Assembly: GCA_029339195.1 (NCBI GenBank)
Contig: JAPTJF010000279.1
Coordinates: 19,641-83,640, forward strand
Direction of reading: 5' to 3'
DNA from: Micractinium sp. NFX-FRZ
Lineage: Eukaryota; Chlorophyta; Trebouxiophyceae; Chlorellales; Chlorellaceae
DNA length: 64,000 bases
Shown here: piece after piece, positions 1 through 64,000 of the stretch
How positions within the stretch are numbered: position 1 is the stretch's first letter
How the letters are laid out: the number at the start of each line of letters is the position of its first letter
The notes under the pieces: generated by a model
Databases searched by the model: none
What the model was told of the DNA's origin: nothing
Seen by the model: the letters and a program-made list of their open reading frames with translations, nothing else
Translations under genes and position numbers: made by a program

Positions 1-538
1 GGGCCAAAGGAGATGCCACCGCCGGGCATGAGGGGGGAGCGCTTGGAGCCGCGGCGCGCGTTGCCCGAGCCCTTCTGCTTGTACGGCTTGCGGCCGCCGC
101 CGCGCACCTCGCTGCGGGTGAGCGTGCTGGCGTTGCCCTGCCGCGCGTTTTGCCGGCAGTGCACCAGGTAGCTGCAGGGGCGGTGAGGGGCCAGGCAACG
201 CAGGCAAACGACAGTGAGGCAGGCCAGGCCAAGCACGCAGACGCCGCTCCCCAGCTCAAGCCCGCACGCCGCCACGCCGCCCAGCAGCGCATGGGCGACA
301 ATGCGCCACCACGGCGGGCTGCCTACCGGTGCACCAGGCCGTTGGCCACCTCAGGGTCCGCCACACGCAGCGAGATGCTGGCGTCCGCGCCGGCGTCCGC
401 GCCGTCGAGCTTCTTCACGGGCAGCGCCACAGGGGCCGCCTGCACACTGGCCTGCACCAGCAGCTGCTTGCGTGCCGCCGTCTTCAGCTGCTGCGCCGGC
501 TTGAACGCCAGGCGAGACCCTGCGAGTGCGCTCTGCAT
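1..538 (-). CDS. PRPL4: Plastid-type ribosomal protein L4, nuclear encoded (3' part cut off by window edge)
   Basis: Structural protein of the large subunit of the bacterial-type (plastid) ribosome. Exons on the minus strand are 538-327 and 171-1; the intron at 326-172 has a GT donor and CTGCAG acceptor. About 127 residues are visible. Exon 1 starts [14 protein letters not shown] and is rich in A, S, K and R like a chloroplast transit peptide. Exon 2 carries the L4 signature around [20 protein letters not shown] and then [14 protein letters not shown], the conserved N-terminal rRNA-binding loop of bacterial L4. The ATG at 538 was chosen because the longer upstream frame is not targeting-like. 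The gene continues past base 1. It is divergent from the phosphatase gene with 314 bp between start codons. A mitochondrial rather than plastid address cannot be excluded. Confidence 0.9.
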
Positions 539-852
539 GACTGCTGCTTCCCACAAACAGCCAGCCGGCGCGTGCCTAGTATCTATATGACGTCTCAAGA
601 GGGCAATGTGGGAGCCACGGTAGCGCAAATGCGCCACCAAGTTTGCCGTGCTGAGCCTCACCCCCCGCCCATCACAGCACGGCCTGCTGGGCAGACTTCC
701 AAAGCATGGCCTTGCGGCCCTCTTGTCCATGTGCACTCGTTGAGGATCAGCTGCCGGTGCCGGTGTGCGGCTCGCTGGCCGGAGTGCCGGCTGCCCAATT
801 GAACCAAACCTTGTCGCTGGCCTCTGGGGCGCCCTGGCCTTTCAGCCCCCTC
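539..852. promoter_or_regulatory. Divergent intergenic region between L4 and purple acid phosphatase
   Basis: A 314-bp gap separates the two ATG codons of oppositely oriented genes, so it must hold both 5' UTRs and probably a shared promoter. I see no clear TATA element or named motif. The role is inferred from position only. Confidence 0.4.
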
Positions 853-3800
853 ATGCCGCACACGGGCCGTCACGAGCATCTAACGAGGGCCTTGTGGTTG
901 TGCCTGGCGCTCACCGCCATAGCAGCGGTCGGCCTGCGGCAAGGCCGGCACGCCGCGCGCCGCCCGGGGCAGGCGCACAACCCACTCGAGCTCTGGAATG
1001 TGGGCGGCGTGCGGCTGGTACTATCAGAGGCGGCAGTTGGAGGCCCCAGCATCAGCTGCAATGTCTCTCAAATCCACGGCGAGGCTGAGTGGGTGGAGGT
1101 GACGTGGAGCGGGCTCCCAAGGGGTGAGCGAGCGGCGCTGGCATTTGCTTGAAGTACCACTGCAGGATAGCAGACACACCCTGCAATTGCAGTGGTGCTG
1201 CTACTGACTTGTTGGCTGTGGCATGCACCGCCTCTGGGCGGCTTGCGCCGCTGCTGGCAGGGCGCTGCGCTGCCACTGCCTCACCCCCCCGGCCGCGCAC
1301 ACACGCTGCTTCCGCACTTGCATCGTCCCGCAGCAGCCGTCATGTATAGATTTCTTCAACTTCCGTCCCTCCTGCAGGTCGCTACGACGACTACATAGCG
1401 CTCTACCCAGCAGGGGCAGACCCCACCCAGACAGCACCCATCAAGTACCACTGGGCGGCCCGCAGCCCCTCGCACATCTCGCTGGGCGCAGGCAGCGTGC
1501 GGTGCGTGCCGGGCGGTCCGGGCAGAGGCAGGGAAGGGAGGCGACAAAGGTGCTATCGGTGCTGTTTAGGCAGCAGATGAATATGCTAGCTAGGCAGCGT
1601 CTTTTCTCCTAGTACTGCAGCCAGTGTCATCGGATGTGTGTTCAGCTGCCAGGCACATGGCGCACCCAAGCCTTCCCTTCCACCCGCACGTTCCCTCCCC
1701 CACTGCCTTCCCCCCCTGCAGCTTCCGCGTCCTCAACATGCGTACCGACCTGCGCTTCGCCCTGGTGCGCAACGGCCTGCAGTTCCCCTCGATCGCCGCC
1801 TGGAGCGAGGCGGTGGCGGTGGCGCACCCCAACCAGCCCATGCAGGGGCACCTGTCGCTGACGGGGGCACCCGGGTGAGCGCAGGCGGTGGGGAACAGGC
1901 AGCGGGGAGGGAGGGAGAGAGGCAGCTTCGTTGTGATGATAGAGCACAAGTGTTGGAGTAAACTTAGTCTAGCAGTGCAGGGCAGGGAACGGCGGTCAGC
2001 TGGCCCACCTGCCCGCCTGTGTGGCTCGGCTTCTCTCCTCGCCTGGGCCACCCTCCATCTCACCCCTTTGCCGCCTCACTGCGCTCCCACCTGCCCTCCT
2101 CCTCTCTCCTGCAGGGAGGTGCTGGTGCAGTGGGTGACACGCGACGCCGGCAGCGCCCCGCTCGTGCGCTGGGGCATGCACAGCGGGCAGCTGGACCACT
2201 CAGCCCAAGGAGACAGCTTCACCTACAGCAGGGCCGACATGTGTGGCGCCCCCGCCAACACAAGCGGGTGGCAGATGGAGCCCGGGTGGCTGCACGGGGC
2301 GGTGATGGGCGGGCTGCAGCCGTCCACCCGCTACTACTACCAGTATGGCGACGAGGTGCGTGTGTGCCATGAGGTACCTTGCATGTGCATGCACTTTGTT
2401 GGGGTGAGAGGAGGTGCGGTGTTGTGAGTCGTGTTTCGGGCAGGGGCATCCAATTGGGCTCCTCGTACGTGGGCAGGTGGGCGGGAGGCGCAGGGCCGGG
2501 ACTAGTCGCGTGCCTGCAGGGGCGGTCACGCAGGGGGCAGGGGACTTCCTCTGGAGCGCACCGCTCTGCCCGCTTGAGTGCCCTGCCAGCCAGCCTGCCA
2601 GCCAGCCAGCCTGCCTGCCCGACCCATGTGCGCACGCCCTCTGCGCCATCCCGCGCCCTCCATCCCCCGTCCGCAGGAGCTTGGGTGGAGCGCGGAGCAC
2701 TCGTTCCTGTCCCCGCCTGCTGTGGGCCGGGACTCCTCGGTGCACCTGCTGGCTGTGGCAGACCTGGGGCAGGCCGAGGAGGACGGCAGCATGGAAGCCA
2801 GCGAGATGCTGCCCTCCCTGCTGACCACCGCCAGGCTGGCGCGGGAAGAGCAAGCGCAGCTGCTGATTCACAACGGGGACATATCATGTGAGCTGTGTGT
2901 GGGCATGCCCTCTGCTGTCGGTGCAATCATGCTCCTGCCGGGAGCGCTTCTCATGTATGGGTGGGTGAGGCCCGCCGGAAGCCCCCGCCCGCCTGTCTGC
3001 TTGGAGGCCGCCCATGGAGGCCGCCCGCTGCCGAGCCCTGCATGGCGGCCCGCTTCTTCTGGATTGTAAAATTAAAAGCGAGCTGGCCCTCCCTGCTCTG
3101 CCCACCCTCCCCCTGCAGATGCGCGCGGCTTCTCCTCGCAGTGGGACCGCTACTTTGACCAGCTGGGCCCCGCTGTGAGGCGCATGCCCTACATGACCAC
3201 CGTCGGCAACCACGAGCGCGACTGGCCCGCCAGCGGCGACCGCTTCCCGGCGCAGGTGCGCATGATTTGGTGCTGCCTGTTGCCGGCCTTTGCGCTGGAT
3301 CCCGGCAGCTTCCTTGGGAAGCTGACCAGCAGTTAGGGTTTGCTTGCTGCCCTGCCTGATTCCCTGTCTCTCTGCCCGGCCGCTCAACCACCCACCTGCT
3401 CTGTCCTAGCTGACCTCCTCGCCCCACCTGCCCTGCCGTTTTATGCCTTGCCACCAAAACCCCGCCCTCTCTTCCCGCCCACCCGCAGTACGACAGCGGC
3501 GGCGAGTGCGGGGTGCCGTACTATGTGCGCACCCGCATGCCCACCCCCTCCCAGGACCGCCCCTGGTACTCATTTGACTTTGGGCCCATCCACTTCTTAC
3601 AATACTCAACCGGTGAGTGTGTGTGATGCACTGTTAGGGTGGGTTATGGGCTATGCTTCTAAGTGCAATCGTGCCCAGGCGGTTGCGCGGCCATCCACTT
3701 TGTCGCGGCTCCATGTGAGTGTATAGTCTCCTGGCTGGATGCCTGGTTCTGTGCGGCATCACACCCTGCATCCCCCCGCCGCCTGTCACCTCCAACTTCT

Positions 3801-5202
3801 TTCCACCCCACTCACCTCACCCCTGCCTCGCCCCCGCCTGCACAGCCCCTCTGTGAGCCGGCCAGTGACCCGCACCTCCTCCCACCCACCGCTTTCTTCC
3901 CCACCTTCTTCTTACCATCGTTTCCCCCACCCATCCACCCACCTCGTCCCACAGAGCACCTGTTTGAGCCAGGCAGCGAGCAGCACGGCTTCATCGAGGA
4001 AGACCTGAAGGCTGTGAATCGCAGCGTGACGCCCTGGGTCGTCGTGGGCGGCCACCGGCCGGTGAGGAAAGGGCAGGATCCTTCGGGCCAGGGGCGTGCT
4101 TGCTGGGAGGGTGGGGTCCGTGCCACGCCCGTGGGGCGGGGCAGTGGTGGGTGGCCGCTGGCCTGTGAGATAAGAGGCAGCCACGAGTGGAGGCACGGGC
4201 GGAAGGCGCGGAGGTTGGGCTGGGGGCGCAAGGGAGTGTGTGGGTTTCGTACACTGCACCTCAGGTGCTCAGCCAACCTTGGGATCAAGCTTGGCAACTT
4301 GGTTACGCCCTGGGGTCGTGGGAGGCCAGGCCGGCAAGTGAGGCCACAGGGAGGCTGGCTCTTGGCCCGGCTGGAAGGTGGGCGGGTGACGAGTGTTAGG
4401 GGCGCGGGGTGGGCGACGGAAGCTGTGGCACAACAGGGGGATGCGGCCTCCCCGCCGCCAGCCTTCCCCCGCGCCTGCCACACCGCACATTGTTTTGTTC
4501 TGTACCGCAGCTGTACATTGACAGCACCTTTTACGGCATCGTGCCCGACGGCGACCAGTTTGTGGCCAAGCAGCTGAGGGACAGCCTGGAGGAGCTGTTC
4601 TATCGCTATCAGGTGGGCCCAGGCAGCATGTGTGCTTTTTGTTCCGGTGTGGGAGTGAGCGGGTGGGTGGGGGTGGGGGTGAGTCTGACAGACAGAGTGC
4701 TGGGCTGCCGTTCACGTGGAGGAGCTCTTCTACCGCTATCGGGCCAGGCAGCGTGTGTGCTTTGGTTTGATGGCTGGGGTTGATGACAGGGCTTGAGGGC
4801 TGGAGCAGCTCTCATTTGAAGAGCTTGGCCTGCCCCGCCCATGTTGCATGCTTGCCTGCCGCCTGCGTTGTGTCCCCGCCTGCCTGCCTGCCTGCTGCCC
4901 CTTGTGCCCGCCAACCGCCGCTTCAACCCGCCCCCGCCCGACGCCCCATCCCTGCACTCCCCTTCTTCTATGCCCCATCCCGCAACAGGTTGATGCCACC
5001 TGGCACGGCCACCACCACAGCTACCAGCGCACGTGCGAGGCATTCCGCGGCCGCTGCCTGGGCCGCGCCGCCGATGGCACCGCCAACGCCCCGGTGCACC
5101 TTGTCATTGGTGGGTGGCTGGCTGGGGGCTGCTGGCTGTGCTCTGCTGCTGGGGGCTGCTGCTGGCTGTGCTCTTCTGCAGTGGGCTGCTGCTGGTTGCT
5201 GC

Positions 5203-5280
<78 letters not shown>

Positions 5281-5693
5281 CTGTTTTCGTTGCTGCCGTT
5301 CTCTCTGTGCCGTACTGTTTGGTAACGGCATATGTCCTTCGGGCCCCTCCTCCGCCCCTGCCCATCACCCCCCCATCCCCCTGTCCCTCGTCCCCCTGCT
5401 GGCCCCTGCCTGCAGGCCACGCCGGCGCGGGGCTCACCCCCAACGTCCACCTCTTCCGCCCCCGCATCTTCCAAACAGTCCAACTCAAGCACGGCTACAT
5501 GAGGGTCGCCGCCAACGCCACCCACATGCAGCACGAACTGGTGTCCTCACTAGATGGCTCAATCATGGATGCCTTCACCCTGAGCAAGCCCGCCGACTGG
5601 GTTTTCGAGCCGCGCCCCGCCACGCTGGAGCACAGCGTGGCACAGCGCCGCAGCCGTGCAGCGCGCGACATGCCCGCTGTGGCGGTCGCCTGA
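853..5693 (+). CDS. PAP: Purple acid phosphatase (secreted or vacuolar metallophosphoesterase)
   Basis: Hydrolyses phosphate monoesters with a dinuclear metal centre. Eleven exons: 853-1123, 1378-1501, 1722-1874, 2115-2355, 2677-2887, 3119-3255, 3489-3612, 3955-4061, 4511-4612, 4989-5109, 5416-5693; all phases join to give 622 aa. The N-terminus (LWLCLALTAIAAVG) looks like a signal peptide. An N-terminal fibronectin-like part (WVEVTWSG, DDYIALYPAG) precedes the catalytic domain. All five PAP metal motifs are present: VADLG (Asp292), GDISY (330-334), GNHE (363-366), VGGH (451-454) and GHHH (497-500). The length fits the large plant-type PAPs, and phosphate-starvation control is plausible but not seen in the sequence. 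Introns 7, 8 and 9 contain decayed copies of the preceding exon ends, and intron 10 holds a CTG/ATG microsatellite. Confidence 0.95.
3686..3725 (+). repeat. Decayed copy of PAP exon 7 end plus donor, in intron 7
   Basis: The stretch ending in CCATCCACTTTGTCGC and then GTGAGTGTAT mirrors the true exon 7 end (CCATCCACTTCTTAC, donor GTGAGTGTGT at 3613). The reading frame is not kept, so it is probably a non-functional duplicate of the junction. Confidence 0.6.
4142..4346 (+). repeat. Two decayed copies of PAP exon 8 end plus donor, in intron 8
   Basis: Bases about 4148-4182 and 4304-4346 resemble the exon 8 end, which encodes TPWVVVGGHRP followed by GTGAGG. The second copy keeps ACGCCCTGGGGTCGTGGGAG and a GTGAGG-like donor. 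Both lie downstream of the real donor at 4062 and are spliced out. Confidence 0.6.
4712..4765 (+). repeat. Decayed copy of PAP exon 9 end plus intron start, in intron 9
   Basis: GTGGAGGAGCTCTTCTACCG and the following bases match the exon 9 end at 4588-4612 (encoding LEELFYRYQ). The match continues into the intron start (GGCAGCGTGTGTGCTTTGG against GGCAGCATGTGTGCTTTTTG). The copy has lost its GT donor. Confidence 0.7.
5204..5278 (+). repeat. Microsatellite: 19 CTG followed by 6 ATG triplets in PAP intron 10
   Basis: A pure CTG run (57 bases) changes directly into an ATG run (18 bases). It follows imperfect CTG-rich copies from about 5110. It is intronic and probably length-polymorphic. Confidence 0.95.
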
Positions 5694-6598
5694 GCGCGTC
5701 AACCCCGCGACAGGCACCCTTCTTCCGGCATGGACGCCTGCTGTTGTCGAGCTTTTTCTGCATGCTCTTTTGAGCCCAGCTTGCCTATGCTGCCCTCTCT
5801 TTGTAGTTACATGCCCCGTCCGGCGCAGTCTGTACCCCTACCCCCTCCTGTTGTGTGTACACTCGCCTGCCTGTTGTTTGATCTCTTGCCTGGTGTTGTT
5901 TCATAGCTGTACCATCTTTTGCCATATGCCTACCTCTCTGCCATTCATCCCCACGGCCCCTCCCAACATTTTGTTGCTCATCGCCAGCTCCTTGGGCCCA
6001 CTCTTGCTTGCAGCTGGGCTTCCGGCCGCCTGCCCTGCTTGCCCCTGCCGCTGCTGCCGTAGGCATGTCTACAAATGCAACTCACGAGCGTTCCGGCTAA
6101 GCCACACAAGAGGTCTCTGCCTGCGACCGGGCTTCACGCACGCAGATATATATATTTAGAAGGGTGGCCAGTGGGCAGTGCTGCCGCCACTCGGGCAGGC
6201 AGCGATGGCGCTGGGAAGCAGCCGGGCATTCAATCAAAGCAACACGCGGCACAACTGGAAGGGTGATGGGGGGAGCGGTCGCAGAGGGAGGATGTGCATG
6301 GCGTGTGCGGCACTGATGGGTGGGATGTAAGGGCGTCGACGCCTTAAGGTGAAGAAGAAGAAACAGAACGTGCCCTTGGGCGTGGGTTGGGGGAACCAGC
6401 GGAGGGGCGTCTTGGGATGAGGAGGAAGGGGGAGAATGGAGGATGAAGGGTGATTGATGCAACGAGGCGTGCACATGCAAAGGAGTGGGGGGCTTGGTGG
6501 ACTTAGGGTGTGGTGGGGGGTGGGGGGCGGCGGGGTAACAAGCGGTTGCGGAGGGGCAGGGCATCAGCAGCAGCCGGTGGCGTGTGAGCAGCAGCTAG
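5694..6598. other. Convergent intergenic region (3' UTRs of PAP and Cys-rich protein gene)
   Basis: About 900 bases between two converging genes. The text is T-rich after the PAP stop and G-rich before the next gene, as expected for two facing 3' UTRs. I see no further gene, RNA gene or repeat family here. Confidence 0.6.
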
Positions 6599-8848
6599 CT
6601 AGGTGCAGGTGATCTGGATGTCATCGACGCCCATTGCAAAGAAGGTTTGGGTGTCCACCTCTGCAAACACAATGTAGATTGCCTGCCCCACCCAGGCATC
6701 GAGCGAGGCAGTCTTGGTGGCGTAGTTGCTGACCACTGGATCGCCGGCGGCAGTGCGCCAGACGATGCCGCTTGCAGGGAAAGTGGACAGGCTGGGGGGC
6801 GTGGTGGAGATGAAGGCGAGCGCCTGCTGGTTGGTCACGCCGGTGCTAAAGGTGTTCGGGGTGACGAAAGCGGCGTTTTGGTTCTTCAGCTGCACCTTGA
6901 AGGACAGGGTCTGGCCCTCGCTGTCGACGTTGTAGGGGAAGTAGAGCAGGTGTGCACCGGGACCGCCCTGGTCGGTCATTGCAGCCTTGGTTCCCTCGGC
7001 GGGTGCCTGCACAGGAAAGCTGTTTGAAGGGCTGCCGGTACCGGTCTGGATCAACCAGTTGCCTGACCCGGAGTTGAGGACGGTGAAGCCCGCAAAGGAG
7101 CCAGCCTCGAAGCCGCCGTTGGCCACGGGAGCGGCGTTGCAGCAGACGCCCGAGTCTGTGCAGGCGCCGGCAACGCACTGGCTGGTGGCGCAGCACGCGC
7201 CGCCAGGAGGGACAGAGCCGGGGCTGGGCACGGGGCTGAGGCAGGTGTTGGTGGTGCCCTGGCGGCAGCCTGCAGGGAAGGATGACGGAGGGGTGTAGGT
7301 GTAGGTGTAGGTGTAAGTGTAAGTGCAAGCGAGGGCCGGAGGTGTTATTGCATGCACAGCGCAGCGGGCTGCCGTGCCCTGGGCTCGCCCGACTGCCGGC
7401 AAGCAATGAAAAAGGAAGGGCTGCACCCTAGGGCACGAGTTGAGGAAGTTGGCCGGGCGTATTGCTGAGCAACCGTTATTGCTGAGCTAGCAAGCCGCGG
7501 CCAGGCTGTGCCCCCACGCCAGCGTTGCCCGCGCCCCCCGCGACCCTCTCCAGCTTGCCTGTGCCGCAGTCGCACTGCCCAGCGGTGGCGTCGCAGTTGC
7601 CAGTCTTGCACTGCCCAGCGGCGCAGCAGGCCTGGCCGAAGTTGAGGCTGTTGGCTTCGGGGGCAGGGTTCAAGCAGGTGTTGGTGGTGCCCTGGCGGCA
7701 GCCTGCAAGGAAAGGGGGGATGGGGGCAGGGGGGAGAGGGACATGTTGGCTCTTGTGCAATGGGCACGGCTGCCCTCCACCACATCGGCTCTCTCAACCC
7801 ATGCCAGGGGTGCCGCGACTGTGCGGCGCCTTTTCTTCTTCCCCTTTAATACAGCTGCGCTGCCACCCGAGCTGCGCCACGACACCAGCGCTGTGCTGAT
7901 CCGTGTGATGCCTTTGTCCAGCTTTTGTGCTGTGCAGCCACACAGCCCAGCAATGGCGCCGCAGCGGGTGAAAGCTTGCTGCCGCTCCCCTTGCCTGCCG
8001 TTGTCTGCCAAGGTGCCCCCTCTCCCTCAGCCCCTCTGGCCCCTCTTGCCTGCGGCGCACTGGCACTGCCCGCCTGGGCCGGAGCAGGCAAGGTCGCCGG
8101 CACAGCTCTGAGCGGTTGTGCAGCAAGCTGCGTCGGGGACGCACTTGTTGAAGGGCGGGGAGGCGACGATGCAGCGGTAGTAGCCGGGAAGGGCACAGCC
8201 TGCAGGGGTGGGGCAGGCAGGGAGGGCAGGCAGTAAGGCACACACACACACACACACAAATCTCCTTTAGCAGCACTCTGGCGTGCTGCATCCACTGCAC
8301 ACTGCTGCTGCTGCTGCTGCGGCAGCGGCGGCGGCTGCTTCTTGGGTGCCGCTGCTGTGCACCCAGCGCTGCTCCGGCGCCTCCCCAGCCTGCCTCCCCC
8401 CCACCAAGCCCTCCCTGCGCCGCTCACAAGGCGAGCCATCAAAGTCGCTGGTGGCGGGGAAGCCCACGGGGCAGGCCGCCGACTTGTCCACGCACTGCCG
8501 GTCATTGCCTTGCTTGCACGAGCACTTGCCTGCAGGCGGCACGGCGGGAAGTGGTGTGCGACTGGCAGCAGCGCTCGGCAGCTGCAGCAGGCTCACCAGC
8601 GGTGTACGGCAGCAGGCAGGGGAGGGACAGCAGGCTGGGGCGCTCTTGAGCTCACCTGGTCTGCACACGCAGCGAGGAATGCCTGCGCGGGTCACGCACA
8701 CCTCGTTTCCAGTGCACTTCTGGCTGCCGCAGCCAAACTGAGCCGCCTGCAGGCGGCGGCTGGAGGCTTCGGTGGGCCTGGCCAGCGCCGACGACACAGC
8801 CAGCGCCAGGGCGGCCATGGCCAGCAGTACCGGCGCCTTGGTGCGCAT
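6599..8848 (-). CDS. Secreted cysteine-rich modular protein with C-terminal carbohydrate-binding-like domain
   Basis: Function not known. Exons on the minus strand: 8848-8656, 8529-8428, 8199-8050, 7702-7559, 7269-6599; 419 aa. The N-terminus (MRTKAPVLLAMAALALAVSS) is a clear signal peptide. Four short Cys-rich modules follow, one per exon, for example around GNEVCVTRAGIPRCVC and CSCKQGNDRQC. Exons 4 and 5 both start with GCRQGTTNTCL, so they arose by exon duplication. The last about 180 residues (from VANGGFEAGSFAGF to MGVDDIQITCT) look like a beta-sandwich, CBM-like extracellular domain. Introns 3 and 4 appear to use GC donors (GCAAG), which phase requires. A cell-wall or matrix role is inferred only. 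The M at 8848 was chosen because it opens the signal peptide. Confidence 0.75.
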
Positions 8849-9879
8849 GGCGGGCAGCTGGGTGCAGCCTGTCTGTGGGCTTGTTGTTGATCTGCAGCTC
8901 GCCAGGAGGCAGGGGAGAGCAGGTGAGCTCGCAAAGGGTCTGGAATCGCCAGCTGCGGTACACCGCCGACCGGCACCACACACCCAGCGGCAGCCCAGGG
9001 GCGCAAGAAGTCGGCGCAGCCCCGGCGAGACACGCCGCATCCCTTGCCCCATTGCTGGGGGGGGCGTTGCGCGGACCAAGGCGGTTGCGCCATCAGTGTG
9101 CCATCCCAGTGCAATGGGTGCTTTGTCTTGCCTATGCTCTCTTAGGGCCTCGGCGACGCAGGGTACCAGTGGCTGCCAGCGTAGCTTCTCACAGCTGCCC
9201 CCCCTCCTCACCCGCGGGCCGATATGGGGCTCGCTGGTCTTCGGTTCACGCTGCTTGCTTGCCTCCGATACCTGCGCACTGCACCGAGATGGGGCAGGCT
9301 GGGGTAAACAAGCAAATCGAAAGAAAAAAAGTGGTCCTGCGGGGTGGTCGATCGATGGCGCTTCTCGCCAGTCGCTACAGAGGTTCAGCTGCTCGACAGC
9401 AACTGTCAGCAGCCCCCCGAAACTCTCTGTGGGGTGTGAAGACCAGTGACTGGCCGCACCACTCAGTTCACTGGATGTTTTGCGCTCTCACCCACACGAC
9501 TCACCCACACGACTCGTTCCTTTACAACTCTCAGGAACTGTGGAACAAACAGCGCAGAAAATTCCAGGGCAGGCAGGAGCGCCGGAAAAGAGGAGAGGGA
9601 GGTACAGCTGGCGGCAGCGGCACCATCCGCAGGTGTACTGCCGGCGTACCGCACACCCTGCGCAATGTCCGCATCTGCCAAATGATTGGACTGCTGGATT
9701 GTTACAGAACGGATGGCGTGCTGCCCAAGAAAGCTACAAGGAGCGCGAGGCCAGGCAAAGGCAGGGCAAATAGCGCTGGCCGTGGCAGCTGTACCGCCGC
9801 CACTGCAGGCGAGACTGGATCGGCGGCATGCATGGGGTAGGGAGAAGGCATTCTTGGCTGAAGCATTGAGGAGCACAAA
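8849..9879. other. Intergenic region upstream of the Cys-rich protein gene
   Basis: About 1 kb without a convincing gene. The long frames lack introns in phase, family motifs or a plausible start. There is a small direct repeat of an ACCCACACGACTC-type unit near 9490-9512. The part next to 8848 should hold the promoter of the minus-strand Cys-rich gene. Confidence 0.5.
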
Positions 9880-10150
9880 AGGAGCCACGAGGCAGCCGGC
9901 GTCATGAGGCAGACTGAAACGGCACCAGGAGGCTGCCGCTGGCGGCGGTGGATGCCTGGCAGTGCCGGCCACAGGATAGGTAAGAAGCAGGGACTGGACA
10001 GGGCCGGGACAGCACCGAACGGCAGGTGCATGCTGCACCATGATACGCTCCTTGCAGGCTGATGCATGACTTGCCATGAAAGCGAGGTGGGAACCCACAA
10101 TGAGCACAGACCCCAGCATGGCCACAGAATTGGCTGGCAACATAGCCTGA
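9880..10150 (-). pseudogene. Decayed copy of the transporter's exon 6 3' end and adjacent intron
   Basis: On the minus strand this segment reads VAMLGSVLIVGSHLAFMASH, nearly the real exon 6 end of the downstream transporter (VLAMLGSVLMVGPHLAFT at about 11259-11310). The similarity continues through the intron text to about 11070 (shared GCAGGCGTCATG-like and GGCCGGGACAG-like blocks). It lies beyond the 3' end of the transporter gene, has no matching neighbouring exons and is presumably a non-functional duplicate. Confidence 0.65.
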
Positions 10151-10440
10151 CAGCCAAATGCTGCCGGGCTCGAGGACAGGCCGTCAGTGTGCCACCCCTG
10201 CGCCATGCGCGTGCACCATTCCTGGCTTGCCTCTGCCCCGATCCGCTCGCTAGGGCTAATGCCTCATCCAGAATTATGTCTGCCTGCTTTCATGTGCCGA
10301 GTGCCGTTTTGCAGCGCTGGTACATACAATGAGCAGGCCAAGAGGGAAGGACCAGGATGGGCAGTGTTGATAGCCTGCCAGGCAGTGCTGCTGGCTATTC
10401 AATGGAAACACCGCACAGCGCTGTGCCATGCTGCACCACG
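10151..10440. other. Intergenic segment downstream of the transporter stop codon
   Basis: Probable 3' UTR of the minus-strand transporter. No other feature recognised. Confidence 0.4.
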
Positions 10441-13101
10441 TCACACTGCTGCGTGTTCCACCGCCAATGCACCCTTGGCTGGGGCGCCCTCCAGCCTCTC
10501 AGCTCCGCTCGATACCACCACCAGCCGCTGCCCCTGTCCCTCCTGCAGCTGTTGCTGCTGCTGCTGCCGCTGCGCGTCAGCCCACTTCCAGAATATGTAT
10601 GCCGTGATCGCAACCACCACCACACATATTCCCGCGACCTGCAGAGCAAGCAGGCGGGGGAGAGCAGCGGGCACATCAAGGCTGGGTGAGGCGGCAGAAA
10701 TGGCGGCGGCGCAGGGCGGGAGGTGAGGGGGCACATTCCACGTCACACGACGCTGCAAAAGCGCGGTGGGAGTGAGCGCTTCCAGTCAGCGGCACTTCTA
10801 CACAGCGCGCATAGCGTTGGTTTCACCGCTGCTTCTTCGTCTCCCTCCGCCTTGCCGCTTGCTTGCCAGTGCATCTCGACCGCGCCTCACCTGCAGCCCG
10901 GTGCGGATTGTTGTGGCCCCCAGGATCAGCTTGGACAGGCCCGCTGAGAAGACGAGGCGGAGGGAGACGAAGAGGGCTGTGGTGGGGGCTCCCAGGTGCC
11001 AGATCGAGTACTGCATGCGGTAGCAGGGAGCAGAGGGCCATGATCCGGCTGATGGGTGGGCAGGGCAGAAGGGGGCACGAGGCAGCAGGCGTCATGCAGG
11101 CGGTGTGGGGCAGAACGCAGCTGCCAGCGGTTGATGCACGCAAGTGTTTGCCACATAGGCAATGGGTAAGGAGGCGGGGCCGGGCCAGGACAGAGCGGCA
11201 GGTGAATGACGCAGTACATGCGCTCATTCAATGAGGCCTGCACACCGAGGTGACTTACGGTGAAGGCGAGGTGTGGGCCCACCATCAGCACAGACCCCAG
11301 CATGGCCAGCACAGCCCAGTCGTTTGCGTCCCAGGGCGCCAGCTGTGCCGCCCAGTCAGCGCCATCCAGCGGCAGCGACAGGGCGCAGAACAGCAGGCAG
11401 GATGCGGCGGTGAAGAGGTACTGCAGGCCGGGAGGTAGGTGGAGGGGAGCACGCAGGAACAGCGAGGGGCATTCAGCACCCGGAGGAGGCCCCTGATGGA
11501 GGTGCTAGCTATAGATGCCTTGCTGGCCTGGCAGCACAGGAGGGCACTGCAGCGGCAAGCCGCCCAGCAGCCCAATCAAGCTGCGCCCTGGGTCACTCAC
11601 CATCAGCTGCCAGACAGTGATCCCCATGTGTCGCATCGACTGCACAGTGGGGGCACACAGCAATGTCAGCACCAAGGCCGGAGCACCAGAGCTGCTCATT
11701 GTTGAGGGAGGAAGAGACGAAAGAAGACCGCCTGCCCGCCGGACACAGCCCACTGCGCCCTGCGCTCCCCAACTGGTCGGCCCCCTTCTATCAGTCCCCA
11801 TGCGCACGGCTCACTTCTCTGGCCCTACCTGTAACAGGACCTGCCCTGCCACACCGGTGCACACACCCAGCACCGGCAGGCCAAATCCGAGCCAGCCACG
11901 CCCGTTGTTGAGCGAACCAGCAGTGGTCTGCAGCAGCGCAGGCACCGGCAGGAAGAAAGTGGGCAGGAGGCGCGGGAGGCGAGCAGACACCCTCATGCCT
12001 CCTCCCCACAAGCAGCGCCTGGCAGTGCTGCCACAGTACCGCAGCAGCCTCGGGCCTCACCTCTGCCTGCACGACAGCTTTGGGGGATTTGAACCCACCT
12101 GTCCCATGCTGGGCACAAGAACCAAGGCAGCGCCGCCCAGCAGCACCACAGCGGTGGGCCAGATGACGCGCGGCAGGCGGTGCTTGAGCAGCAGCGACTG
12201 GACGAGCGCCACACCCAGGGGCTGGAAGGTGAAGACTAACTGAACTGCAAGCGAGCGAATACAGCAGGTGACCAGTGCAGAGGGTGGGATGAGACCACAT
12301 GATGGGAGACGGGGAGACTGGGGGGCGCACACACCTCACATCCCGGCACCAATGCATGCATGCATATGCACATACATGCATGCACACACACCCCACCGCC
12401 CCAGGCATGCGCAGTGGAGACGGCGCTCGCCACCCCACCGCCCCACTCACGAATCGAGGGGTCCACGAATCCCGGTGCCATGACTTGGGCACCCATGCTC
12501 ACTGCCACTATCGTTGTCATGGCAGCCAGTGCGAGGCAGCTGACCAGCTGCGGGCGGCGCCGCTGCAGGGCTTGGAAGCGCCCGGACAGGCCGCGGGCGA
12601 GCGGCAGCTCGGGGCGCAGCGCGCACGGCCGCTCCGGCGGCGCTGGGGAGGGACACGGGGCGGAGGGCGCCCCTTCATCTGCTTGAGTGCAACACTTGAA
12701 TGATGCATCGCTGCTTGCAGCTGCCAGGCCCTTTTGTTTGGTAAGCCGCTGGATTGAGCGCCAGAGCAGGCGCGGCAGGCCGTGCACGCAGAGGCAGTTG
12801 GCGAGCCCCAGCAAGTTGACGAGCAGTGTGAGGCGGGCCGCTGGCACGCCAGGATGTGAAACGACCTGCGTTGATGGCGTGCTAAACGTTGTAGGGCAAG
12901 CAGCAAGGGGCCAAGCCCAGGCAGGCAGGTGGGAGCGGCGGCAGCCCGGTCGGCGGGCGGGAGGGCAGGCACGGCCCTGACCTGCAAGTAGCGGCTGAGA
13001 ACCCCGATTAGGGCGGCTGAGAACTGCGCAACAACCGGCAGCAGCAGCCACAAGAGGTGGGTGAGCCACTGCGGCACCGAAGCGTGCGCCTCGTCGGACA
13101 T
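10441..13101 (-). CDS. Drug/metabolite transporter (DMT/EamA-like) multi-pass membrane protein
   Basis: Probable small-molecule carrier; substrate unknown. Eight exons on the minus strand: 13101-12982, 12865-12451, 12244-12099, 11927-11829, 11639-11601 (only 39 bp), 11420-11259, 11010-10891, 10638-10441; 432 aa. Hydrophobic segments recur: HLLWLLLPVVAQFSAALIG, LTLLVNLLGLANCLC, LVSCLALAAMTTIVAVSMG, FQPLGVALVQSLLL followed by KHRLPRVIWPTAVVLLGGA, WLGFGLPVLGVCTGVAG, and a last one VAGICVVVVAITAYIFW. The block QLVFTFQPLGVALVQSLLLK is the DMT pattern of an amphipathic helix followed by a Lys before the next segment. The C-terminus is Gln-rich and soluble. Purine-permease-like or SLC35-like membership cannot be separated by eye. 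Confidence 0.75.
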
Positions 13102-14056
13102 AATGCTGCGCTCCGCACTCCCCTCCCCGCGGGACCAGCTGATGTCTTCACTTTCGGGTTCATGGCGCAGCGCTCAGATTGCGATCGTGCAGTTGCAACT
13201 GGCCGCTGCCACTACTGAGGAGGATGAGGTGATGTGCCTGCTTTGCAGGGACATCCTCAGGTGGGCTGCCCGCTGCGCAGCGGGCGCACATGCATGCACC
13301 AGCATCCTGCACGCCAGGCGGCATTGAAGTTGGCTCAGCCGCCATTCAGAGTACACGGCAGTGAGTCAGGAGCAGCTGGCTGTTACAGTGGACGGGGATG
13401 CCGGTACTTGGGAATTTGGGACGGGTGCCTGCCCGACTCCCGCCAGCGGCAGCGCACCTCTGCACAGGCACTCGTACTCTATTCAGCTGTCTTTGGAGCC
13501 CTTACATGTGCTCGTTACGCCCATAGCAAAGGCAGCATTGACTCTGATACTACAGGATGAGGAGGCCGCAGTTGGCTGCCTGCATGGCACCCCCCTGCCG
13601 CCACCCACCGCACGGCTTCCACTGGGTGTGCCCCATTCATGAACGGTATTCTGCCCTGCAGCTCACCTCCCAATCCTTGGTGCTGAACACATGGGCGCAC
13701 AGGCACACAGTTACACGATACACACACTTGCAAGCATTCTTATTGCAATCAGGAGCACCGCCTGCTGTGCTGCTGTGTGACAGGCAGGCAGCCAGCCAGC
13801 CATCTGTGCAGTTTGTAGGTACACTGTGGGCCTCGACTGTCCCACCATCGTCTGTCTCACTCGGGTGCCACGCGGCAGGTGGCACTGCCTGAGCAGCCGC
13901 TGCCGCCGCCGCTCTTGCCCACTCTTGCCACTGGCCTCACTCGGCGGCTGGCTACAAATCAGTCAGGAGCCGCCAGCAGGGGTGCTGCCCGGGGTGCCGT
14001 CGCTGACGCAGCCCCTGCTCTTGCCTTCCAGCGTGAGCCAAGAGGGAGCCGCCAGC
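13102..14056. other. Intergenic region between transporter start and first SAP-like gene
   Basis: About 950 bases. It should hold the promoter and 5' UTR of the minus-strand transporter and the 3' UTR of the next minus-strand gene. A plus-strand frame at 13106-13327 has no supporting motifs. Nothing else seen. Confidence 0.5.
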
Positions 14057-14823
14057 TTAGGCCCCGCCGGCGGGGGCGCTGCCGGTCGTCCCGGTGCCAG
14101 CGGTGGCGCCGCTCTTTCCCGCCATGGAGCGAGCCATCTTCTCGAGCTCGCCCCGCTCAACCACGCCCGTCAGGTCGGCCCCACGGCCCTGCATGGCGGC
14201 ACACGTAGGTGGGCAGGAGGTGAGTTGAGCAGTGACCAGCCAGGCAGCAAGCATCTTCTGCAGTTTGTTCCGCCCTAAAACGCCTGTCAACCTGCACCAC
14301 GGCGGATAGGTGAGGTCCCTGGCAGGTGAGCAGGGTGAGCAGGCGGGCAGCAGGCAGGGAGCCTGGAGGCGGCAGAGGCAGCCTAGGGCAGGGAGGCAGC
14401 GGAGGTGTAGCATGCAGGCGTGGTGGAGAGGCAGGGAGGGGGGTCACACAAGCCGAGTGTGGTATTGCCAGAGGGAGATGTGCCGGCGGTGGGTCCCATC
14501 CAAGCAAAAGTGCCCCTTCTGCACTCACCTCCAACCACTGCTTGAGTTCATGTGTCTTCATGTGGTGGAACTCGTCATCTGGTCCTGCAACCGTGGCAGA
14601 TGGTGGGACAGATAGCCGCTGAAATGGGGAAGACTTGATGCGGGGAAGACAGCCTGGGGTACTGCACAGGCGCCGCCCGCCCGCCGCCGCCTTCTAGAGG
14701 CGCCATACACCACCCAACCGCCGGGGACCCGAGCCCGCGCCGCTGCCTTGGCAGCGCACCGAAGTCGCCGACGTGCTCATAGGGAGTGTGGTGCTTCTCC
14801 CCAAAGGCTCCGGCAGCCTCCAT
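14057..14823 (-). CDS. Small SAP-like domain protein, tandem copy 1
   Basis: Exons on the minus strand: 14823-14760, 14584-14529, 14188-14057; 83 aa. The protein begins MEAAGAFGEKHHTPYEHVGD. It then has FHHMKTHELKQWLEGRGADL and TGVVERGELEKMARSM, and ends in a Gly/Ala/Thr tail. The pattern of two helices around a short RGA loop resembles SAP-like folds such as the C-terminal domain of MANF/ARMET. The same motif ends the DnaJ protein at 49.2 kb (MSVHDLKGFIASRGAKLEG). Its function is unknown; nucleic-acid or chaperone association is only suggested by the fold. It is a clear paralogue of the next gene. Intron 2 contains a decayed duplicate of exon 3. Confidence 0.7.
14225..14305 (-). repeat. Ghost copy of terminal exon in intron 2 of the SAP-like gene
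   Basis: Minus-strand reading LTGVLGRNKLQKMLAAW corresponds to the real exon's LTGVVERGELEKMARSM. The nucleotide match is also clear, with one or two indels. It sits just upstream of the true exon 3 (14188). It is either a dead duplicate or a rare alternative exon. Confidence 0.7.
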
Positions 14824-15260
14824 TGCAAGACTGGGCGCGCGCGCTTTCCGCGAGCTGGGATGCCGCACAAGAGATCAGAAACGAGGGCAGGTGTTCTGGT
14901 TCGCCTTAAATTGAAGAGATCGAAGTGTCGGGGCGAGGTCGGAGCGCCCCAAGCCCCCCAGCGCCACGCTGCGCATGTCCTGGCGGCGGCGGCGTTGCAC
15001 AGCGGGCGCTGCCCCCCATCAGGCTTCCTCTGCTCAGGCGATTATACATTTCTCAAATCCTATTACAACTAAGCCAACAGCCGCATTGAACAAGAGTGTG
15101 CTGCAAGGGCAGGGGCTCCGACCGCCGGGCAGTGCAACTGCACGGGCACGTTGCCGTTCATGCACGTTCAACCCCTGCTGTGTCCGACCTCCAAGCTCGC
15201 ATTTCCATCCCCCGCCTTGGCGCCTCCAAGGGGCCGCATCACCATCCCCCCAAGCCGCAG
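14824..15260. other. Spacer between the two SAP-like paralogues
   Basis: About 440 bases containing the 5' flank of copy 1 and the 3' UTR of copy 2. No other gene or repeat recognised. Confidence 0.5.
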
Positions 15261-15925
15261 TCAGGCGGGGCCCTGGCCGCCTCCGGGCGGGGCGCTGGCA
15301 CTGCCTGCTCCTGGTGTGCCACCTGGCGCCATGGAACGTGCCATCTCCTCCAGCTCCCTCCTCTCCAGCACCCCCCTCACATCCGCCCCACGCTGCTGCA
15401 GAGGTGTAAGAAAGAATGAGCAAAGGCAGGAGGGTGAGATGTAGGCAATGCGGCAGCGTGGTTGCTTGGCCTGCTGGGCCAGAGCGTGGGCGCTTGCTGC
15501 GGGGCGACAGGCAGCTGCAGTTGCATGCAGCTAGGGCCGCAGACACCCAGGCCTGCTCCCCCCTCACCTCCAGCCACAGCTTGAGCTCGCTTGTCTTCAT
15601 GGTGCCGAAGTCTGCAGAAGAGCAAGGGAAGGGGAGCAGACATCTGAGAGGCCGGGAGGCAGATGGTCACCTGTGCCGCCCGCTGCCAGCGTGACGGCGG
15701 CCCGACCGCCCAATCCACCCTTTTGCGCCTCCGCGTCCCGCGCTGGCTCCGCCCGCCCTCCGCCTCACCCGTGGTGCTCTGCAGCACCGTGTGCTCGCGC
15801 TGCTGCGGGCCCTGGCCGCCTGAGGAGGCAAACGAGGTGGCAGACACGCCGCCGCCGGCGGTGCGCCGCACGTCTGTGTGGGTGTGCTCCCCGCTGGCCC
15901 CTGCGTAGCCCTGCTGCCTGTACAT
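15261..15925 (-). CDS. Small SAP-like domain protein, tandem copy 2
   Basis: Exons on the minus strand: 15925-15769, 15611-15568, 15395-15261; 111 aa. The N-terminal exon (MYRQQGYAGASGEHTHTDVR, then Gly/Ser/Gln-rich text) is longer than in copy 1. The core, DFGTMKTSELKLWLEQRGAD followed by VRGVLERRELEEMARSM, matches copy 1 almost residue for residue with identical intron positions around the module. The tail is Gly/Pro/Ala-rich. It arose by tandem duplication with copy 1 (same strand, about 440 bp apart). Function unknown. Confidence 0.7.
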
Positions 15926-16421
15926 GGTGCACAGTAAATGACGGACAGCGGGTGTTTAGGACAAAAAGAGAGGAAGGCAGTAGATGTAAAGAAATGTGGT
16001 TGAGGTGCTTTCAAGTCCTGCTTCCAGAAGCCGCCTCGTGTCACACTCCAAGGGTGAGGGTACGTTCTGCTATGAATGGCTTGCACTGAAGAGGTGAAAT
16101 CGAGAAGCCATGTTGCCTGGAAATGGTGGAAGCCAAATGAGGCGCACACTCATGGCAGCCAGGCCTGCAAGCGGCGGCACGCTGTGCGCTGTGGCGGCGG
16201 TGGCGCGGCGCTGGCGCGGCGGCGCGGCGGCGGCGGAGTGTGCTCTGTCGCGTATCTTCGCTTCAGCAGTTCACCGCGTCCGTAACTGCCCCTTGTTGCG
16301 TAGCATTCTCGTTGGCTTGCTCCCAGGCGCACACATTTGCTGGCACGGCCATTCCGCTTTGCGCGCCATTGACGAACTGCCTAAGCCCTGGCGGCTGTGG
16401 GGCCAAAATCTAACACAAAAA
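15926..16421. promoter_or_regulatory. Divergent spacer between SAP-like copy 2 and GILT gene
   Basis: Roughly 500 bases between opposite start codons, so both promoters must lie here. There is a GGCGGC-rich stretch near 16190-16240. No named element recognised. Confidence 0.4.
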
Positions 16422-18335
16422 ATGGGCATGCCGACACCCCCACGAGCTGGATGGCTGCTGGTTGTGATGGCCGCCGCTGCGGCGGCAGCCGCGGTGGAGG
16501 CCGCTCGCCTCGAGCCTGCAGCTGTGCAGCTGACAGCCTTGGCAGCCGAACTTGGGCCGGCTGGCCTCGAATGCTCACCCTTTATCAATGTGACCCTCTA
16601 CGGCGAGGCGCTGTGCCCCTACACGTACGTCACTGCGCCAGTGCAGCAACGGGCCGGGCAGGTTAACCCTAACTTAGGGCGGCGGCAGGACAGAGCAAGC
16701 TTGCTTCTAGTATGCGTTCTGTCGGCCACGGCGGCAGCCCGGATGTCACTCAAACCAGAATCCAAGGCGTACTGATGCTGTGTCAGCGGATGGGTGTGTA
16801 TGTTGAGCCAACCAGCAATGCCCCTGTACAATAGCTCCTCACACGTCCGCACGCTCACCCCTCTGAACAGCGCATCCTCCATCCCTGTGGTGCAGAGCCG
16901 CCTTCATCACTGACACCCTGGCGCCGCTGCTGCCTGATGGAGGTTTTGCCAACATCATCAAGTTCAAATGCGTGGCCTGGGGCAACGCCAGGCACACCAG
17001 CAAGGTGAGATGATGCGTGTGAGCCACCAATCTGTTTGTGCGTGGGGTGCGCGCCGGAATGCATGCAGCGCGGGCGGCCCAACCAATCTGCCAGAAGCGT
17101 TGCTTTCTCGCCGGGCCAGCTGTGGTTCACATTCTGCATGCCGCTAGCTGCCCGCCCATGCTGTGCCTGCTGCTCCCCTGCTGCCCCCCAACCCTGCCCT
17201 CTGCCCGCACACCTGCGGCTCTGCAGGGCGTGAAGTGCCAGCACGGCCCTGCTGAGTGTCGGTGAGCAGTGTGGACCAGCTTGCATTTATTGTGCGCTGC
17301 ATGCCCCTGGAATGCCGCTGCCTCTGCGCCACGACTGCTTAGTGCTGCATCAGACCTGCGCCCCCTGCCTGCCACCCTGCCTCCCCAGTCTCCAGCCAAG
17401 TCAACAGCTCTGCCTGCCAGCCAGTGAGGCGGCCGCTGCCGCCACTTGTTATCCGCTGCTCCAGGAACAACTGGTTCGTCACTGCATCTTCATTGACTCA
17501 TGTCAGCTCATGTCAGCATATTGTTCTCTGCTCATCTGTTTGTCCACCGCTCTCCACGCGCTGCAGGCTCAACCGCGTGATCAACTGCGCGCAGAAGCTG
17601 CGCCCAGCTGTGCACGAGTGGCTGCCCGTGGTGGTGTGCCTAGAGGGCACCCCCCTCAAGGACATGGAGGCCGCCGTGGAGCGGTGCACTGAGGGATCAG
17701 TGCTGGGGGCTGGCGAGCTGTGGTCGTGTGCCCAGGGGCCGGTGGGAGATGCACTGGAGCTGGCAGCGGCACAGGCGACGGCGGCACTGCGTCCGGAGCA
17801 TACGTGAGTTTGTGCCTGCCTGCCTGCCTGCCCACGTAACTGCCTGCTGCCTTCCCACCTGCCTGCCTACTTTCTGCCTGACTGCCCACCTGTCTACCTG
17901 CCTGCCTACTTTCTGCCTGACTGCCCACCTGTCTGCCTGCCTGTCTGCCCACCTGCCTGCCTACCTGCTTGCCTGTCTGCCCACCTGCCCGCTTGCCTGC
18001 CTGCCTGCCTGCCCCCTATGTCGGCCCACCTGCCCTCGCCCTGTGCGTGTGTGCCACATGCCCGGGTGCTTGTTGGTGTGCTACACCTCGCCCAACCGCA
18101 CCCCAACCCGCCTGGCATGCCAACTGAATGCCGCTGCAGCTACGTGCCGTGGGTGACGCTGAACGGCATTGCTTTGGGAGAGCTGGATGCCAAGCTGAAG
18201 CTCATCGCCTGCGCAGCCTTCACGGGGAAGCGCCCCGCCAGCTGCTGGGACCCTCCTGACGCGGATGGCGGCGTGGCGGGGGAGACGGCAGCCGTCCCGG
18301 CACGCAGGGGCGTGACTTGGAAGGAGCGGGTGTGA
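16422..18335 (+). CDS. GILT-family thiol reductase (lysosomal/vacuolar type), active-site variant
   Basis: Gamma-interferon-inducible lysosomal thiol reductase family; members reduce protein disulfides in acidic or secretory compartments. Exons: 16422-16624, 16896-17004, 17227-17261, 17567-17803, 18140-18335; 259 aa. A signal peptide ([19 protein letters not shown]) is followed by INVTLYGEALCPYT, then VAWGNARHTSK, the family CQHGPAEC motif and YVPWVTLNG near the C-terminus. The usual CXXC centre reads CPYT (residues 65-68): the splice junction creates ACA (Thr) where the second Cys is expected. Other splice choices do not restore it in frame. The protein may therefore be a one-cysteine variant or non-catalytic. 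Intron 4 is filled with a CCTGCCTGCC-type repeat. Confidence 0.88.
17813..18016 (+). repeat. CCTGCCTGCC/CCTACC degenerate tandem repeat in GILT intron 4
   Basis: About 200 bases made of 4-bp CTGC/CTGCC-type units, with a higher-order unit TACTTTCTGCCTGACTGCCC repeated twice. It is intronic, with no coding potential. Confidence 0.85.
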
Positions 18336-18669
18336 GCCTGCATGCATGCATGCGTGCAGCAGCGGGCACAGTGGGCTTGCTGCCCAGCACTGCCCTTGCC
18401 CGCCGCCTCGCTTTCGAGGCTTCAGTGCGTTCAGATGTCGAATCTGTGTGATGTTGTTGATGTGATGTAATAATTTCCGGGAACAGCACGTACAAATCGA
18501 GCTGCTCACGGAGACGTAATGGCAGCCGAGGAGTGCAGCACGGTGGGCGGTGTTAGCGCGCTGTGCTGTGGCGGCAGCGGCGGAGCGGCGGCGGCAGCGG
18601 TGCATATCAATCGGGGTGTCCGTTTCGCGCTATTGATGGCCTTGTATCGACAGCTTCCTACAGAGCGAA
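18336..18669. other. Intergenic region between GILT and HflX genes
   Basis: About 330 bases in a head-to-tail pair. It contains the GILT 3' UTR (including a TGCATGCATGCATGCG run) and the HflX promoter. The frame starting at ATG 18519 reads into HflX exon 1 in the wrong frame and is not used. Confidence 0.5.
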
Positions 18670-21600
18670 ATGCTGAGCTTGTGCGGAGTGCTGGCGGAGC
18701 GGCTGCTACGGGAGACCACTCTCCGCGCTGCCTCTCAGCAGCTCGTCAGCCTCAGAAGTTTTGGGATCGGGTTCGCCGCCTCCGAGGCCCGCCGGCAGGG
18801 CGGCAGCCCCTTCAGCAGGGGCCGGCACACTGCCGCTGCCGCTGCCGCTGTCGCTCCGGCAGCCGCCACCCCACGCCACTCTAGCCTGCTTGTGCTGCAC
18901 CCTGCCAGCCAGTCGCAGTACAGCCTGCAAGAGGGCATCCGACTTGGCGAGTCACTCGCAGGTACGGTCTGTGTTGAGTGAAAGATGAGCAAGGGTGCCC
19001 TGCGTGAGCGGCAGCCTTCTTTGGGAGAGGCTGCCAGTACAAACGCTGAACTGCTGCTGAACCTCAAGTGTTGCTACACTATTCCTGTTGAATGATACCC
19101 TCCCCTTGGCGCCGCATCTTACTCCTCCATATGCCTACCCTACAGGCGAGTCGCCCGACTATGAGTGTGTCGGCTCCGCCCGCCGCTTGCGCGCCTCCCC
19201 TGCCACCTTCTTTGGGAGCGGGCAGGTGGAGGCCCTGCTGGCACGCATCCACGTCACCAACCCACAGCGGTGCGTGCCCAACTGCGACAGGTTGTGGATC
19301 TTGTTTCGCTTGGTAGCATGGTGTTGGCTGAGGCCGGCTGGCATGCACACACGCCATAGAATCCCCAGCAGTGCGTGCCCAACCGCACACACTTCCAGCC
19401 GCCTGTTTTGCTTTGTAGCATGGTATGGGCACAGGCTGGCTGGCATGCGCACATGCCACCAATCCCCAGGGGTGCGCACAACTGGTCAAGGCCTCCGCCT
19501 GACAGCACATCCTGGCCCTCATCTCACCAATCGCACACCAAGCTGTCCCTCTCATCCCACACTGCACACCTCCCGCCACCCTGCAACTTGTTTAGGGGGC
19601 ACGTGCAGCCAGGCATCCAGCCACTCTGACATGCACACACACAAAACCTGCGGCCCTGATGACTCTACCTGCATGCCCCCTCCCTGCCCCCCCGCAGCGT
19701 GTTTGTCAACCACGCGCTCTCGGGGGTGCAGCAGCGCAACCTGGAACGCGCCTGGGGGCGGCCCGTGCTGGACCGGGTGGCGCTCATCATCGAAATCTTC
19801 AGCCAGCGGGCGCGCACCGCAGAGGTGGGGGGGCTTTTGGCACTGTTGAATGCATGCCTTGGTTGTTGAGAAGGGGTGGGGGACGGGTCAGCGCATTGTT
19901 GATGAGGATGGGTTGAAGCCGGCTCAGCGCATGCATGGTTCAGGAGGGCAAGGTGGAAGATGGCTCAGGGCATGTGCGAGGTGGGCGGAGGGGTGGAGCC
20001 CCAAACAGGTGCCTGCCCGCCTCCCCTTGCTCCGCCGCAGGCCCGCCTGCAAGTCGAGCTGGCCTGTCCACGTAATACCTTACCTCTCACAAATTCCTTG
20101 CCTTCAGTGGTTACGGTTCTTGGTAGTTCATGCTCAACAGACTACTGAGCAGCAACCTATCCTGCCCTGCACACCCACACATCACCCCTGCAGGCCCGCC
20201 TGCAAGTGGAGTTGGCTTCCCTGGAGTACGCCGCCTCCCGGCTGGTGCGGGTGGTGGATGCAGCCAGCGGGCGGCGCACCGCGTTTGGGCTGGAGGGGGA
20301 CACCGAGGTGGTGTCGGCACGGGAGCGGGGGCGCAGCGGCAGCGGGACGGGTGAGTGGGCTGGCTGGCAGGGTTGAAGGCGGGACAACATTGGGGTGTTG
20401 GCGCGGGAGCGGGGGCGCATTGGCATCGGGACGGGTGGGTGGGTGGATGTCTGGGTGGGCTGGTTGGGTCCGAGGCGACAGGGGTGGTGTGGTGGGGGAG
20501 GGCAAGAGGCGCAGCGGCAGCGGGGCGGGCGAGTGGGTGGGCTGCCAGGGTTGGAGGCAAGACAAAAGTGGTGTTGGCACGAGAGTGAGGGTGTAATGGC
20601 ACCGGGGCAGGCAGGGGTTGGGCAGGGTCGCAGGCGACACACGGTCGGTGTCAGCATGAAAGCCGGGGCGCAGCGGCAGCAGGACATGTGGGCGACCATG
20701 CAGGGCAGCCAGGTGGGGCAATCAAGAAGGCAGGTGGGTCGGTCAGCAGTTGGGGCACGTGATGCGGGAGCGTGGGGCTGCATGTGTGTGGGATCTTGGG
20801 GTGGGGCACACAGGTGCAGGCGGGGCGCTGTGCCTGGCAGGGTGCAGTGGGGTGGCGGTCCGTTTCTCTGCGGTGTGAAGGAGCTCGCGTGTGTGCTCCA
20901 TCTGGCGGAGCCTTGCTTGGCAGCTCTGCAATGCCACGATCCCTCTGCACTGCGCTGCGCTGCGCTGGGGCACACCCACCTGCCACTCTGACCCCTTCGC
21001 CCTGCGCTTCGGCGCCCTCCTACCTCGCTTCCCGTGGCGCAGGCGGCCTGGGCGGCGCGGGCGGGCAGGGCGAGAGTGAGCTGCAGCTGCAGCGGCGGCG
21101 GGTCGCCGACCGGCGCAAGCAGCTGCAGCGGAGGCTGGAGCAGGTCAGGAAGACGCGGGCGGTGCAGCGCGCGGCGCGGCAGCGCAGTGGCAAGCCGCAG
21201 GTGGGGCGGGCTGGGATGTGAACGGAGGGCTGGTAGTGAGCAAGGCGGGGAGTAGATCGGGTTGGTAGTGGGAAGGGCTGGTAGTTGAAAGGGTGAGAGG
21301 GTTCGGCGTGGGCTGTTGGGCTGGCGTGCAGGGAGGGTGCGGAAAAAGGGCGGTGGCTTGTAGATGCAGCGCTACACCACAGTATGGGTATTCGTGCGTA
21401 AACAATGCAGTCGGACCCCCCTGCATCCCTGTTTTCCTGCCATCAAAACACCCCCAGATCGCCATTGTGGGGTACACCAATGCGGGCAAGAGCTCGCTGC
21501 TGAGCGCGCTGAGCAAGTGCGGGGAGGCGGGGGTGGAGGACCGCCTGTTTGCCACGCTGGACCCCACCCTGAGGTGAGGGGAGCGCGGCAGGTTTTTTTG

Positions 21601-23228
21601 AGTAAAGTGTGTGCATTTGTGTGTATGTGTGTATGTGTTGTGGGGCCGGGTTGGCAGGTGTGGGGGCTGGGATGGAGGACCGACCATTGTGCCATGCTGG
21701 GCCCCAGTCTGCGACGAGAGCGGAGCAGCAGGGCGCAGGGCAGTGCCTCCCATTATATTCCACTTGCTCGTTCAAACGAGCATACTCATGCGCACCCGCC
21801 CTGCATCCTGCTCACCCCCAATTATCCCACCCTGCCCGCCCGTCTGCACCCCTCCCCCTCCGCCTGCCAGGCGTGTGATGCTGCCTGCCTCCGGGCGCGA
21901 CGCTATCCTGTCTGACACCGTGGGATTCATCAGCGACCTGCCCACCCAGCTGATCGAGGCGTTCAAGGTGGGTGGGCGAGGTGGTTTGAATGGGTGTTTG
22001 GGGCAAAGAGATGCGTGAACCCCTTTGTGGGACAGTACCCACCCAATTCAGGTGGGCGGGTGGGTGTTGTTGAATTCAGGGCTGGACCTGCCGCTTTCTC
22101 TGAAAGCGGCAGGTCCAGAAAGCATACTGTACGGTCCCCCCTGCCTCTGCGTCATCCCTGCCTCGTTTCCTTTGCCTCCCATGCCGCCCCTCCCCCCCCC
22201 CCGACGCCTCCCCTGCAGGCCACCCTGGAGGAGGTGACCGAGGCAGACCTGCTGCTGCATGTGCTGGACGCCAGCAGCCCGCAGGTGGGGTGGGGTGGGG
22301 GACACTCTGATGTGGGGCACCAAGATGGGGGCACGCTTGTTGAGGGTTGGGAGACAGCGGTGATGCTGAGCATGGCCCTGGCAGACGTGTCACGGTGGTG
22401 CTAGTGACCCTGGTACTGCTTGGGCAGGCAGTACCTGGACGGCCTCTTCGGATGCACGGCCTCCTGACTGGTGTTCTTAGAGGTGGGTGCTGCCATTTCT
22501 GCTGCTATCATGCCCCCTGCACCTTCCATCGTAAGCTGCAGCAGCTGCCCTTAAACCCACTGCCCTCCTCCCGACCCTGCCCCGCAGGTGCTGGAGCAGC
22601 GTGCGGCCGTGCTGCGCGTGCTGCGCGAGCTGGGAGTGGGGCAGCAGCGGCTGGAGGAGTGCGTGGTCGAGGTGTGGAACAAGATAGACCAGCTTGCACC
22701 GGCAGCTGCTGACGACGAGCAGGGGGCACCTGCTGATGTGACACCTGCTGACGTGACTAGCAGCAGCCACAGAAGCGTTGACGGCAGCAGCGGCAGCGAC
22801 GGGGTCAGCGCCGTGGACGGCAGCGGCCTGCAAGCGGCGGCGGCAGCTGGCCTGCTGCCGCCTGCTGTGGAGGCGCTGCTAGCAGGGAACGCTGCAGCGG
22901 CAGCCTACCGCCCAACGGCAGTGGCCACCAGTGTGCTGCGGGGTCAGGGCCTGGGCGAAGTGCTGAGCACGGTGGAGGCAAAGGTGAGCAGAGGAGTTCG
23001 GGGCAGATGTTGGGGCAGGGTGCACTGGGGCAGGGTGTCGACATGCACCCAAGTGCGCATTACTGGGTCCGTCTCGCAAGCGCTGACCACCCATTCCCTG
23101 CCGCGCAGCTGCAAGCGCTGCTGGACAGCAGGCAGCAAGTGTCGCGGCGCAGCGCCAAGGTGGCAGCTGCAGAGGTTTGGCGGCAGGAGGAGGAAGGCGG
23201 CCGGGGGTTGCCAGTGCGCGGCGGGTGA
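18670..23228 (+). CDS. hflX: HflX-type ribosome-associated GTPase, probably plastid targeted
   Basis: GTPase that binds 50S-type ribosomal subunits. Ten exons: 18670-18961, 19146-19269, 19698-19824, 20194-20350, 21043-21200, 21458-21573, 21871-21967, 22219-22284, 22588-22983, 23109-23228; 550 aa. The N-terminal ~70 residues are Arg/Ala/Ser-rich (transit-like). The HflX N-domain follows ([60 protein letters not shown]). The G domain starts at about residue 287: GYTNAGKSS (G1), DTVGFI (G3) and NKID (G4). An Asp/Ser/Gly-rich insert separates G4 from [10 protein letters not shown] (G5 region). Plastid address is inferred. Introns 2, 3, 4 and 6 contain ghost copies of neighbouring exon ends, and intron 7 a perfect hairpin. 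Confidence 0.92.
19335..19500 (+). repeat. Two decayed copies of HflX exon 2 end plus donor region, in intron 2
   Basis: The true junction (about 19245-19290) includes AACCCACAGCGGTGCGTGCC. Copies CCCCAGCAGTGCGTGCCCAA (near 19368) and CCCCAGGGGTGCGCACAACT (near 19466) follow. They are embedded in a roughly 105-bp unit that also repeats TAGCATGGTRTKGGC-like and GCTGGCATGC text. Confidence 0.65.
20037..20068 (+). repeat. Duplicate of HflX exon 4 start with its acceptor, in intron 3
   Basis: GCAGGCCCGCCTGCAAGTCG and the next bases almost repeat the true acceptor and exon 4 start at 20190-20220. Read as an exon it would meet a stop soon after, so it is a decoy acceptor or dead copy. Confidence 0.75.
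20375..20720 (+). repeat. Array of about four decayed copies of HflX exon 4 end plus donor, in intron 4
   Basis: The exon 4 end encodes [13 protein letters not shown] with the donor at 20351. Copies with GCGGGAGCGGGGGCGCATTG (about 20400), GCAAGAGGCGCAGCGGCAGC (about 20504), a weaker one near 20578 and GGGGCGCAGCGGCAGCAGGA (about 20664) follow at 75-100 bp spacing. Confidence 0.7.
21658..21722 (+). repeat. Decayed copy of HflX exon 6 end, in intron 6
   Basis: GATGGAGGACCGACCATTGT and following bases (CCATGCTGGGCCCCAGTCTG) mirror exon 6 (GTGGAGGACCGCCTGTTTGC, CCACGCTGGACCCCACCCTG). The donor is lost. Confidence 0.7.
22082..22118 (+). repeat. Perfect 17-bp inverted repeat with 3-nt loop in HflX intron 7
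   Basis: CTGGACCTGCCGCTTTC, loop TCT, then its exact reverse complement. The stem is G/C-rich and would form a strong hairpin in RNA or single-stranded DNA. Confidence 0.9.
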
Positions 23229-23610
23229 ACCACAGGCGAGGCGCAAGGACAGCTGGCATCAGTTCAGGGGCCGCTGCAGCGCGCACAACTGATCACTTTC
23301 CGCTTGTTGGCTGCCCGTGTAACGCGACCTGGTCAATCAAGCAATCCCCCGCTTTCCTGAGCGAGCACTCGAGTTTAGGGAGCCAGCTCCCGGCGCCGCC
23401 CCCCCTGGTTACAGGCGGTGTGCATTCGAACGCCAGACAGCAGTCACCAAGCCGCCGCGGCCAGTGGCACCTTTCGGGCCGCGGCCTTGTGAGCGCGGCC
23501 AACCTTTTGCACGGCCCAGCCCCCGGCGCGCGCTGTCTGGCGCCAGAATCAGTACATAACACAGACGGCTAGGTTGCAGCCTTAGGAGCAGCCCAGCAGT
23601 CAGCAGCAAG
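23229..23610. other. Intergenic region between HflX and TLC-domain gene
   Basis: About 380 bases, head-to-tail pair: HflX 3' UTR and TLC gene promoter/5' UTR. No other feature seen. Confidence 0.5.
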
Positions 23611-25376
23611 ATGGTGGCGGGGCGGCCGGCGCTCTCACCGTCCGTCACCCTACATGACCGTGCAAACCTGCTTGCCCTGCCCGCCATCGGCTGCATGGTG
23701 GTGGCAGGCCTGCTTGGATACGTCGACACAATGCTGGTGGGTGCTGCTGGTGGGGGCTGCCTTGGGCAGAGGTGCTGGGCGGGAGCGCAGGCACCGGGTG
23801 TGCACGGATGGGAACGAGTGGTCAGCCCCGCCCCTGCACCACCTGGGCACAGCCTGGCTAGCTGGCGTTTTTACTCATGCACGTAATGTGAGGATAGTAC
23901 ATTCAGCACTACTGCTGACCATGCTGCCCCTGTCTTCTGCACTGGCTCGCGCAGGTCACCAAAGCGTTCATCCTGTACATCGTGGCCGACTTCTTCTGGC
24001 TGCTGCTGGAGCCGCGCGCGGTGCCCTCACAGTGCGTGACAGTGGTCAAATCCTGCGGTTGATGAGCATGGGGCAGTGTGTAGAGGAAAGGGGGGTTGGA
24101 TTGGGACGTGATGGTAGAAACAAAATTACTGGTCGCCCCTAAACCAGGTGCCCCCACACCCTGCTGCCCCCTCCGCCTGCAGGCCGCGCATGATCCTGTG
24201 GCACCACGCCATCACCTTCCTGCTGCTGCAAATCCCGCTGCGCCACCCACAGCTGGGGCGGTTCACCTGCATGGACGGTGCGCCGCCGGGGCGAGCGGGC
24301 GGGGGGTGCAGCGCTGGTGGGCTGGGGTTGCGGGTAATGGGTGCACGAGGCAGCACGGTGGCCGGGGCGCGGTGGAGACGGAGAGAAGAGCCTGCAGGCC
24401 TGGTGTGCTATGCATCGCAGGCCGCGAGCACTGCACGCTGCACACGCTACGCCAGGTGGCCAGGCTGCTGGTGCCGACCTGCTCTGCCGCCGTGGGGCGC
24501 TCCATGACAGCCTTGTTTGTCGCCACTCACCCCTCCCCCGCCGCCAGGCCCACTTTTCAACCCCCAGCCCACACTTAGCTGTTGTTACCCACCCTTTCCC
24601 ACCCCTGAACCACCTGCAAACTTGCCCCTTGACCCGCCTGCAGGCCTGGTGGAGTGGAACACCTTCCTGCTCATCGCGCGCCGCCAGTTCCCGCGGTTCT
24701 ACCGCCCGCTCAACGCTGCATACTGGGGTGGGTGCTGCGGTGGGGGGGGGCGGGGGGGGGGGGCGGCGGCGGTGGCACTTGCGCTGCCAGCTCACATTTG
24801 ATGCCTTCTGGGATTGAGTGTGAGCAAGTGGGTGGGTGCTGAGGTGTGTGCGGGGTCAGGGGCCGCTGGTGGCTTGCCAGCGCAGCGCCTGTGGTGAATT
24901 TGCCCCCCGGCCCACCTCCTGCTCCATCTCCATCTCCCCTCCCCCTTTCTGCCTCTCCCATGCAGTTACTTTCTATCCCATCCGCGTGCTCCTCTTCCCG
25001 CTGCTGCTGCCGTTCTTCTGGACAGAGATGCAGGTGAGGGGCGGGGCGAGGAGTGGTGGTGGGTGCCGAGGGCAGGCTGGGCAACGGGCTGCTGCGTGCA
25101 GAGCATGCTGCACAGCTCGATCTGCTGCTAGTGCATATGTGCTGGACAGGTCCGGTGCGTCCTGCAGCAGCAGCACCAGGAAAGCGGCTCCCCGCCGCCT
25201 GGCCCTCTCAGCTCTCAACCGACTGTTGCCCTCCTGCTCTGCTCTCCTGACCTCCCCCCTGTTAGCAGAAGCCAGAGTACGCTTGGTGGGAGGCGGCAGC
25301 AGTGATGACAACGCAGACTGCCCTGATCGTCTTCAACTGCTGGTTCCTCATCGCCTCGTGGCAGCGCAAGCGGTGA
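23611..25376 (+). CDS. TLC (TRAM-LAG1-CLN8) domain multi-pass membrane protein
   Basis: Six exons: 23611-23736, 23955-24031, 24183-24277, 24644-24727, 24966-25033, 25269-25376; 185 aa with all phases consistent. Hydrophobic segments are IGCMVVAGLLGYVDTMLV, FILYIVADFFWLLLE, AITFLLLQIPL, YPIRVLLFPLLLPFF and TALIVFNCWFLIAS. The family marks are a His pair before the third segment (MILWHHAITFLLLQ) and the acidic LVEWNTFLLIARR, matching the TLC pattern of H-H and E-x-x-T/S-x-F-L. TLC proteins include ceramide synthases and lipid-handling ER proteins. This one is at the short end and resembles TMEM56/FAM57-type members; its substrate is unknown. The C-terminal WQRKR could be an ER-retention-like basic tail. 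Confidence 0.75.
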
Positions 25377-26491
25377 TGTGCCTCGCTGGGCGCTGAGCCA
25401 CCGGTCAGGCAGCAGGCTCCGGACCTGCGCTGGCTGGCAAGCTTACCTGCAGCCTGCACGCAAATGTTTGTGTGTGCAGCCCCGCTGATGGATTTTGAGC
25501 CGCAGCCGCAGCAGCCAGCCAGCCAGCAGACACAATGCAAACGGATGCACCCACCAGGTAGCAGCCCTGCCGAGGACCAAACATTAGCCGTGATGCCCAC
25601 ATTACAACACCTGCCTACCTACCTACACTGTAATTCCCACCTCCCTTGCTGCTGCCCCGTCACCACGCGCCTTTGGGCGTTCCTCCTGCCATCCTTCACT
25701 CACTCGAGTTCTTTTCAGCACCCCTGGGTCCCCTTGTTTCATCCCCCCAGTTTTGGCTCGTCCCTTGTACCGCCGCTTCTCTCGCTGCATGACCTGCCTC
25801 TGCGCTCACCTCTCTTTCTCAATGACCAGTTAATGTCGAGTGTTGCATACCTCCCTGGAGCTGACGAGCATTGGCTTCCCTTTGTAATCGCAGCCAACAG
25901 AGGATGCAGATGAGAAGGCAAGTTGAAGCCAAGGATGTTGCTCATAATCGCTCAAAAGGTTGATCACTAGCTGCTTACAATATTGTACGAGGTCTGAAGC
26001 CGCAGGGAGCCCCTCTGAGATTGCCCCACAGAGCCACGTCTGTCAACAGGCATGCCCCACCCTGCCACCGCTGCTTCCCCAGCGGCCTCTTGCGATACCT
26101 GCACGAGGCGCCTGGCATGCGACGTCAGCCTGTGCAGCTCATCCATTCAAGCCTCCAATGGCCGCAGCTTACCTTCCAGAGGCTGCCTTTGCTGACAACG
26201 GTGGTTCAGTGCAGGCCTTGTCAGGTTTAAGAATCCATCCTGCAGGCTGCTGGCCTCGACTGCCGGGATGGTCAGGGTGCCTGCCCGCCTCCCTGCGAGT
26301 TGTAAATGCACAGACCTCGTAGCGTGGATCTCGGAGATGAAAGAGTGTGCGACAAGGCATGCAGAGCACCGCAACCCTTTCTTTAGGGTTCGGCTCAACC
26401 TCACGCCGGGCCGGTCGGGCTGCCCATTTGCGTTGGCACAACCAGGCAAACTCGTTCACAGTGACTGCTTGGGACACACAGAGCTCTCACG
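25377..26491. other. Intergenic region downstream of TLC gene
   Basis: About 1.1 kb without a supported gene. It is T- and pyrimidine-rich around 25600-25800, like a long 3' UTR. The 120-149-aa frames lack motifs or splice logic. Confidence 0.5.
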
Positions 26492-27702
26492 ATGGCTCGC
26501 ACCCGAGCCTGCCTCCTCTGCGCCTTTCTCTGCGGGCTGCTGCTCGCCTCCCGGGCCGCAGATGTCGCCGATCGAGTGCAGCTGCAGATCACGTGAGGCC
26601 AGGGTTTGGGTCTCAGGGCTCATGACTGCTGCCGCCGCCTGCACCACCGCCACCACTGGCGGTGCCCAGCTGAGCAGCTCCCTCTCTCTGAACAACGGCT
26701 CGCTCTGCACCAGCGTTGCCAGGTGCACTGCCCATCATCTTGCCTTTCATGAAACCCCCTTACACTCACTGCATCAATTTCAGGTGCGATCAGGCTGTGG
26801 TGAGCCGCTGCTGTGCCCCGGCTGAGCAGCTGCCTCCAGGGCTGCCCGCTGCTGGCCCCTGCCTCTGCCTGCATCATGCCTGCAGCTGCAGCTGCGCCCG
26901 CCCTGCAACAGCCTGACTGTCCCGCCCGTGCCTGGCCTATTCTGCCGGCGTGCTCCCCTGCCCTGCCCTGCCCTGCCGCACAATGCGCTCACCCTGGTGC
27001 AACGCCCCGCCATGCCCGCCTGACCTGCCTGCCTGCTGCCACCCTGCCTGCCCTCTTCACTCCCTGCTGTTCCCCTCTATCATGCCCGACCTCTTGCTCG
27101 CTCCTTCCCACTTCCTGAAGGGAAGCGTGACCGACGAGCAGATTGAAGCGTGCGCCGAGGCCACTGACGGCAAGAGCTGCCCCGACCCGTGCAAGAACAT
27201 TGTCAGCATGGTGAGGCAGGCTGCCGGCATTACCTGCTATACCTGAGCTGCATACTGGCTTAGCATCCTCTTGACCGTGCTCATGCCCCTCACCAGCTCA
27301 CCACACATGATCATGTCATCCGAACATGTCTACTGCCTGCCTCACGCTGGCGCTGCTGCCCCGTTTGCATGGGTAGCAGTGCGCCGCTCCAGCTCCCCAC
27401 TGAATACCTTCCCCGTTCAACGCCCACTGTCTGCTTCCTTCACATTCACTGCGTTGCTTCCCTGGCGCAGGCGGTCAAGCGGTGCATCAACACCCTGATG
27501 CAGCTTGCACACCCCCGTCCTGCGCTGTCCAGCCACATGTCTTTCCGTGAGAGAAAGAGATTGCCCTCTCCCACGGCCATCCTGGCCCCCGCTGCAGGTG
27601 GGCAAGAGGTGCATCGACACCCTGATCAGGTACCACAGCGAGGCGGCGGGCATCAGGGCCGCGCTGGAGGCCTGCGAGCCTGCTGAGCTGGCAGACCGCT
27701 GA
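26492..27702 (+). CDS. Small secreted cysteine-rich protein (103 aa)
   Basis: Not recognised. Exons: 26492-26592, 26784-26799 (16-bp micro-exon), 27121-27210, 27598-27702; phases join. It starts MARTRACLLCAFLCGLLLAS, a strong signal peptide. The mature part has CDQAV, EQIEACAEATDGKSCPDPC, KRCIDTLIRYHSEAAG and EACEPAEL, giving an even set of six cysteines suited to three disulfides in a helical mini-protein. Exon 3 uses an AAG acceptor, which is less usual. A near-duplicate of exon 4's start (AVKRCINTLMQ at 27471) lies in intron 3. The exon 2 call rests on phase and good splice sites only, so it is the weakest part. Confidence 0.55.
27463..27510 (+). repeat. Ghost copy of exon 4 start with acceptor in intron 3 of the small Cys-rich gene
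   Basis: It encodes AVKRCINTLMQ against the real VGKRCIDTLIR, each preceded by a GCAG acceptor. The copy has no in-phase donor, so using it would shift the frame of the final exon. Confidence 0.7.
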
Positions 27703-29345
27703 GCTGGCGGTCTGCGAGCCTGCCGAGCCTGTGGGCTGCTGAGCTAGCATACTGATTTGGGCCTGCTCAGCCGCGATGGGCGTGCTAGCCGGCCGATGGA
27801 GGCGGAGGGGTGCTGGCTGGCGGCCTGCAGAGCTTGGTGCCAGCGCCCTGCGCTGCTCAGCAGGCTGGCGGGCCGCGTCGGCTGCCCCGCCAAGTTTGAA
27901 GGCCCCGCCTGGAAAGCAGGCAGGCCGCTGAGCCTGCCGAGCTGCGGCTGGTGGTCAGCATCAGCATCTGCAGCAACTTGCTGGGCCAGCAATGTCCTTC
28001 ACTTTTCCGCAACAATGCTTGCAGCCTCCGGGGCCGGTTTTGCCCGGTGCCCGGGGCGCTGCCGTGTAAGGCAACAAATCTGCCAGTTTCTTTGCAAAGG
28101 AAATGCCGTTGGCGCAGGTGCTTGGGTGGCCTTGGAGCCTGAGCTTGCTCTTTATCCTCCCTGGTTTGCAAGCTCATGCACAGAAACATCAAGCGCCGCA
28201 TGTGATGAGCAGGCCATGCATCTGGCGTGCAGCACGCCGCGTGCTTGCTCGAGCGAGCGCCCTGCCGCCGCCACCGCTGCTGCATGCAGCGCTGGCTCGA
28301 ACGCAGCGTGCCTGTGATTTCTTTCTCTCCCCTTTGTCCAGCACGGCGAGGTGGCGGAGCCACAGGCGTGCTGAGCGCCAACCTGAGCAGCAGCGATGCA
28401 GCGGTGGCGGCAGCGGCGGCGACGGCAGCCGGGGCACGCGCTGGGCCCAGCGACTGACGCAGGCTACAGCGTCCCAGGACAGCCTTGTTAGTTCAAGCTG
28501 AGCGCCGGTGGGGGCGCGCAATGGCCACAGAAAGCCCCCCGGCTGCTTTGGTGATCGTATCCCTGGCCTCAGTGGGCCAACCCGCTGACTGGAGATCGCA
28601 TAACAGATAGAGTGTGGAGCATGTTTGGCGGAGTGCCGGCGGACCGGCAATCCTACTGCCGTCGGTGCGCACCCCAGGAGACGGCGACGCCGACGCGCCG
28701 CCGGCCAAACCCCCCCGCAATCCTACTACCGTCGGTGGAGACGCCGCCGACGCGGCGCCGCCGGCCAGCCGTGCGACGGGAATTGGACGGTGCGCTGCCC
28801 CATGGACGGCCCCCTCGCAACGCGTCGGCCACCGAACTTCCATCTCACTTCCGTCCCACTTCCGTCGAAACTTGGAGCATCCCAGCGCTTTCCGTCGAAT
28901 CCTGGCATCCTGGGCGACCGGGGGTGCCAGCGTGGCATTTCCCCCCAGACGAATCGTCTGAGACGATTAAAGAGCCCTGCAGCGCCCGACCCCGCATTCA
29001 TTTCTACCCTAAATCTTCTCTGCTCGTCGTCGGTTCCAAGCGCGGCTCAGGTGGGTACGACGCGCCGCACGCACTGGCATGCATGCATGCGGCACGCCGT
29101 GCCACGTCCGAACGGACGGCGTTGTTGCTTGCTTACTCCCTGTCCACGGTTGTTTGGTTCCTGTCCATCCTGAATCGACGGTGGTCTCGTCCTCCGCCTG
29201 CTTGATTGGACTTGGAACTTGCATGGAAGTTGCACATGCCAGCTGGCGGTCCCGTCCCTGGCTGCCCGTGGCAGTACCTGCCTCCAGTACCTCCTCCAAC
29301 TGTAATTGAAACCCCGTTCCCCTGCCCCCTTGCAGAGACTTGAAG
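27703..29345. other. Long intergenic region with a 70-bp tandem duplication
   Basis: About 1.6 kb. The first part repeats CTGAGCTGGC/TGCCGAGC-type text derived from the preceding 3' end. At 28648-28785 a 70-bp unit starting CAATCCTACTNCCGTCGGTG occurs twice. A good donor at 29051 (CTCAG then GTGGGTAC) and an acceptor at 29335 suggest a 5'-UTR intron for the next gene. Long frames at 28612-29205 lack motifs. Confidence 0.5.
28648..28785. repeat. 70-bp direct tandem duplication, intergenic
   Basis: CAATCCTACTGCCGTCGGTG at 28648 and CAATCCTACTACCGTCGGTG at 28718 start two similar GC-rich units, both ending in GCCGCCGGCCA-type text. Confidence 0.75.
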
Positions 29346-30005
29346 ATGGAGGCGGCACTGCTCGGCAACAAGCGCGAGGAGCCCCCGCGGGCCAACGACC
29401 CCGCCTTCCTCGTCCTCTTCCACCTCATGCGCACTCTCCTGCTGGGGTGGGGCCTGACAGACGGCCGCCTGCAGTACAACCTGCACGTCTGCCCGTATAC
29501 GGAGGACAAGTACCGCAACTGCCGGGGTCTCGCCTGCTTCGCATACTTCCTCCCCAACGGGCCCATCAGCTTCCCGCGGCTGCAGGGTGACCTGGCGCCT
29601 GGCGGCTACAGCGCCGGGGGCGCCTTCAGGGGCGCACGTGCCCTGAAGCGCCTGCCCGTGGAGAACCCGGCCTGGATGGCGGACTGGAGGCGCAAGTTCG
29701 TGTTCATGCTAAGCCAGCTGCAAAGGGAGCACCCGACCTTTGAAATGCAAGTCCTGGCGGTGCTGCGGTACCACTACCCCCAGGCGGTCGCAGGCTACCT
29801 GGCCAGCCTGACCTACAGGATGCGGGCGCGGCTGGTGCTGGAGTTTGTGCGCTTCACAACGCACAGCCCCACCACCCTGGAGGAGCGCCTGGACGACATC
29901 GGGGGCGTGGCGGCCGGCGGGCAGCGGGCGGGCAACCTGGCCGAGGGAGTCGAGGGCGCAGACCACCGCTTCTGGTTCTACGGCGACGACCGCCCGCAGG
30001 CCTAG
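29346..30005 (+). CDS. Unrecognised protein, 219 aa, single coding exon
   Basis: Open frame from ATG 29346 to TAG 30003-30005. I do not recognise the family. The protein is mixed alpha/beta-like, without signal peptide or membrane segment. It has FLVLFHLMRTLLLGWGLTDG, a Cys/Tyr-rich piece VCPYTEDKYRNCRGLACF, an aromatic/basic stretch WMADWRRKFVFMLSQLQ and YRMRARLVLEFVRF. Codon usage is strongly C/G-ending as in the neighbours, which supports coding. A CTTGCAG acceptor ends 10 bases before the ATG, so a non-coding first exon ending near 29050 is likely. If an earlier coding exon exists the N-terminus is longer, but frames upstream are closed by stops. Confidence 0.6.
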   Translation: MEAALLGNKREEPPRANDPAFLVLFHLMRTLLLGWGLTDGRLQYNLHVCPYTEDKYRNCRGLACFAYFLPNGPISFPRLQGDLAPGGYSAGGAFRGARALKRLPVENPAWMADWRRKFVFMLSQLQREHPTFEMQVLAVLRYHYPQAVAGYLASLTYRMRARLVLEFVRFTTHSPTTLEERLDDIGGVAAGGQRAGNLAEGVEGADHRFWFYGDDRPQA

Positions 30006-30599
30006 GCTGGCACGCTGGGGTTGAGTGCCGTCCTTGCCTGTCACGATGGCCAGGAGCAGGCTGTGATCATCGGCACTTGAACATGCGTTTCAGTTGAGCA
30101 TGCTTTTCCAGGGGTGTGGCCTTTCCTCTCCACCTTCTTTCTTCCCATGTCCTGCAGTGTGGGTGCAATGCCTGCCAGTCACCCCCGCCTGCTCCTCCTC
30201 TCCAGTTGTCTCCATGCCCCGATGGGCTCCCGACTGTGCAACTTGCACACCACCATTCCTGTTGTATGATCGGCTGGTTATGTGTAACCGCCATGGTTGT
30301 AGTCAAAACAAGTGGTGACAGGAAAGGCAGGTGGTCAAGCAGGAGGCATGCGGAGGCCGTGCTACGGGCACGGGGGCAAGTCAGGCCTACAGTGCAGTAT
30401 CAGACGGAATGCAAGCGTGAACCGACAGCTGATGATGCAATCAATACAACAGGGTTGACAGAGCTGCTGTGGTGCCGCTCTGTTCCACTTGCTAAGTGGC
30501 ACTGCGCCCCCGCTCTCGCAGCTGCTGTGGCCGCAAGCGGTGCCATGGGGGGCTCCGGTTGACGGAGTAGCAATGCATGGCAGCTCTGCACACTCATCC
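30006..30599. other. Convergent 3' region between the 219-aa protein gene and TENA gene
   Basis: About 590 bases between converging stop codons. 3' UTRs expected; no other feature recognised. Confidence 0.5.
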
Positions 30600-32440
30600 T
30601 CACTCGAAGGTGGTGGCTGTGTATGCCATCTGCCAGAACTGGCCCTCCAGCTCAGCAATCTCCACAAACAGAGTCTCCGCCTGGCGCCTGCAACGGTGGG
30701 AAATGAAGTGAAAGAGGGTTGCCGCCGCCGCATGTTCACTGTACCTGCCTACCAGTTCGTTCAAGCTTGTGGCGGTACAGCCGCCCAAAACCCTGCCCAG
30801 CCAAGGCAGCCACCTTCCCTCCGCACGCACCCACCCACCTCTCCTGCTCGCTCGCCGCCTGCAGCGCCTCGTCTGCCTGCCGCTCCAGCCCCTTAACATA
30901 CTCGCTGAAGCCGTCGCTGCCCCACCTCTGCGTGGCGGGCGCAGCAGACACAGCAGGGGCGCATGCAGAGAACGATGGGAGAGTGCAAAGGGGCAGGTGG
31001 GGAGGGGAGAGGCCCCTCACATACTCGCTGACCCCCCCGCTGCCCACCTCTGGATGGTGCACAGCCGGCAAAGCAGGCACAGCATTGAAACCAGTGGCGA
31101 CCGGCACTACCGATGACCGGGGGCTGGATGGATGCCTGCCTCAACCCCACCAGCCGACCAGCTGGCGCTCATGACGCACGGCCATGCCGGGCAGTGCCCA
31201 CCCCTGCACGCCTCCCACCTCCTGCTCCTCACCTCAGCATACGTGCAGTAGGGCTGCGCCATGCCCGCCATGTGGCTGCGCCACGCCTCGTTGTACGCCT
31301 GAGTCGGGAGGGCAGGGAGCAGGGCCCCGGCCTGAACGTGCGAACGGCTGCATGGCACAAGTTGTGAGCGCTGACGCCAGCATGTGATGGCCCAGAAGGC
31401 CACAGCATGCACAGCCAGAAAGGCCACGGCGTGCACAGCATGTACCGCCCCGACAAAGCACAGCACGCACAGCATGTGATGCTCGTGAAGGCCACAGCTA
31501 GCGTGCACAGCGTGGTGCGACCCCACTCACCCGCTCGATGGCCCAGAAGGCCACAGCATGCACAGCGTAGGGCTGCTTGCTGATGTTGCCCATAAGCTGG
31601 CAATAGCGCGCGCACACCGGGTGCTCGGGGCAGTCTGTGTGCAGGCCCCGTGCCTTGGTCAGGTCCTGCAGGCAGGGCAGATGGGGGGGCAGGAGGCAGC
31701 GAGGCTGGGTGGATGTGGGCAGGGTGCCAACTGGCATGGCGCGCATTCCTGCCTCCTCCTGACACATCGTTCTATTTACAAATGCGGTCCTTAAGCAAGC
31801 CTCCCTGAAACCACAGCAGGCAAGTAGCTAGTTCCACATATGGTTGCGCCTTCAGGGACCCATCCCTCCCAGCAGTCCATGCTCCTCCCTGTCCCCGACA
31901 CACAGCCCTGCTCATGGCCCTCAAGCACTGCCGCCCTACTGCCCGACCGCCCTCACGCCTTGAGGCAGTAGAGCGAGGCAGTAGACCGCCCTCCAGCCGT
32001 GAGGCACTGAGTGCTGATGCCTAGCAGGCCCTACCTGGAACCACAGCAGCTCGTCCTTCTGGGCACCCATCCCCCCCAGCAGCAGGTCAAAGTGCGGGAG
32101 GGGTGCCTTTGTGAGGGCGTGGGCGTGGAAGCGGGTGAATGCGACCGCGAATTTGAAGTCCTGTGCGGGGGAGAAGGCAAAGCAGGAGGAGACACGACTG
32201 GGACAGGTGGAAGGAAGAAGGGAGGAGGGGAGGAGGCGCAAATGCTGCCGCTACCAGACCCGCTGCCGGCCCCGAGTGTCCCCCTCCCTTGAGCCTTGCC
32301 TGCACCAGCCACGCGTCGAACTGGTTCTCTCCAATCGTGCCGGCCTTGCACTCTTGCAGGAAGGGGTGCTCCACCGCCCGGCCCCAGGCCTCTGGGTGCC
32401 GGCTCAGGAGCGCTGCGCACGTGCTGGGTGCTGCCGCCAT
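30600..32440 (-). CDS. TENA: TENA/THI-4 family aminopyrimidine hydrolase-like protein (thiamin salvage)
   Basis: TenA proteins hydrolyse thiamin breakdown products so the pyrimidine can be reused. Six exons on the minus strand: 32440-32300, 32160-32035, 31665-31531, 31298-31233, 30927-30839, 30687-30600; 214 aa, the usual family length. Typical text: VEHPFLQECKAGTIGENQF, WLVQDFKFAVAFTRFHAHAL, GMGAQKDELLWF, YAVHAVAFWAIERAYNEAW and the C-terminal EGQFWQMAYTATTFE. Lack of a Cys at the classic TenA catalytic position would place it in the TenA_E type, but this needs an alignment. Intron 1 uses a GC donor (CAG then GCAAGG at 32299), required to join WLVQ to DFKF. Introns 3 and 4 hold ghost copies of exon 3's end and exon 5's start. 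Confidence 0.9.
31008..31060 (-). repeat. Ghost copy of TENA exon 5 start with acceptor, in intron 4
   Basis: Minus-strand EVGSGGVSEYVRGL copies the real RWGSDGFSEYVKGL at 30927. The forward text CATACTCGCTGACCCCCCCG matches CATACTCGCTGAAGCCGTCG. Spacing is about 127 bp. Confidence 0.75.
31372..31512 (-). repeat. Three to four ghost copies of TENA exon 3 end, in intron 3
   Basis: Exon 3 ends with VHAVAFWAIER (forward text GATGGCCCAGAAGGCCACAG). Close copies appear at about 31386 (TGATGGCCCAGAAGGCCACA), 31411 (CCAGAAAGGCCACGGCGTGC) and 31482 (CTCGTGAAGGCCACAGCTAG), interleaved with GCACAGCATG repeats. Confidence 0.75.
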
Positions 32441-33899
32441 GGGGCAGGGCAGCTTAGGGCGGGTGATGTGCTGGTGGTGTGTCAGGGCCAAGATGCCTGC
32501 AGGACAGTGTCTGTGTTGTTGTGAATGGTCAGGTTGGCAGGTGTAATGCTGCAAAGGGAATGGCCAGCGGGGCAGCGCCAAGTCGGCGGGTGGGTGGGTG
32601 GCAGCACTGGCGGACCAGCTATCTTGCTTAGAGCGCCCTCGTTGCGGCAATTGCTCGGCTGTCAGGCATTGGAACGTGGTGCTGCCGCAGGTGAGGCACA
32701 GCCAGGCGGGGACTCTCCCAAACCTGCGAGAACGGTAGCTTCAGTGTGCACTTAGCGTGACTCGGACCCAACGGTAGTATTGCCAACTCGCGATTGAAAT
32801 GCAGTGCGACCCGATTGGGACCGCGGCACCTGCGATCCTATTTGCCAAGTACCTCTCTTGCCAAGTCAGCAGGCGCAACCGCTCCTTGCCAAGTGGCGCC
32901 TCAGCACGCCTGCCGCATATGTGCCCCACTGCATTTGACAGCCTCGGGGTGGTAAATACCCTGCCACTCTGCACACACATGCACAGCGAATGGGTTTATC
33001 TCGGCGCTCAGCATGTGTTGTCTGACGCATGGCAGGCTGACCCCTCGCACCCGCTTGCACCGCAGTGTGTGAGTGCTTACAGCGCGGAGTGCTGCTCATG
33101 GCAAACAAACCAACTATCCTAGAAGGCACAGCAGGGTGGCAACAAACGGCACAAGGGGAGCAGAGTGCGCTTGTGAGGAGGTGCGCTGCAGGGGGCAAGT
33201 TCCCAGAATCCCAAAAGCGACGCCAGCAGGACAAAAAAAAGTGAGTGAGTGATACAACGAAATATGGGGAGCAGGGGGCGCAAGCGCCAGGCCACAGAGG
33301 AGGGAGGGGCAGGGGTAAGTTGGGAAATTGGGGCGGCACACCGGAGGGAGGTGCCACACCCTGTCTGCGTGGGGTGGGCGGGCGGTGTATGGATGTCCAG
33401 AGAGGGCCGTGGCATGGCAGCACTGCCACACATCAGTATGGCCTGGCTGGTGCCCCGAACGCCACGGGCAGCCTGCGTGGGCGGCTGCCGAATGAAACCA
33501 AGTGAGGTGCGGGAGGCGGCTCCCGCGGGCGGCGAGGCGGGGAGCCGCCCCCGCCCTCTCCGCCGCGGCAGCGCCTTGCTGCACCTATTGTCAAAACGGG
33601 CCGCGGCGGGCACACGTGGGGTGGGTGCGTGCCAGCAACACGGGGTGGGTGAGGGGGTAAGCTAGTAGTACACAGTTTCGACCAGGGGCTGGGGCGCCGG
33701 CGGGCCCGCCCAGGGCGCCGGGCCGGGCCCCACCCGCGCCAGGCCGACAAGCCATCCGTTTTCCAAAACTGCTGCTGCGCTGCCGCCGCCGCTGCTGCCG
33801 GCGGTGCTGCTGCTGCGTCGGGTGCCGTGAGCGTGGCGGGCGGCGGTCAAAGCGGGGGGCTGCTGCTGCTGCAGGCAATCTGCTGCAGGCGGCCGCTGC
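32441..33899. other. Intergenic region between TENA start and PDK stop
   Basis: About 1.46 kb. It holds the TENA promoter and 5' UTR and, from about 33100, probably a long PDK 3' UTR. Overlapping minus-strand frames of 150-190 aa occur but have no motifs and no supporting splice pattern. Confidence 0.5.
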
Positions 33900-36800
33900 T
33901 CACGGCAGCGGCTCCTGCACATTGCCCAGCCGATTCAAGTGGAGGTAGGCGTCTGCAGGGCAAAACGGAGCGAGGCAATTGTACAGCCAGTCAGGCGGGG
34001 GAGGTGCTGCTTGCACACGAGCTGCGGGCGAGCGCCTGCAACTGCATGTCGCTGCCCGCTGGTGTGTGGTGGCACTCAACTGCATCACACTACCAACTGC
34101 CGTCGCCTTGGGTCCGGCGCCAGCACCACTTGGCGCTCCGGCTGCCCGTGCCATGCCCGGCAGGTGAGGCACAGGCGGGCCGTCCACCTTGCCGGTCCCA
34201 CCCCAACCAAGAACAGCCGGAATGTTCTATTTGTGGCCCACGCCCACCTGTGCCGTACCCCTCCATCGAGATGATGGACAGATCCCCCCCAAAGTAGCGG
34301 GCATACAGCCGACTGATGGGCAGGCCGTAGCCGTAACTGCAGGGTGCAGGCGGGGCGTGGGAAGGGCGTGGGAGGGGTGGTGAGCGAGGGCGCAACGGGT
34401 GAAGCGATGAGGCAGGGCAGGGCTCATGTCTGCGTCTGCGCCACAGCTTCAATCTGTCAGCATCGACAAGGATCGCTGCCCTCTTGCTACAATGGCTGCC
34501 ATCCCCCAAGCAACACTGCTGCCCCGGCTGCTCCCACCGACTTACGCAGCCCTGCGCCCCGCACTGCATCTGTCGCTGCCCTCTGTCGCTCGGCTACATT
34601 CTCCCCAAAGCAGCAGCACCCCTCCCCCGCCATCCCCTACAGGGCTCACTCACCCCGCCAGCACCGACGGCCCGTCGCTGCCCTCTGTCGCCTGGCTGCG
34701 CTCCATTTCATCCAGCGGGCTCTTGGCGGTGGTGTACAGGTAGGTCCACATCTTGGGCAGGCCGCTGCGCGGGATGCCGCCGCCCTCGTCAGACACCTGC
34801 GCAGCAGGGGGGGGAGAAGCGGGTGGGGGTGAGATGCGGTGGGGTTGCAGCAGGCGGGATGCCGCCGCCCTCGTCAGACACCTGGGCAGGGAGGGAGCGC
34901 AGGTTGATGGCAAGTCCTCCTTCCCCCTGTGCCAGCACGGCCCTCGCCAACACCCAAAACCAGGTGTGCAGACACCCACAGCTGTACGCCCCTCTCAGGC
35001 ACCTTGATGGTGATGTCCTCCTCCCCCTCCGCCACCACCAGGCGTATCGGTGGCGGCTCGTTGTCAGCGTCGTCAAACCGGTCGTGCACGGCGCGCAGCG
35101 AGTTCTTGACCAGCTCAAACACCTGAAGCACATGGGGGTGGGGGGCGGGACATGCGTGAGGCATGCACAAAAGAGGTTGTGCACGGCACGCAGCAAGCAG
35201 AACCGCTTGTTAAGGTGGGACACATAGGGGAGGTGCTGTGGTGAGACTGGGAGGCAGGAGAGAGACGCAGGCAGCCACCAATTCAGTGTGCTTGGCCGCA
35301 CACGCGTGCTCCTGTACCACCACGCCTGCTACTCCCAAGCACCTCCTTCGGCCCCCGTCATGTGCCCCCTCGCCACCCCCGCCCCAGGCAACTCGCCGCC
35401 TCACCATGTGCTGGAGGTGTGACGGGGCGTGGGGGACTAGAACATAGTGTTCCCCGCACACCGCCCCTCCCTTCTCTTCCATACTCTCTGGCTTCAGTAG
35501 CCTCTATACTCAACGCACTCCCACACCCTCACACCAGCTGCACTGCTCACCATGTGGTGCAGGTGTGAGGGGACGTAGGGGAAGGTGAAGGAGGGGTCTC
35601 CGTACACCGTCACCTCGGGCGCCCCGCCCTTCTCCCGCATGCAAATGGAGCGCGCGTCGTCAATCGCGTCCTGGCACACGCCCGCGGGGCTGCACTTGGT
35701 GTCAATCAGGCCAATGTGGTTCTCGCGCTGCACAGGCAGGGGCACGAGTAGCAACAACACAAGTTCAAAAAGGCGTCTGCCAGCAGGAGGTGCGAGGGTG
35801 GTGCGCTTAACATCGGCGGGGCTGACGGGGTTGCCGAATGAACGGGGCAGGGGCGGGATGAATGGAGGATGCAGCGGCTGGACGTAGCGGCGGTGGGAGC
35901 ACAGCGGTTTGGCATGGTGGATGTCACGAGTGCTACGCGGGCACGTCATGCTTGCTGCGGCATGATATGCATGCTGTGGTGTGCTGCCCTATGGGTTACA
36001 CTGCCGGCTTGGCAGCTCGATGTGCTGGCTTACGAGCAAGAACACCAGGCATGGCATGCACGGCATGCATGCTGCTCAGTGCTGCCCTGCCCAGAGCACC
36101 GGCGATGCGTGTAGCGCCCTGTTCTGTTCTAAGCGATGCGCAGCAGGCATGACACGCACGGCATGCACGCTAAGCTGCCTACCCTGCGCACCGGCGGCTC
36201 ATGCAGCGCGATGTGCTGGCCTATGAGCATGCGGATGCCGATGCGCGACATGTAGAAGCCGTCCAAGAACTGGGGAGGGGGGCAAGGGAAGAGGATTGTA
36301 CACTGTGAGTGTGGTGCAAGGGCTGGCGGGGGGCAGGCATGTGTAAACGCTGGGGAGGCTAGGGGACACAGGGGGTGTGAGCTGCTGGTGCTGTGCAGGT
36401 GTGCGCCCCCACGAACCTCCAGCCTGCTCTGCCCAGCCTGCAAACTTCCCACACACCCACCCACACTCACACATGCAGCCAGCTGGTGGCGCCGGGCAGC
36501 GCCTCCACCCCAAAAGACCCTCCTGCTTGCCCCGCCAGCTGCACTCGGCACGCATTCCTCCTTGCACACACAGTCATGAAAGGCCCCCCCCAGTGGCATG
36601 CACCCACCTGGTGGATGTCTGGCAGGTCCTCCACCCCAATTGTGCGGCTCAGCTCCCGTTTGAGCTCTGCAGGGGGTGTTGGGCGGGGGGAGCAGCAGGG
36701 GAGGGAGGTGAGCAGCTGGAGGAAGAGCAGCAGAGGCAGTAGGGCAGGCAGCGGCAGCGGGGCGCATAGGAGCCACCCAGCGGCTCCAACAACAGGCAGG

Positions 36801-38294
36801 CAGGCAGGCAACGCAGGCGATAGAGAGCTCCAGAAGATGAGGTGGCGCACCTGCCACGCCCATGGCCATGACGGGCACCACGTTGGTGTGGCGGCGGTAG
36901 ATGTGCTGCAGCAGGCGCGTGAACTGGAGCTCGTCGCTGGCGTCGCGCACCTGCGGGGCGGGGGGCATGAGAGATGCGTCAGCATGCAAGGGACGGCAGG
37001 CAGGCACGTGCATGAATTGAAGGTCGTTGCTGGCGCCGCGCACGTGGCGGGCAGCGGACGAGGGCAGGAGAGGCAACCGGCACCGGCAGCAGGCTGGGTG
37101 CAGCAGCAGGGCAGCCACGCAGCTGGCAAGCAGACCCCCCGGAGCTTCCTCAACAGCGCAGTTGCCGCTGGGCATCCCACGTTTGCTTCCTGCCCACGTG
37201 CCCCTGCAGCAGCACCCACGTCCAGCCAGTCGGCCCACCTTGGGGAAGCTGCGCAGCTCCCGGAAGGACTCCACATACCAGTCGCGGACCTGCAAGGGGG
37301 GGGGAGGGCGACGGGCACACAAAAGGTTTGGGAGCTTGATCACACAACAGAGTTACCGCAAGAAGCACAGGGGAACAGGTGGGGCGGGTCAAGAAACAGG
37401 TGAGCGCAGGCACACTGGGTGCAGGGGCGCTGCTGTGCGCTCGGTCAAGCTTTGGGTGTTCTTTAGCGCACAGGTGCCGCGGAGGAGCAGCTGAGAGAGG
37501 GATGGTAGGCGCCGGCAGCACCCATAACACAGCATCAGGAGACAGGTGGGCACAGCAGTCTGCTGTGGCAACAGCGTGACAAGCTACAGTGGCATGAGCT
37601 GCATCTGCTGACTGCAGCAGCCGCTGCATTGCCTGGTGCACAGCAGGCCGTACTCGACTCAACCCCCGACATCTCCCAAGCCCTCTGCCCCGCCAGTGCA
37701 GCCCACCGCCCCCTGCCCCGCGAGCAGCAGCAGTAGCCTTGTTCTAGCTCACTTCCCACCCCCCCGGCAGGCAGCCGCACCTTGAGCACGTGCGGCTTGG
37801 CTGACAGGCCGTAGGGCAGGTTCTCCAGCTCTGCCACGCGGTGGGATAACCGCACGGGCAGCTCGTTGTGCAGGAACTGCGCCGACAGGATGAGCTGGCG
37901 CTCAATCGGCTTGGACCCAAAGTCCAGCCTGCATGGGATACGGCGAGTCAATCGGTGACAGTGCTGGCGGGGCTTCAAGCAGGTGCAGGGAGGTGTGATA
38001 AGAGGGGCTAGGGCAGCGGCCCGGGGCGCCGCCATCGACCGCCGTCGCCCTGCCCGCCCAGCCAACCCCCTGTCACGTGCTCGACGGCGCTCACATGTAT
38101 TTCAGGCTCACGCCTGTCTGCTTCTTCAGCGCGCAGGCGAATATATCGTCGACCAGGGGCTTGCTGAAAGAGTCGGCCAAGCGCACCGACTGCGCCGCTG
38201 CGTGGCGTAGCTGCTTGGCAGCCAGGCGGCTGCTGGTGGCCAGTAGGGAGGCCATGTTTGTGAGCTGGGGAGCTAGCGCCGACGCAGCTGCCAT
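33900..38294 (-). CDS. PDK: Pyruvate dehydrogenase (acetyl-transferring) kinase, mitochondrial
   Basis: Phosphorylates and inactivates the E1 subunit of the pyruvate dehydrogenase complex. Eleven exons on the minus strand: 38294-38095, 37928-37781, 37289-37239, 36950-36851, 36666-36608, 36269-36183, 35727-35551, 35122-35003, 34796-34654, 34336-34248, 33952-33900; 408 aa. The N-terminal ~40 residues are Ala/Ser/Arg-rich as in a mitochondrial presequence. Family text: [54 protein letters not shown]. The GHKL ATP site is complete: N-box [14 protein letters not shown] (from about residue 275), G1 [11 protein letters not shown]2 [14 protein letters not shown]. The end [14 protein letters not shown] is PDK/BCKDK-typical. 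Several introns contain ghost copies of exon ends. It is head-to-head with SLX1. Confidence 0.95.
34855..34886 (-). repeat. Copy of PDK exon 9 start with acceptor, in intron 8
   Basis: About 30 bases identical to 34772-34801 (CGGGATGCCGCCGCCCTCGT, then CAGACACCTG). On the minus strand this duplicates the CAG acceptor and codons for VSDEGGGIP. It is an intact second acceptor about 85 bp upstream of the true one. Confidence 0.9.
35165..35200 (-). repeat. Decayed copy of PDK exon 8 start, in intron 7
   Basis: Forward GTTGTGCACGGCACGCAGCA resembles exon 8's GTCGTGCACGGCGCGCAGCG (35085-35104). It lies just upstream (minus-strand sense) of the true exon. Confidence 0.65.
35400..35482 (-). repeat. 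Decayed copy of PDK exon 7 end plus donor, in intron 7
   Basis: Forward CACCATGTGCTGGAGGTGTG and GGGGCGTGGGGGACTAG correspond to the exon 7 end CACCATGTGGTGCAGGTGTG and GGGACGTAGGGGAAGG at 35549-35590. The minus-strand peptide HLQHM matches HLHHM. Confidence 0.75.
36005..36130 (-). repeat. Decayed copies of PDK exon 6 end, in intron 6
   Basis: GGCAGCTCGATGTGCTGGCT and TACGAGCAAGAACACC (about 36011-36046) mirror exon 6's GCAGCGCGATGTGCTGGCCT and ATGAGCATGCGG. A weaker copy (GAGCACCGGCGATGCGTGTA) is near 36095. Confidence 0.65.
37018..37052 (-). repeat. Decayed copy of PDK exon 4 start, in intron 3
   Basis: GGTCGTTGCTGGCGCCGCGC matches exon 4's GCTCGTCGCTGGCGTCGCGC (36929-36950), about 90 bp away, followed by a destroyed acceptor. 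Confidence 0.7.
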
Positions 38295-38514
38295 AGAGGG
38301 CGTGTGCCAAGCCGCGAGGGTGTCTGCCGAGCAGCGACTATCGGCTATAGATGGCTTGCCGCATGTGGCAGCTGAGAGTCTCCCCAGACTGCGGAAGCAG
38401 ACTTGCGGGGCGGTTTAGCCCAGGCCCGACACCAGCGCAGCAGCGGCACAGCAGCAGCAACAAATCCCGGGGCCCTCAACGCCTTTAGCATTGCTTCCGA
38501 TCACTGCTGATTGC
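38295..38514. promoter_or_regulatory. 220-bp bidirectional promoter region, PDK and SLX1
   Basis: Only 220 bases separate the ATG codons of two opposite genes, so transcription must start in both directions from here. No TATA box is evident. Function inferred from position. Confidence 0.5.
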
Positions 38515-41500
38515 ATGTCCGGGCTGGCGCGCCTGTTTGGCGGCCGGCACTCCATCTTCCATCTTGCCCACCAGAGGGCTTTTGGCTCGCCCTGCCGCTG
38601 TCTGGCAGTGTCGAGCAGAGCTGAAGGGTCCATTGAATCTGACGCCAGCGCAGGCGGCAGCCCAGGAGGCGCGGGCGGCAACGCCTCAACCACTGCCGCC
38701 GCTGCCGCCGCTGCCAGCGCACGCACAAGGCGGCAGGCACAGCCTGCCTCTGGCAGCGCGGCAGCCCGCCCCGCCAGGATGCGCGACTTCTTCGGCTGCT
38801 ACCTGCTGGAGAGCAAGAACCCGCGGGGCAAGGGGCGCTCCTATGTGGGGTTCACGGTCAACCCGCGCCGCCGCATAAGGCAGCACAACGGGGAGATTGT
38901 CAACGGGGCCTGCAAAACCAAGCGGTGAGCACTCCGCTTGTGGCACAGCCCTTGCACGGATGATTGCTGATAACATATACACTGGTAGTCAGGAACACTT
39001 GACACAGCTGTAATCTGTGAAGTTAAAATGTACCAATGGCTCCCTGAGCTGGGTGCTGGGCAAGGGCGCTGTGTTGGCCGTGCTGGCCAGCTGCTTGCCT
39101 GCTGAGGGTTAGCGGACCACAGTCCTGGGCCCGCAGTTCCCACTCCCAACCCAGCGCCCCGGCACATGCACACCACCTGACGTGCCGCCTGTGTTGCTGC
39201 CCTGGCCTGCAGTCTGCGCCCCTGGGAGATGGTGCTTGTTGTGTACGGCTTCCCCACGCAGATCCAGGCGCTGCAGTTTGAGTGGTGGGTGTGGGTTCTG
39301 TTGGGGGTTCCCGGGCGGGGTGGGCGTGCCGGCGCGTGAGGGTTGGGGTTGGCACATGCAGGTCGAGGTGCTGCAGCGATGAGATTGAGGTGTATGTGGT
39401 TTGGGTGGCTGGGAGTGTGGTTGTATGGGTGGGCAGGTGATGTGGTGGCACGAGGATGGGTGCGTCCGCACGCTGGATGAGGCAGCAGGGTCGCAGCAAG
39501 GGGCAACCAGCCAGTGGGTCGGGGATACCTGGGAGGCTGCAGAGGTCAAGGGTGCTGCTGACACAGTATTGCTGCAGGGGTGCTGCTCTTGAAGAACCGA
39601 CTGGGCATGCCCCGCTCGGTGCGCTGTGCTTATGGTAGTCAACGCCCCGCTCCCCCTGCGCGTACCCTGGGCTGCTCACACCCTGCAGGGCATGGCAGCA
39701 CCCCGAGAAGAGCCTGGACGTGAGGGCCATTGCAGCACGGCTGGGACGCCAGAAGCGCTACGGAGTGTCTGGCAAGGTGGGGTGGGGGCGGCAGGGGGCG
39801 TGCTGCAAAGTCGCTGGGCGCAGCTGTAAGGCAGGGCCGGGGAGGGGTGGGAACGGGGCCGGCATTTGGGGAGGAGGCGGTGGGGGGCGTGCTGCAAGGT
39901 GGATGGGTGCACGTGCAAGGCAGGGCCGGAGTAGAGGGAGTGGGCACGTGCTGGGCATTTGGGGAGGAGGACGCGCAGTGTTGCCACCGCTGCCGAGGCT
40001 GCCCAGCCACTCGTTCCCCTCCTTGCCTTGCCCCAGGTGCCGTTGCTGAATGACATGCTGTGCAGCAGCCATGCTACCCCCGTATCTGCCCTCTCAAACC
40101 CCCACACACTCCCTTCCTCGGAGTTGTATCTGCAGTCAAACCGATTGTCTCCGACACCCACTTCTCAACTGCTATCCCTGTCCACCTTGCCCCGAGTGCA
40201 GGTGCTGCTGCTGTTGGAGATGCCGGAGCCCTGCTGCTGCTACCCCTGTGCCAGTACCACTCCTGACCCTTGGTCCCTCCTCCCACTGATCTCTCACTGC
40301 AGGTGCTGCTCCTGCTGGAGATGCTGCGGGCGGAGCCGTGGTGCTACTACCCCCTCACCCTGCAGTTCCTGTCGAGCACGCACGCCGCGCTGCGCGGGCG
40401 CGGCCCGCCGCCGCCGGAGCACATGCGGGTGCTGGTGGCGCCCATGGAGGTGCGCTGCAGTGGGGTATGGACATTTGCAGCCTGTGGGAGGCTGGGGCTG
40501 CATGTTCAGAGAGAGCCTGGGCAGTTGTGGGCTGGTGGCGCCCTTGGAGGCGTGTGTCACAGGAGCTGCCGAGGCACCTGCTGGCTTGGGGATGCAGCCT
40601 TGGGATGGTGGTCGGGACGATGGAGCACATGCGGGTGCTGGTGGCGCCCATGGAGGTGCGCTGCAGTGGGGTATGGACATTTGCAGCCTGTGGGAGGCTG
40701 GGGCTGCATGTTCAGAGAGAGCCTGGGCAGTTGTGGGCTGGTGCCGTCCTTGAAGGCATGTGTCACAGGAGCTGCCGAGGCACCTGCGGGCTTCGGGATG
40801 CAGCCTCGGGGCGGTGGTCGGGACGGTGGAGCGCATGTGAGCGCTGGCGGCGCCCATGGAGGTGGGCGTCTGCCCTTGACAACAGTCTGGGAACCCGCTT
40901 GCTTCAGTGGTTTGTAGGCGCTGCTGCACGGCGGTGGCGGATGTGAGCCATAACACAATTCAGACTTGACCTGCCCCCTGCGTCTTTGTTTCCCTGGCTG
41001 CAGGCGCTGCCAGAGGCGGTGGAAGATGCGGAGGATCCGCCTGAGGCAGATGATGATGGGAGCCAGTCTGGGAGCGATGCAGATGGTGGGGGCGAGAGCA
41101 GCAGCATGCTGCAGCCGTCGCAGTCCGCCAGCATGCTGACGGTTGGAGGAGGAGAGGGGGCAGCGGAAGCAGCTCTCTACCAGCAGCAGCAGCAGCAGCA
41201 AGGGCTTCCTGGCCTGCATGGCGGCAGCAGCAGCGGCGACGACGACGATGGCACGTCACTGCTCCCGCTCAGCAGCCAGCAGCAGCCTGCAGAGGCGGCA
41301 GCTGGGGCGAAAGGCAAGGGTAAGAAGGGCGGCGGGGTGCGGGCCGCGGCGCGGGCCGCCGCTGCCTGCAAGCTGTGCGGCAAGGCAGCCAGCCGAACAT
41401 GGATCCCCTGCACGTGCGGCATCCGCACGCATGTGGAGTGCCTGGCCCGCCACTTTTTGCATCCTGAAGGGGGCCCCGGGGGCAGCAGCAGCAGCGGTAG

Positions 41501-42773
41501 CAGCGGCGGCGGCCTGCCCAGCCGTGGCGGTTGCCCAGGCTGCGGGGTGCAGATGAGCTGGATGGATGCTCTGGGCAGCACACAGAATGCGGGGTGGGAC
41601 AAGAACAAGCAGCGCGGCAGGGGCAGGCGGGGCGCGTCCGCCGGGGCGGCGCCGGCAGGCGATGCCGATATCGCAGCTTCGCAGCAGCAGCAGCAGCAGC
41701 AGCCTGAAGCGTTGACAGTTTTGGACGTGGCAGCAGCGGGAAGCCGCAAGCCGCGTGGCCGGAAACCCGCAGCGCCCACTGCCGCAGCAGCAGCAGCAGC
41801 AGCCGATGAGCAGCCTGCAGCAGCGGCAGCGGCACAGGTTCCCAAGAGGCGCGGCCGGCCGCGGAAGCTGCAGCCGCTGCCTGGGCTGGACAGCAGCAGT
41901 GAGCCCAGCAGCAGCAGCCACTGGCAGCAGGAGGGGCGGGGGCAGGACGCCCAGCCGGCCCAGCCGCAGTGGCAGGGCTGGGTGCCTGCAGCAGCGGGGG
42001 CGGATGCAGCAGGGGCAGATCTATATGTGCCCGAAGCCCTGCCGTGGGACGACTTTGGCCTCAATTCACCGCCGGGCTCGCTGGCAGGGGCCTCCCCCGG
42101 TGCTACAGGCAGCCAACAGTCGTTGCCCTCACCCCAACAGCAGCAGCAGCAGCAGCAAAACCAATGGCAGCAGCAGCAGAACCAGCGGCAGCAGCAGCAG
42201 AACCAGCAAGCAGAAGCTGTGGTGGTGCTGACAGACTCAGAAGATGAGCTGCAGCTGCCGCTGGTGCAGCGGTTGGCGCAGCAGGGCCGGCGCGGCGGCG
42301 GCGGCGACGGAAGCGGCAGCGGCGCTAGAGGAGCAGTAGCAGCAGCAGGGCAGTGCTTTGCCGGGGGGGCGAACCTTGCGTGGCAGGAGAAGCAGCAGGA
42401 GAACCAGCTGGAAGAGGAGCACGCGTCGCCTCGCCGAGGGCAGCTGGGCGCTGCGCCAGCGGCTGGGCAGGCAGGCGGCGGCGCTGCCATCGACTTGGTG
42501 AGCCCCTCGCCGCTGCCGCTGCGGGAGCGGCTGCAGCAGCAGCAGCGCGGCGTCAAGTCGCCCAGGGCTACCCCCTCGCCTGCTCCTCAGCGAAAGCTGC
42601 AGAAGCGCTTTGCTGCTGCTGAGCATGGTGAGCATGCTGAGCAGTCGGGAGCTGGGGAGGCGCCTCTGCAGGCGACGGCTGCGGCGGCCTCCCTGCTGGG
42701 CCGGAGTGCACCGCTGGCGGCAGCTCTTGCTGCTGAGGAGGATGACGTGATCGTCATTTCTGACAGCGAATGA
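38515..42773 (+). CDS. SLX1: SLX1-type structure-specific endonuclease subunit (GIY-YIG plus RING-like finger)
   Basis: Catalytic subunit that, with SLX4, cuts branched DNA such as Holliday junctions. Exons: 38515-38924, 39213-39284, 39689-39776, 40303-40449, 41004-42773; 828 aa. A low-complexity N-terminal extension (about 88 residues) precedes the nuclease domain. GIY-YIG motifs: [39 protein letters not shown] and the catalytic Glu in ALQFEWAWQHP. The C-terminal zinc finger at about residues 361-420 ([34 protein letters not shown]) is the SLX1 RING/PHD-like module. About 400 more residues are Gln/Ala/Gly-rich and end in VIVISDSE, which resembles a SUMO-interaction motif (inference). The family is usually 270-400 aa, so the tail is exceptional. 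Intron 4 contains a 206-bp repeat of the exon 4 junction. Confidence 0.92.
39350..39400 (+). repeat. Decayed copy of SLX1 exon 2 end, in intron 2
   Basis: ATGCAGGTCGAGGTGCTGCA followed by GCGATGAGATTGAGGTG resembles exon 2's CGCAGATCCAGGCGCTGCAG and TTTGAGTGGTG. Confidence 0.55.
39785..39968 (+). repeat. Two-copy tandem repeat (about 95 bp) in SLX1 intron 3
   Basis: Units start GGGGGCGTGCTGCAAAGTCG and GGGGGCGTGCTGCAAGGTGG and each ends GGCATTTGGGGAGGAGG. It is intronic. Confidence 0.8.
40034..40262 (+). repeat. Two decayed copies of SLX1 exon 4 start with acceptor, in intron 3
   Basis: The copy at about 40196 (GTGCAGGTGCTGCTGCTGTT then GGAGATGCCGGAGCCCTGCT) closely follows the true exon start at 40299 (GCAGGTGCTGCTCCTGCTGG, AGATGCTGCGGGCGGAGCCG). 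A weaker one lies at 40034 (CCAGGTGCCGTTGCTGAATG). Confidence 0.75.
40421..40870 (+). repeat. 206-bp tandem repeat spanning SLX1 exon 4 end, donor and intron start (2 full copies plus partial third)
   Basis: ACATGCGGGTGCTGGTGGCG occurs at 40421 (in the exon) and again at 40627. A diverged third (GCATGTGAGCGCTGGCGGCG) starts at 40833. Spacing is exactly 206 both times. Copies 1 and 2 are almost identical for about 125 bases, including CCCATGGAG and the GTGCGC donor, so the transcript carries at least two equivalent 5' splice sites and a third possible one (GTGGGC). Confidence 0.95.
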
Positions 42774-43730
42774 GCACACTGGCAGGGGCCTTGAACGCAG
42801 CCATGCTTTGCGGCTTGTACCACTTACCGTGCACCTGTTCCTCTCATCGGCTTCACCTCTAATAAGAGGGGAGCCATTTTTGGGGGTGCCCGCCGCATGT
42901 AACGCCTCACCTTGCTTCTCCTTGCCCGCCGTCTGTGCCCCTCTGGTACGCCTTCATCGTTCGTACTGGCTCTGCCCACCACTCCCTATGCTGCTGTGTT
43001 CCTATTGCGAAACGACACTCCTCTGTGTAGCAACACGCCGACACCCTCAGGCAGCATTGCTGGAGCTGGCAAGCATTGAACTCCCACAACCCCTGCATGT
43101 GCAGCGGCGCATGCCGGCATATCATGCACGAGTCTCAGCAGTGGCATTGGAAGCGTGTGAGGCCCCAGATTTGATGTTTGGGCAGGCTGCAGTTGGTAGG
43201 TGGCAGCACTGCCCACCCACTGGAGACCTGCCGACGGCCGCTGCCGGCACCACATGTTCCGACTTGTCTTTGCCGCAAAGCAGCCCACGAGAGCAGCGCT
43301 GGTCTCTCACGGGTCTGACGGTACGGACGATCAGGCAGCCGCGTGCAGGATGTAGAGCTGAGAGAAGCTGGGTCCGGCTGCCAGCTGGAGGCGCGGTCGA
43401 GCTCCGCGGCCCGCTCCCTTCATCGGGAGCATCAACACCGCGGGCCCAAGATACACACGCGCGATCTACGTTTCGCAACTGCAACTGCTGAGGAGCTTTT
43501 CCCTGATCCCCGAGACCGCGGCACCAGAACTCCTCCCCTTTCGCTGCTGCAATCGCCCAGGTGCGTTGTCCGCGAACCTAGATCGCCGGCCTGCCGCCTT
43601 GCAGAGCGGCCGATGTGCCAGGCAGCGTGCCACTGCCCACCGCACCGCTCTGCCGGGCGGCAGTGGCGCCAGTGTGCCGCCGCATCCGCCCGACCAACTA
43701 CTTGCTGTCCTGCAGCTCACAGGCACAGCC
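42774..43730. other. Intergenic region between SLX1 and DnaJ genes
   Basis: About 950 bases. A plus-strand frame of 227 aa (42808-43491) lacks motifs and is probably chance in GC-rich DNA. SLX1 3' UTR and DnaJ promoter/5' UTR expected. Confidence 0.5.
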
Positions 43731-46700
43731 ATGGTCCGCGAGACTGCCTACTACGACCTTCTGGGCGTTGCCCCAGGCGCCAGCGAGGCGGAGATCAAGA
43801 AGGCATACTACCTGCAGGCCCGCAAGGTCTGTCGGGCTGCCAGTGGTCGGGGGTTCAGACGCCACCACGCGGCCGCCGGCGGCTGCTGTGCTGCGCATGC
43901 TGCCCCTCCTTCTTCTGCTGCTTTAGCAGTCCAGCCAGCCGTTCTGCGTCTCATATGCGTGTTGCATGTTGTGTGTTTGTTGGATGTTCACTGCAGTGCC
44001 ACCCAGACAAGAACCCAGATGACCCCAATGCCAAGGCAAAATTCCAGGCAAGAGGCTGGGTACCCCACGAAAGGGACATGGATCAACTGGAGGGAGGGCA
44101 GCGTGGCGCGCCGTGTGGGCTCGGACCGCTGCCGATCGCTGCTGCCTCACTTCCAAGGCGTGTTGCCAGGCCCGCATGCCTGCCCGAAGCGCACTTTGCA
44201 CGTTCAGTGGTTGGCATCACGTCAACGGCGTTCCCTCCATCGCTGCAGGAGCTGGGCACCGCCAACCAACTAAGCAGCGGCCCTCCTGAGTGGGCGCCTG
44301 CACAAGCCACTCTGCCCTGACCTACCAAACAAACACACCATGCCGGGTCGTGTTTCCTTTCTTCCTCCCTGCAGGAGCTGGGCACGGACCGCCTACCAGA
44401 TCCTCAGCATCGCCTCCCAGAAGCGAGAGGCCATACCACATTATGCCCTGCCCTAACAGCACACGTGGGGCGTGTTTCCCTTCCTCCTCTGAACAGGAGC
44501 TGGGCACTGCCTACCAGATCTTGAGCGACCCCCAGAAGCGGGAGGCGTACGACCGGCTGGGCGCGGCCGGCGTCAGTGACACCCCGCTCATGGACCCGGG
44601 CGTGCTCTTTGGCGTGCTGTTTGGCTCCGACATCTTCGAGGACTTTGTGGGTGAGAGTTAGTTCGGGTGTACTGCTTGCTGCACAGCCCCTTACTGCTTG
44701 TGTGCCTCTTTGGCTCCGACATCTTCGAGGACTTTGTGGGTGAGAGTTCGAGCTGGGTGCAGTGTTCTGTACTGCTTGCTGCTTAGCCCTGCACTGCTTG
44801 TGTGGCTCTTTGGCTCTGACATTTTCGGGGAGTTTGTGGGCGAGGGTTTGCTGGTTGCAACGTCCTGTACTGCCTGTGCAGCCGTGCATCGACCTGCACT
44901 GCTGGCGACTCTGGTGGCCCACAGCACAGCCAGAGAGGGTCCAGCGGCACTGCAGCCCGTGTGCTGGCAAGCAGACCCCCTTGCCTGCCGCCTAACTGTC
45001 CCTTCATCATGTCCTAACCCTCATTCGCTGCTTCTCAACCTGTGCTTCTCACCCTCCGCTTTTCCCAATCCTCGCAGGCCAGCTGAGGCTGGCCACCATT
45101 GCCAGCCTGGCAGCCGAGGGCGGCGGCGCGCAGATCACGCAGGCAGAGCTGCAGCCCAAGCTGGTGGCGGCACAGAAGGTGGGCGCTGGGAGGTGGAGGT
45201 GGATCGGGGGTCCCTGTGCGGGCGAGGGGTGTGGTGAAGGGGACCAGAGGTGTCGCAGTGTGGCGGGCGGGTCTGCAGCTTCAAGCTGGTGGCCGCACGT
45301 GACAATGGGTGGGATTGAGTGCAATGGCCGAGAGCTGCCTCGGCTGCTGCGTGGGCCCAAGGGGCGATACGCGACCTGGCCACGCAGCTCCTTGGTTTTT
45401 TCTTTATCACATGTATAGCTGGCTGACTGGTTTAATAGCTCTGTGGTCCTCGCAAACACACATATGCACTTAACACACATGCATGTGTACTCCACACCCC
45501 TGCCCCCTGCAGGAGCGGGAGGCCAAGCTGGCGGCGCTGCTGCGCGACCGCCTGGCGCTGCAGGGCAGCCTGGGGCGGGAGGGGTTTGAGGCGCGCATGC
45601 GCCAGGAGGCTGCCCAGCTATCCAAGTCCACATTTGGGCCGGAGATGCTGCAGGTGACTGGGTGCGGTACTGTAGGTTTTGTTGTGGCAGCGAAATCGGA
45701 TGTGGACAGGCACCCGCCTTGGGTGAAGCGCTATGCTGCAGAGTGGTGTAACTTACTTGCCTGCTTCGTGTGCTTGCCGGGTGGCAACACCCAGGCCACC
45801 GTCTGTTAGCTGGCCTGCTGCTGGCCTGTGTGCCTGGCCTAGGCTGCCATGGCATGCATCCAACTCCCCACACTGATTGCATGCATGACTAGTAGATAGG
45901 CATCCACTCGTCAAGCTCAAGCTGCCGCCGCTGCCCCACCTCACCCCACCCCGCAGACCATTGGCTACATGTACTCCCGCGCCGGCGCCAAGGTGAGGGG
46001 CACGTGCCCACCCTAGGGAGGCTGCCAGAGGTTGAGCGAGGCGGGCACATGCGGCGGTGCCGGCGGCACCATCAGCGTGTGCCCAGTGCAGCATGCAAGC
46101 AGCGGGGGCAAGGGCTTGGACCAGGGCAGGGCTGCTTGGGGTGCTCCCCTGGAGTCCTGCCCATGCCCATGGTGCATGTTCCTTTCCTTCGCCTGCCCAT
46201 GCCCATGTTCATGTTCCTTTCCTGTACTGCCCATGGTCATGGTGCGCCTTTCTTTCCTTGGCCTGTCTTCCTTTCCTGTCTGCCCATACTCACGTTGCAT
46301 CTCCGTGTCCCTGGCCTGCTTCCTGTGCCCAGGAGCTGGGCAAGAACTTCAAGACGCTGGGCGTGGGGTGGGCCTGGGAGGCGCTGCGCAGCATGGGGCA
46401 CGGCACCAAGACAACATTTAATGCCGTCAGCGGCATCGTGGGCCTGCAGGTGTGAGGCATGCATGCACTCGTCTCTGCCCCTGCTCCGCACCGGCCCTGC
46501 CTGGCCTCTGCCCCTGCGGCATGCCCTGCTCTATTCCGGCCCTGCCTTGTCCCTACCACTGTGTCGCGCCCTGCTCCATATCGGCCCTGCCTTGTCCCCG
46601 TCTGTTTGCCACATCCTTCTCCATTCCTGCTCTGTGCTCATGGCAACCGGCTGGCTTCACGCTGTGCGGGCGGTCCACCTGGCACTTGTGCCCTGCTCTC

Positions 46701-46813
46701 CCCCTGCAGGTGCCCCCCCAGGACTTGCAATGCAATGGTGACCAGTTAACCAGCGCAACAACTGGTGACCGTCCAAGCAATACCTGAACCAAGTTAACTG
46801 AAGCATCACAAGG

Positions 46814-46870
<57 letters not shown>

Positions 46871-49308
46871 ACNNNNNNNNNNAAATCAAGCAACCAAAGA
46901 ATTCCCCCCCCCCCCCCCCCCCTGCAGGTCGCCTCCCAGGACCTGCAGCGCCAGATGCAGGCGGGGCAGCTGACGCCGCAGCAGGTGAGGCGTGGCGCAG
47001 GTCAGGTGGCAGCAGGTGGCACGGGTGCTGAATGTTAGCCTCTGAGCTGGTGCCTGTTTTTAACACTAAACGACTACTAGGGGGGGCGCATCACGGCGCC
47101 GCGACCCTTGCAGCGCTCTTCACGCCTCCCTGCCAGCGCCTTGGGGGAACCCTCAAATGCCTGCCCACCCTGCCCTCTCTTACGATTTGCAATGCCGGCT
47201 TCCTTATGGCTGCAGGCGGAGGTGCTGATGGCTCAGAAGGCTGAGGAGATCCTGGCTGCCCTGTGGAAGGTGCGCCAGCTGGCTGTGCTGAGTCATTTGG
47301 GGGCTGCTTTTCTTGTGGGGGTTGGGGCAGGGTTTGTGTGGGATGTCAGGCGAAGGTACATCGTGCGTTGTCGCTGACCGGTACCCTCTGGAGTTGCCCT
47401 GCTTTGTGCATGGTTTGGGGTTTGGGGGTGCTCTGGAGATGCCCAGCAGCTGGCTCTTGCATTGCCAGCACAGCACAGCACAGCACAGCACAGCACCGCA
47501 CAGCGCGCCCCCTCTCCCCTCTTTGCGTTCATCCCACAGCGCGGACTCCCCTCCCCTCCCTCCCTTCTTCCCTTGATCCTGCTGCAGGTCAATGTGCAGG
47601 ACATTGAGACAACGTTGGATGCGGTGGTCACAGCAGTGCTGCAGGCAAGCAGGGGAGGGGGGCTCAACTCAGTTGCCAGGGTCGAGAGTGTCACAGATGA
47701 GGGGCGGTTGAGGAGTGCTGCTTAGAATCGTGAGCATGCCTGCCAATTCTAAATGAATCATCCTGACGCAAAAGAATCATCGGCTGGGGCGGCTCCCCTG
47801 CAGCTGCTGCGGCAGCGTCTTCTTGCGGCAGCGCACACGTGTGCCCCATAGTCAGGGCTGCAGGTCTCCAGGCTGCTGACGCGCCTGGCGTGTGCTGGCG
47901 TGTGCACTGTTGTGTGCCCCTGCCGCTGATGCATTCTGGCGTTGCCAAACTTGGTGCTATGTTGCTCTCTGTTGTACTGCTGCAGGAGGCGGGGACGACG
48001 GTGGAGCAGAAGGATGAGCGGGCTCGGGCTCTGAAGCGGCTGGGGAAAGTGTTCCAGGTGGGTGGATGGAGGGGCAAGCCGTGTCTTGTCTTGCAGGCTG
48101 GCACGGTGGGCGGGTGGGCTGGCAGGTGCAGCTCTGGAACGGCAATGTGTTGTACTTATGACCATTGTGACCATTGTGCTGGTAAGTGCCGGTCGGCTCA
48201 GGTAGCCAGCCCAGCGGTGCCTGAAACATTGTTTGCCAGCGTGCTGCGCCTCTGCCGCCGCCGCAGGCGGAGGCGATGCGTGCCAAGGAGTTGCGCGGCC
48301 CCCTCCGGTCGATGAGCCGCACATTCGGGGCGAAGCCCGGCGCCGGCCCCCAGGCACACGTGGCGGGCGGTGCGGCTGCGGGCGGCGCAGCAGCATCTGT
48401 GAGTGCGGGCGCGGGTGCAGGGTCTGCAGGATTCCCTCCAAGCCAGGCGTCACCCATGCAGCCTCCGGCTAGGGCAGCTGCGGCACCGAGAGCGCAGCAG
48501 GCGCCTCAGCAGCCGCAGCCACAGCTGCAGCAGCAGGTGTCTGGCTTTCTTGGCAGCATCGGCCAGACGGCTGCAGGCATTGGCCGTGACTTCGTTAGCC
48601 TGGGTCAGGAGGTGGGGTCAAAGCTTGGGCTGAGCGAGCCGCCGGCGCAGCAGCAGCAGCAGGTATGTGCACGGTTGGCTCTGCTCCCTGCCTGACAAGC
48701 AGTGGCTGTGTGCTGGCTGTTTTTGGGGCTGCTGCGTGCCTGTAAAGCCTTCATGCGCACATATGCACTAGGTGGAGGGGGTTTGCGTTCACAAACCCCC
48801 TATAGGTGGGCAAAATCTGACATCCCGCCCTGCCTGCCCCCAACCACCCTCTCTGCAGTACGCTCCTCCGGCTCAGGGCGCCTACGGCGCAGCAGCCCCG
48901 CCCCCGTCGTACTATCAGTACCAGCCCCAGCCGGGGGCCCCAGTCTACGGCGCCCCCGCCCCCACCTATGGCGCACCCGTGTACGGCGCCCCGCCCGCCT
49001 ACGGCGCACCAGCCTACGGCGCCCCTCCCGTGTACGGCGCACACGAGCGGCCTGCCCCGCCCGCCTACGGTGTGCCGCCCACAGGCATGCCGTCCCCTGG
49101 CACCTACCCCCCGGGGACCGCAGCAGCAGCCGCGGCAGGGGCGGCGGCGCCAGAGGTGGCGGCGGCAGCGGTGGGCGACCGCCCGGACTTCAACTCGATG
49201 TCTGTGCACGATCTGAAGGGCTTCATTGCCAGCCGGGGCGCCAAGCTGGAGGGAGCTGTTGAGAGGGCGGATCTGGTGGCCATTGCGCAGGCGCTGCACA
49301 GCTCCTGA
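43731..49308 (+). CDS. DnaJ (Hsp40) protein with DnaJ-X-like region, Tyr-Gly-Ala-Pro repeats and C-terminal SAP-like domain
   Basis: Type III J-domain co-chaperone. Thirteen exons: 43731-43826, 43997-44047, 44497-44650, 45078-45178, 45513-45653, 45957-45992, 46333-46449, 46928-46984, 47216-47269, 47588-47644, 47986-48057, 48267-48662, 48859-49308; 593 aa. The J domain is residues 1-70 (YYDLLGVAPGASEAEIKKAY, HPD in CHPDKNPDD, ELGTAYQILSDPQKREAYDR). A helical region like yeast CAJ1/DnaJ-X follows (TFGPEMLQTIGYMYSRAGAK, WEALRSMGHGTKTTFNAVSG). Then come a Gln/Pro-rich linker, repeats such as YGAPVYGAPPAYGAPAYGAP, and a final FNSMSVHDLKGFIASRGAKL module like the small SAP-like proteins at 14-16 kb. 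Introns 2 and 10 use GC donors (GCAAG at 44048 and 47645). An assembly gap lies in intron 7. Confidence 0.9.
44245..44450 (+). repeat. Two ghost copies of DnaJ exon 3 start with acceptor, in intron 2
   Basis: CTGCAGGAGCTGGGCACCGC (44244) and CTGCAGGAGCTGGGCACGGA (44371) precede the true ACAGGAGCTGGGCACTGCCT (44493). The middle copy preserves ACCAGATCCTCAGCATCGCC and CAGAAGCGAGAGGCCATACC but is frameshifted. Spacing is about 125 bp. Confidence 0.9.
44700..44850 (+). repeat. Two ghost copies of DnaJ exon 3 end plus donor, in intron 3
   Basis: The exon end TTTGGCTCCGACATCTTCGA with GGACTTTGTGGGTGAGAGTT (44621-44660) recurs unchanged at about 44710-44749 and in decayed form at 44810-44849 (TTTGGCTCTGACATTTTCGG). 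The first copy keeps an intact donor. Confidence 0.95.
45270..45312 (+). repeat. Decayed copy of DnaJ exon 4 end plus donor, in intron 4
   Basis: CTGCAGCTTCAAGCTGGTGG followed by CCGCACGTGACAATGGGTGG copies exon 4's CTGCAGCCCAAGCTGGTGGC and GGCACAGAAGGTGGGCG. Confidence 0.75.
46697..46740 (+). repeat. Decayed copy of DnaJ exon 8 start with acceptor, in intron 7
   Basis: CCCCCTGCAGGTGCCCCCCC then AGGACTTGCAATGCAATGG mirrors the true CCCCTGCAGGTCGCCTCCCA and GGACCTGCAGCGCCAGATGC at 46920. Confidence 0.7.
46818..46922. other. Poly-C tracts and 10-N assembly gap
   Basis: A run of 53 C (46818-46870), then 10 N (46873-46882), then 19 C (46904-46922) next to the exon 8 acceptor. Long homopolymer runs beside an N gap suggest an assembly or sequencing artefact in a C-rich intron; the true length is unknown. 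Confidence 0.9.
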
Positions 49309-49934
49309 GCGCAGGCGCTGCTGAGCTGGCCGCGCTGAGCTGGCATCGCTGACCCAGCTCGGAGCTGGGGCCCCCCACCGGGTGTCGGCTGCGCTGCACA
49401 CTGGCACGCACCAGCGCCAGCGCTGCTGAGGGTGGAGCAGCGGTGCCGACGCGGAGCTGGGCGCGAGCAGTCACAAGCCGCCACAGCGGCTGAATGCCAC
49501 AATGCAGCACTTTGTTCCCCTACAACCACTTGCAGCGTGGCTCTGTGTTAGGTTCCTACATTTGCAACTCCCGTTGCTCGTGCCGTACTGCCTTGCCTCC
49601 CTATTTGTGATACGTTGCTTTCATGTTGGTTGCTGAGCGGTTCAGCTGTATTTGGGTGTGCACACAACCACTGTTTAAAATTTCACGTGTATCGACTGGT
49701 GGCATTCCAATCTAATTCTTGCTGAGCTTGTGTCGAGACGGGACGTGTGGCCCAATGCTGCCGTTTCAGCGGCGCTGAGCTGGCACCGCCTGCGCTAGCC
49801 GTGGCTCCCCTTGGGAGCGCTGCTGGGCGTGTCCACTGCCACACTAGCGCACCCTGAAGCTGCCCCCCTTTGCACCGCCTCAACAGGTGCCGCGACCGCC
49901 CAGACACCTGCTCACCCGCCCGGAAGTCGCCCCC
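49309..49934. other. Intergenic region between DnaJ and MYND genes
   Basis: About 625 bases, head-to-tail pair. Starts with GCGCTGAGCTGGC-type repeats after the DnaJ stop. The part near 49540-49690 is T-rich and looks like a 3' UTR. No other feature recognised. Confidence 0.5.
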
Positions 49935-52138
49935 ATGCCCTGGCAGCTGAGCGAATTCTTGGCGGAGCGCGTGGCGCGGGGCCGGAGGCTGCTGGCCGAG
50001 TCGGAGGACCACCGGGGGGACGCCGACCTGCAGGCGGGTGCTAGGCGGGCGGGGTGGGCGTGAGCGGCGTCGCGCCACGGCAGCAGCGGCGTGTGCACTG
50101 CCCGCATCAAACGCCTGCGCCAAAGTCGTGCCCTCCTCGCCCCTGCAGCACTTCCTTGCTGACATGGACGCAAATGTGGGCCTTAACAGCCTGATCCTTG
50201 CCGATGACGAGCGGGGGCTGCGCCCAGTGCTGATCGACAACCAGGGGCAGCAGGCGAGTGGGTGTGTCTGTCGTTCCTGTTGTCTGCATGCAGTCAATGA
50301 CCGTACAATATACACTTTGCCAGCATTTCAATCATTGGCTTACATTTGGGGGTTCACGGAGCCATCAGGACTCATGGCACGGGAAAGGGGACTATGGTGC
50401 TGATGACAAGGACGCTCATTGGTGCGACACTTGTTATACGTGTGCACCTGCCACCCCCGCAGGCCCTCATTCTGTTCCTCACAAGCGCCCTGCACAAGGC
50501 CAGCACCCCGCTGCTCCACATGTGGGAAATCCACCCGTGGTGCCTGAAGCACTTGCAATGCACGGTGAGCGGCGTGCCTGCTCGCCGGCCGCGTGGGCTT
50601 GCCCCGTCTGCAGTTGCCGCTCTTGCCAGCACCGAAGCTAACCCTCTGCTGACTTCAGTTGGAGCGACGTGCTGTCCCGCAGGCCTCCCACGTTTTGCGA
50701 CAGCCGTCCGCTGACCTGAGACTGCTGGGGGATCTCAGCCTGCTGGCCATGTGCATTGCAACCCAAGCACATGATCCTCAGGCATACCCCCCCTGCATCA
50801 CTATAACCTCCCAGCTCCTGGCTGACTGGGCCTCCACGTCAGCGGCGGCGGCAGCCCTGGAGCAGCGCCAGCTGGCAGCCGGCTTCACCAGCCGCCTGAG
50901 TGCTGCCGAGCTGCTGCAGCTGCTCTGCATGGTGCACCGCCGCTTCCTGCACGGGCAGCAGAGTTGCACAGGCAACAGGCCGCATGCCGAGGCACAGCTG
51001 GCAAGCGTGGAGCAGGCGACTCGCAGGCTGCTCGAGTACCAGCCCCAAAAGGCGCACTACCTCCTCATGCATACGGCCGACTTGGTTGCCCGGCGGGATG
51101 TGCGCGCCGCTGACGCCGCCTTTGGGGCAGTGTTTCAAGCCTGCAACCGACGCAAAGGTGAGCGAGCGTGGGTGCAAGGCGGCAGCCAGGCTGGAAACCG
51201 TGTGTGAATTGGAGCACGCATGAGTGCGCCGCTGCTGCTGCTGCCGTTGCCGCTGCTGCTGCTGCCGCTGCTGCTGCTGCTGCTGCTGCTGCAGTGCACT
51301 GGTGCCTCCCCTGCTGCCGCCTGCTGTGGAGGCTGAACACAGAAACATCGCCTGAAGCTACCCCGCTGTACACTTACAACGCTGCAACTCTGGCTGTCCG
51401 CCCGTGTGCATAGCTAACGCGGTCGAAGCAGGCGCAGCGTTCTGTATGGCAAGCAACCTGATGTTTGGAGGCAGGGGCCCCACCTTTGAGGTGACCGAAG
51501 TGGAGGGCTTCCTGGCACAGAGCCAGCGTGGCCTGTCCCTCATCCGCCCCTGGGCGCTCACCCCGGCCTATCGAGACATCAAGCAAGATCTGGCTTGTGT
51601 ACGGAACAATCTCGCCCACGCAGTGGCGGCGCACCCTGGGCACAGCGGCAGGCTGCCAGCCTTCGACGTGGCGGGCACCTCCTTTGCTTTTGGGTCGGTG
51701 GACCCTGATCACTTGCACGCCTGCGCCGCCTGCGGGAAGCAGATGTTTCAGCTGCGCAAGTGCGCGGCTTGCAAGCAGGTGGGTGGCGGGTGGGGGTGGG
51801 GTGGGGCGAGTGGGGTCTGTGTCGCACTTTCAAAGTTGTTTGCGGACACTCAGACTGTAAACCCACAAAAGCAAAAGCCAGGGGCTGCTGTCATCGCCGT
51901 CATATTCAAGCCCGTTCTGCCGACACGTTGGTGGGCAACTAGCACCCGCTCATTAGACGGGAAGGCCCTCATTACCCACTGCTGCGCACCCCTCCCCCTC
52001 CTGCAGGTCGAGTACTGCTCACGCGACTGCCAGGTGAAGCACTGGAAGGAGGCCCACAAGCAGGAGTGCGCCCGCCTGGCGGTGGCACGCAAGCAGAGCT
52101 CTGGCGCTGGCAGCAGGCGGGGCAGCTCAGACAGCTGA
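49935..52138 (+). CDS. MYND-type zinc-finger protein
   Basis: Exons: 49935-50033, 50149-50253, 50463-50564, 50683-51157, 51432-51778, 52007-52138; 419 aa. The C-terminus is a full MYND finger: CAACGKQMFQLRKCAACKQ joined across intron 5 to VEYCSRDCQVKHWKEAHKQE then C. This gives C-x2-C, C-x2-C, C-x3-C and the H/C pair; MYND fingers mediate protein-protein contacts. The rest is a helical region without a clear family (LSAAELLQLLCMVHRRFLHG, RRLLEYQPQKAHYLLMHTAD). Phase requires GC donors for introns 1 (GCGGGT at 50034) and 2 (GCGAGT at 50254). The start is uncertain: the frame stays open upstream to a possible acceptor at 49886, so an additional 5' exon is possible. Partners are unknown. Confidence 0.75.
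51231..51294 (+). repeat. CTG/CCG-rich triplet repeat in MYND gene intron 4
   Basis: Imperfect GCTGCTGCTGCCGTTGCCG-type run of about 64 bases ending in a pure CTG stretch, followed by GCAGTGCAC. It is intronic. Confidence 0.85.
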
Positions 52139-52425
52139 GGGAGGCTGCGCTAAGGGGCGGCAGAAGTAGCAGCGCTCAACAATGATGCGCCCCGGTGGGC
52201 GGTGTTTGCTTGCTCGCGAACACCAGTGTTCCTGTCAAGCACATGCTAGTGCCGTAAGATAGCGGAGTGAAAGGCTCATGTGACATCATTTCACGGCGTG
52301 AGCTCCCATACAGACAGGGCAGTGGAAAAGGATGGCGTCGCATGCACAGGAGGTTGCAGCGAAGGAGGTTGCAGCCACAGGGAGTGCGCAGTCTGGCCCC
52401 CTCAGCCTGGCCCCCACCCCCGCCC

Positions 52426-55400
52426 TCAGCTCGCACCCAGGCCCGCAAACAAGTGGCCAGGGAGGTCTCCGGGCTGCAGGAGTGCCGTTCCACCAACGAT
52501 GATGCGCGGCGGTGCACGGGGCGGCGGATGGCTGCCGCTGCCTCCGGCGCTGCCTGCGCTGCTCACTTGTGCTGCCCGCTCGTCAACTGCCTGCATCACC
52601 TCGTGCAGCTCTGCAGGCAGGGCGGGAGGTGGGGCAGAAGCTTTGCAGGTGAAGTGCAGCGGCAGGCACAGCATGGGCCAGACAGGGCCGGCCAGGCACC
52701 CGCCAGGCTCGCGCCTGCACACACATGCACCTTCCCACTCATGCCCCTTTGCAGCACCCCCAGTACTGACAAGACGCCTGCTGCGCACCACAATATGCCG
52801 GCTGTATTTCCACAGCAGGCACCCATGCCCTGCCCACACAGCTGCCCTCTTGTGCACGGCCCCAACGCCGCACCTGCCGGGCTGATGCCCCCCAGCACAA
52901 CTAAGACGCCTGTGGCACACCATCCCATGTCGGCTGGCTTGCCACAGCAAGCAAGTACTACCTGCCCACGTGTGCATGCCTGCCAGTACGCACCTGCCGG
53001 GCTGACGCCCCCCAGCACAAACAGGATGACTGTGGAGCAATCCGAGGGCTTGGGCCCCGCCTGCAGGCCAAACCGCCCCAGCCCGCTCCTCAGCAGGCCG
53101 GACAGCGAGGTGGCACCGGCTTGAAGGTCGGGGAGGGGCTGGTCATGCAGAATCAGCTCTGCAACAACAGGCAGGAGGGGGGACACCCAGGAGGTACACA
53201 TGAGGAGGAGCGTGGTGTGGCAGCCCTGCTGCCTGGACTTCCCCACAATACCATGCCCTGCTCATGACCACAGCCTGCCAGCCACCCAGCGCAGCTGCAC
53301 ATCCGCAAGCATGGTGCATGGTGCATGGTGCCAACATGGGTGCTGCAAGCGGCTCCCGAAGGCTGCAGGCAGCCCACGCCCCTGCCAGCTCACCCTCCCA
53401 GCCCAGCCAGTCCACTCACCCGCAATCTGGCGCAGCAGGGGCGTGCGCTGCGGCGCGCCGTCCTGCCCCACCGCTGCCAGCCGCCCCGTGTGCTTCAGCA
53501 GGCTGCCTCGGAGGGCGGCCGCCTGCCGGCAGCGAGCCAGCAGCGCTTCAACCGCATCACCAGCCTCCAGCCGGAGCGCTTGCAGCTCTTGCGCAGCTTC
53601 GGCAGCTGCTGTGGCCTCTGCTGCTGTTTCTTTCACCCCGGCGCTGGTGCCGGCAGCAGCTGCTGCTGCTGCTGCCTTGGCTGCGGTCACCCGGCGGGCC
53701 AGCTGCTCAAGTGCCCAGGCCGGGGTAGCGCATCCGCTGGCCGCCCCTCCTGCCGCCTCTGCGCCATTGGCGCCACTGCCGCTGCTGCTGCTGCCGCTGC
53801 TGCCGCTGCTTGTGCTGCCAGCACTGCTGCCCGCCATGATCGCCTCGACCAGCGCCGCCGCCAGCTGCTGCTCCTGGGGGGGCGGGAAGGCGTGCCCGCT
53901 GTCGGCGCCCGCCATCCTGCAGGTAGGTAACAGGAAGGGGGAGGAGAGGCCATGAGTGCCGGCAAGCATGGGCCAAGCCGGCTACCAGGCTGCCAGGCTA
54001 CCTCCCAAGCAAGGCGGCCGGGCCCAGGGAGAGTGGTGTAGCCAGTGCCCAGCCAGCGGGCACAAGGAGAATCGGTGTAGCACAGTGGCAGCCAGAATCC
54101 CGCTAGTCACACAAGGCAACTGGCAAGCCACACCAGCGGCGCCTCACCAGGCAGGGTGGAAGCTGGGGAGCAGGCAGTAGGCTGCCAGCACCAGCAGCGC
54201 CACATCCGCCAGCTGCAGCGGACTGCCAGGCTGGCCTGCCAGCCGGCAGAGCTCCGCCAACTGGGCAGCCGCTGCGCCGCTGGACTCGGTGCAGGCAAAC
54301 AGCAGCTGCTGCTCCTCCCGCTGCAGCGCTTCCCAGCGCTCTGCAGGGGAGGTGGGCGGGCACGCGGGGTCAAGGCGGGGGCCGTGCAGTGGATGGAGAG
54401 GGGAGGTTGCAGGGCAAAGGGCAGGTGAGGAAGATGGGCGGACTGTGCTTGAGAGCGGGAGCAAAAGGACTATCGTACATCACCCTGCAGGCCACGGATG
54501 CATGCACCCCTGGCAGGTAACGCCGATTCCGACACATGCTCCACACACAGCAATGCAACATCACTGGCCCGCTGCAGGCGCACGCTTGCCTGCACACGCG
54601 CCCTCCATGGCTGCCGCCGCCGCTTCTGCAAGCTGCAGCAGGGAAGCGTGCCGGTAGGCTGCAGCGGGCGACTGCCGGCGCACCGCATCTGCTAGCACCC
54701 GCAGCTCCTCGGCACACACGCTGCCTGGCTTGAAGCGCTGCTGCAGCGGGGGCACGTTCTCCTGCAAAGAAGCGGGCAAAGAAGAGAAGGAAAGCCAGGG
54801 ATTGGCGGTGGAAAGGGCACTAGCAGCCACCCATGGGCATGCGGTGCAGCAGCAGCCAAGCAGCTGCACACAGTCGCTATTCGAGCAAGCTAGGAAGCAG
54901 CTGGCATGAAGCAGTCCGACCGCCGCCCACCTTCCTGGCTGCCTCTCTGAGCCACTTGCGGATGAAGAGCGGGCCGTCCCGCCCCTTGCGGGTCAGCAGG
55001 AACTCCAGCCAGCGCTCTGCCTGTGGGCGGGGACAGCCAGCGGGAATGAGGTGGAATGTTGGAAGCGGCGCTGTTGGGCTGGGACATGGGTGGTTGAGCT
55101 GTGAGTGGTGAGGTGGGCGGGGGCAGCATTCTTAGCATTTCAAGGGGAGCAGATGTGCATTGTGGGAGAAGAAGGGCAACCACGCAGGGCAGCAGGGCAG
55201 GAGCGCAGGCAGCAGAGCGCAGGCGGACGCTGTCAAGCCAGTGGCAGCGGGTGTGGTGCCCAGATCCCACCCACCTGCGCATCGCCGCCATGCCGCAGGC
55301 TGCCGGGCAGCAGGCTCAGAGGGCCTCGCCCGGACGTGCCCGCTGCTATGCTGCTGCTGCTGTTGCTGCCATCCTCGCCTGCTGCGGGTGCCCCTCCATC

Positions 55401-56662
55401 TGGCCCTGATGCCGCCGCTGATGCTCGCGCTGGCAGCGCGTCCAAGCTCGGCATAGCCAGCCCAGCAAGCATCGCACCGCCGGCGCTGCCTGCCTCGTAG
55501 CCGTCGCTGCCAGCTTCCGGACCGCCCCCTGAGCTGGCGCCAAGCGCCAGCAAGCTGGCGCCAGCTGGCGCCAGCAGGGTGTACATGCGTGGCACCAGCA
55601 GGTCTGCATGCAGTGCCGGGCTGACTGGGTCTGCCAGCCTGTCGATGACCACCAGGGCCGCTGGCGGGGCGCCCTCTGCCTGGGCTGGCACAAAACCCAT
55701 GCTGCGGCACACCTGCCTGCTGCAGGGGCCCAGCGAAAACGCCTCGGGGCGGAAGCCCAGCGTGGCAGCAGCATCAACCAGAGCGTGCGCCAGCAGGGCG
55801 AGCCCGCCCGAGTGCGCGTCGCCGCTGTGCTGCGCATGCTGTGCTGCCCTGGCGCTGCCAGCTGGCGGCTGTTCGTCGTCGTCTGAATCTCCTGCTGCAC
55901 CAGGGCCTGCGGTGGTGCTGTAGCCTGCAGGCGAGTGGCCCACGCGCGGCAGTGCCGCCGCCGCCGCTGCAGATGGTAGCACGAACGCTGCGCCGGCCAC
56001 GGGGCACAGCGGCAGCGGGCAGCGCAGGATGGCCAGGCTGCACGGCCCGCCGCCTGCTGCCAGGCGGCCTTCATTCAACCCCTGCTGCCAGGCCGCACTG
56101 AGCGCAGCATAGCAGTGTGGGCCGTAAGCAGCAGGCAGCTCATCGTGGTGTGCTGCCTCGCTCACACAGGCGAGCACTGAGAACTGGGCAGCAGCGACTG
56201 CCAGCTGGCAGGCCGCCAGCACCGCTGCCTCTGCGTCGCCCAGCAGCGTCGTCACCAGCAGCGCCACGCGGCGCACAGGGGCGGCAGAGCCGGACAGCAG
56301 TGCGGCAGTGGCCAGGTCGGCAGCAGTGGCAGCAGCCAGGTCGAAGACGGCGGCAGCACCCAGCTCTGCACAGGGCCAGGCGGCGGGCGGGGACAAAGCG
56401 AGGCACACATTTCTGCGCTGTTGAGAACACAGTCATCGTTAACACACAGTTACCAGCATCACCTGCTGAAATGAAGAACAGCCAATGCTTCCTGAAAGCA
56501 GCAAATGATAATTGTCAAGGGCGCACCTTGGAGCGCCGCCAGGCCGCCGCCTGCCGCCACCGCCTCCGCAGCGCCGGCGTCCAAGTAAACCAGCGCCCCC
56601 GAGAGCTCCGGTGCTGCTGCCTGCTTCAGGGATCGCAGCACCGCATCGGCCACAGACGCCAT
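52426..56662 (-). CDS. SCFD2: Sec1/Munc18-family protein, SCFD2-like
   Basis: SM proteins guide SNARE-mediated membrane fusion; SCFD2-type members are divergent and poorly studied. Eight exons on the minus strand: 56662-56527, 56365-55275, 55020-54931, 54761-54590, 54340-54148, 53916-53420, 53158-52994, 52610-52426; 842 aa. SM-like text: GALVYLDAGAAEAV near the start, FVLPSAAAAAALPRVG, the family-typical AALVVIDRLADPVSPALHAD, and near the end STVILFVLGGVSPAELHEVM and PPRIIVGGTALLQPGDLPGH. Long Ala/Gly/Ser-rich inserts occupy exons 2 and 6. Intron 4 uses a GC donor (GCAAGC at 54589). Intron 7 carries two more copies of the exon 7 end in a 120-bp tandem array. Head-to-head with the NTP phosphatase gene, 290 bp between ATG codons. 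Confidence 0.82.
52745..52990 (-). repeat. 120-bp tandem array of exon 7 end plus donor in intron 7 of the SCFD2-like gene
   Basis: The true junction (forward CACCTGCCGGGCTGACGCCC at 52991) is repeated as CACCTGCCGGGCTGATGCCC at 52871 and in decayed form (GCAGCACCCCCAGTACTGAC) at 52751, exactly 120 bp apart. The minus-strand peptide VLVVLGGISPAG of copy 2 matches the real VILFVLGGVSPAG. Confidence 0.92.
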
Positions 56663-56952
56663 GGCACGCCAGGCGCCAGAAACTTGGGGCGATCACTTTC
56701 CGCGCAGTATTCGCTGGCGCCTCGCTCGGGCGTCTGTTATGAGCTTCAGCAATTGATCGAGACACTACCGGGGCGAAACGAGAGTCACAATGCCAACATC
56801 TTGTACAAGCCCAAGGCTAGCTCTGGCCAGCTCAGCTGCCAATTTCTTTTCTGTGGCGCACGTCAAGCACAGCACTGCTTGATCGTAGCAACGTACAAGT
56901 ATTACTGTCGAACACGGTCACGGCTGCACACCTCGTCCAGCCAGCTTTCGAC
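56663..56952. promoter_or_regulatory. 290-bp bidirectional promoter region, SCFD2-like and NTP phosphatase genes
   Basis: Short spacer between opposite ATG codons containing both 5' UTRs. No recognisable core element. Inferred from position. Confidence 0.45.
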
Positions 56953-58217
56953 ATGGTGAGCGCCTGCTGGCGTCTCTCCTGGCCGAGCGGTTGCTTGACA
57001 TAGCTTACAAACGCTCCAAAGGCTAGCTGCGGCTGGTTGTCACGCGCAGCTGCCTCCACCTGTCCCGTCGCTGCCCCTGCCGCCACCCACCCACCCGCCG
57101 CCGCCCCGCCCTTTGCAGACAGTGCCGCTCGTGCTCCAGCACAGTCGCCCTCTGTCCGTGGTGGTGGCCAGCCGCAATACCGTAAAGATCAACGCCGTGG
57201 CGGCAGCCCTGCAGCAGGCTTTCCCAGGCGCCAAGCACTCCATCACAGGTGCGCTGCAACGCAAGCGTGTGCGGGTGCCAGGTGCCGGGTGCACCCATGA
57301 TTGGTACTGCAGGCTCAAGCGTGCTGCCTTTTTCACTGATCTCCGTTATCCCATTCAAGGCTGCAGGTGCTGACTCGGAATCAAACGTTCCAGACCAGCC
57401 CTTTGGAGATGAGGAGACGCTCAGGGGCGCATACAACCGGCTGGCAAGCTTGAGTGCGCAGCCGGAGCTCAGAGGCAGCCTGCTGGCGGCAATTGAGGGC
57501 GGCATCGGCTGGGCGACTCCGGCTCCTCGGCTGTCCGCACCCTGGGCAGCGCAGCAGAAGCAGGAGCAGGCCCAGCAGCAGGCTCAGCAGGCCGAGCAAG
57601 CACAGCAGGCGCGGCAGCACCAAGCACAACAGCAGCAGCGCCAACTTGAGTGCTTTGCCTGGGTGGTGGTGCAGGCGCCAGGGGGGCGAAGCAGCCACGC
57701 CAGGAGCGCCAGCTTCCTGCTGCCAGCCGCCGTCAGCGAGCTCATTCTGACCCAGGGGCTGGAGCTGGGGGCGGCGGACGATGCAGTGTGGGGCAGGTGA
57801 TCGTTGCTGCTCCGAACTGCACTCGGCTGACGCAGCCGTCTTGCTTTGCCGCTGGTGCTGCTCTTGCTGGCGTCCAGGCACCCAACCACCGCTGCTTGCG
57901 GGCAGTATCTGCCAGCTTGCTTGCGGACAGCATCTGCAGGCTAGGGGTGCATGGCCCACTTCCCAGCCCTGCTCCCCCCACGTTTGTCCCACTCTTGTAG
58001 GGTCAAGTCGGGCCAGGGCAGCGGCACGATCGGCAAGCTGACGGGCGGGCGGATAACGCGGCAGCTGTATTACGAGCATGCCGTCTCCATGGCCCTAGTG
58101 CCGCTGCTCAACCTCTCCCTCTATCCAGACTATGCACCGGCAGCAGAGGCAGCAGCAGCGGCTCAGGATGCGCCGGCAGCAGAGCAGGCAGCAGCAGAAG
58201 CAGCGGCAGAGCAGTAG
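56953..58217 (+). CDS. Non-canonical purine NTP phosphatase (YjjX/DUF84-type inosine/xanthosine triphosphatase)
   Basis: Removes deaminated purine nucleotides such as ITP/XTP from the pool. Exons: 56953-56955 (only the ATG), 57119-57248, 57367-57796, 58001-58217; 259 aa. The first coding exon is one codon: ATG directly followed by the GTGAGC donor; exon 2 then reads TVPLVLQHSRPLSVVVASRN. Family motifs: ASRNTVKINAV, DQPFGDEETLRGAYNR, AAIEGGIGW, GTIGKLTGGRITRQLYYEHA and ALVPLLNLSLY. A Gln-rich insert (about 35 residues) interrupts the domain after EGGIGW, and the C-terminus is Ala/Gln/Glu-rich. No upstream in-frame ATG gives a better start. It is convergent with the tail-anchored protein gene, 132 bp apart. 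Confidence 0.85.
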
Positions 58218-58349
58218 GCAGGAGGAAGCAGCGGCAGCCTGGCTTGTGCAGCGCGCTGGGCGCCCATGCTGTGGTCATGCACGCTGTGGTCCCGCTTTGC
58301 CCCTACTATCTGATCACCCTGTGTGGTTACCTCTGTGTGCAACATGGCA

Positions 58350-60088
58350 TCAGCGGGTGAAGAACAGCACCAAGGAGAAGGCCAGGATGACCAGGCCCCT
58401 GCGCCTGTGCAACGGGATACGCTGCTCTGCATGGCACTGCTGCTCGGAAAGGTCAGCAGGCGCTGCTGCCGCCGCTGCTGCCGCTACCGCTGTAGTAACA
58501 GAAGGGCGCACTTCTTCAAGTGCAGCAGTTCTTTCTTCAGCGGGGCCCAGTTGCTGCCGTGCGGAGGCCAGTGCCGCCTCTGCTGCCTCTGCTCGTGCCC
58601 GCCACAGCTCCAGCTCAGCAGCTGCTGCCAGCTGGGATGCGCTATGCTGCTGCGCCACCTGGGCTGCCTGCGCCAGCTGCTCCGCTGCGGCCGCCTCTGC
58701 TGCCCGGGCTGCCTCAAGCGATGCCTGCATGTTTGGGTGTGCAGGCAAGCAGGCTGGTTTGCTGGCCGTCATGGGAGATGCTGGCCAGATGTGGAGCGCA
58801 GCCCGACAGCCGTCGGGACCGATCAGTGCAGGGCAGGATCACAACATGCTGCATGTCACTCAATGTCCCAAGGCCGGCATCCCACCTACACACCTGCAAT
58901 GCTTCGAGCTGCGCCCGCAGACTCTGCGCCTGCGCTTCTGCCGCTTGTGTGCATGCTTCCGGCAGCTCAGCATGCCCGCCAGCCCGCTGCCGGTGCTGAC
59001 GATGTTGGGAATGGGAGCGGGACTGGTGGTGGTGCTGCCTGTGGCTGTGCCCAGCGCCGCTGCCGTCTTCCGCCCCGCTGTCACTAGCACCAGCGCACGT
59101 TGAGCGGCATGCTGGGGGCTCCAGCTCATCTGCCCAGCGCCAGTCTGCCAGCTTCAGCCGCATGCCCGCCTCGGCCGCCCCTCGGGGGCGCAGGTCAAAC
59201 AGCAAGGCCAGCGGCGCCGGGTCTGGCGGGAAGGGAGGGTGGCAGGCGGCAGCAGGGCAAGATGGTGAGGCAGCAGGTGGGGTGGCGCACAGCGGCTGTG
59301 AGAGACTGGGCAGCACGGGGCCTCACTCAGCAAGCAATGCTATCCACGTTGGTTCCATGCAGCCCTCATGCATGCCCCCTCCCCGCCCCACCCGCTCACC
59401 GTCTGCCGCTCTGCTGCGCCGCCGCTGGTTCCACTTCAAGCCCCTTCTTGCCGCCTCTGCCAAGACTCCATGAGGAATGTGAGTCCCTTCTGGCAGGCTG
59501 CTTACAGCGCTGCTGATGCAGGCCAGCAGGCAGTGCGCTGCCCGGCATTCGCGCGCCGTGGGCGCCAGCTGGCCAGCCGCCAGAGCCTGCAGCAGCTCCG
59601 CTGCGCTGCTGGCCAGCTGGCGCCGCTGTTCTGGTGCAGCTAGCCCTGCGCCTGTGTCGATGCCAAGCGCTGCTGATAAAGCCAAAATGCTGCTGCTGGG
59701 CGGAGCGGCTGCTGCCAGCTGCAGCAGGAGCTCCCGCAGCTGCTGCACTTCCTCTTCACTCAGCTGCATGCTGCTCTCGTCAGGCCGCAAGATGCTGCCG
59801 CTCCGATGCCGCCGTGGCGACGGCTGCGGCGCGGCAGGTTCGGGCGTCAGCAGGGCGCCTGTCGGCGACCGTCCTGCGCAGGGCAGAGGCAGGCAGGCAC
59901 TTGGCAGGGTGAGCCCAGGCATGGCAGCATGCAGGCAGGCAAGCGGGTTGGGCGACCACACAAGCTACAGCAGCAGGCAGGTAAGGCAAGCTTGCCGTGG
60001 CCAGGAGCAGCCCACCTCGCTGGGTTGGGGGCCGCTTGGATAGCTGGGCCTCAAAATCAGCTCCTGCTGGCTCCAGAGCCACTGCCAT
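58350..60088 (-). CDS. Coiled-coil, probably tail-anchored membrane protein
   Basis: Not assigned to a family. Exons on the minus strand: 60088-60016, 59873-59400, 59222-58894, 58724-58350; 416 aa. The N-terminal half has an acidic helix SMQLSEEEVQQLRELLLQLA and an Ala/Leu-rich helical domain. A piece PAPLALLFDLRPRGAAEAGM with the Trp-rich LADWRWADELE follows, then a His/Ser/Arg-rich linker. Next is a long Ala/Glu/Gln coiled coil (TQAAEAQAQSLRAQLEALQ, ASLEAARAAEAAAAEQLAQA). The protein ends RRRGLVILAFSLVLFFTR, a single hydrophobic segment at the very C-terminus with basic flanks. This is typical of tail-anchored ER or organelle proteins. A role in tethering or trafficking is inference. Confidence 0.7.
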
Positions 60089-60981
60089 GAGTGCCAGTGT
60101 TCAAAGTGACCAGGGAGGGGAGCGACGGAGTCTGCCGACGGCGGCAAGGGCCACAGGTCTACAGCAGGAGCAGACCAAGCTTGGCGCGAGCTGCAAGACT
60201 CCTGGGGCACTGCCCAAGCTCTGCTACTTGATGCAAAGACCTCCAACGGCGCTCTGAAAGGCGGCAGCCTTGGGTTCGGGTATCACAGCAGGCAGGCGGA
60301 GCGAGGGAATGCAGAAGTCGTTTAGGGATATCTTTCTCAATTTCCTGAAGCCGTTTTGCGTGCGCAGCGTCATGCAAGGCCCGGAGCGCTCGGCGAGATG
60401 GCGGCAGCCTTTCTTAAGGCTCGAAATGCAGGCAAGTGCAGGGTTTTCTGCCCTGGCATGTCAATTTCGTCCGAATTGCGGCAGGTATTTATAAGGGTGC
60501 GCAGGCCAGGGCTTGCAGAGCCCACTTTCGGCTCAGGGCGGGCGCAACCGGAGTCGTGGTTGCCGCCTCCCGTGCTGTCGATGACCCAGGCAAGCGCAGC
60601 ATGTGACACGGGTGCCAGCGCGGACCCCTGGAGCGCATGCAAAGGCGCGCCCAGCTGCCCTATCGCCAGCGCCGCTCGGCGCCTGCGCTGCCAGCGCCGG
60701 CGCTGCACTTCACGTTCCCTCACGTTCCTTCTTCCCGTACACTGGTATGCCTGCAGGGCGGGTGACGTTGAGATCTCGTAGCCAACTGCATTGAAGCTCT
60801 GGCATTGTATTTATTTTCATTTACAATGCAACACAGTGCTGCTGAATTCCAGGGGCACGTAGCAGCAAGGGGAGAGATGACCACACCCTCTGCCCCGGCT
60901 GTCTCTGCTGCCACCGTCTGTATATAAAGCAATTTTGAGTTCCTCTCCTTTCTCGTTCTCCGTTCAATTCCAATCAGCCAC
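60089..60981. other. Intergenic region between coiled-coil gene start and Sen15-like gene stop
   Basis: About 890 bases. It contains a TATTTATAAG box at 60486-60495 and, around 60810-60840, an AT-rich stretch (TTGTATTTATTTTCATTTAC), both rare in this GC-rich window. Opposing frames at 60356-60781 show no motifs. 3' UTR and promoter sequence expected. Confidence 0.4.
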
Positions 60982-62269
60982 TCAGTCATCTAGCAGTTCC
61001 AGGTTGGCAGTGCCGGGGCCCTCCAGCGGCGCCTGTATATAGTTGTACAAGCAGCTGCACGGGCAGGAGGGAACGCAATGAAGGGGCGGCTAAGTGAGCG
61101 AGCAGGGGGAGTGAGCGAGGGTCGAGTGCGGCGAGGAGGGAGTGGAGGAGGGGCACCACCTTGTAAGCAACGTGCCCGCCAGGCTGCAGCACGCATGCAT
61201 GCATGAACAGGCCAGTCCCAGGGTGCTGGCCAGCCCAACATGTCGCCAGCAGCGCCTTGATGGATGGCGGCGCTGCGCCACACTGTGGCAAGTACACATA
61301 CGCATTGCAACACTCGCACGCTGGCAAACACACGTGCTCACGCAACACTCGCGCACTGCGCATGCGCTACGAACGCCGGCCATGCACCCACCTGCGCGTG
61401 ACGACCCCATTTGAGTCGACAAGCGCCAGCAGCAGCTGCTGCGCCTGCACGCCCCGCACGCTGAACAGCCGCTGCAGCAGCGCCGGTGTGAGCTGCTGGT
61501 AGGCGCTGCTGACGGGCACCAGGATCTGTGTCCGTGTCACCAGCGCTGCCTCCTCAGCTGCCGGCGCGTCTGCCGCCTCGGCTGCCGGCGAGGGCGCATC
61601 GCCTGGGCCAGCCGCTGCCGCCTGCTGCGCCTCTACGTCTGCAGCGGCTGCAGCGCCACCTTGCTGCTGTTGTTGTTGCTGCCGCTGCTGCTGCTCCTCG
61701 GGACCAACGTCTGTGCCTGCCGCCTGGCTGTCGCCATTCTGCTGCCCTGGTTGCTGCTTCTGCTTTTTGGACTGCTGCCGCTCCTGCTGCGGCGGCGGTA
61801 GCGGCTGGGCTGCCGCTTCCTGCTGCAGGGCTGCCTCCGAACCCTCCGGCAGAATCTGCAGCATAGAGTCCCAGCCGAACAAGGGATAAGGAAAAGCGCA
61901 GGGGGCATGCACAGGCTGGCGTCGCTGCAGGCAAGGCAGCACTGCCGCCGCCGCCGCCAAGTTGCCCCGCTCCTCACCTGCCCCGCTCCTCACCTGTGGC
62001 GGCGGGTCTTCATCTCCCTCCGGCGCGGCCACTGCCTGCTGCGCCGCCCGCTGCTCCCACTGCGCCAGGAAGTAGTAGAAGCGGCCGTGGCTGCTCCACC
62101 GCAGCTCCGCCTGCTTGCTCTCAATGTGCAGCACGGTGTAAACTGAGTAGAGGTCGGTGGGGTCCGCTAGCTCATATTCTGCGTCTCGAGGCGGAATGGC
62201 CTCCCGAAACACTGGGTAGGCGAGCACTGTGTCCAGCGCCCCGCGATTGGTGCGCCACTTGCGGTTCAT
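60982..62269 (-). CDS. SEN15: Probable tRNA-splicing endonuclease subunit Sen15-like protein
   Basis: Sen15 is a structural subunit of the tRNA intron endonuclease. Exons on the minus strand: 62269-61994, 61855-61392, 61183-61160 (24 bp), 61054-60982; 278 aa. The N-terminal part (ALDTVLAYPVFREA, LYSVYTVLHIESKQAELRW, FYYFLAQWEQ) and the later TQILVPVSSAYQQLTPALLQ, VQAQQLLLALVDSNGVVTR match the Sen15 order of strand-helix, V-P-V-S and LALVDS. They are separated by about 90 low-complexity Gln/Ala/Pro residues. The C-terminal exons are least certain: in the chosen frame the protein ends YNYIQAPLEGPG then ANLELLDD. Exon 3 can be skipped without changing phase. A 16-bp tandem copy of the exon 1 donor lies at 61965-61996. 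Confidence 0.5.
61965..61996 (-). repeat. 16-bp tandem duplication of a 5' splice site (Sen15-like exon 1)
   Basis: CCCCGCTCCTCACCTG occurs twice in a row. On the minus strand each unit is CAGGTGAGGAGCGGGG, so two identical donors lie 16 bases apart. Use of the downstream one would shift the frame. Confidence 0.9.
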
Positions 62270-62687
62270 AGTGACTGGGGTTGCAACCGATGACAGATGA
62301 ATATGCTCGATTGAGCGATACGGGCTTAGAGAATGCGTGGCGGTGCGTGCTGCGCCTGCTGGGGCGGCGGCGGCAGGTGGGCCAGTGGGCTTTTTCACCC
62401 GTGGTTTGTGTGCGTTGTGTGGTTGTCAGTAGACTCTTCGGTAGTGAGTTCTCGCAGATTGCGGTAATGGGCTCTGGAGGCATTGAAACAGTTCCATCTT
62501 GCAGAAAGGTCAAAATCAAATTCAGAGAACACGCAGCTGGAGGGCTGTTTGAACTGGGGTCTGTAGGTCGCCGCTTGCGTACGCAGTTGGCATATGGCTG
62601 GCAGCGGTGCCAGCGGTGGACGCTCGGCGCTCATTAGGTGTGCAACAGCGATTGGGATGCCTGGATTGAGGCCGGCAGCCCACTCCG
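62270..62687. promoter_or_regulatory. Divergent spacer between Sen15-like and SRCR-type genes
   Basis: About 420 bases between opposite starts. Contains GTTTGTGTGCGTTGTGTGGT-type text. No defined element recognised. Confidence 0.35.
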
Positions 62688-63122
62688 ATGCCTGCCCACC
62701 ACCCGCCATATCTGATACCCCCGAAGTACTGGTACGTAGGCACCATCCCGCGGCCCGTCGACAGCTTTGCTGGCGCCCTCAACGCCAACTACACCCTCGC
62801 CCTCGGCGGTGAGTCAATCGGAGCGCCTGTGCTTCTGGGTGGTGCAAACCACACCGCACCGACGCCCACGCTGTCCAAGACAGTAAGGCGGCAGGCAGGC
62901 AACATCACGCCTGCCTGCGGCCTCTGCACCTGCAAGCCGCGCCGGCAGTGCGCCCGCTGCACACCTCCCCTCCCTCCTCCCCCTCCCCCCGCCGGCCTGG
63001 AGCAGGCTGCAGTGGCGAGGAGGCAACGCTGGGCGAGTGCAGCCGCTATCCATTCAACAACAAGACTGGGATAAGCTCCAACTGCAACTACACTGCCGCG
63101 GTGGTGTGCTCCGCCAGCAAAG
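62688..63122 (+). CDS. SRCR-domain protein, 5' fragment (continues beyond the recognised exons)
   Basis: Scavenger-receptor cysteine-rich (SRCR) domains are extracellular binding modules, numerous in green algae. Two exons are supported: 62688-62808 and 63006-63122, joined in phase. Exon 1 reads PPKYWYVGTIPRPVDSFAGA then LNANYTLALG. Exon 2 gives GCSGEEATLGECSRYPFNN and NCNYTAAVVCSASK, the C-terminal half of an SRCR domain (C-x-G-x-E-x-x-L-x-x-C ... A-x-V-x-C). A GTGAGG donor follows at 63123, so more exons are expected, but beyond it only the minisatellite is seen before the window ends. The start is uncertain: ATG 62688 is the first after an in-frame stop, yet an upstream exon with the first half of the domain or a signal peptide is possible. 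Confidence 0.6.
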
Positions 63123-63385
63123 GTGAGGGGGGCAGCCACCCTGGCACGCACTCCTGGCAGCACAGCAGTGCAGCAGCTGCCCGCAGGGTAGCTGCATGGC
63201 TTCCAGGCGGCTCATGCCACAGCTGGCAGCCTCTTGCTGACAGTGGCAGAAAGGCAGTGAGAAGGATAGGGTTCCGTATGCTCCTCGCTGATGGGCCCCA
63301 CTCACCTGCATGCATGCCGTGTGCCCCTGCCATTCTCCCCCTGCCCCACCCGGCAACCCCTACGTTATCCCATCCTGCGGGGCAG

Positions 63386-64000
63386 CATTTTCCCTCAAGG
63401 ATGACGTGGCAGCATTTTCCCTCGGGGAAAACGACGTTGCATTTTCCTCGGGGAAAACAAGGCAGCATTTTCCCTCAGGGAAAACGGGGGAGCATTTTCC
63501 CTCAAGGAAAACGAGGCAGAATTTCCCCTCAGGGAAAACGTCGCAGAATTTTCCCTCAGGGAAAACGAGGCAGCATTTTCTCGAGGGAGAACGAGGCATC
63601 ATTTTCCCTCAGGGAAAACGTGGCAGCAATTTCCCTCAGGGAAAACGTGGCAGCAATTTCCCTCAGGGAAAACATTGCAGCAATTTTCCTCAGGAAAAAC
63701 GTGGCAGCAATTTTCCTCTCAGAGAAAACGTGGCAGCAATTTTCCTCTCAGAGAAAACGTGGCAGCATTTCCCTCAGGAAAAACATGGCAGCATTTTCCC
63801 TCAGGAAAAACGTGGCAGCAACTTTCCTCTCAGAGAAAACGACGCAGAATTTTCCCTCAGGGAAAACGAGGCAGCATTTTCTCGAGGGAGAACGAGGCAT
63901 CATTTTCCCTCAGGGAAAACGACGCAGCGTTTTCCCTCAGGGAAAACGTGGCAGCAATTTCCCTCAGGGAAAACGGGGCAGCATTTTCCCTCAGGGAAAA
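63386..64000. repeat. 27-bp minisatellite with palindromic core, running off the window end
   Basis: At least 22 units of about 27 bp, each with a core like TTTTCCCTCAGGGAAAA (8-bp arms around one base) joined by CGTGGCAGCA-type spacers. Some units are one to two bases shorter or carry AGAG in the core. It probably lies in an intron of the SRCR gene. A 27-bp period keeps one minus-strand frame open for a while (VFPEGK repeats), but length changes break it. Confidence 0.95.

Follow-up and report, generated by a model that had tools for sequence, protein, structure and literature searches.

Introduction

In the excerpts of the literature considered here, Rogers-type intron gain is described as the formation of a new intron from duplicated exon sequence (PMC4974935, PMC2891723). 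The introns of the present study, which come from an apparent green-algal relative of Chlorella, share with it a short intragenic tandem duplication, a choice of splice site that would keep the mRNA unchanged and a copy that is free to decay, but in our case it is introns already in place that appear to grow, and an existing junction is contained in the copy. In Drosophila intron sliding (PMC2891723), as here, extra or cryptic sites near the junction bear on site choice; unlike there, no shift of the exon boundary is predicted in our case, with the extra sites inside the intron. Stwintronisation in Lipomyces also involves a duplication at the donor end of existing introns, which measures 4-7 nt, concerns a few introns, leads to nested introns and has been proposed to come from staggered-break repair (PMC7138796). 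By contrast, the duplications reported here are of about 110 bp, affect roughly one predicted intron in ten and occur at both intron ends. Introner elements likewise represent a genome-wide change in intron content and form one sequence family across genes (PMC9860276). The copies described here match their own exon instead, not other introns.

Minisatellite arrays consist of head-to-tail units. Our copies resemble them in their head-to-tail units, their near-constant period (8/11 junctions) and a larger unit at 40416-40864, but the unit comprises a coding exon edge with its splice site, and one copy remains in predicted coding sequence. Among the literature matches listed the pattern was not described. 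The genome paper of Chlorella variabilis NC64A may, however, mention exon repeats in introns, and because of this possible precedent novelty is uncertain. The excerpts of the Coccomyxa genome paper (PMC3446292) considered here contain nothing on exon-edge copies in introns.

Gene models and similarity searches

The gene models were produced by a self-trained HMM, and introns and exon borders are therefore predictions. The training set was 304 kb of nuclear DNA, consisting of the window (the whole 64-kb stretch of DNA that was analysed) and 15 other stretches of the assembly. From 596 predicted introns 505 were kept by requiring both exons to be at least 30 nt long. Four predicted products were checked by Pfam, and the PDK model was checked against proteins of relatives. 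Edge probes were the last 60 nt and the first 60 nt of each exon, compared with the exon's own intron at thresholds of score at least 16 and at least 18. For the same-gene control at score at least 18, introns not within 700 bp and of at least 0.8 of the length of the own intron were used.

Exon edges recur in their own introns

At a score of at least 18, 51 of the 505 predicted introns (about one in ten) carried a copy of the adjoining exon edge. When the threshold was set to at least 16, the last 60 nt of the exon matched the own intron in 36/505 cases and the first 60 nt in 33/505, compared to 21/2525 and 14/2525 for other introns trimmed to equal length and to 0/505 and 2/505 for the reverse complement of the own intron. 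Exon nucleotides 61-120 from the junction gave 2/505 and 2/505, exons that were too short being scored as no match. Outside the window, 32/806 edge-intron comparisons with the own intron reached a score of at least 18 versus 4/5046 with other introns of the same gene, and inside the window the numbers were 23/204 versus 0/1322. The wrong-side intron of exons of at least 120 nt matched in 1/360 cases at this score. A sequence common to introns of unrelated genes was thus not found for the copies with these exon-edge probes. Overall, 158 events with a score of at least 20 stood against 10, 7 and 13 in cross-gene nulls.

The copies were nearly all in direct orientation, on the correct side, and mostly reached or crossed the junction. 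With 40-nt probes spanning the donor, a downstream copy was found in 7.24% and an upstream copy in 0.41% of cases at a score of at least 16; acceptor-spanning probes showed the reverse, with 6.32% upstream and 0.81% downstream, and junction probes compared with other genes matched in 0.10-0.15%. This is the arrangement that the preliminary description had reported, with donor-side copies downstream of donors and acceptor-side copies upstream of acceptors. It had also listed nine genes with such copies, and each of them contained at least one (Table 1), the SAP-like gene being a weak case (score 20, identity 0.69). The outcome it had named as speaking against the pattern, an intron similarity to the own exon no higher than to random exons, did not occur, own-intron matches being clearly commoner than those of the controls above. 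The reported range from identical to barely recognisable copies was borne out, and local duplication across splice junctions, with copies on the intron side, is supported. Copies of exon edges in own introns are thus confirmed as real, also beyond the window.

Table 1. Exon-edge copies in predicted introns of the 64-kb window. The labels SAP-like, small Cys-rich, SLX1-like and SCFD2-like are those of the preliminary description, which came without coordinates per gene; the SAP-like gene at 14057-14823 and the Cys-rich gene at about 27121-27702 are our assignment.
Gene	Copy	Strand	Side	Copied exon	Score	Identity	Remarks
PAP	3844..3875	+	acceptor	3955-3986	16	0.75	weak
PAP	4302..4335	+	donor	4026-4059	21	0.83
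PAP	4704..4740	+	donor	4573-4610	20.5	0.79	bases after copy resemble intron start
SAP-like	14247..14303	-	acceptor	14129-14187	20	0.69
HflX-like, upstream part	19310..19369	+	donor	19212-19268	17
HflX-like, upstream part							second copy 101 bp (one period) on; copied junctions 19371, 19472; spacing 101/101
HflX-like	20041..20063	+	acceptor	20194-20216	19	0.91
HflX-like	20374..20434	+	donor	20291-20350	35.5	0.80
HflX-like	20475..20529	+	acceptor	21043-21102	23.5	0.73	repeat-rich, weaker
HflX-like	21655..21711	+	donor	21514-21571	28	0.76
Small Cys-rich	27473..27511	+	acceptor	27600-27637	23.5	0.82
TENA	31010..31049	-	acceptor	30887-30927	23.5	0.80
TENA	31386..31415	-	donor	31537-31566	30	1.00	30/30 identical; ends 6 nt before junction
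TENA	31849..31875	-	donor	32055-32082	20.5	0.89	ends 20 nt before junction
	33859..33892	-	acceptor	33771-33804	16		91-bp predicted intron; gene model doubtful
PDK	34556..34595	-	donor	34661-34697	21	0.80
PDK	34840..34881	-	acceptor	34754-34796	29.5	0.86	core 0.95; AG kept
PDK	34904..34938	-	donor	35004-35038	19	0.81	shares intron with 34840..34881 copy
PDK	36005..36038	-	donor	36195-36229	21.5	0.83	copied junctions 36099, 36001; spacing 92/98
PDK	36483..36513	-	donor	36608-36639	18.5	0.81
PDK	37000..37043	-	acceptor	36908-36950	24.5	0.80
SLX1-like	40202..40246	+	acceptor	40303-40353	27.5	0.78
SLX1-like	40416..40864	+	donor				tandem array; 206-bp unit, 2.2 copies, 93% over period 206
DnaJ	44249..44439	+	acceptor	44497-44553		0.72, 0.83 (exon part)	two copies; junctions 44249, 44375; spacing 122/126
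DnaJ	44702..44840	+	donor	44614-44650		0.97, 0.83 (exon part)	two copies; junctions 44740, 44840; spacing 89/100
DnaJ	45254..45298	+	donor	45129-45173	21	0.76
SCFD2-like	52874..52925	-	donor	52994-53043	30.5	0.81	GT kept

Unit, spacing and decay of the copies

The signal was maximal at the junction and had vanished once probes were centred beyond 60-80 nt inside the exon. A few matches lay 140-200 nt past acceptors; these may be coding repeats. Lags of 70-130 bp accounted for 85 of 136 probe events of all types. Spacing, which single copies do not provide, was near-equal at 8/11 multi-copy junctions (e.g. 101/101, 115/115, 122/126) and mostly about 100 bp, while 3/11 arrays were uneven. In the SLX1-like array, exon 40416-40449 was found again at 40622-40655, copied junctions were spaced 100/106 and the older subunit had an identity of 0.78; apparently a pair of subunits, each about 100 bp long, makes up the 206-bp unit. 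Lags were a multiple of three in 28/37 exonic repeats and in 30/66 exon-intron pairs, the distribution modulo 3 in the latter (30/23/13) not being flat.

The intron beside the copy resembled the intron of the real junction in 24/68 cases (empirical p<=0.05) versus about 3.4 expected, in a test that had few controls in some rows and did not impose exact register. Long tandem copies were seen in two young events, which had 195 and 212 intron-intron columns, and the donor copy C600 had six bases (gtgctg) in common with the real junction, including a departure from consensus. Among copies with an exon identity of at least 0.7, GT was retained in 18/32 (neutral expectation 21.0) and AG in 19/27 (expectation 18.5), i.e. 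splice dinucleotides were kept at about the neutral expectation. Mismatches at codon positions 1-3 (0.218/0.234/0.218 over 95 events) were even, as in neutral decay, and coding constraint on the copies was not seen in this count. In the 14 youngest events (identity at least 0.9) there were 7, 4 and 15 mismatches, which is not even.

Splice site choice, intron length and distribution

Use of the inner site would result in a stop or frameshift in 32/37 copies with intact GT/AG. Across five introns with copies, the PDK model spliced at its outer sites was collinear, apart from small gaps, with its counterparts in Micractinium sp., C. ohadii and Parachlorella (93, 90 and 84% identity). The earlier proposals that the outermost site is used and that the mature mRNA is unchanged are in line with this; both are predictions from the collinearity of the PDK protein apart from small gaps. 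Spare splice sites, which had also been suggested, are supported. In 15/32 donor and 12/27 acceptor copies the score exceeded the 10th percentile of the scores of real sites.

As had been expected of copies that lengthen introns, the median intron was 369 bp with copies (51 introns) versus 222 bp without (412 introns; p=7e-17), 42 intermediate introns being left out. By the exon-edge test copies were patchy, with 0/122 introns in five of the sixteen stretches versus 51/383 in the remainder; they were less so by self-alignment, which placed 8 exon-intron loci in the same five stretches and 51 elsewhere. Copies thus occur outside the window, but the suggested genome-wide habit may not be an even one. 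Duplications seem to be scarcer in HMM-intergenic DNA (2 loci versus 7.5 expected).

Origin of the copies

We lean towards reading the copies as remains of recurrent tandem duplications of roughly 110 bp across exon-intron junctions, in which the outer site is kept and the inner copy decays. A duplication of this size would repeatedly span the junction; the mutation behind it may be slippage or the fill-in repair of breaks with staggered ends. Splicing would still take place at the outer site and leave the exon as long as before, in keeping with exon definition; fixation would follow from the unchanged mRNA, and the inner copy, now intronic, would decay. Specificity for the own intron, the own side and the direct strand, the peak at the junction, the near-equal spacing, the intron resemblance beside the copy, the even mismatches over 95 events and the greater intron length were counted in favour of tandem duplication, whereas the apparently low intergenic rate, the 6- and 20-nt shortfall in TENA, the uneven mismatches of the 14 youngest events, the lags modulo 3 and the uneven arrays were counted against it.

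A further difficulty arises from the young copies. In events with an exon-part identity of at least 0.85, 20/29 had at most 8 intron-intron columns versus 28-34% in equal-rate simulations, and plain tandem duplication with equal decay thus disagrees with the young events. Native intron sequence would have to evolve several times faster than exon-derived copies. Raising its rate of change two- to threefold in the simulations helped, giving 36-56% in the class of at least 0.9 (observed 10/15), 52-77% at 0.85-0.9 (10/14), 57-78% at 0.8-0.85 (47% of 17) and 65-82% at 0.6-0.8 (about 10/23); these discrepancies mean that no single faster intron rate fits every age class. The simple model of repeated tandem duplication in the preliminary description is therefore partly supported, as to local duplication spanning the junction, and falls short where young copies lose their similarity there.

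It is possible, if rather doubtful, that only exon edges were copied, or that gene conversion repeatedly refreshed the exon part from the real exon, and that the copy terminates at the junction for this reason; a link of the process to splicing or transcription would account for the intron bias. Many young copies lose their similarity abruptly at the junction, which points in this direction, as does the low intergenic rate. On the intron side, four acceptor copies from among the youngest (exon identity 0.92-0.94) had an identity of 0.33-0.61, no higher than that of unrelated sites (0.62). Even between two intronic copies (13 pairs, picked by exon similarity) the exon part was more alike (0.79) than the intron part (0.66). 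However, resemblance of the adjoining intron to that of the real junction, the two long young tandem copies, the regular spacing and the six bases common to C600 and its junction argue against it.

Selection for the copies as alternative or decoy splice sites regulating the genes is improbable. The share of copies with good site scores would suit it, but GT/AG retention was no higher than under neutral decay, codon-position constraint was absent over the 95 events and inner use would mostly break the frame. Tandem (mutually exclusive) exon duplication does not fit the copies in general, as they are exon edges and inner use would mostly yield a stop or frameshift; a few events cover a short exon completely and may be of this kind.

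Capture of cDNA, i.e. spliced mRNA reverse-copied into introns, is very hard to credit. Many copies end at exon borders, and the bases preceding one acceptor copy (C20, junction 8386) bore some likeness to the end of the upstream exon (p 0.08), but splice sites were mostly copied too, and a match to the spliced neighbour past the copied junction (p<=0.05) was found in 0/27 acceptor and 4/32 donor copies, two of them at one junction. This near-chance result largely refutes cDNA capture. Most unlikely, too, is Rogers-type gain, in which duplication of an exonic AGGT segment leaves two copies that flank the intron. It is the same type of mutation and, in the excerpt considered, is known in other eukaryotes (PMC4974935), but its signature was absent as a general pattern in the 505 introns: register-locked exon and intron tails exceeded the 99th percentile in 4/505 (expected 2.9), and exon and intron heads in 4/505 (expected 3.4). 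Old gained introns could have shed this signature. An origin of the signal in chance matches, low-complexity sequence or faulty assembly has next to no probability despite the GC-rich genome and its many simple repeats, given the other-intron, same-gene, inverted and wrong-side controls and the low cross-gene nulls, and most copies are too diverged to be assembly duplicates, a few being near-identical.

Significance for intron evolution

With recurrent tandem duplication as the favoured origin, a bolder and rather unlikely proposition is that the duplication is tied to introns or splicing and not to DNA in general. Exon edge and splice site would be recopied with a step near 110 bp and a regional bias, and introns would grow from their own exons and keep a dated record of the junction. 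How introns lengthen can seldom be seen, since their sequence decays. Here coding constraint keeps one copy in place, and the other can be used as a clock from which the age and order of the events and the size of the unit become readable for each intron. If the favoured reading is right, intron growth and the supply of spare splice sites would have a source that can be measured, and there would be a natural test of whether splicing in an alga picks the outer site. It would also be a warning for gene predictors, by which decayed copies might be mistaken for exons.

Similarity of introns to the edges of their own exons

Predicted introns of Micractinium sp. NFX-FRZ carried decayed duplicates of the adjoining exon edge, usually with the splice site (copies), far more often than expected from control comparisons. 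The sample, 304 kb of the 66-Mb, 838-contig assembly, comprised the window (G000:C279:19641-83640) and 15 further stretches (the start of C279 and 14 on other contigs). Self-training of a small HMM gene finder on this DNA led to 596 predicted introns with strong consensus sites (CAG/GTGAG and CTGCAG/G, slash at the junction), and the analysis was confined to the 505 flanked on either side by an exon of 30 nt or more. At a score of at least 16, the intron matched the terminal 60 nt of its upstream exon in 36/505 cases and the initial 60 nt of its downstream exon in 33/505, versus 21/2525 and 14/2525 for length-trimmed other introns, the comparison proposed in the preliminary description. Reversed own introns gave 0/505 and 2/505, and exon nt 61-120 off the junction 2/505 on each side, too-short exons being scored as no match. 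At least one copy was present in 51 of the 505 introns at a score of at least 18.

Outside the window, in DNA free of any prior picking by eye, 32 of 806 comparisons with the own intron matched versus 4 of 5046 with other introns of the same gene; inside it the figures were 23/204 and 0/1322, and the wrong-side intron of an exon matched in 1/360. All nine genes named initially (PAP, SAP-like, HflX, small Cys-rich, TENA, PDK, SLX1, DnaJ, SCFD2-like) carried at least one copy, that of the SAP-like gene being weak. Rough extrapolation would give some ten thousand such introns genome-wide, a figure that is uncertain because copies are unevenly spread.

Introns were longer where copies occurred, as had been predicted: the median was 369 bp for the 51 copy-bearing introns versus 222 bp for the 412 with both scores below 14, a comparison that leaves out 42 intermediate introns. 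Copies were present in 0/68 introns shorter than 150 bp and 16/41 of at least 400 bp; the chance of a match rises with intron length, yet length-trimmed controls stayed below 1%. The mean predicted intron was 255 bp; for comparison, PMC12636532 puts C. vulgaris at 206 bp and Auxenochlorella at 179 bp.

Gene models

Spliced in silico, PDK of the window was 92% identical to a protein of Micractinium sp. CCAP 211/92 and 90% to one of Chlorella ohadii; judged by this single protein, the alga appears to be a member of the Chlorella group. The PDK model was close to the proteins of three relatives, departing at the N-terminus, in a two-residue excess corresponding to a 6-nt predicted exon, and in short gaps relative to Parachlorella. 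For five copy-bearing introns PDK supports, at the level of predicted protein, use of the outer site, i.e. the splice site bounding the original exon. Pfam searches of four spliced products returned purple acid phosphatase, PDK, TENA, HflX-type GTPase and DnaJ-X domains; SLX1, SCFD2, SAP and Cys-rich are putative labels from the preliminary description. The gene finder, restricted to GT donors, missed one DnaJ exon, which appears to stop at a GC donor.

Individual features (positions are those of the window or the contig named)
Feature	Location	Positions	Observation
DnaJ exon	window	43997-44047	appears to end at GC donor (cag/gcaaga)
DnaJ intron with acceptor-side copies	window	44048-44496	would be a GC-AG intron; given as 43827-44496 by the HMM
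Duplicated unit	window	40416-40864	206-bp unit, apparently two older ~100-bp subunits, itself duplicated later at 93%
Coding-exon tandem repeat	window	53774-53827	
Coding-exon tandem repeat	window	55423-55805	
Coding-exon tandem repeat	C2 (L021-L023)	21936-22356	
Tandem array	C600 (L018)	7088-7441	two near-identical exon ends both called exons; one is probably a decayed copy mistaken for an exon
Satellite-like array, contig end	window	63381-64000	unit ~27 bp (alternatively 80 bp), GGCAGCATTTTCCCTCAGGGAAAACGT; excluded from duplication counts
120-kb contig	C838 (L020, L027)		intact rbcL, 34% GC over first 10 kb; taken as plastid genome of the same assembly

Anatomy and decay of the copies

Copies lay on the side described initially. 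With 40-nt probes spanning donors, 7.24% had downstream and 0.41% upstream copies, and with acceptor-spanning probes 6.32% had upstream and 0.81% downstream copies; against other genes the rate was 0.10-0.15%. The signal was maximal at the junction and zero once the probe centre lay over 60-80 nt inside the exon, except for a few matches 140-200 nt past acceptors. Most copies reached the junction and included the splice site, while two TENA copies ended 6 and 20 nt before it.

Banded self-alignment, with 19% of bases masked for low complexity, yielded 158 events at a score of at least 20; three cross-gene nulls, drawn from predicted genes only, yielded 10, 7 and 13. The 158 were exon-intron (71, at 59 loci), intron-intron (47), exon-exon (36) and intergenic (4). 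Plain donor events (32) had a median lag of 112 bp and plain acceptor events (17) one of 126 bp. Spacing was near-equal at 8 of 11 multi-copy junctions (100/106, 115/115, 89/100, 122/126, 101/101, 126/135, 69/78/81 and 92/98 bp) and uneven at the other three (59/92, 184/90 and 35/91 bp). The 206-bp unit suggests duplication in successive rounds. Tandem repeats within predicted coding exons were mostly in frame, their lag being a multiple of 3 in 28/37 exon-exon events.

Mismatches between exon and copy were even across codon positions 1-3 (0.218, 0.234 and 0.218; 95 events), while in the 14 events of at least 0.9 identity the third position led (7, 4 and 15 mismatches). Among copies with exon identity of at least 0.7, GT was retained in 18/32 donor copies, where exon identity predicts 21.0, and AG in 19/27 acceptor copies, where it predicts 18.5. 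In line with the proposed spare splice sites, 15/32 and 12/27 of these copies, respectively, still exceeded the 10th percentile for genuine sites. Hypothetical use of the inner, duplicated site in the 37 copies with an intact dinucleotide would add a stop in 20, shift the frame in 12 and leave it open in 5.

Distribution

The exon-edge test found copies in 0/122 introns of the C2, C50, C100, C200 and C500 stretches versus 51/383 elsewhere; these five were singled out after the fact, and 0/2000 permutations were equally uneven. Self-alignment nevertheless gave 8 exon-intron loci there (4, 3, 1, 0 and 0) versus 51 elsewhere, or about 2.2 versus 4.2 per 10 kb of intron. The pattern extends beyond the window and may be genome-wide, with these stretches as a possible exception. 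Mean splice-site and coding scores in the C2, C50, C100, C200 and C500 stretches (L021-L023, L010, L011-L012, L013 and L017) were similar to those of the other stretches, though some lay towards the bottom of the range. Adjacent introns both bore copies in 15 pairs versus 4.5 expected, partly because they share exons. HMM-intergenic DNA (37 kb) held 2 duplication loci, whereas the full set of intron-intron loci in the same stretches would predict 7.5. In this small sample, the spread hints at a region- or transcription-dependent process.

Origin of the copies

Intron gain through tandem duplication of exonic sequence, as described in PMC4974935 and PMC2891723, has a signature that was searched for in this alga's predicted introns and was absent. 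Donor duplications of 4-7 nt are reported for a yeast genus in PMC7138796. Introners, according to PMC9860276, share sequence between different genes, whereas the copies do not. Exon-edge copies were described in none of the literature matches listed. The C. variabilis genome paper, outside that comparison, reportedly may touch on them.

We moderately favour tandem duplication across exon-intron junctions, which would explain why most copies hold the junction, and why copies are direct and intron-side, lean towards even spacing and accompany longer introns. The intron flank of a copy resembled that of the real junction (empirical p<=0.05) in 16/36 donor and 8/32 acceptor cases, with about 3.4/68 expected; exact register was not demanded, controls numbered below 20 for some rows, and one of 33 acceptor rows was too short and was dropped.

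Young copies fit less well, falling short of similarity in the intron part. Their similarity often stops at the junction, as copying confined to exon edges, or gene conversion from the exon, would predict. At 34 copied junctions of at least 0.8 exon identity, the exon side was at 0.86 and the intron side 0.66 (16 donors) and 0.68 (18 acceptors), against 0.58 and 0.62 for unrelated sites. Under simulated tandem duplication with equal decay, 28-34% of the events picked up in the two youngest classes had at most 8 intron-intron columns, whereas 10/15 (exon identity at least 0.9) and 10/14 (0.85-0.9) were observed; the age classes took in 69 of 71 exon-intron events. With the native intron changing 2-3 times faster the youngest class reached 36-56%, nearer to observation, and with 5 times 63%, but the 2-3 times rate gave 65-82% in the oldest class versus about 10/23 observed. 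Because of this mismatch we slightly lowered our confidence in tandem duplication and slightly raised that in exon-edge copying or conversion, which we still consider rather unlikely. An origin from spliced mRNA is not supported, since sequence beyond the copied junction matched the neighbouring exon at p<=0.05 in only 0/27 and 4/32 cases.

Under tandem duplication, DNA would be duplicated across the junction and the copy left on the intron side. The outer site would then be chosen, restoring the original exon, which matches the choice expected under exon definition.
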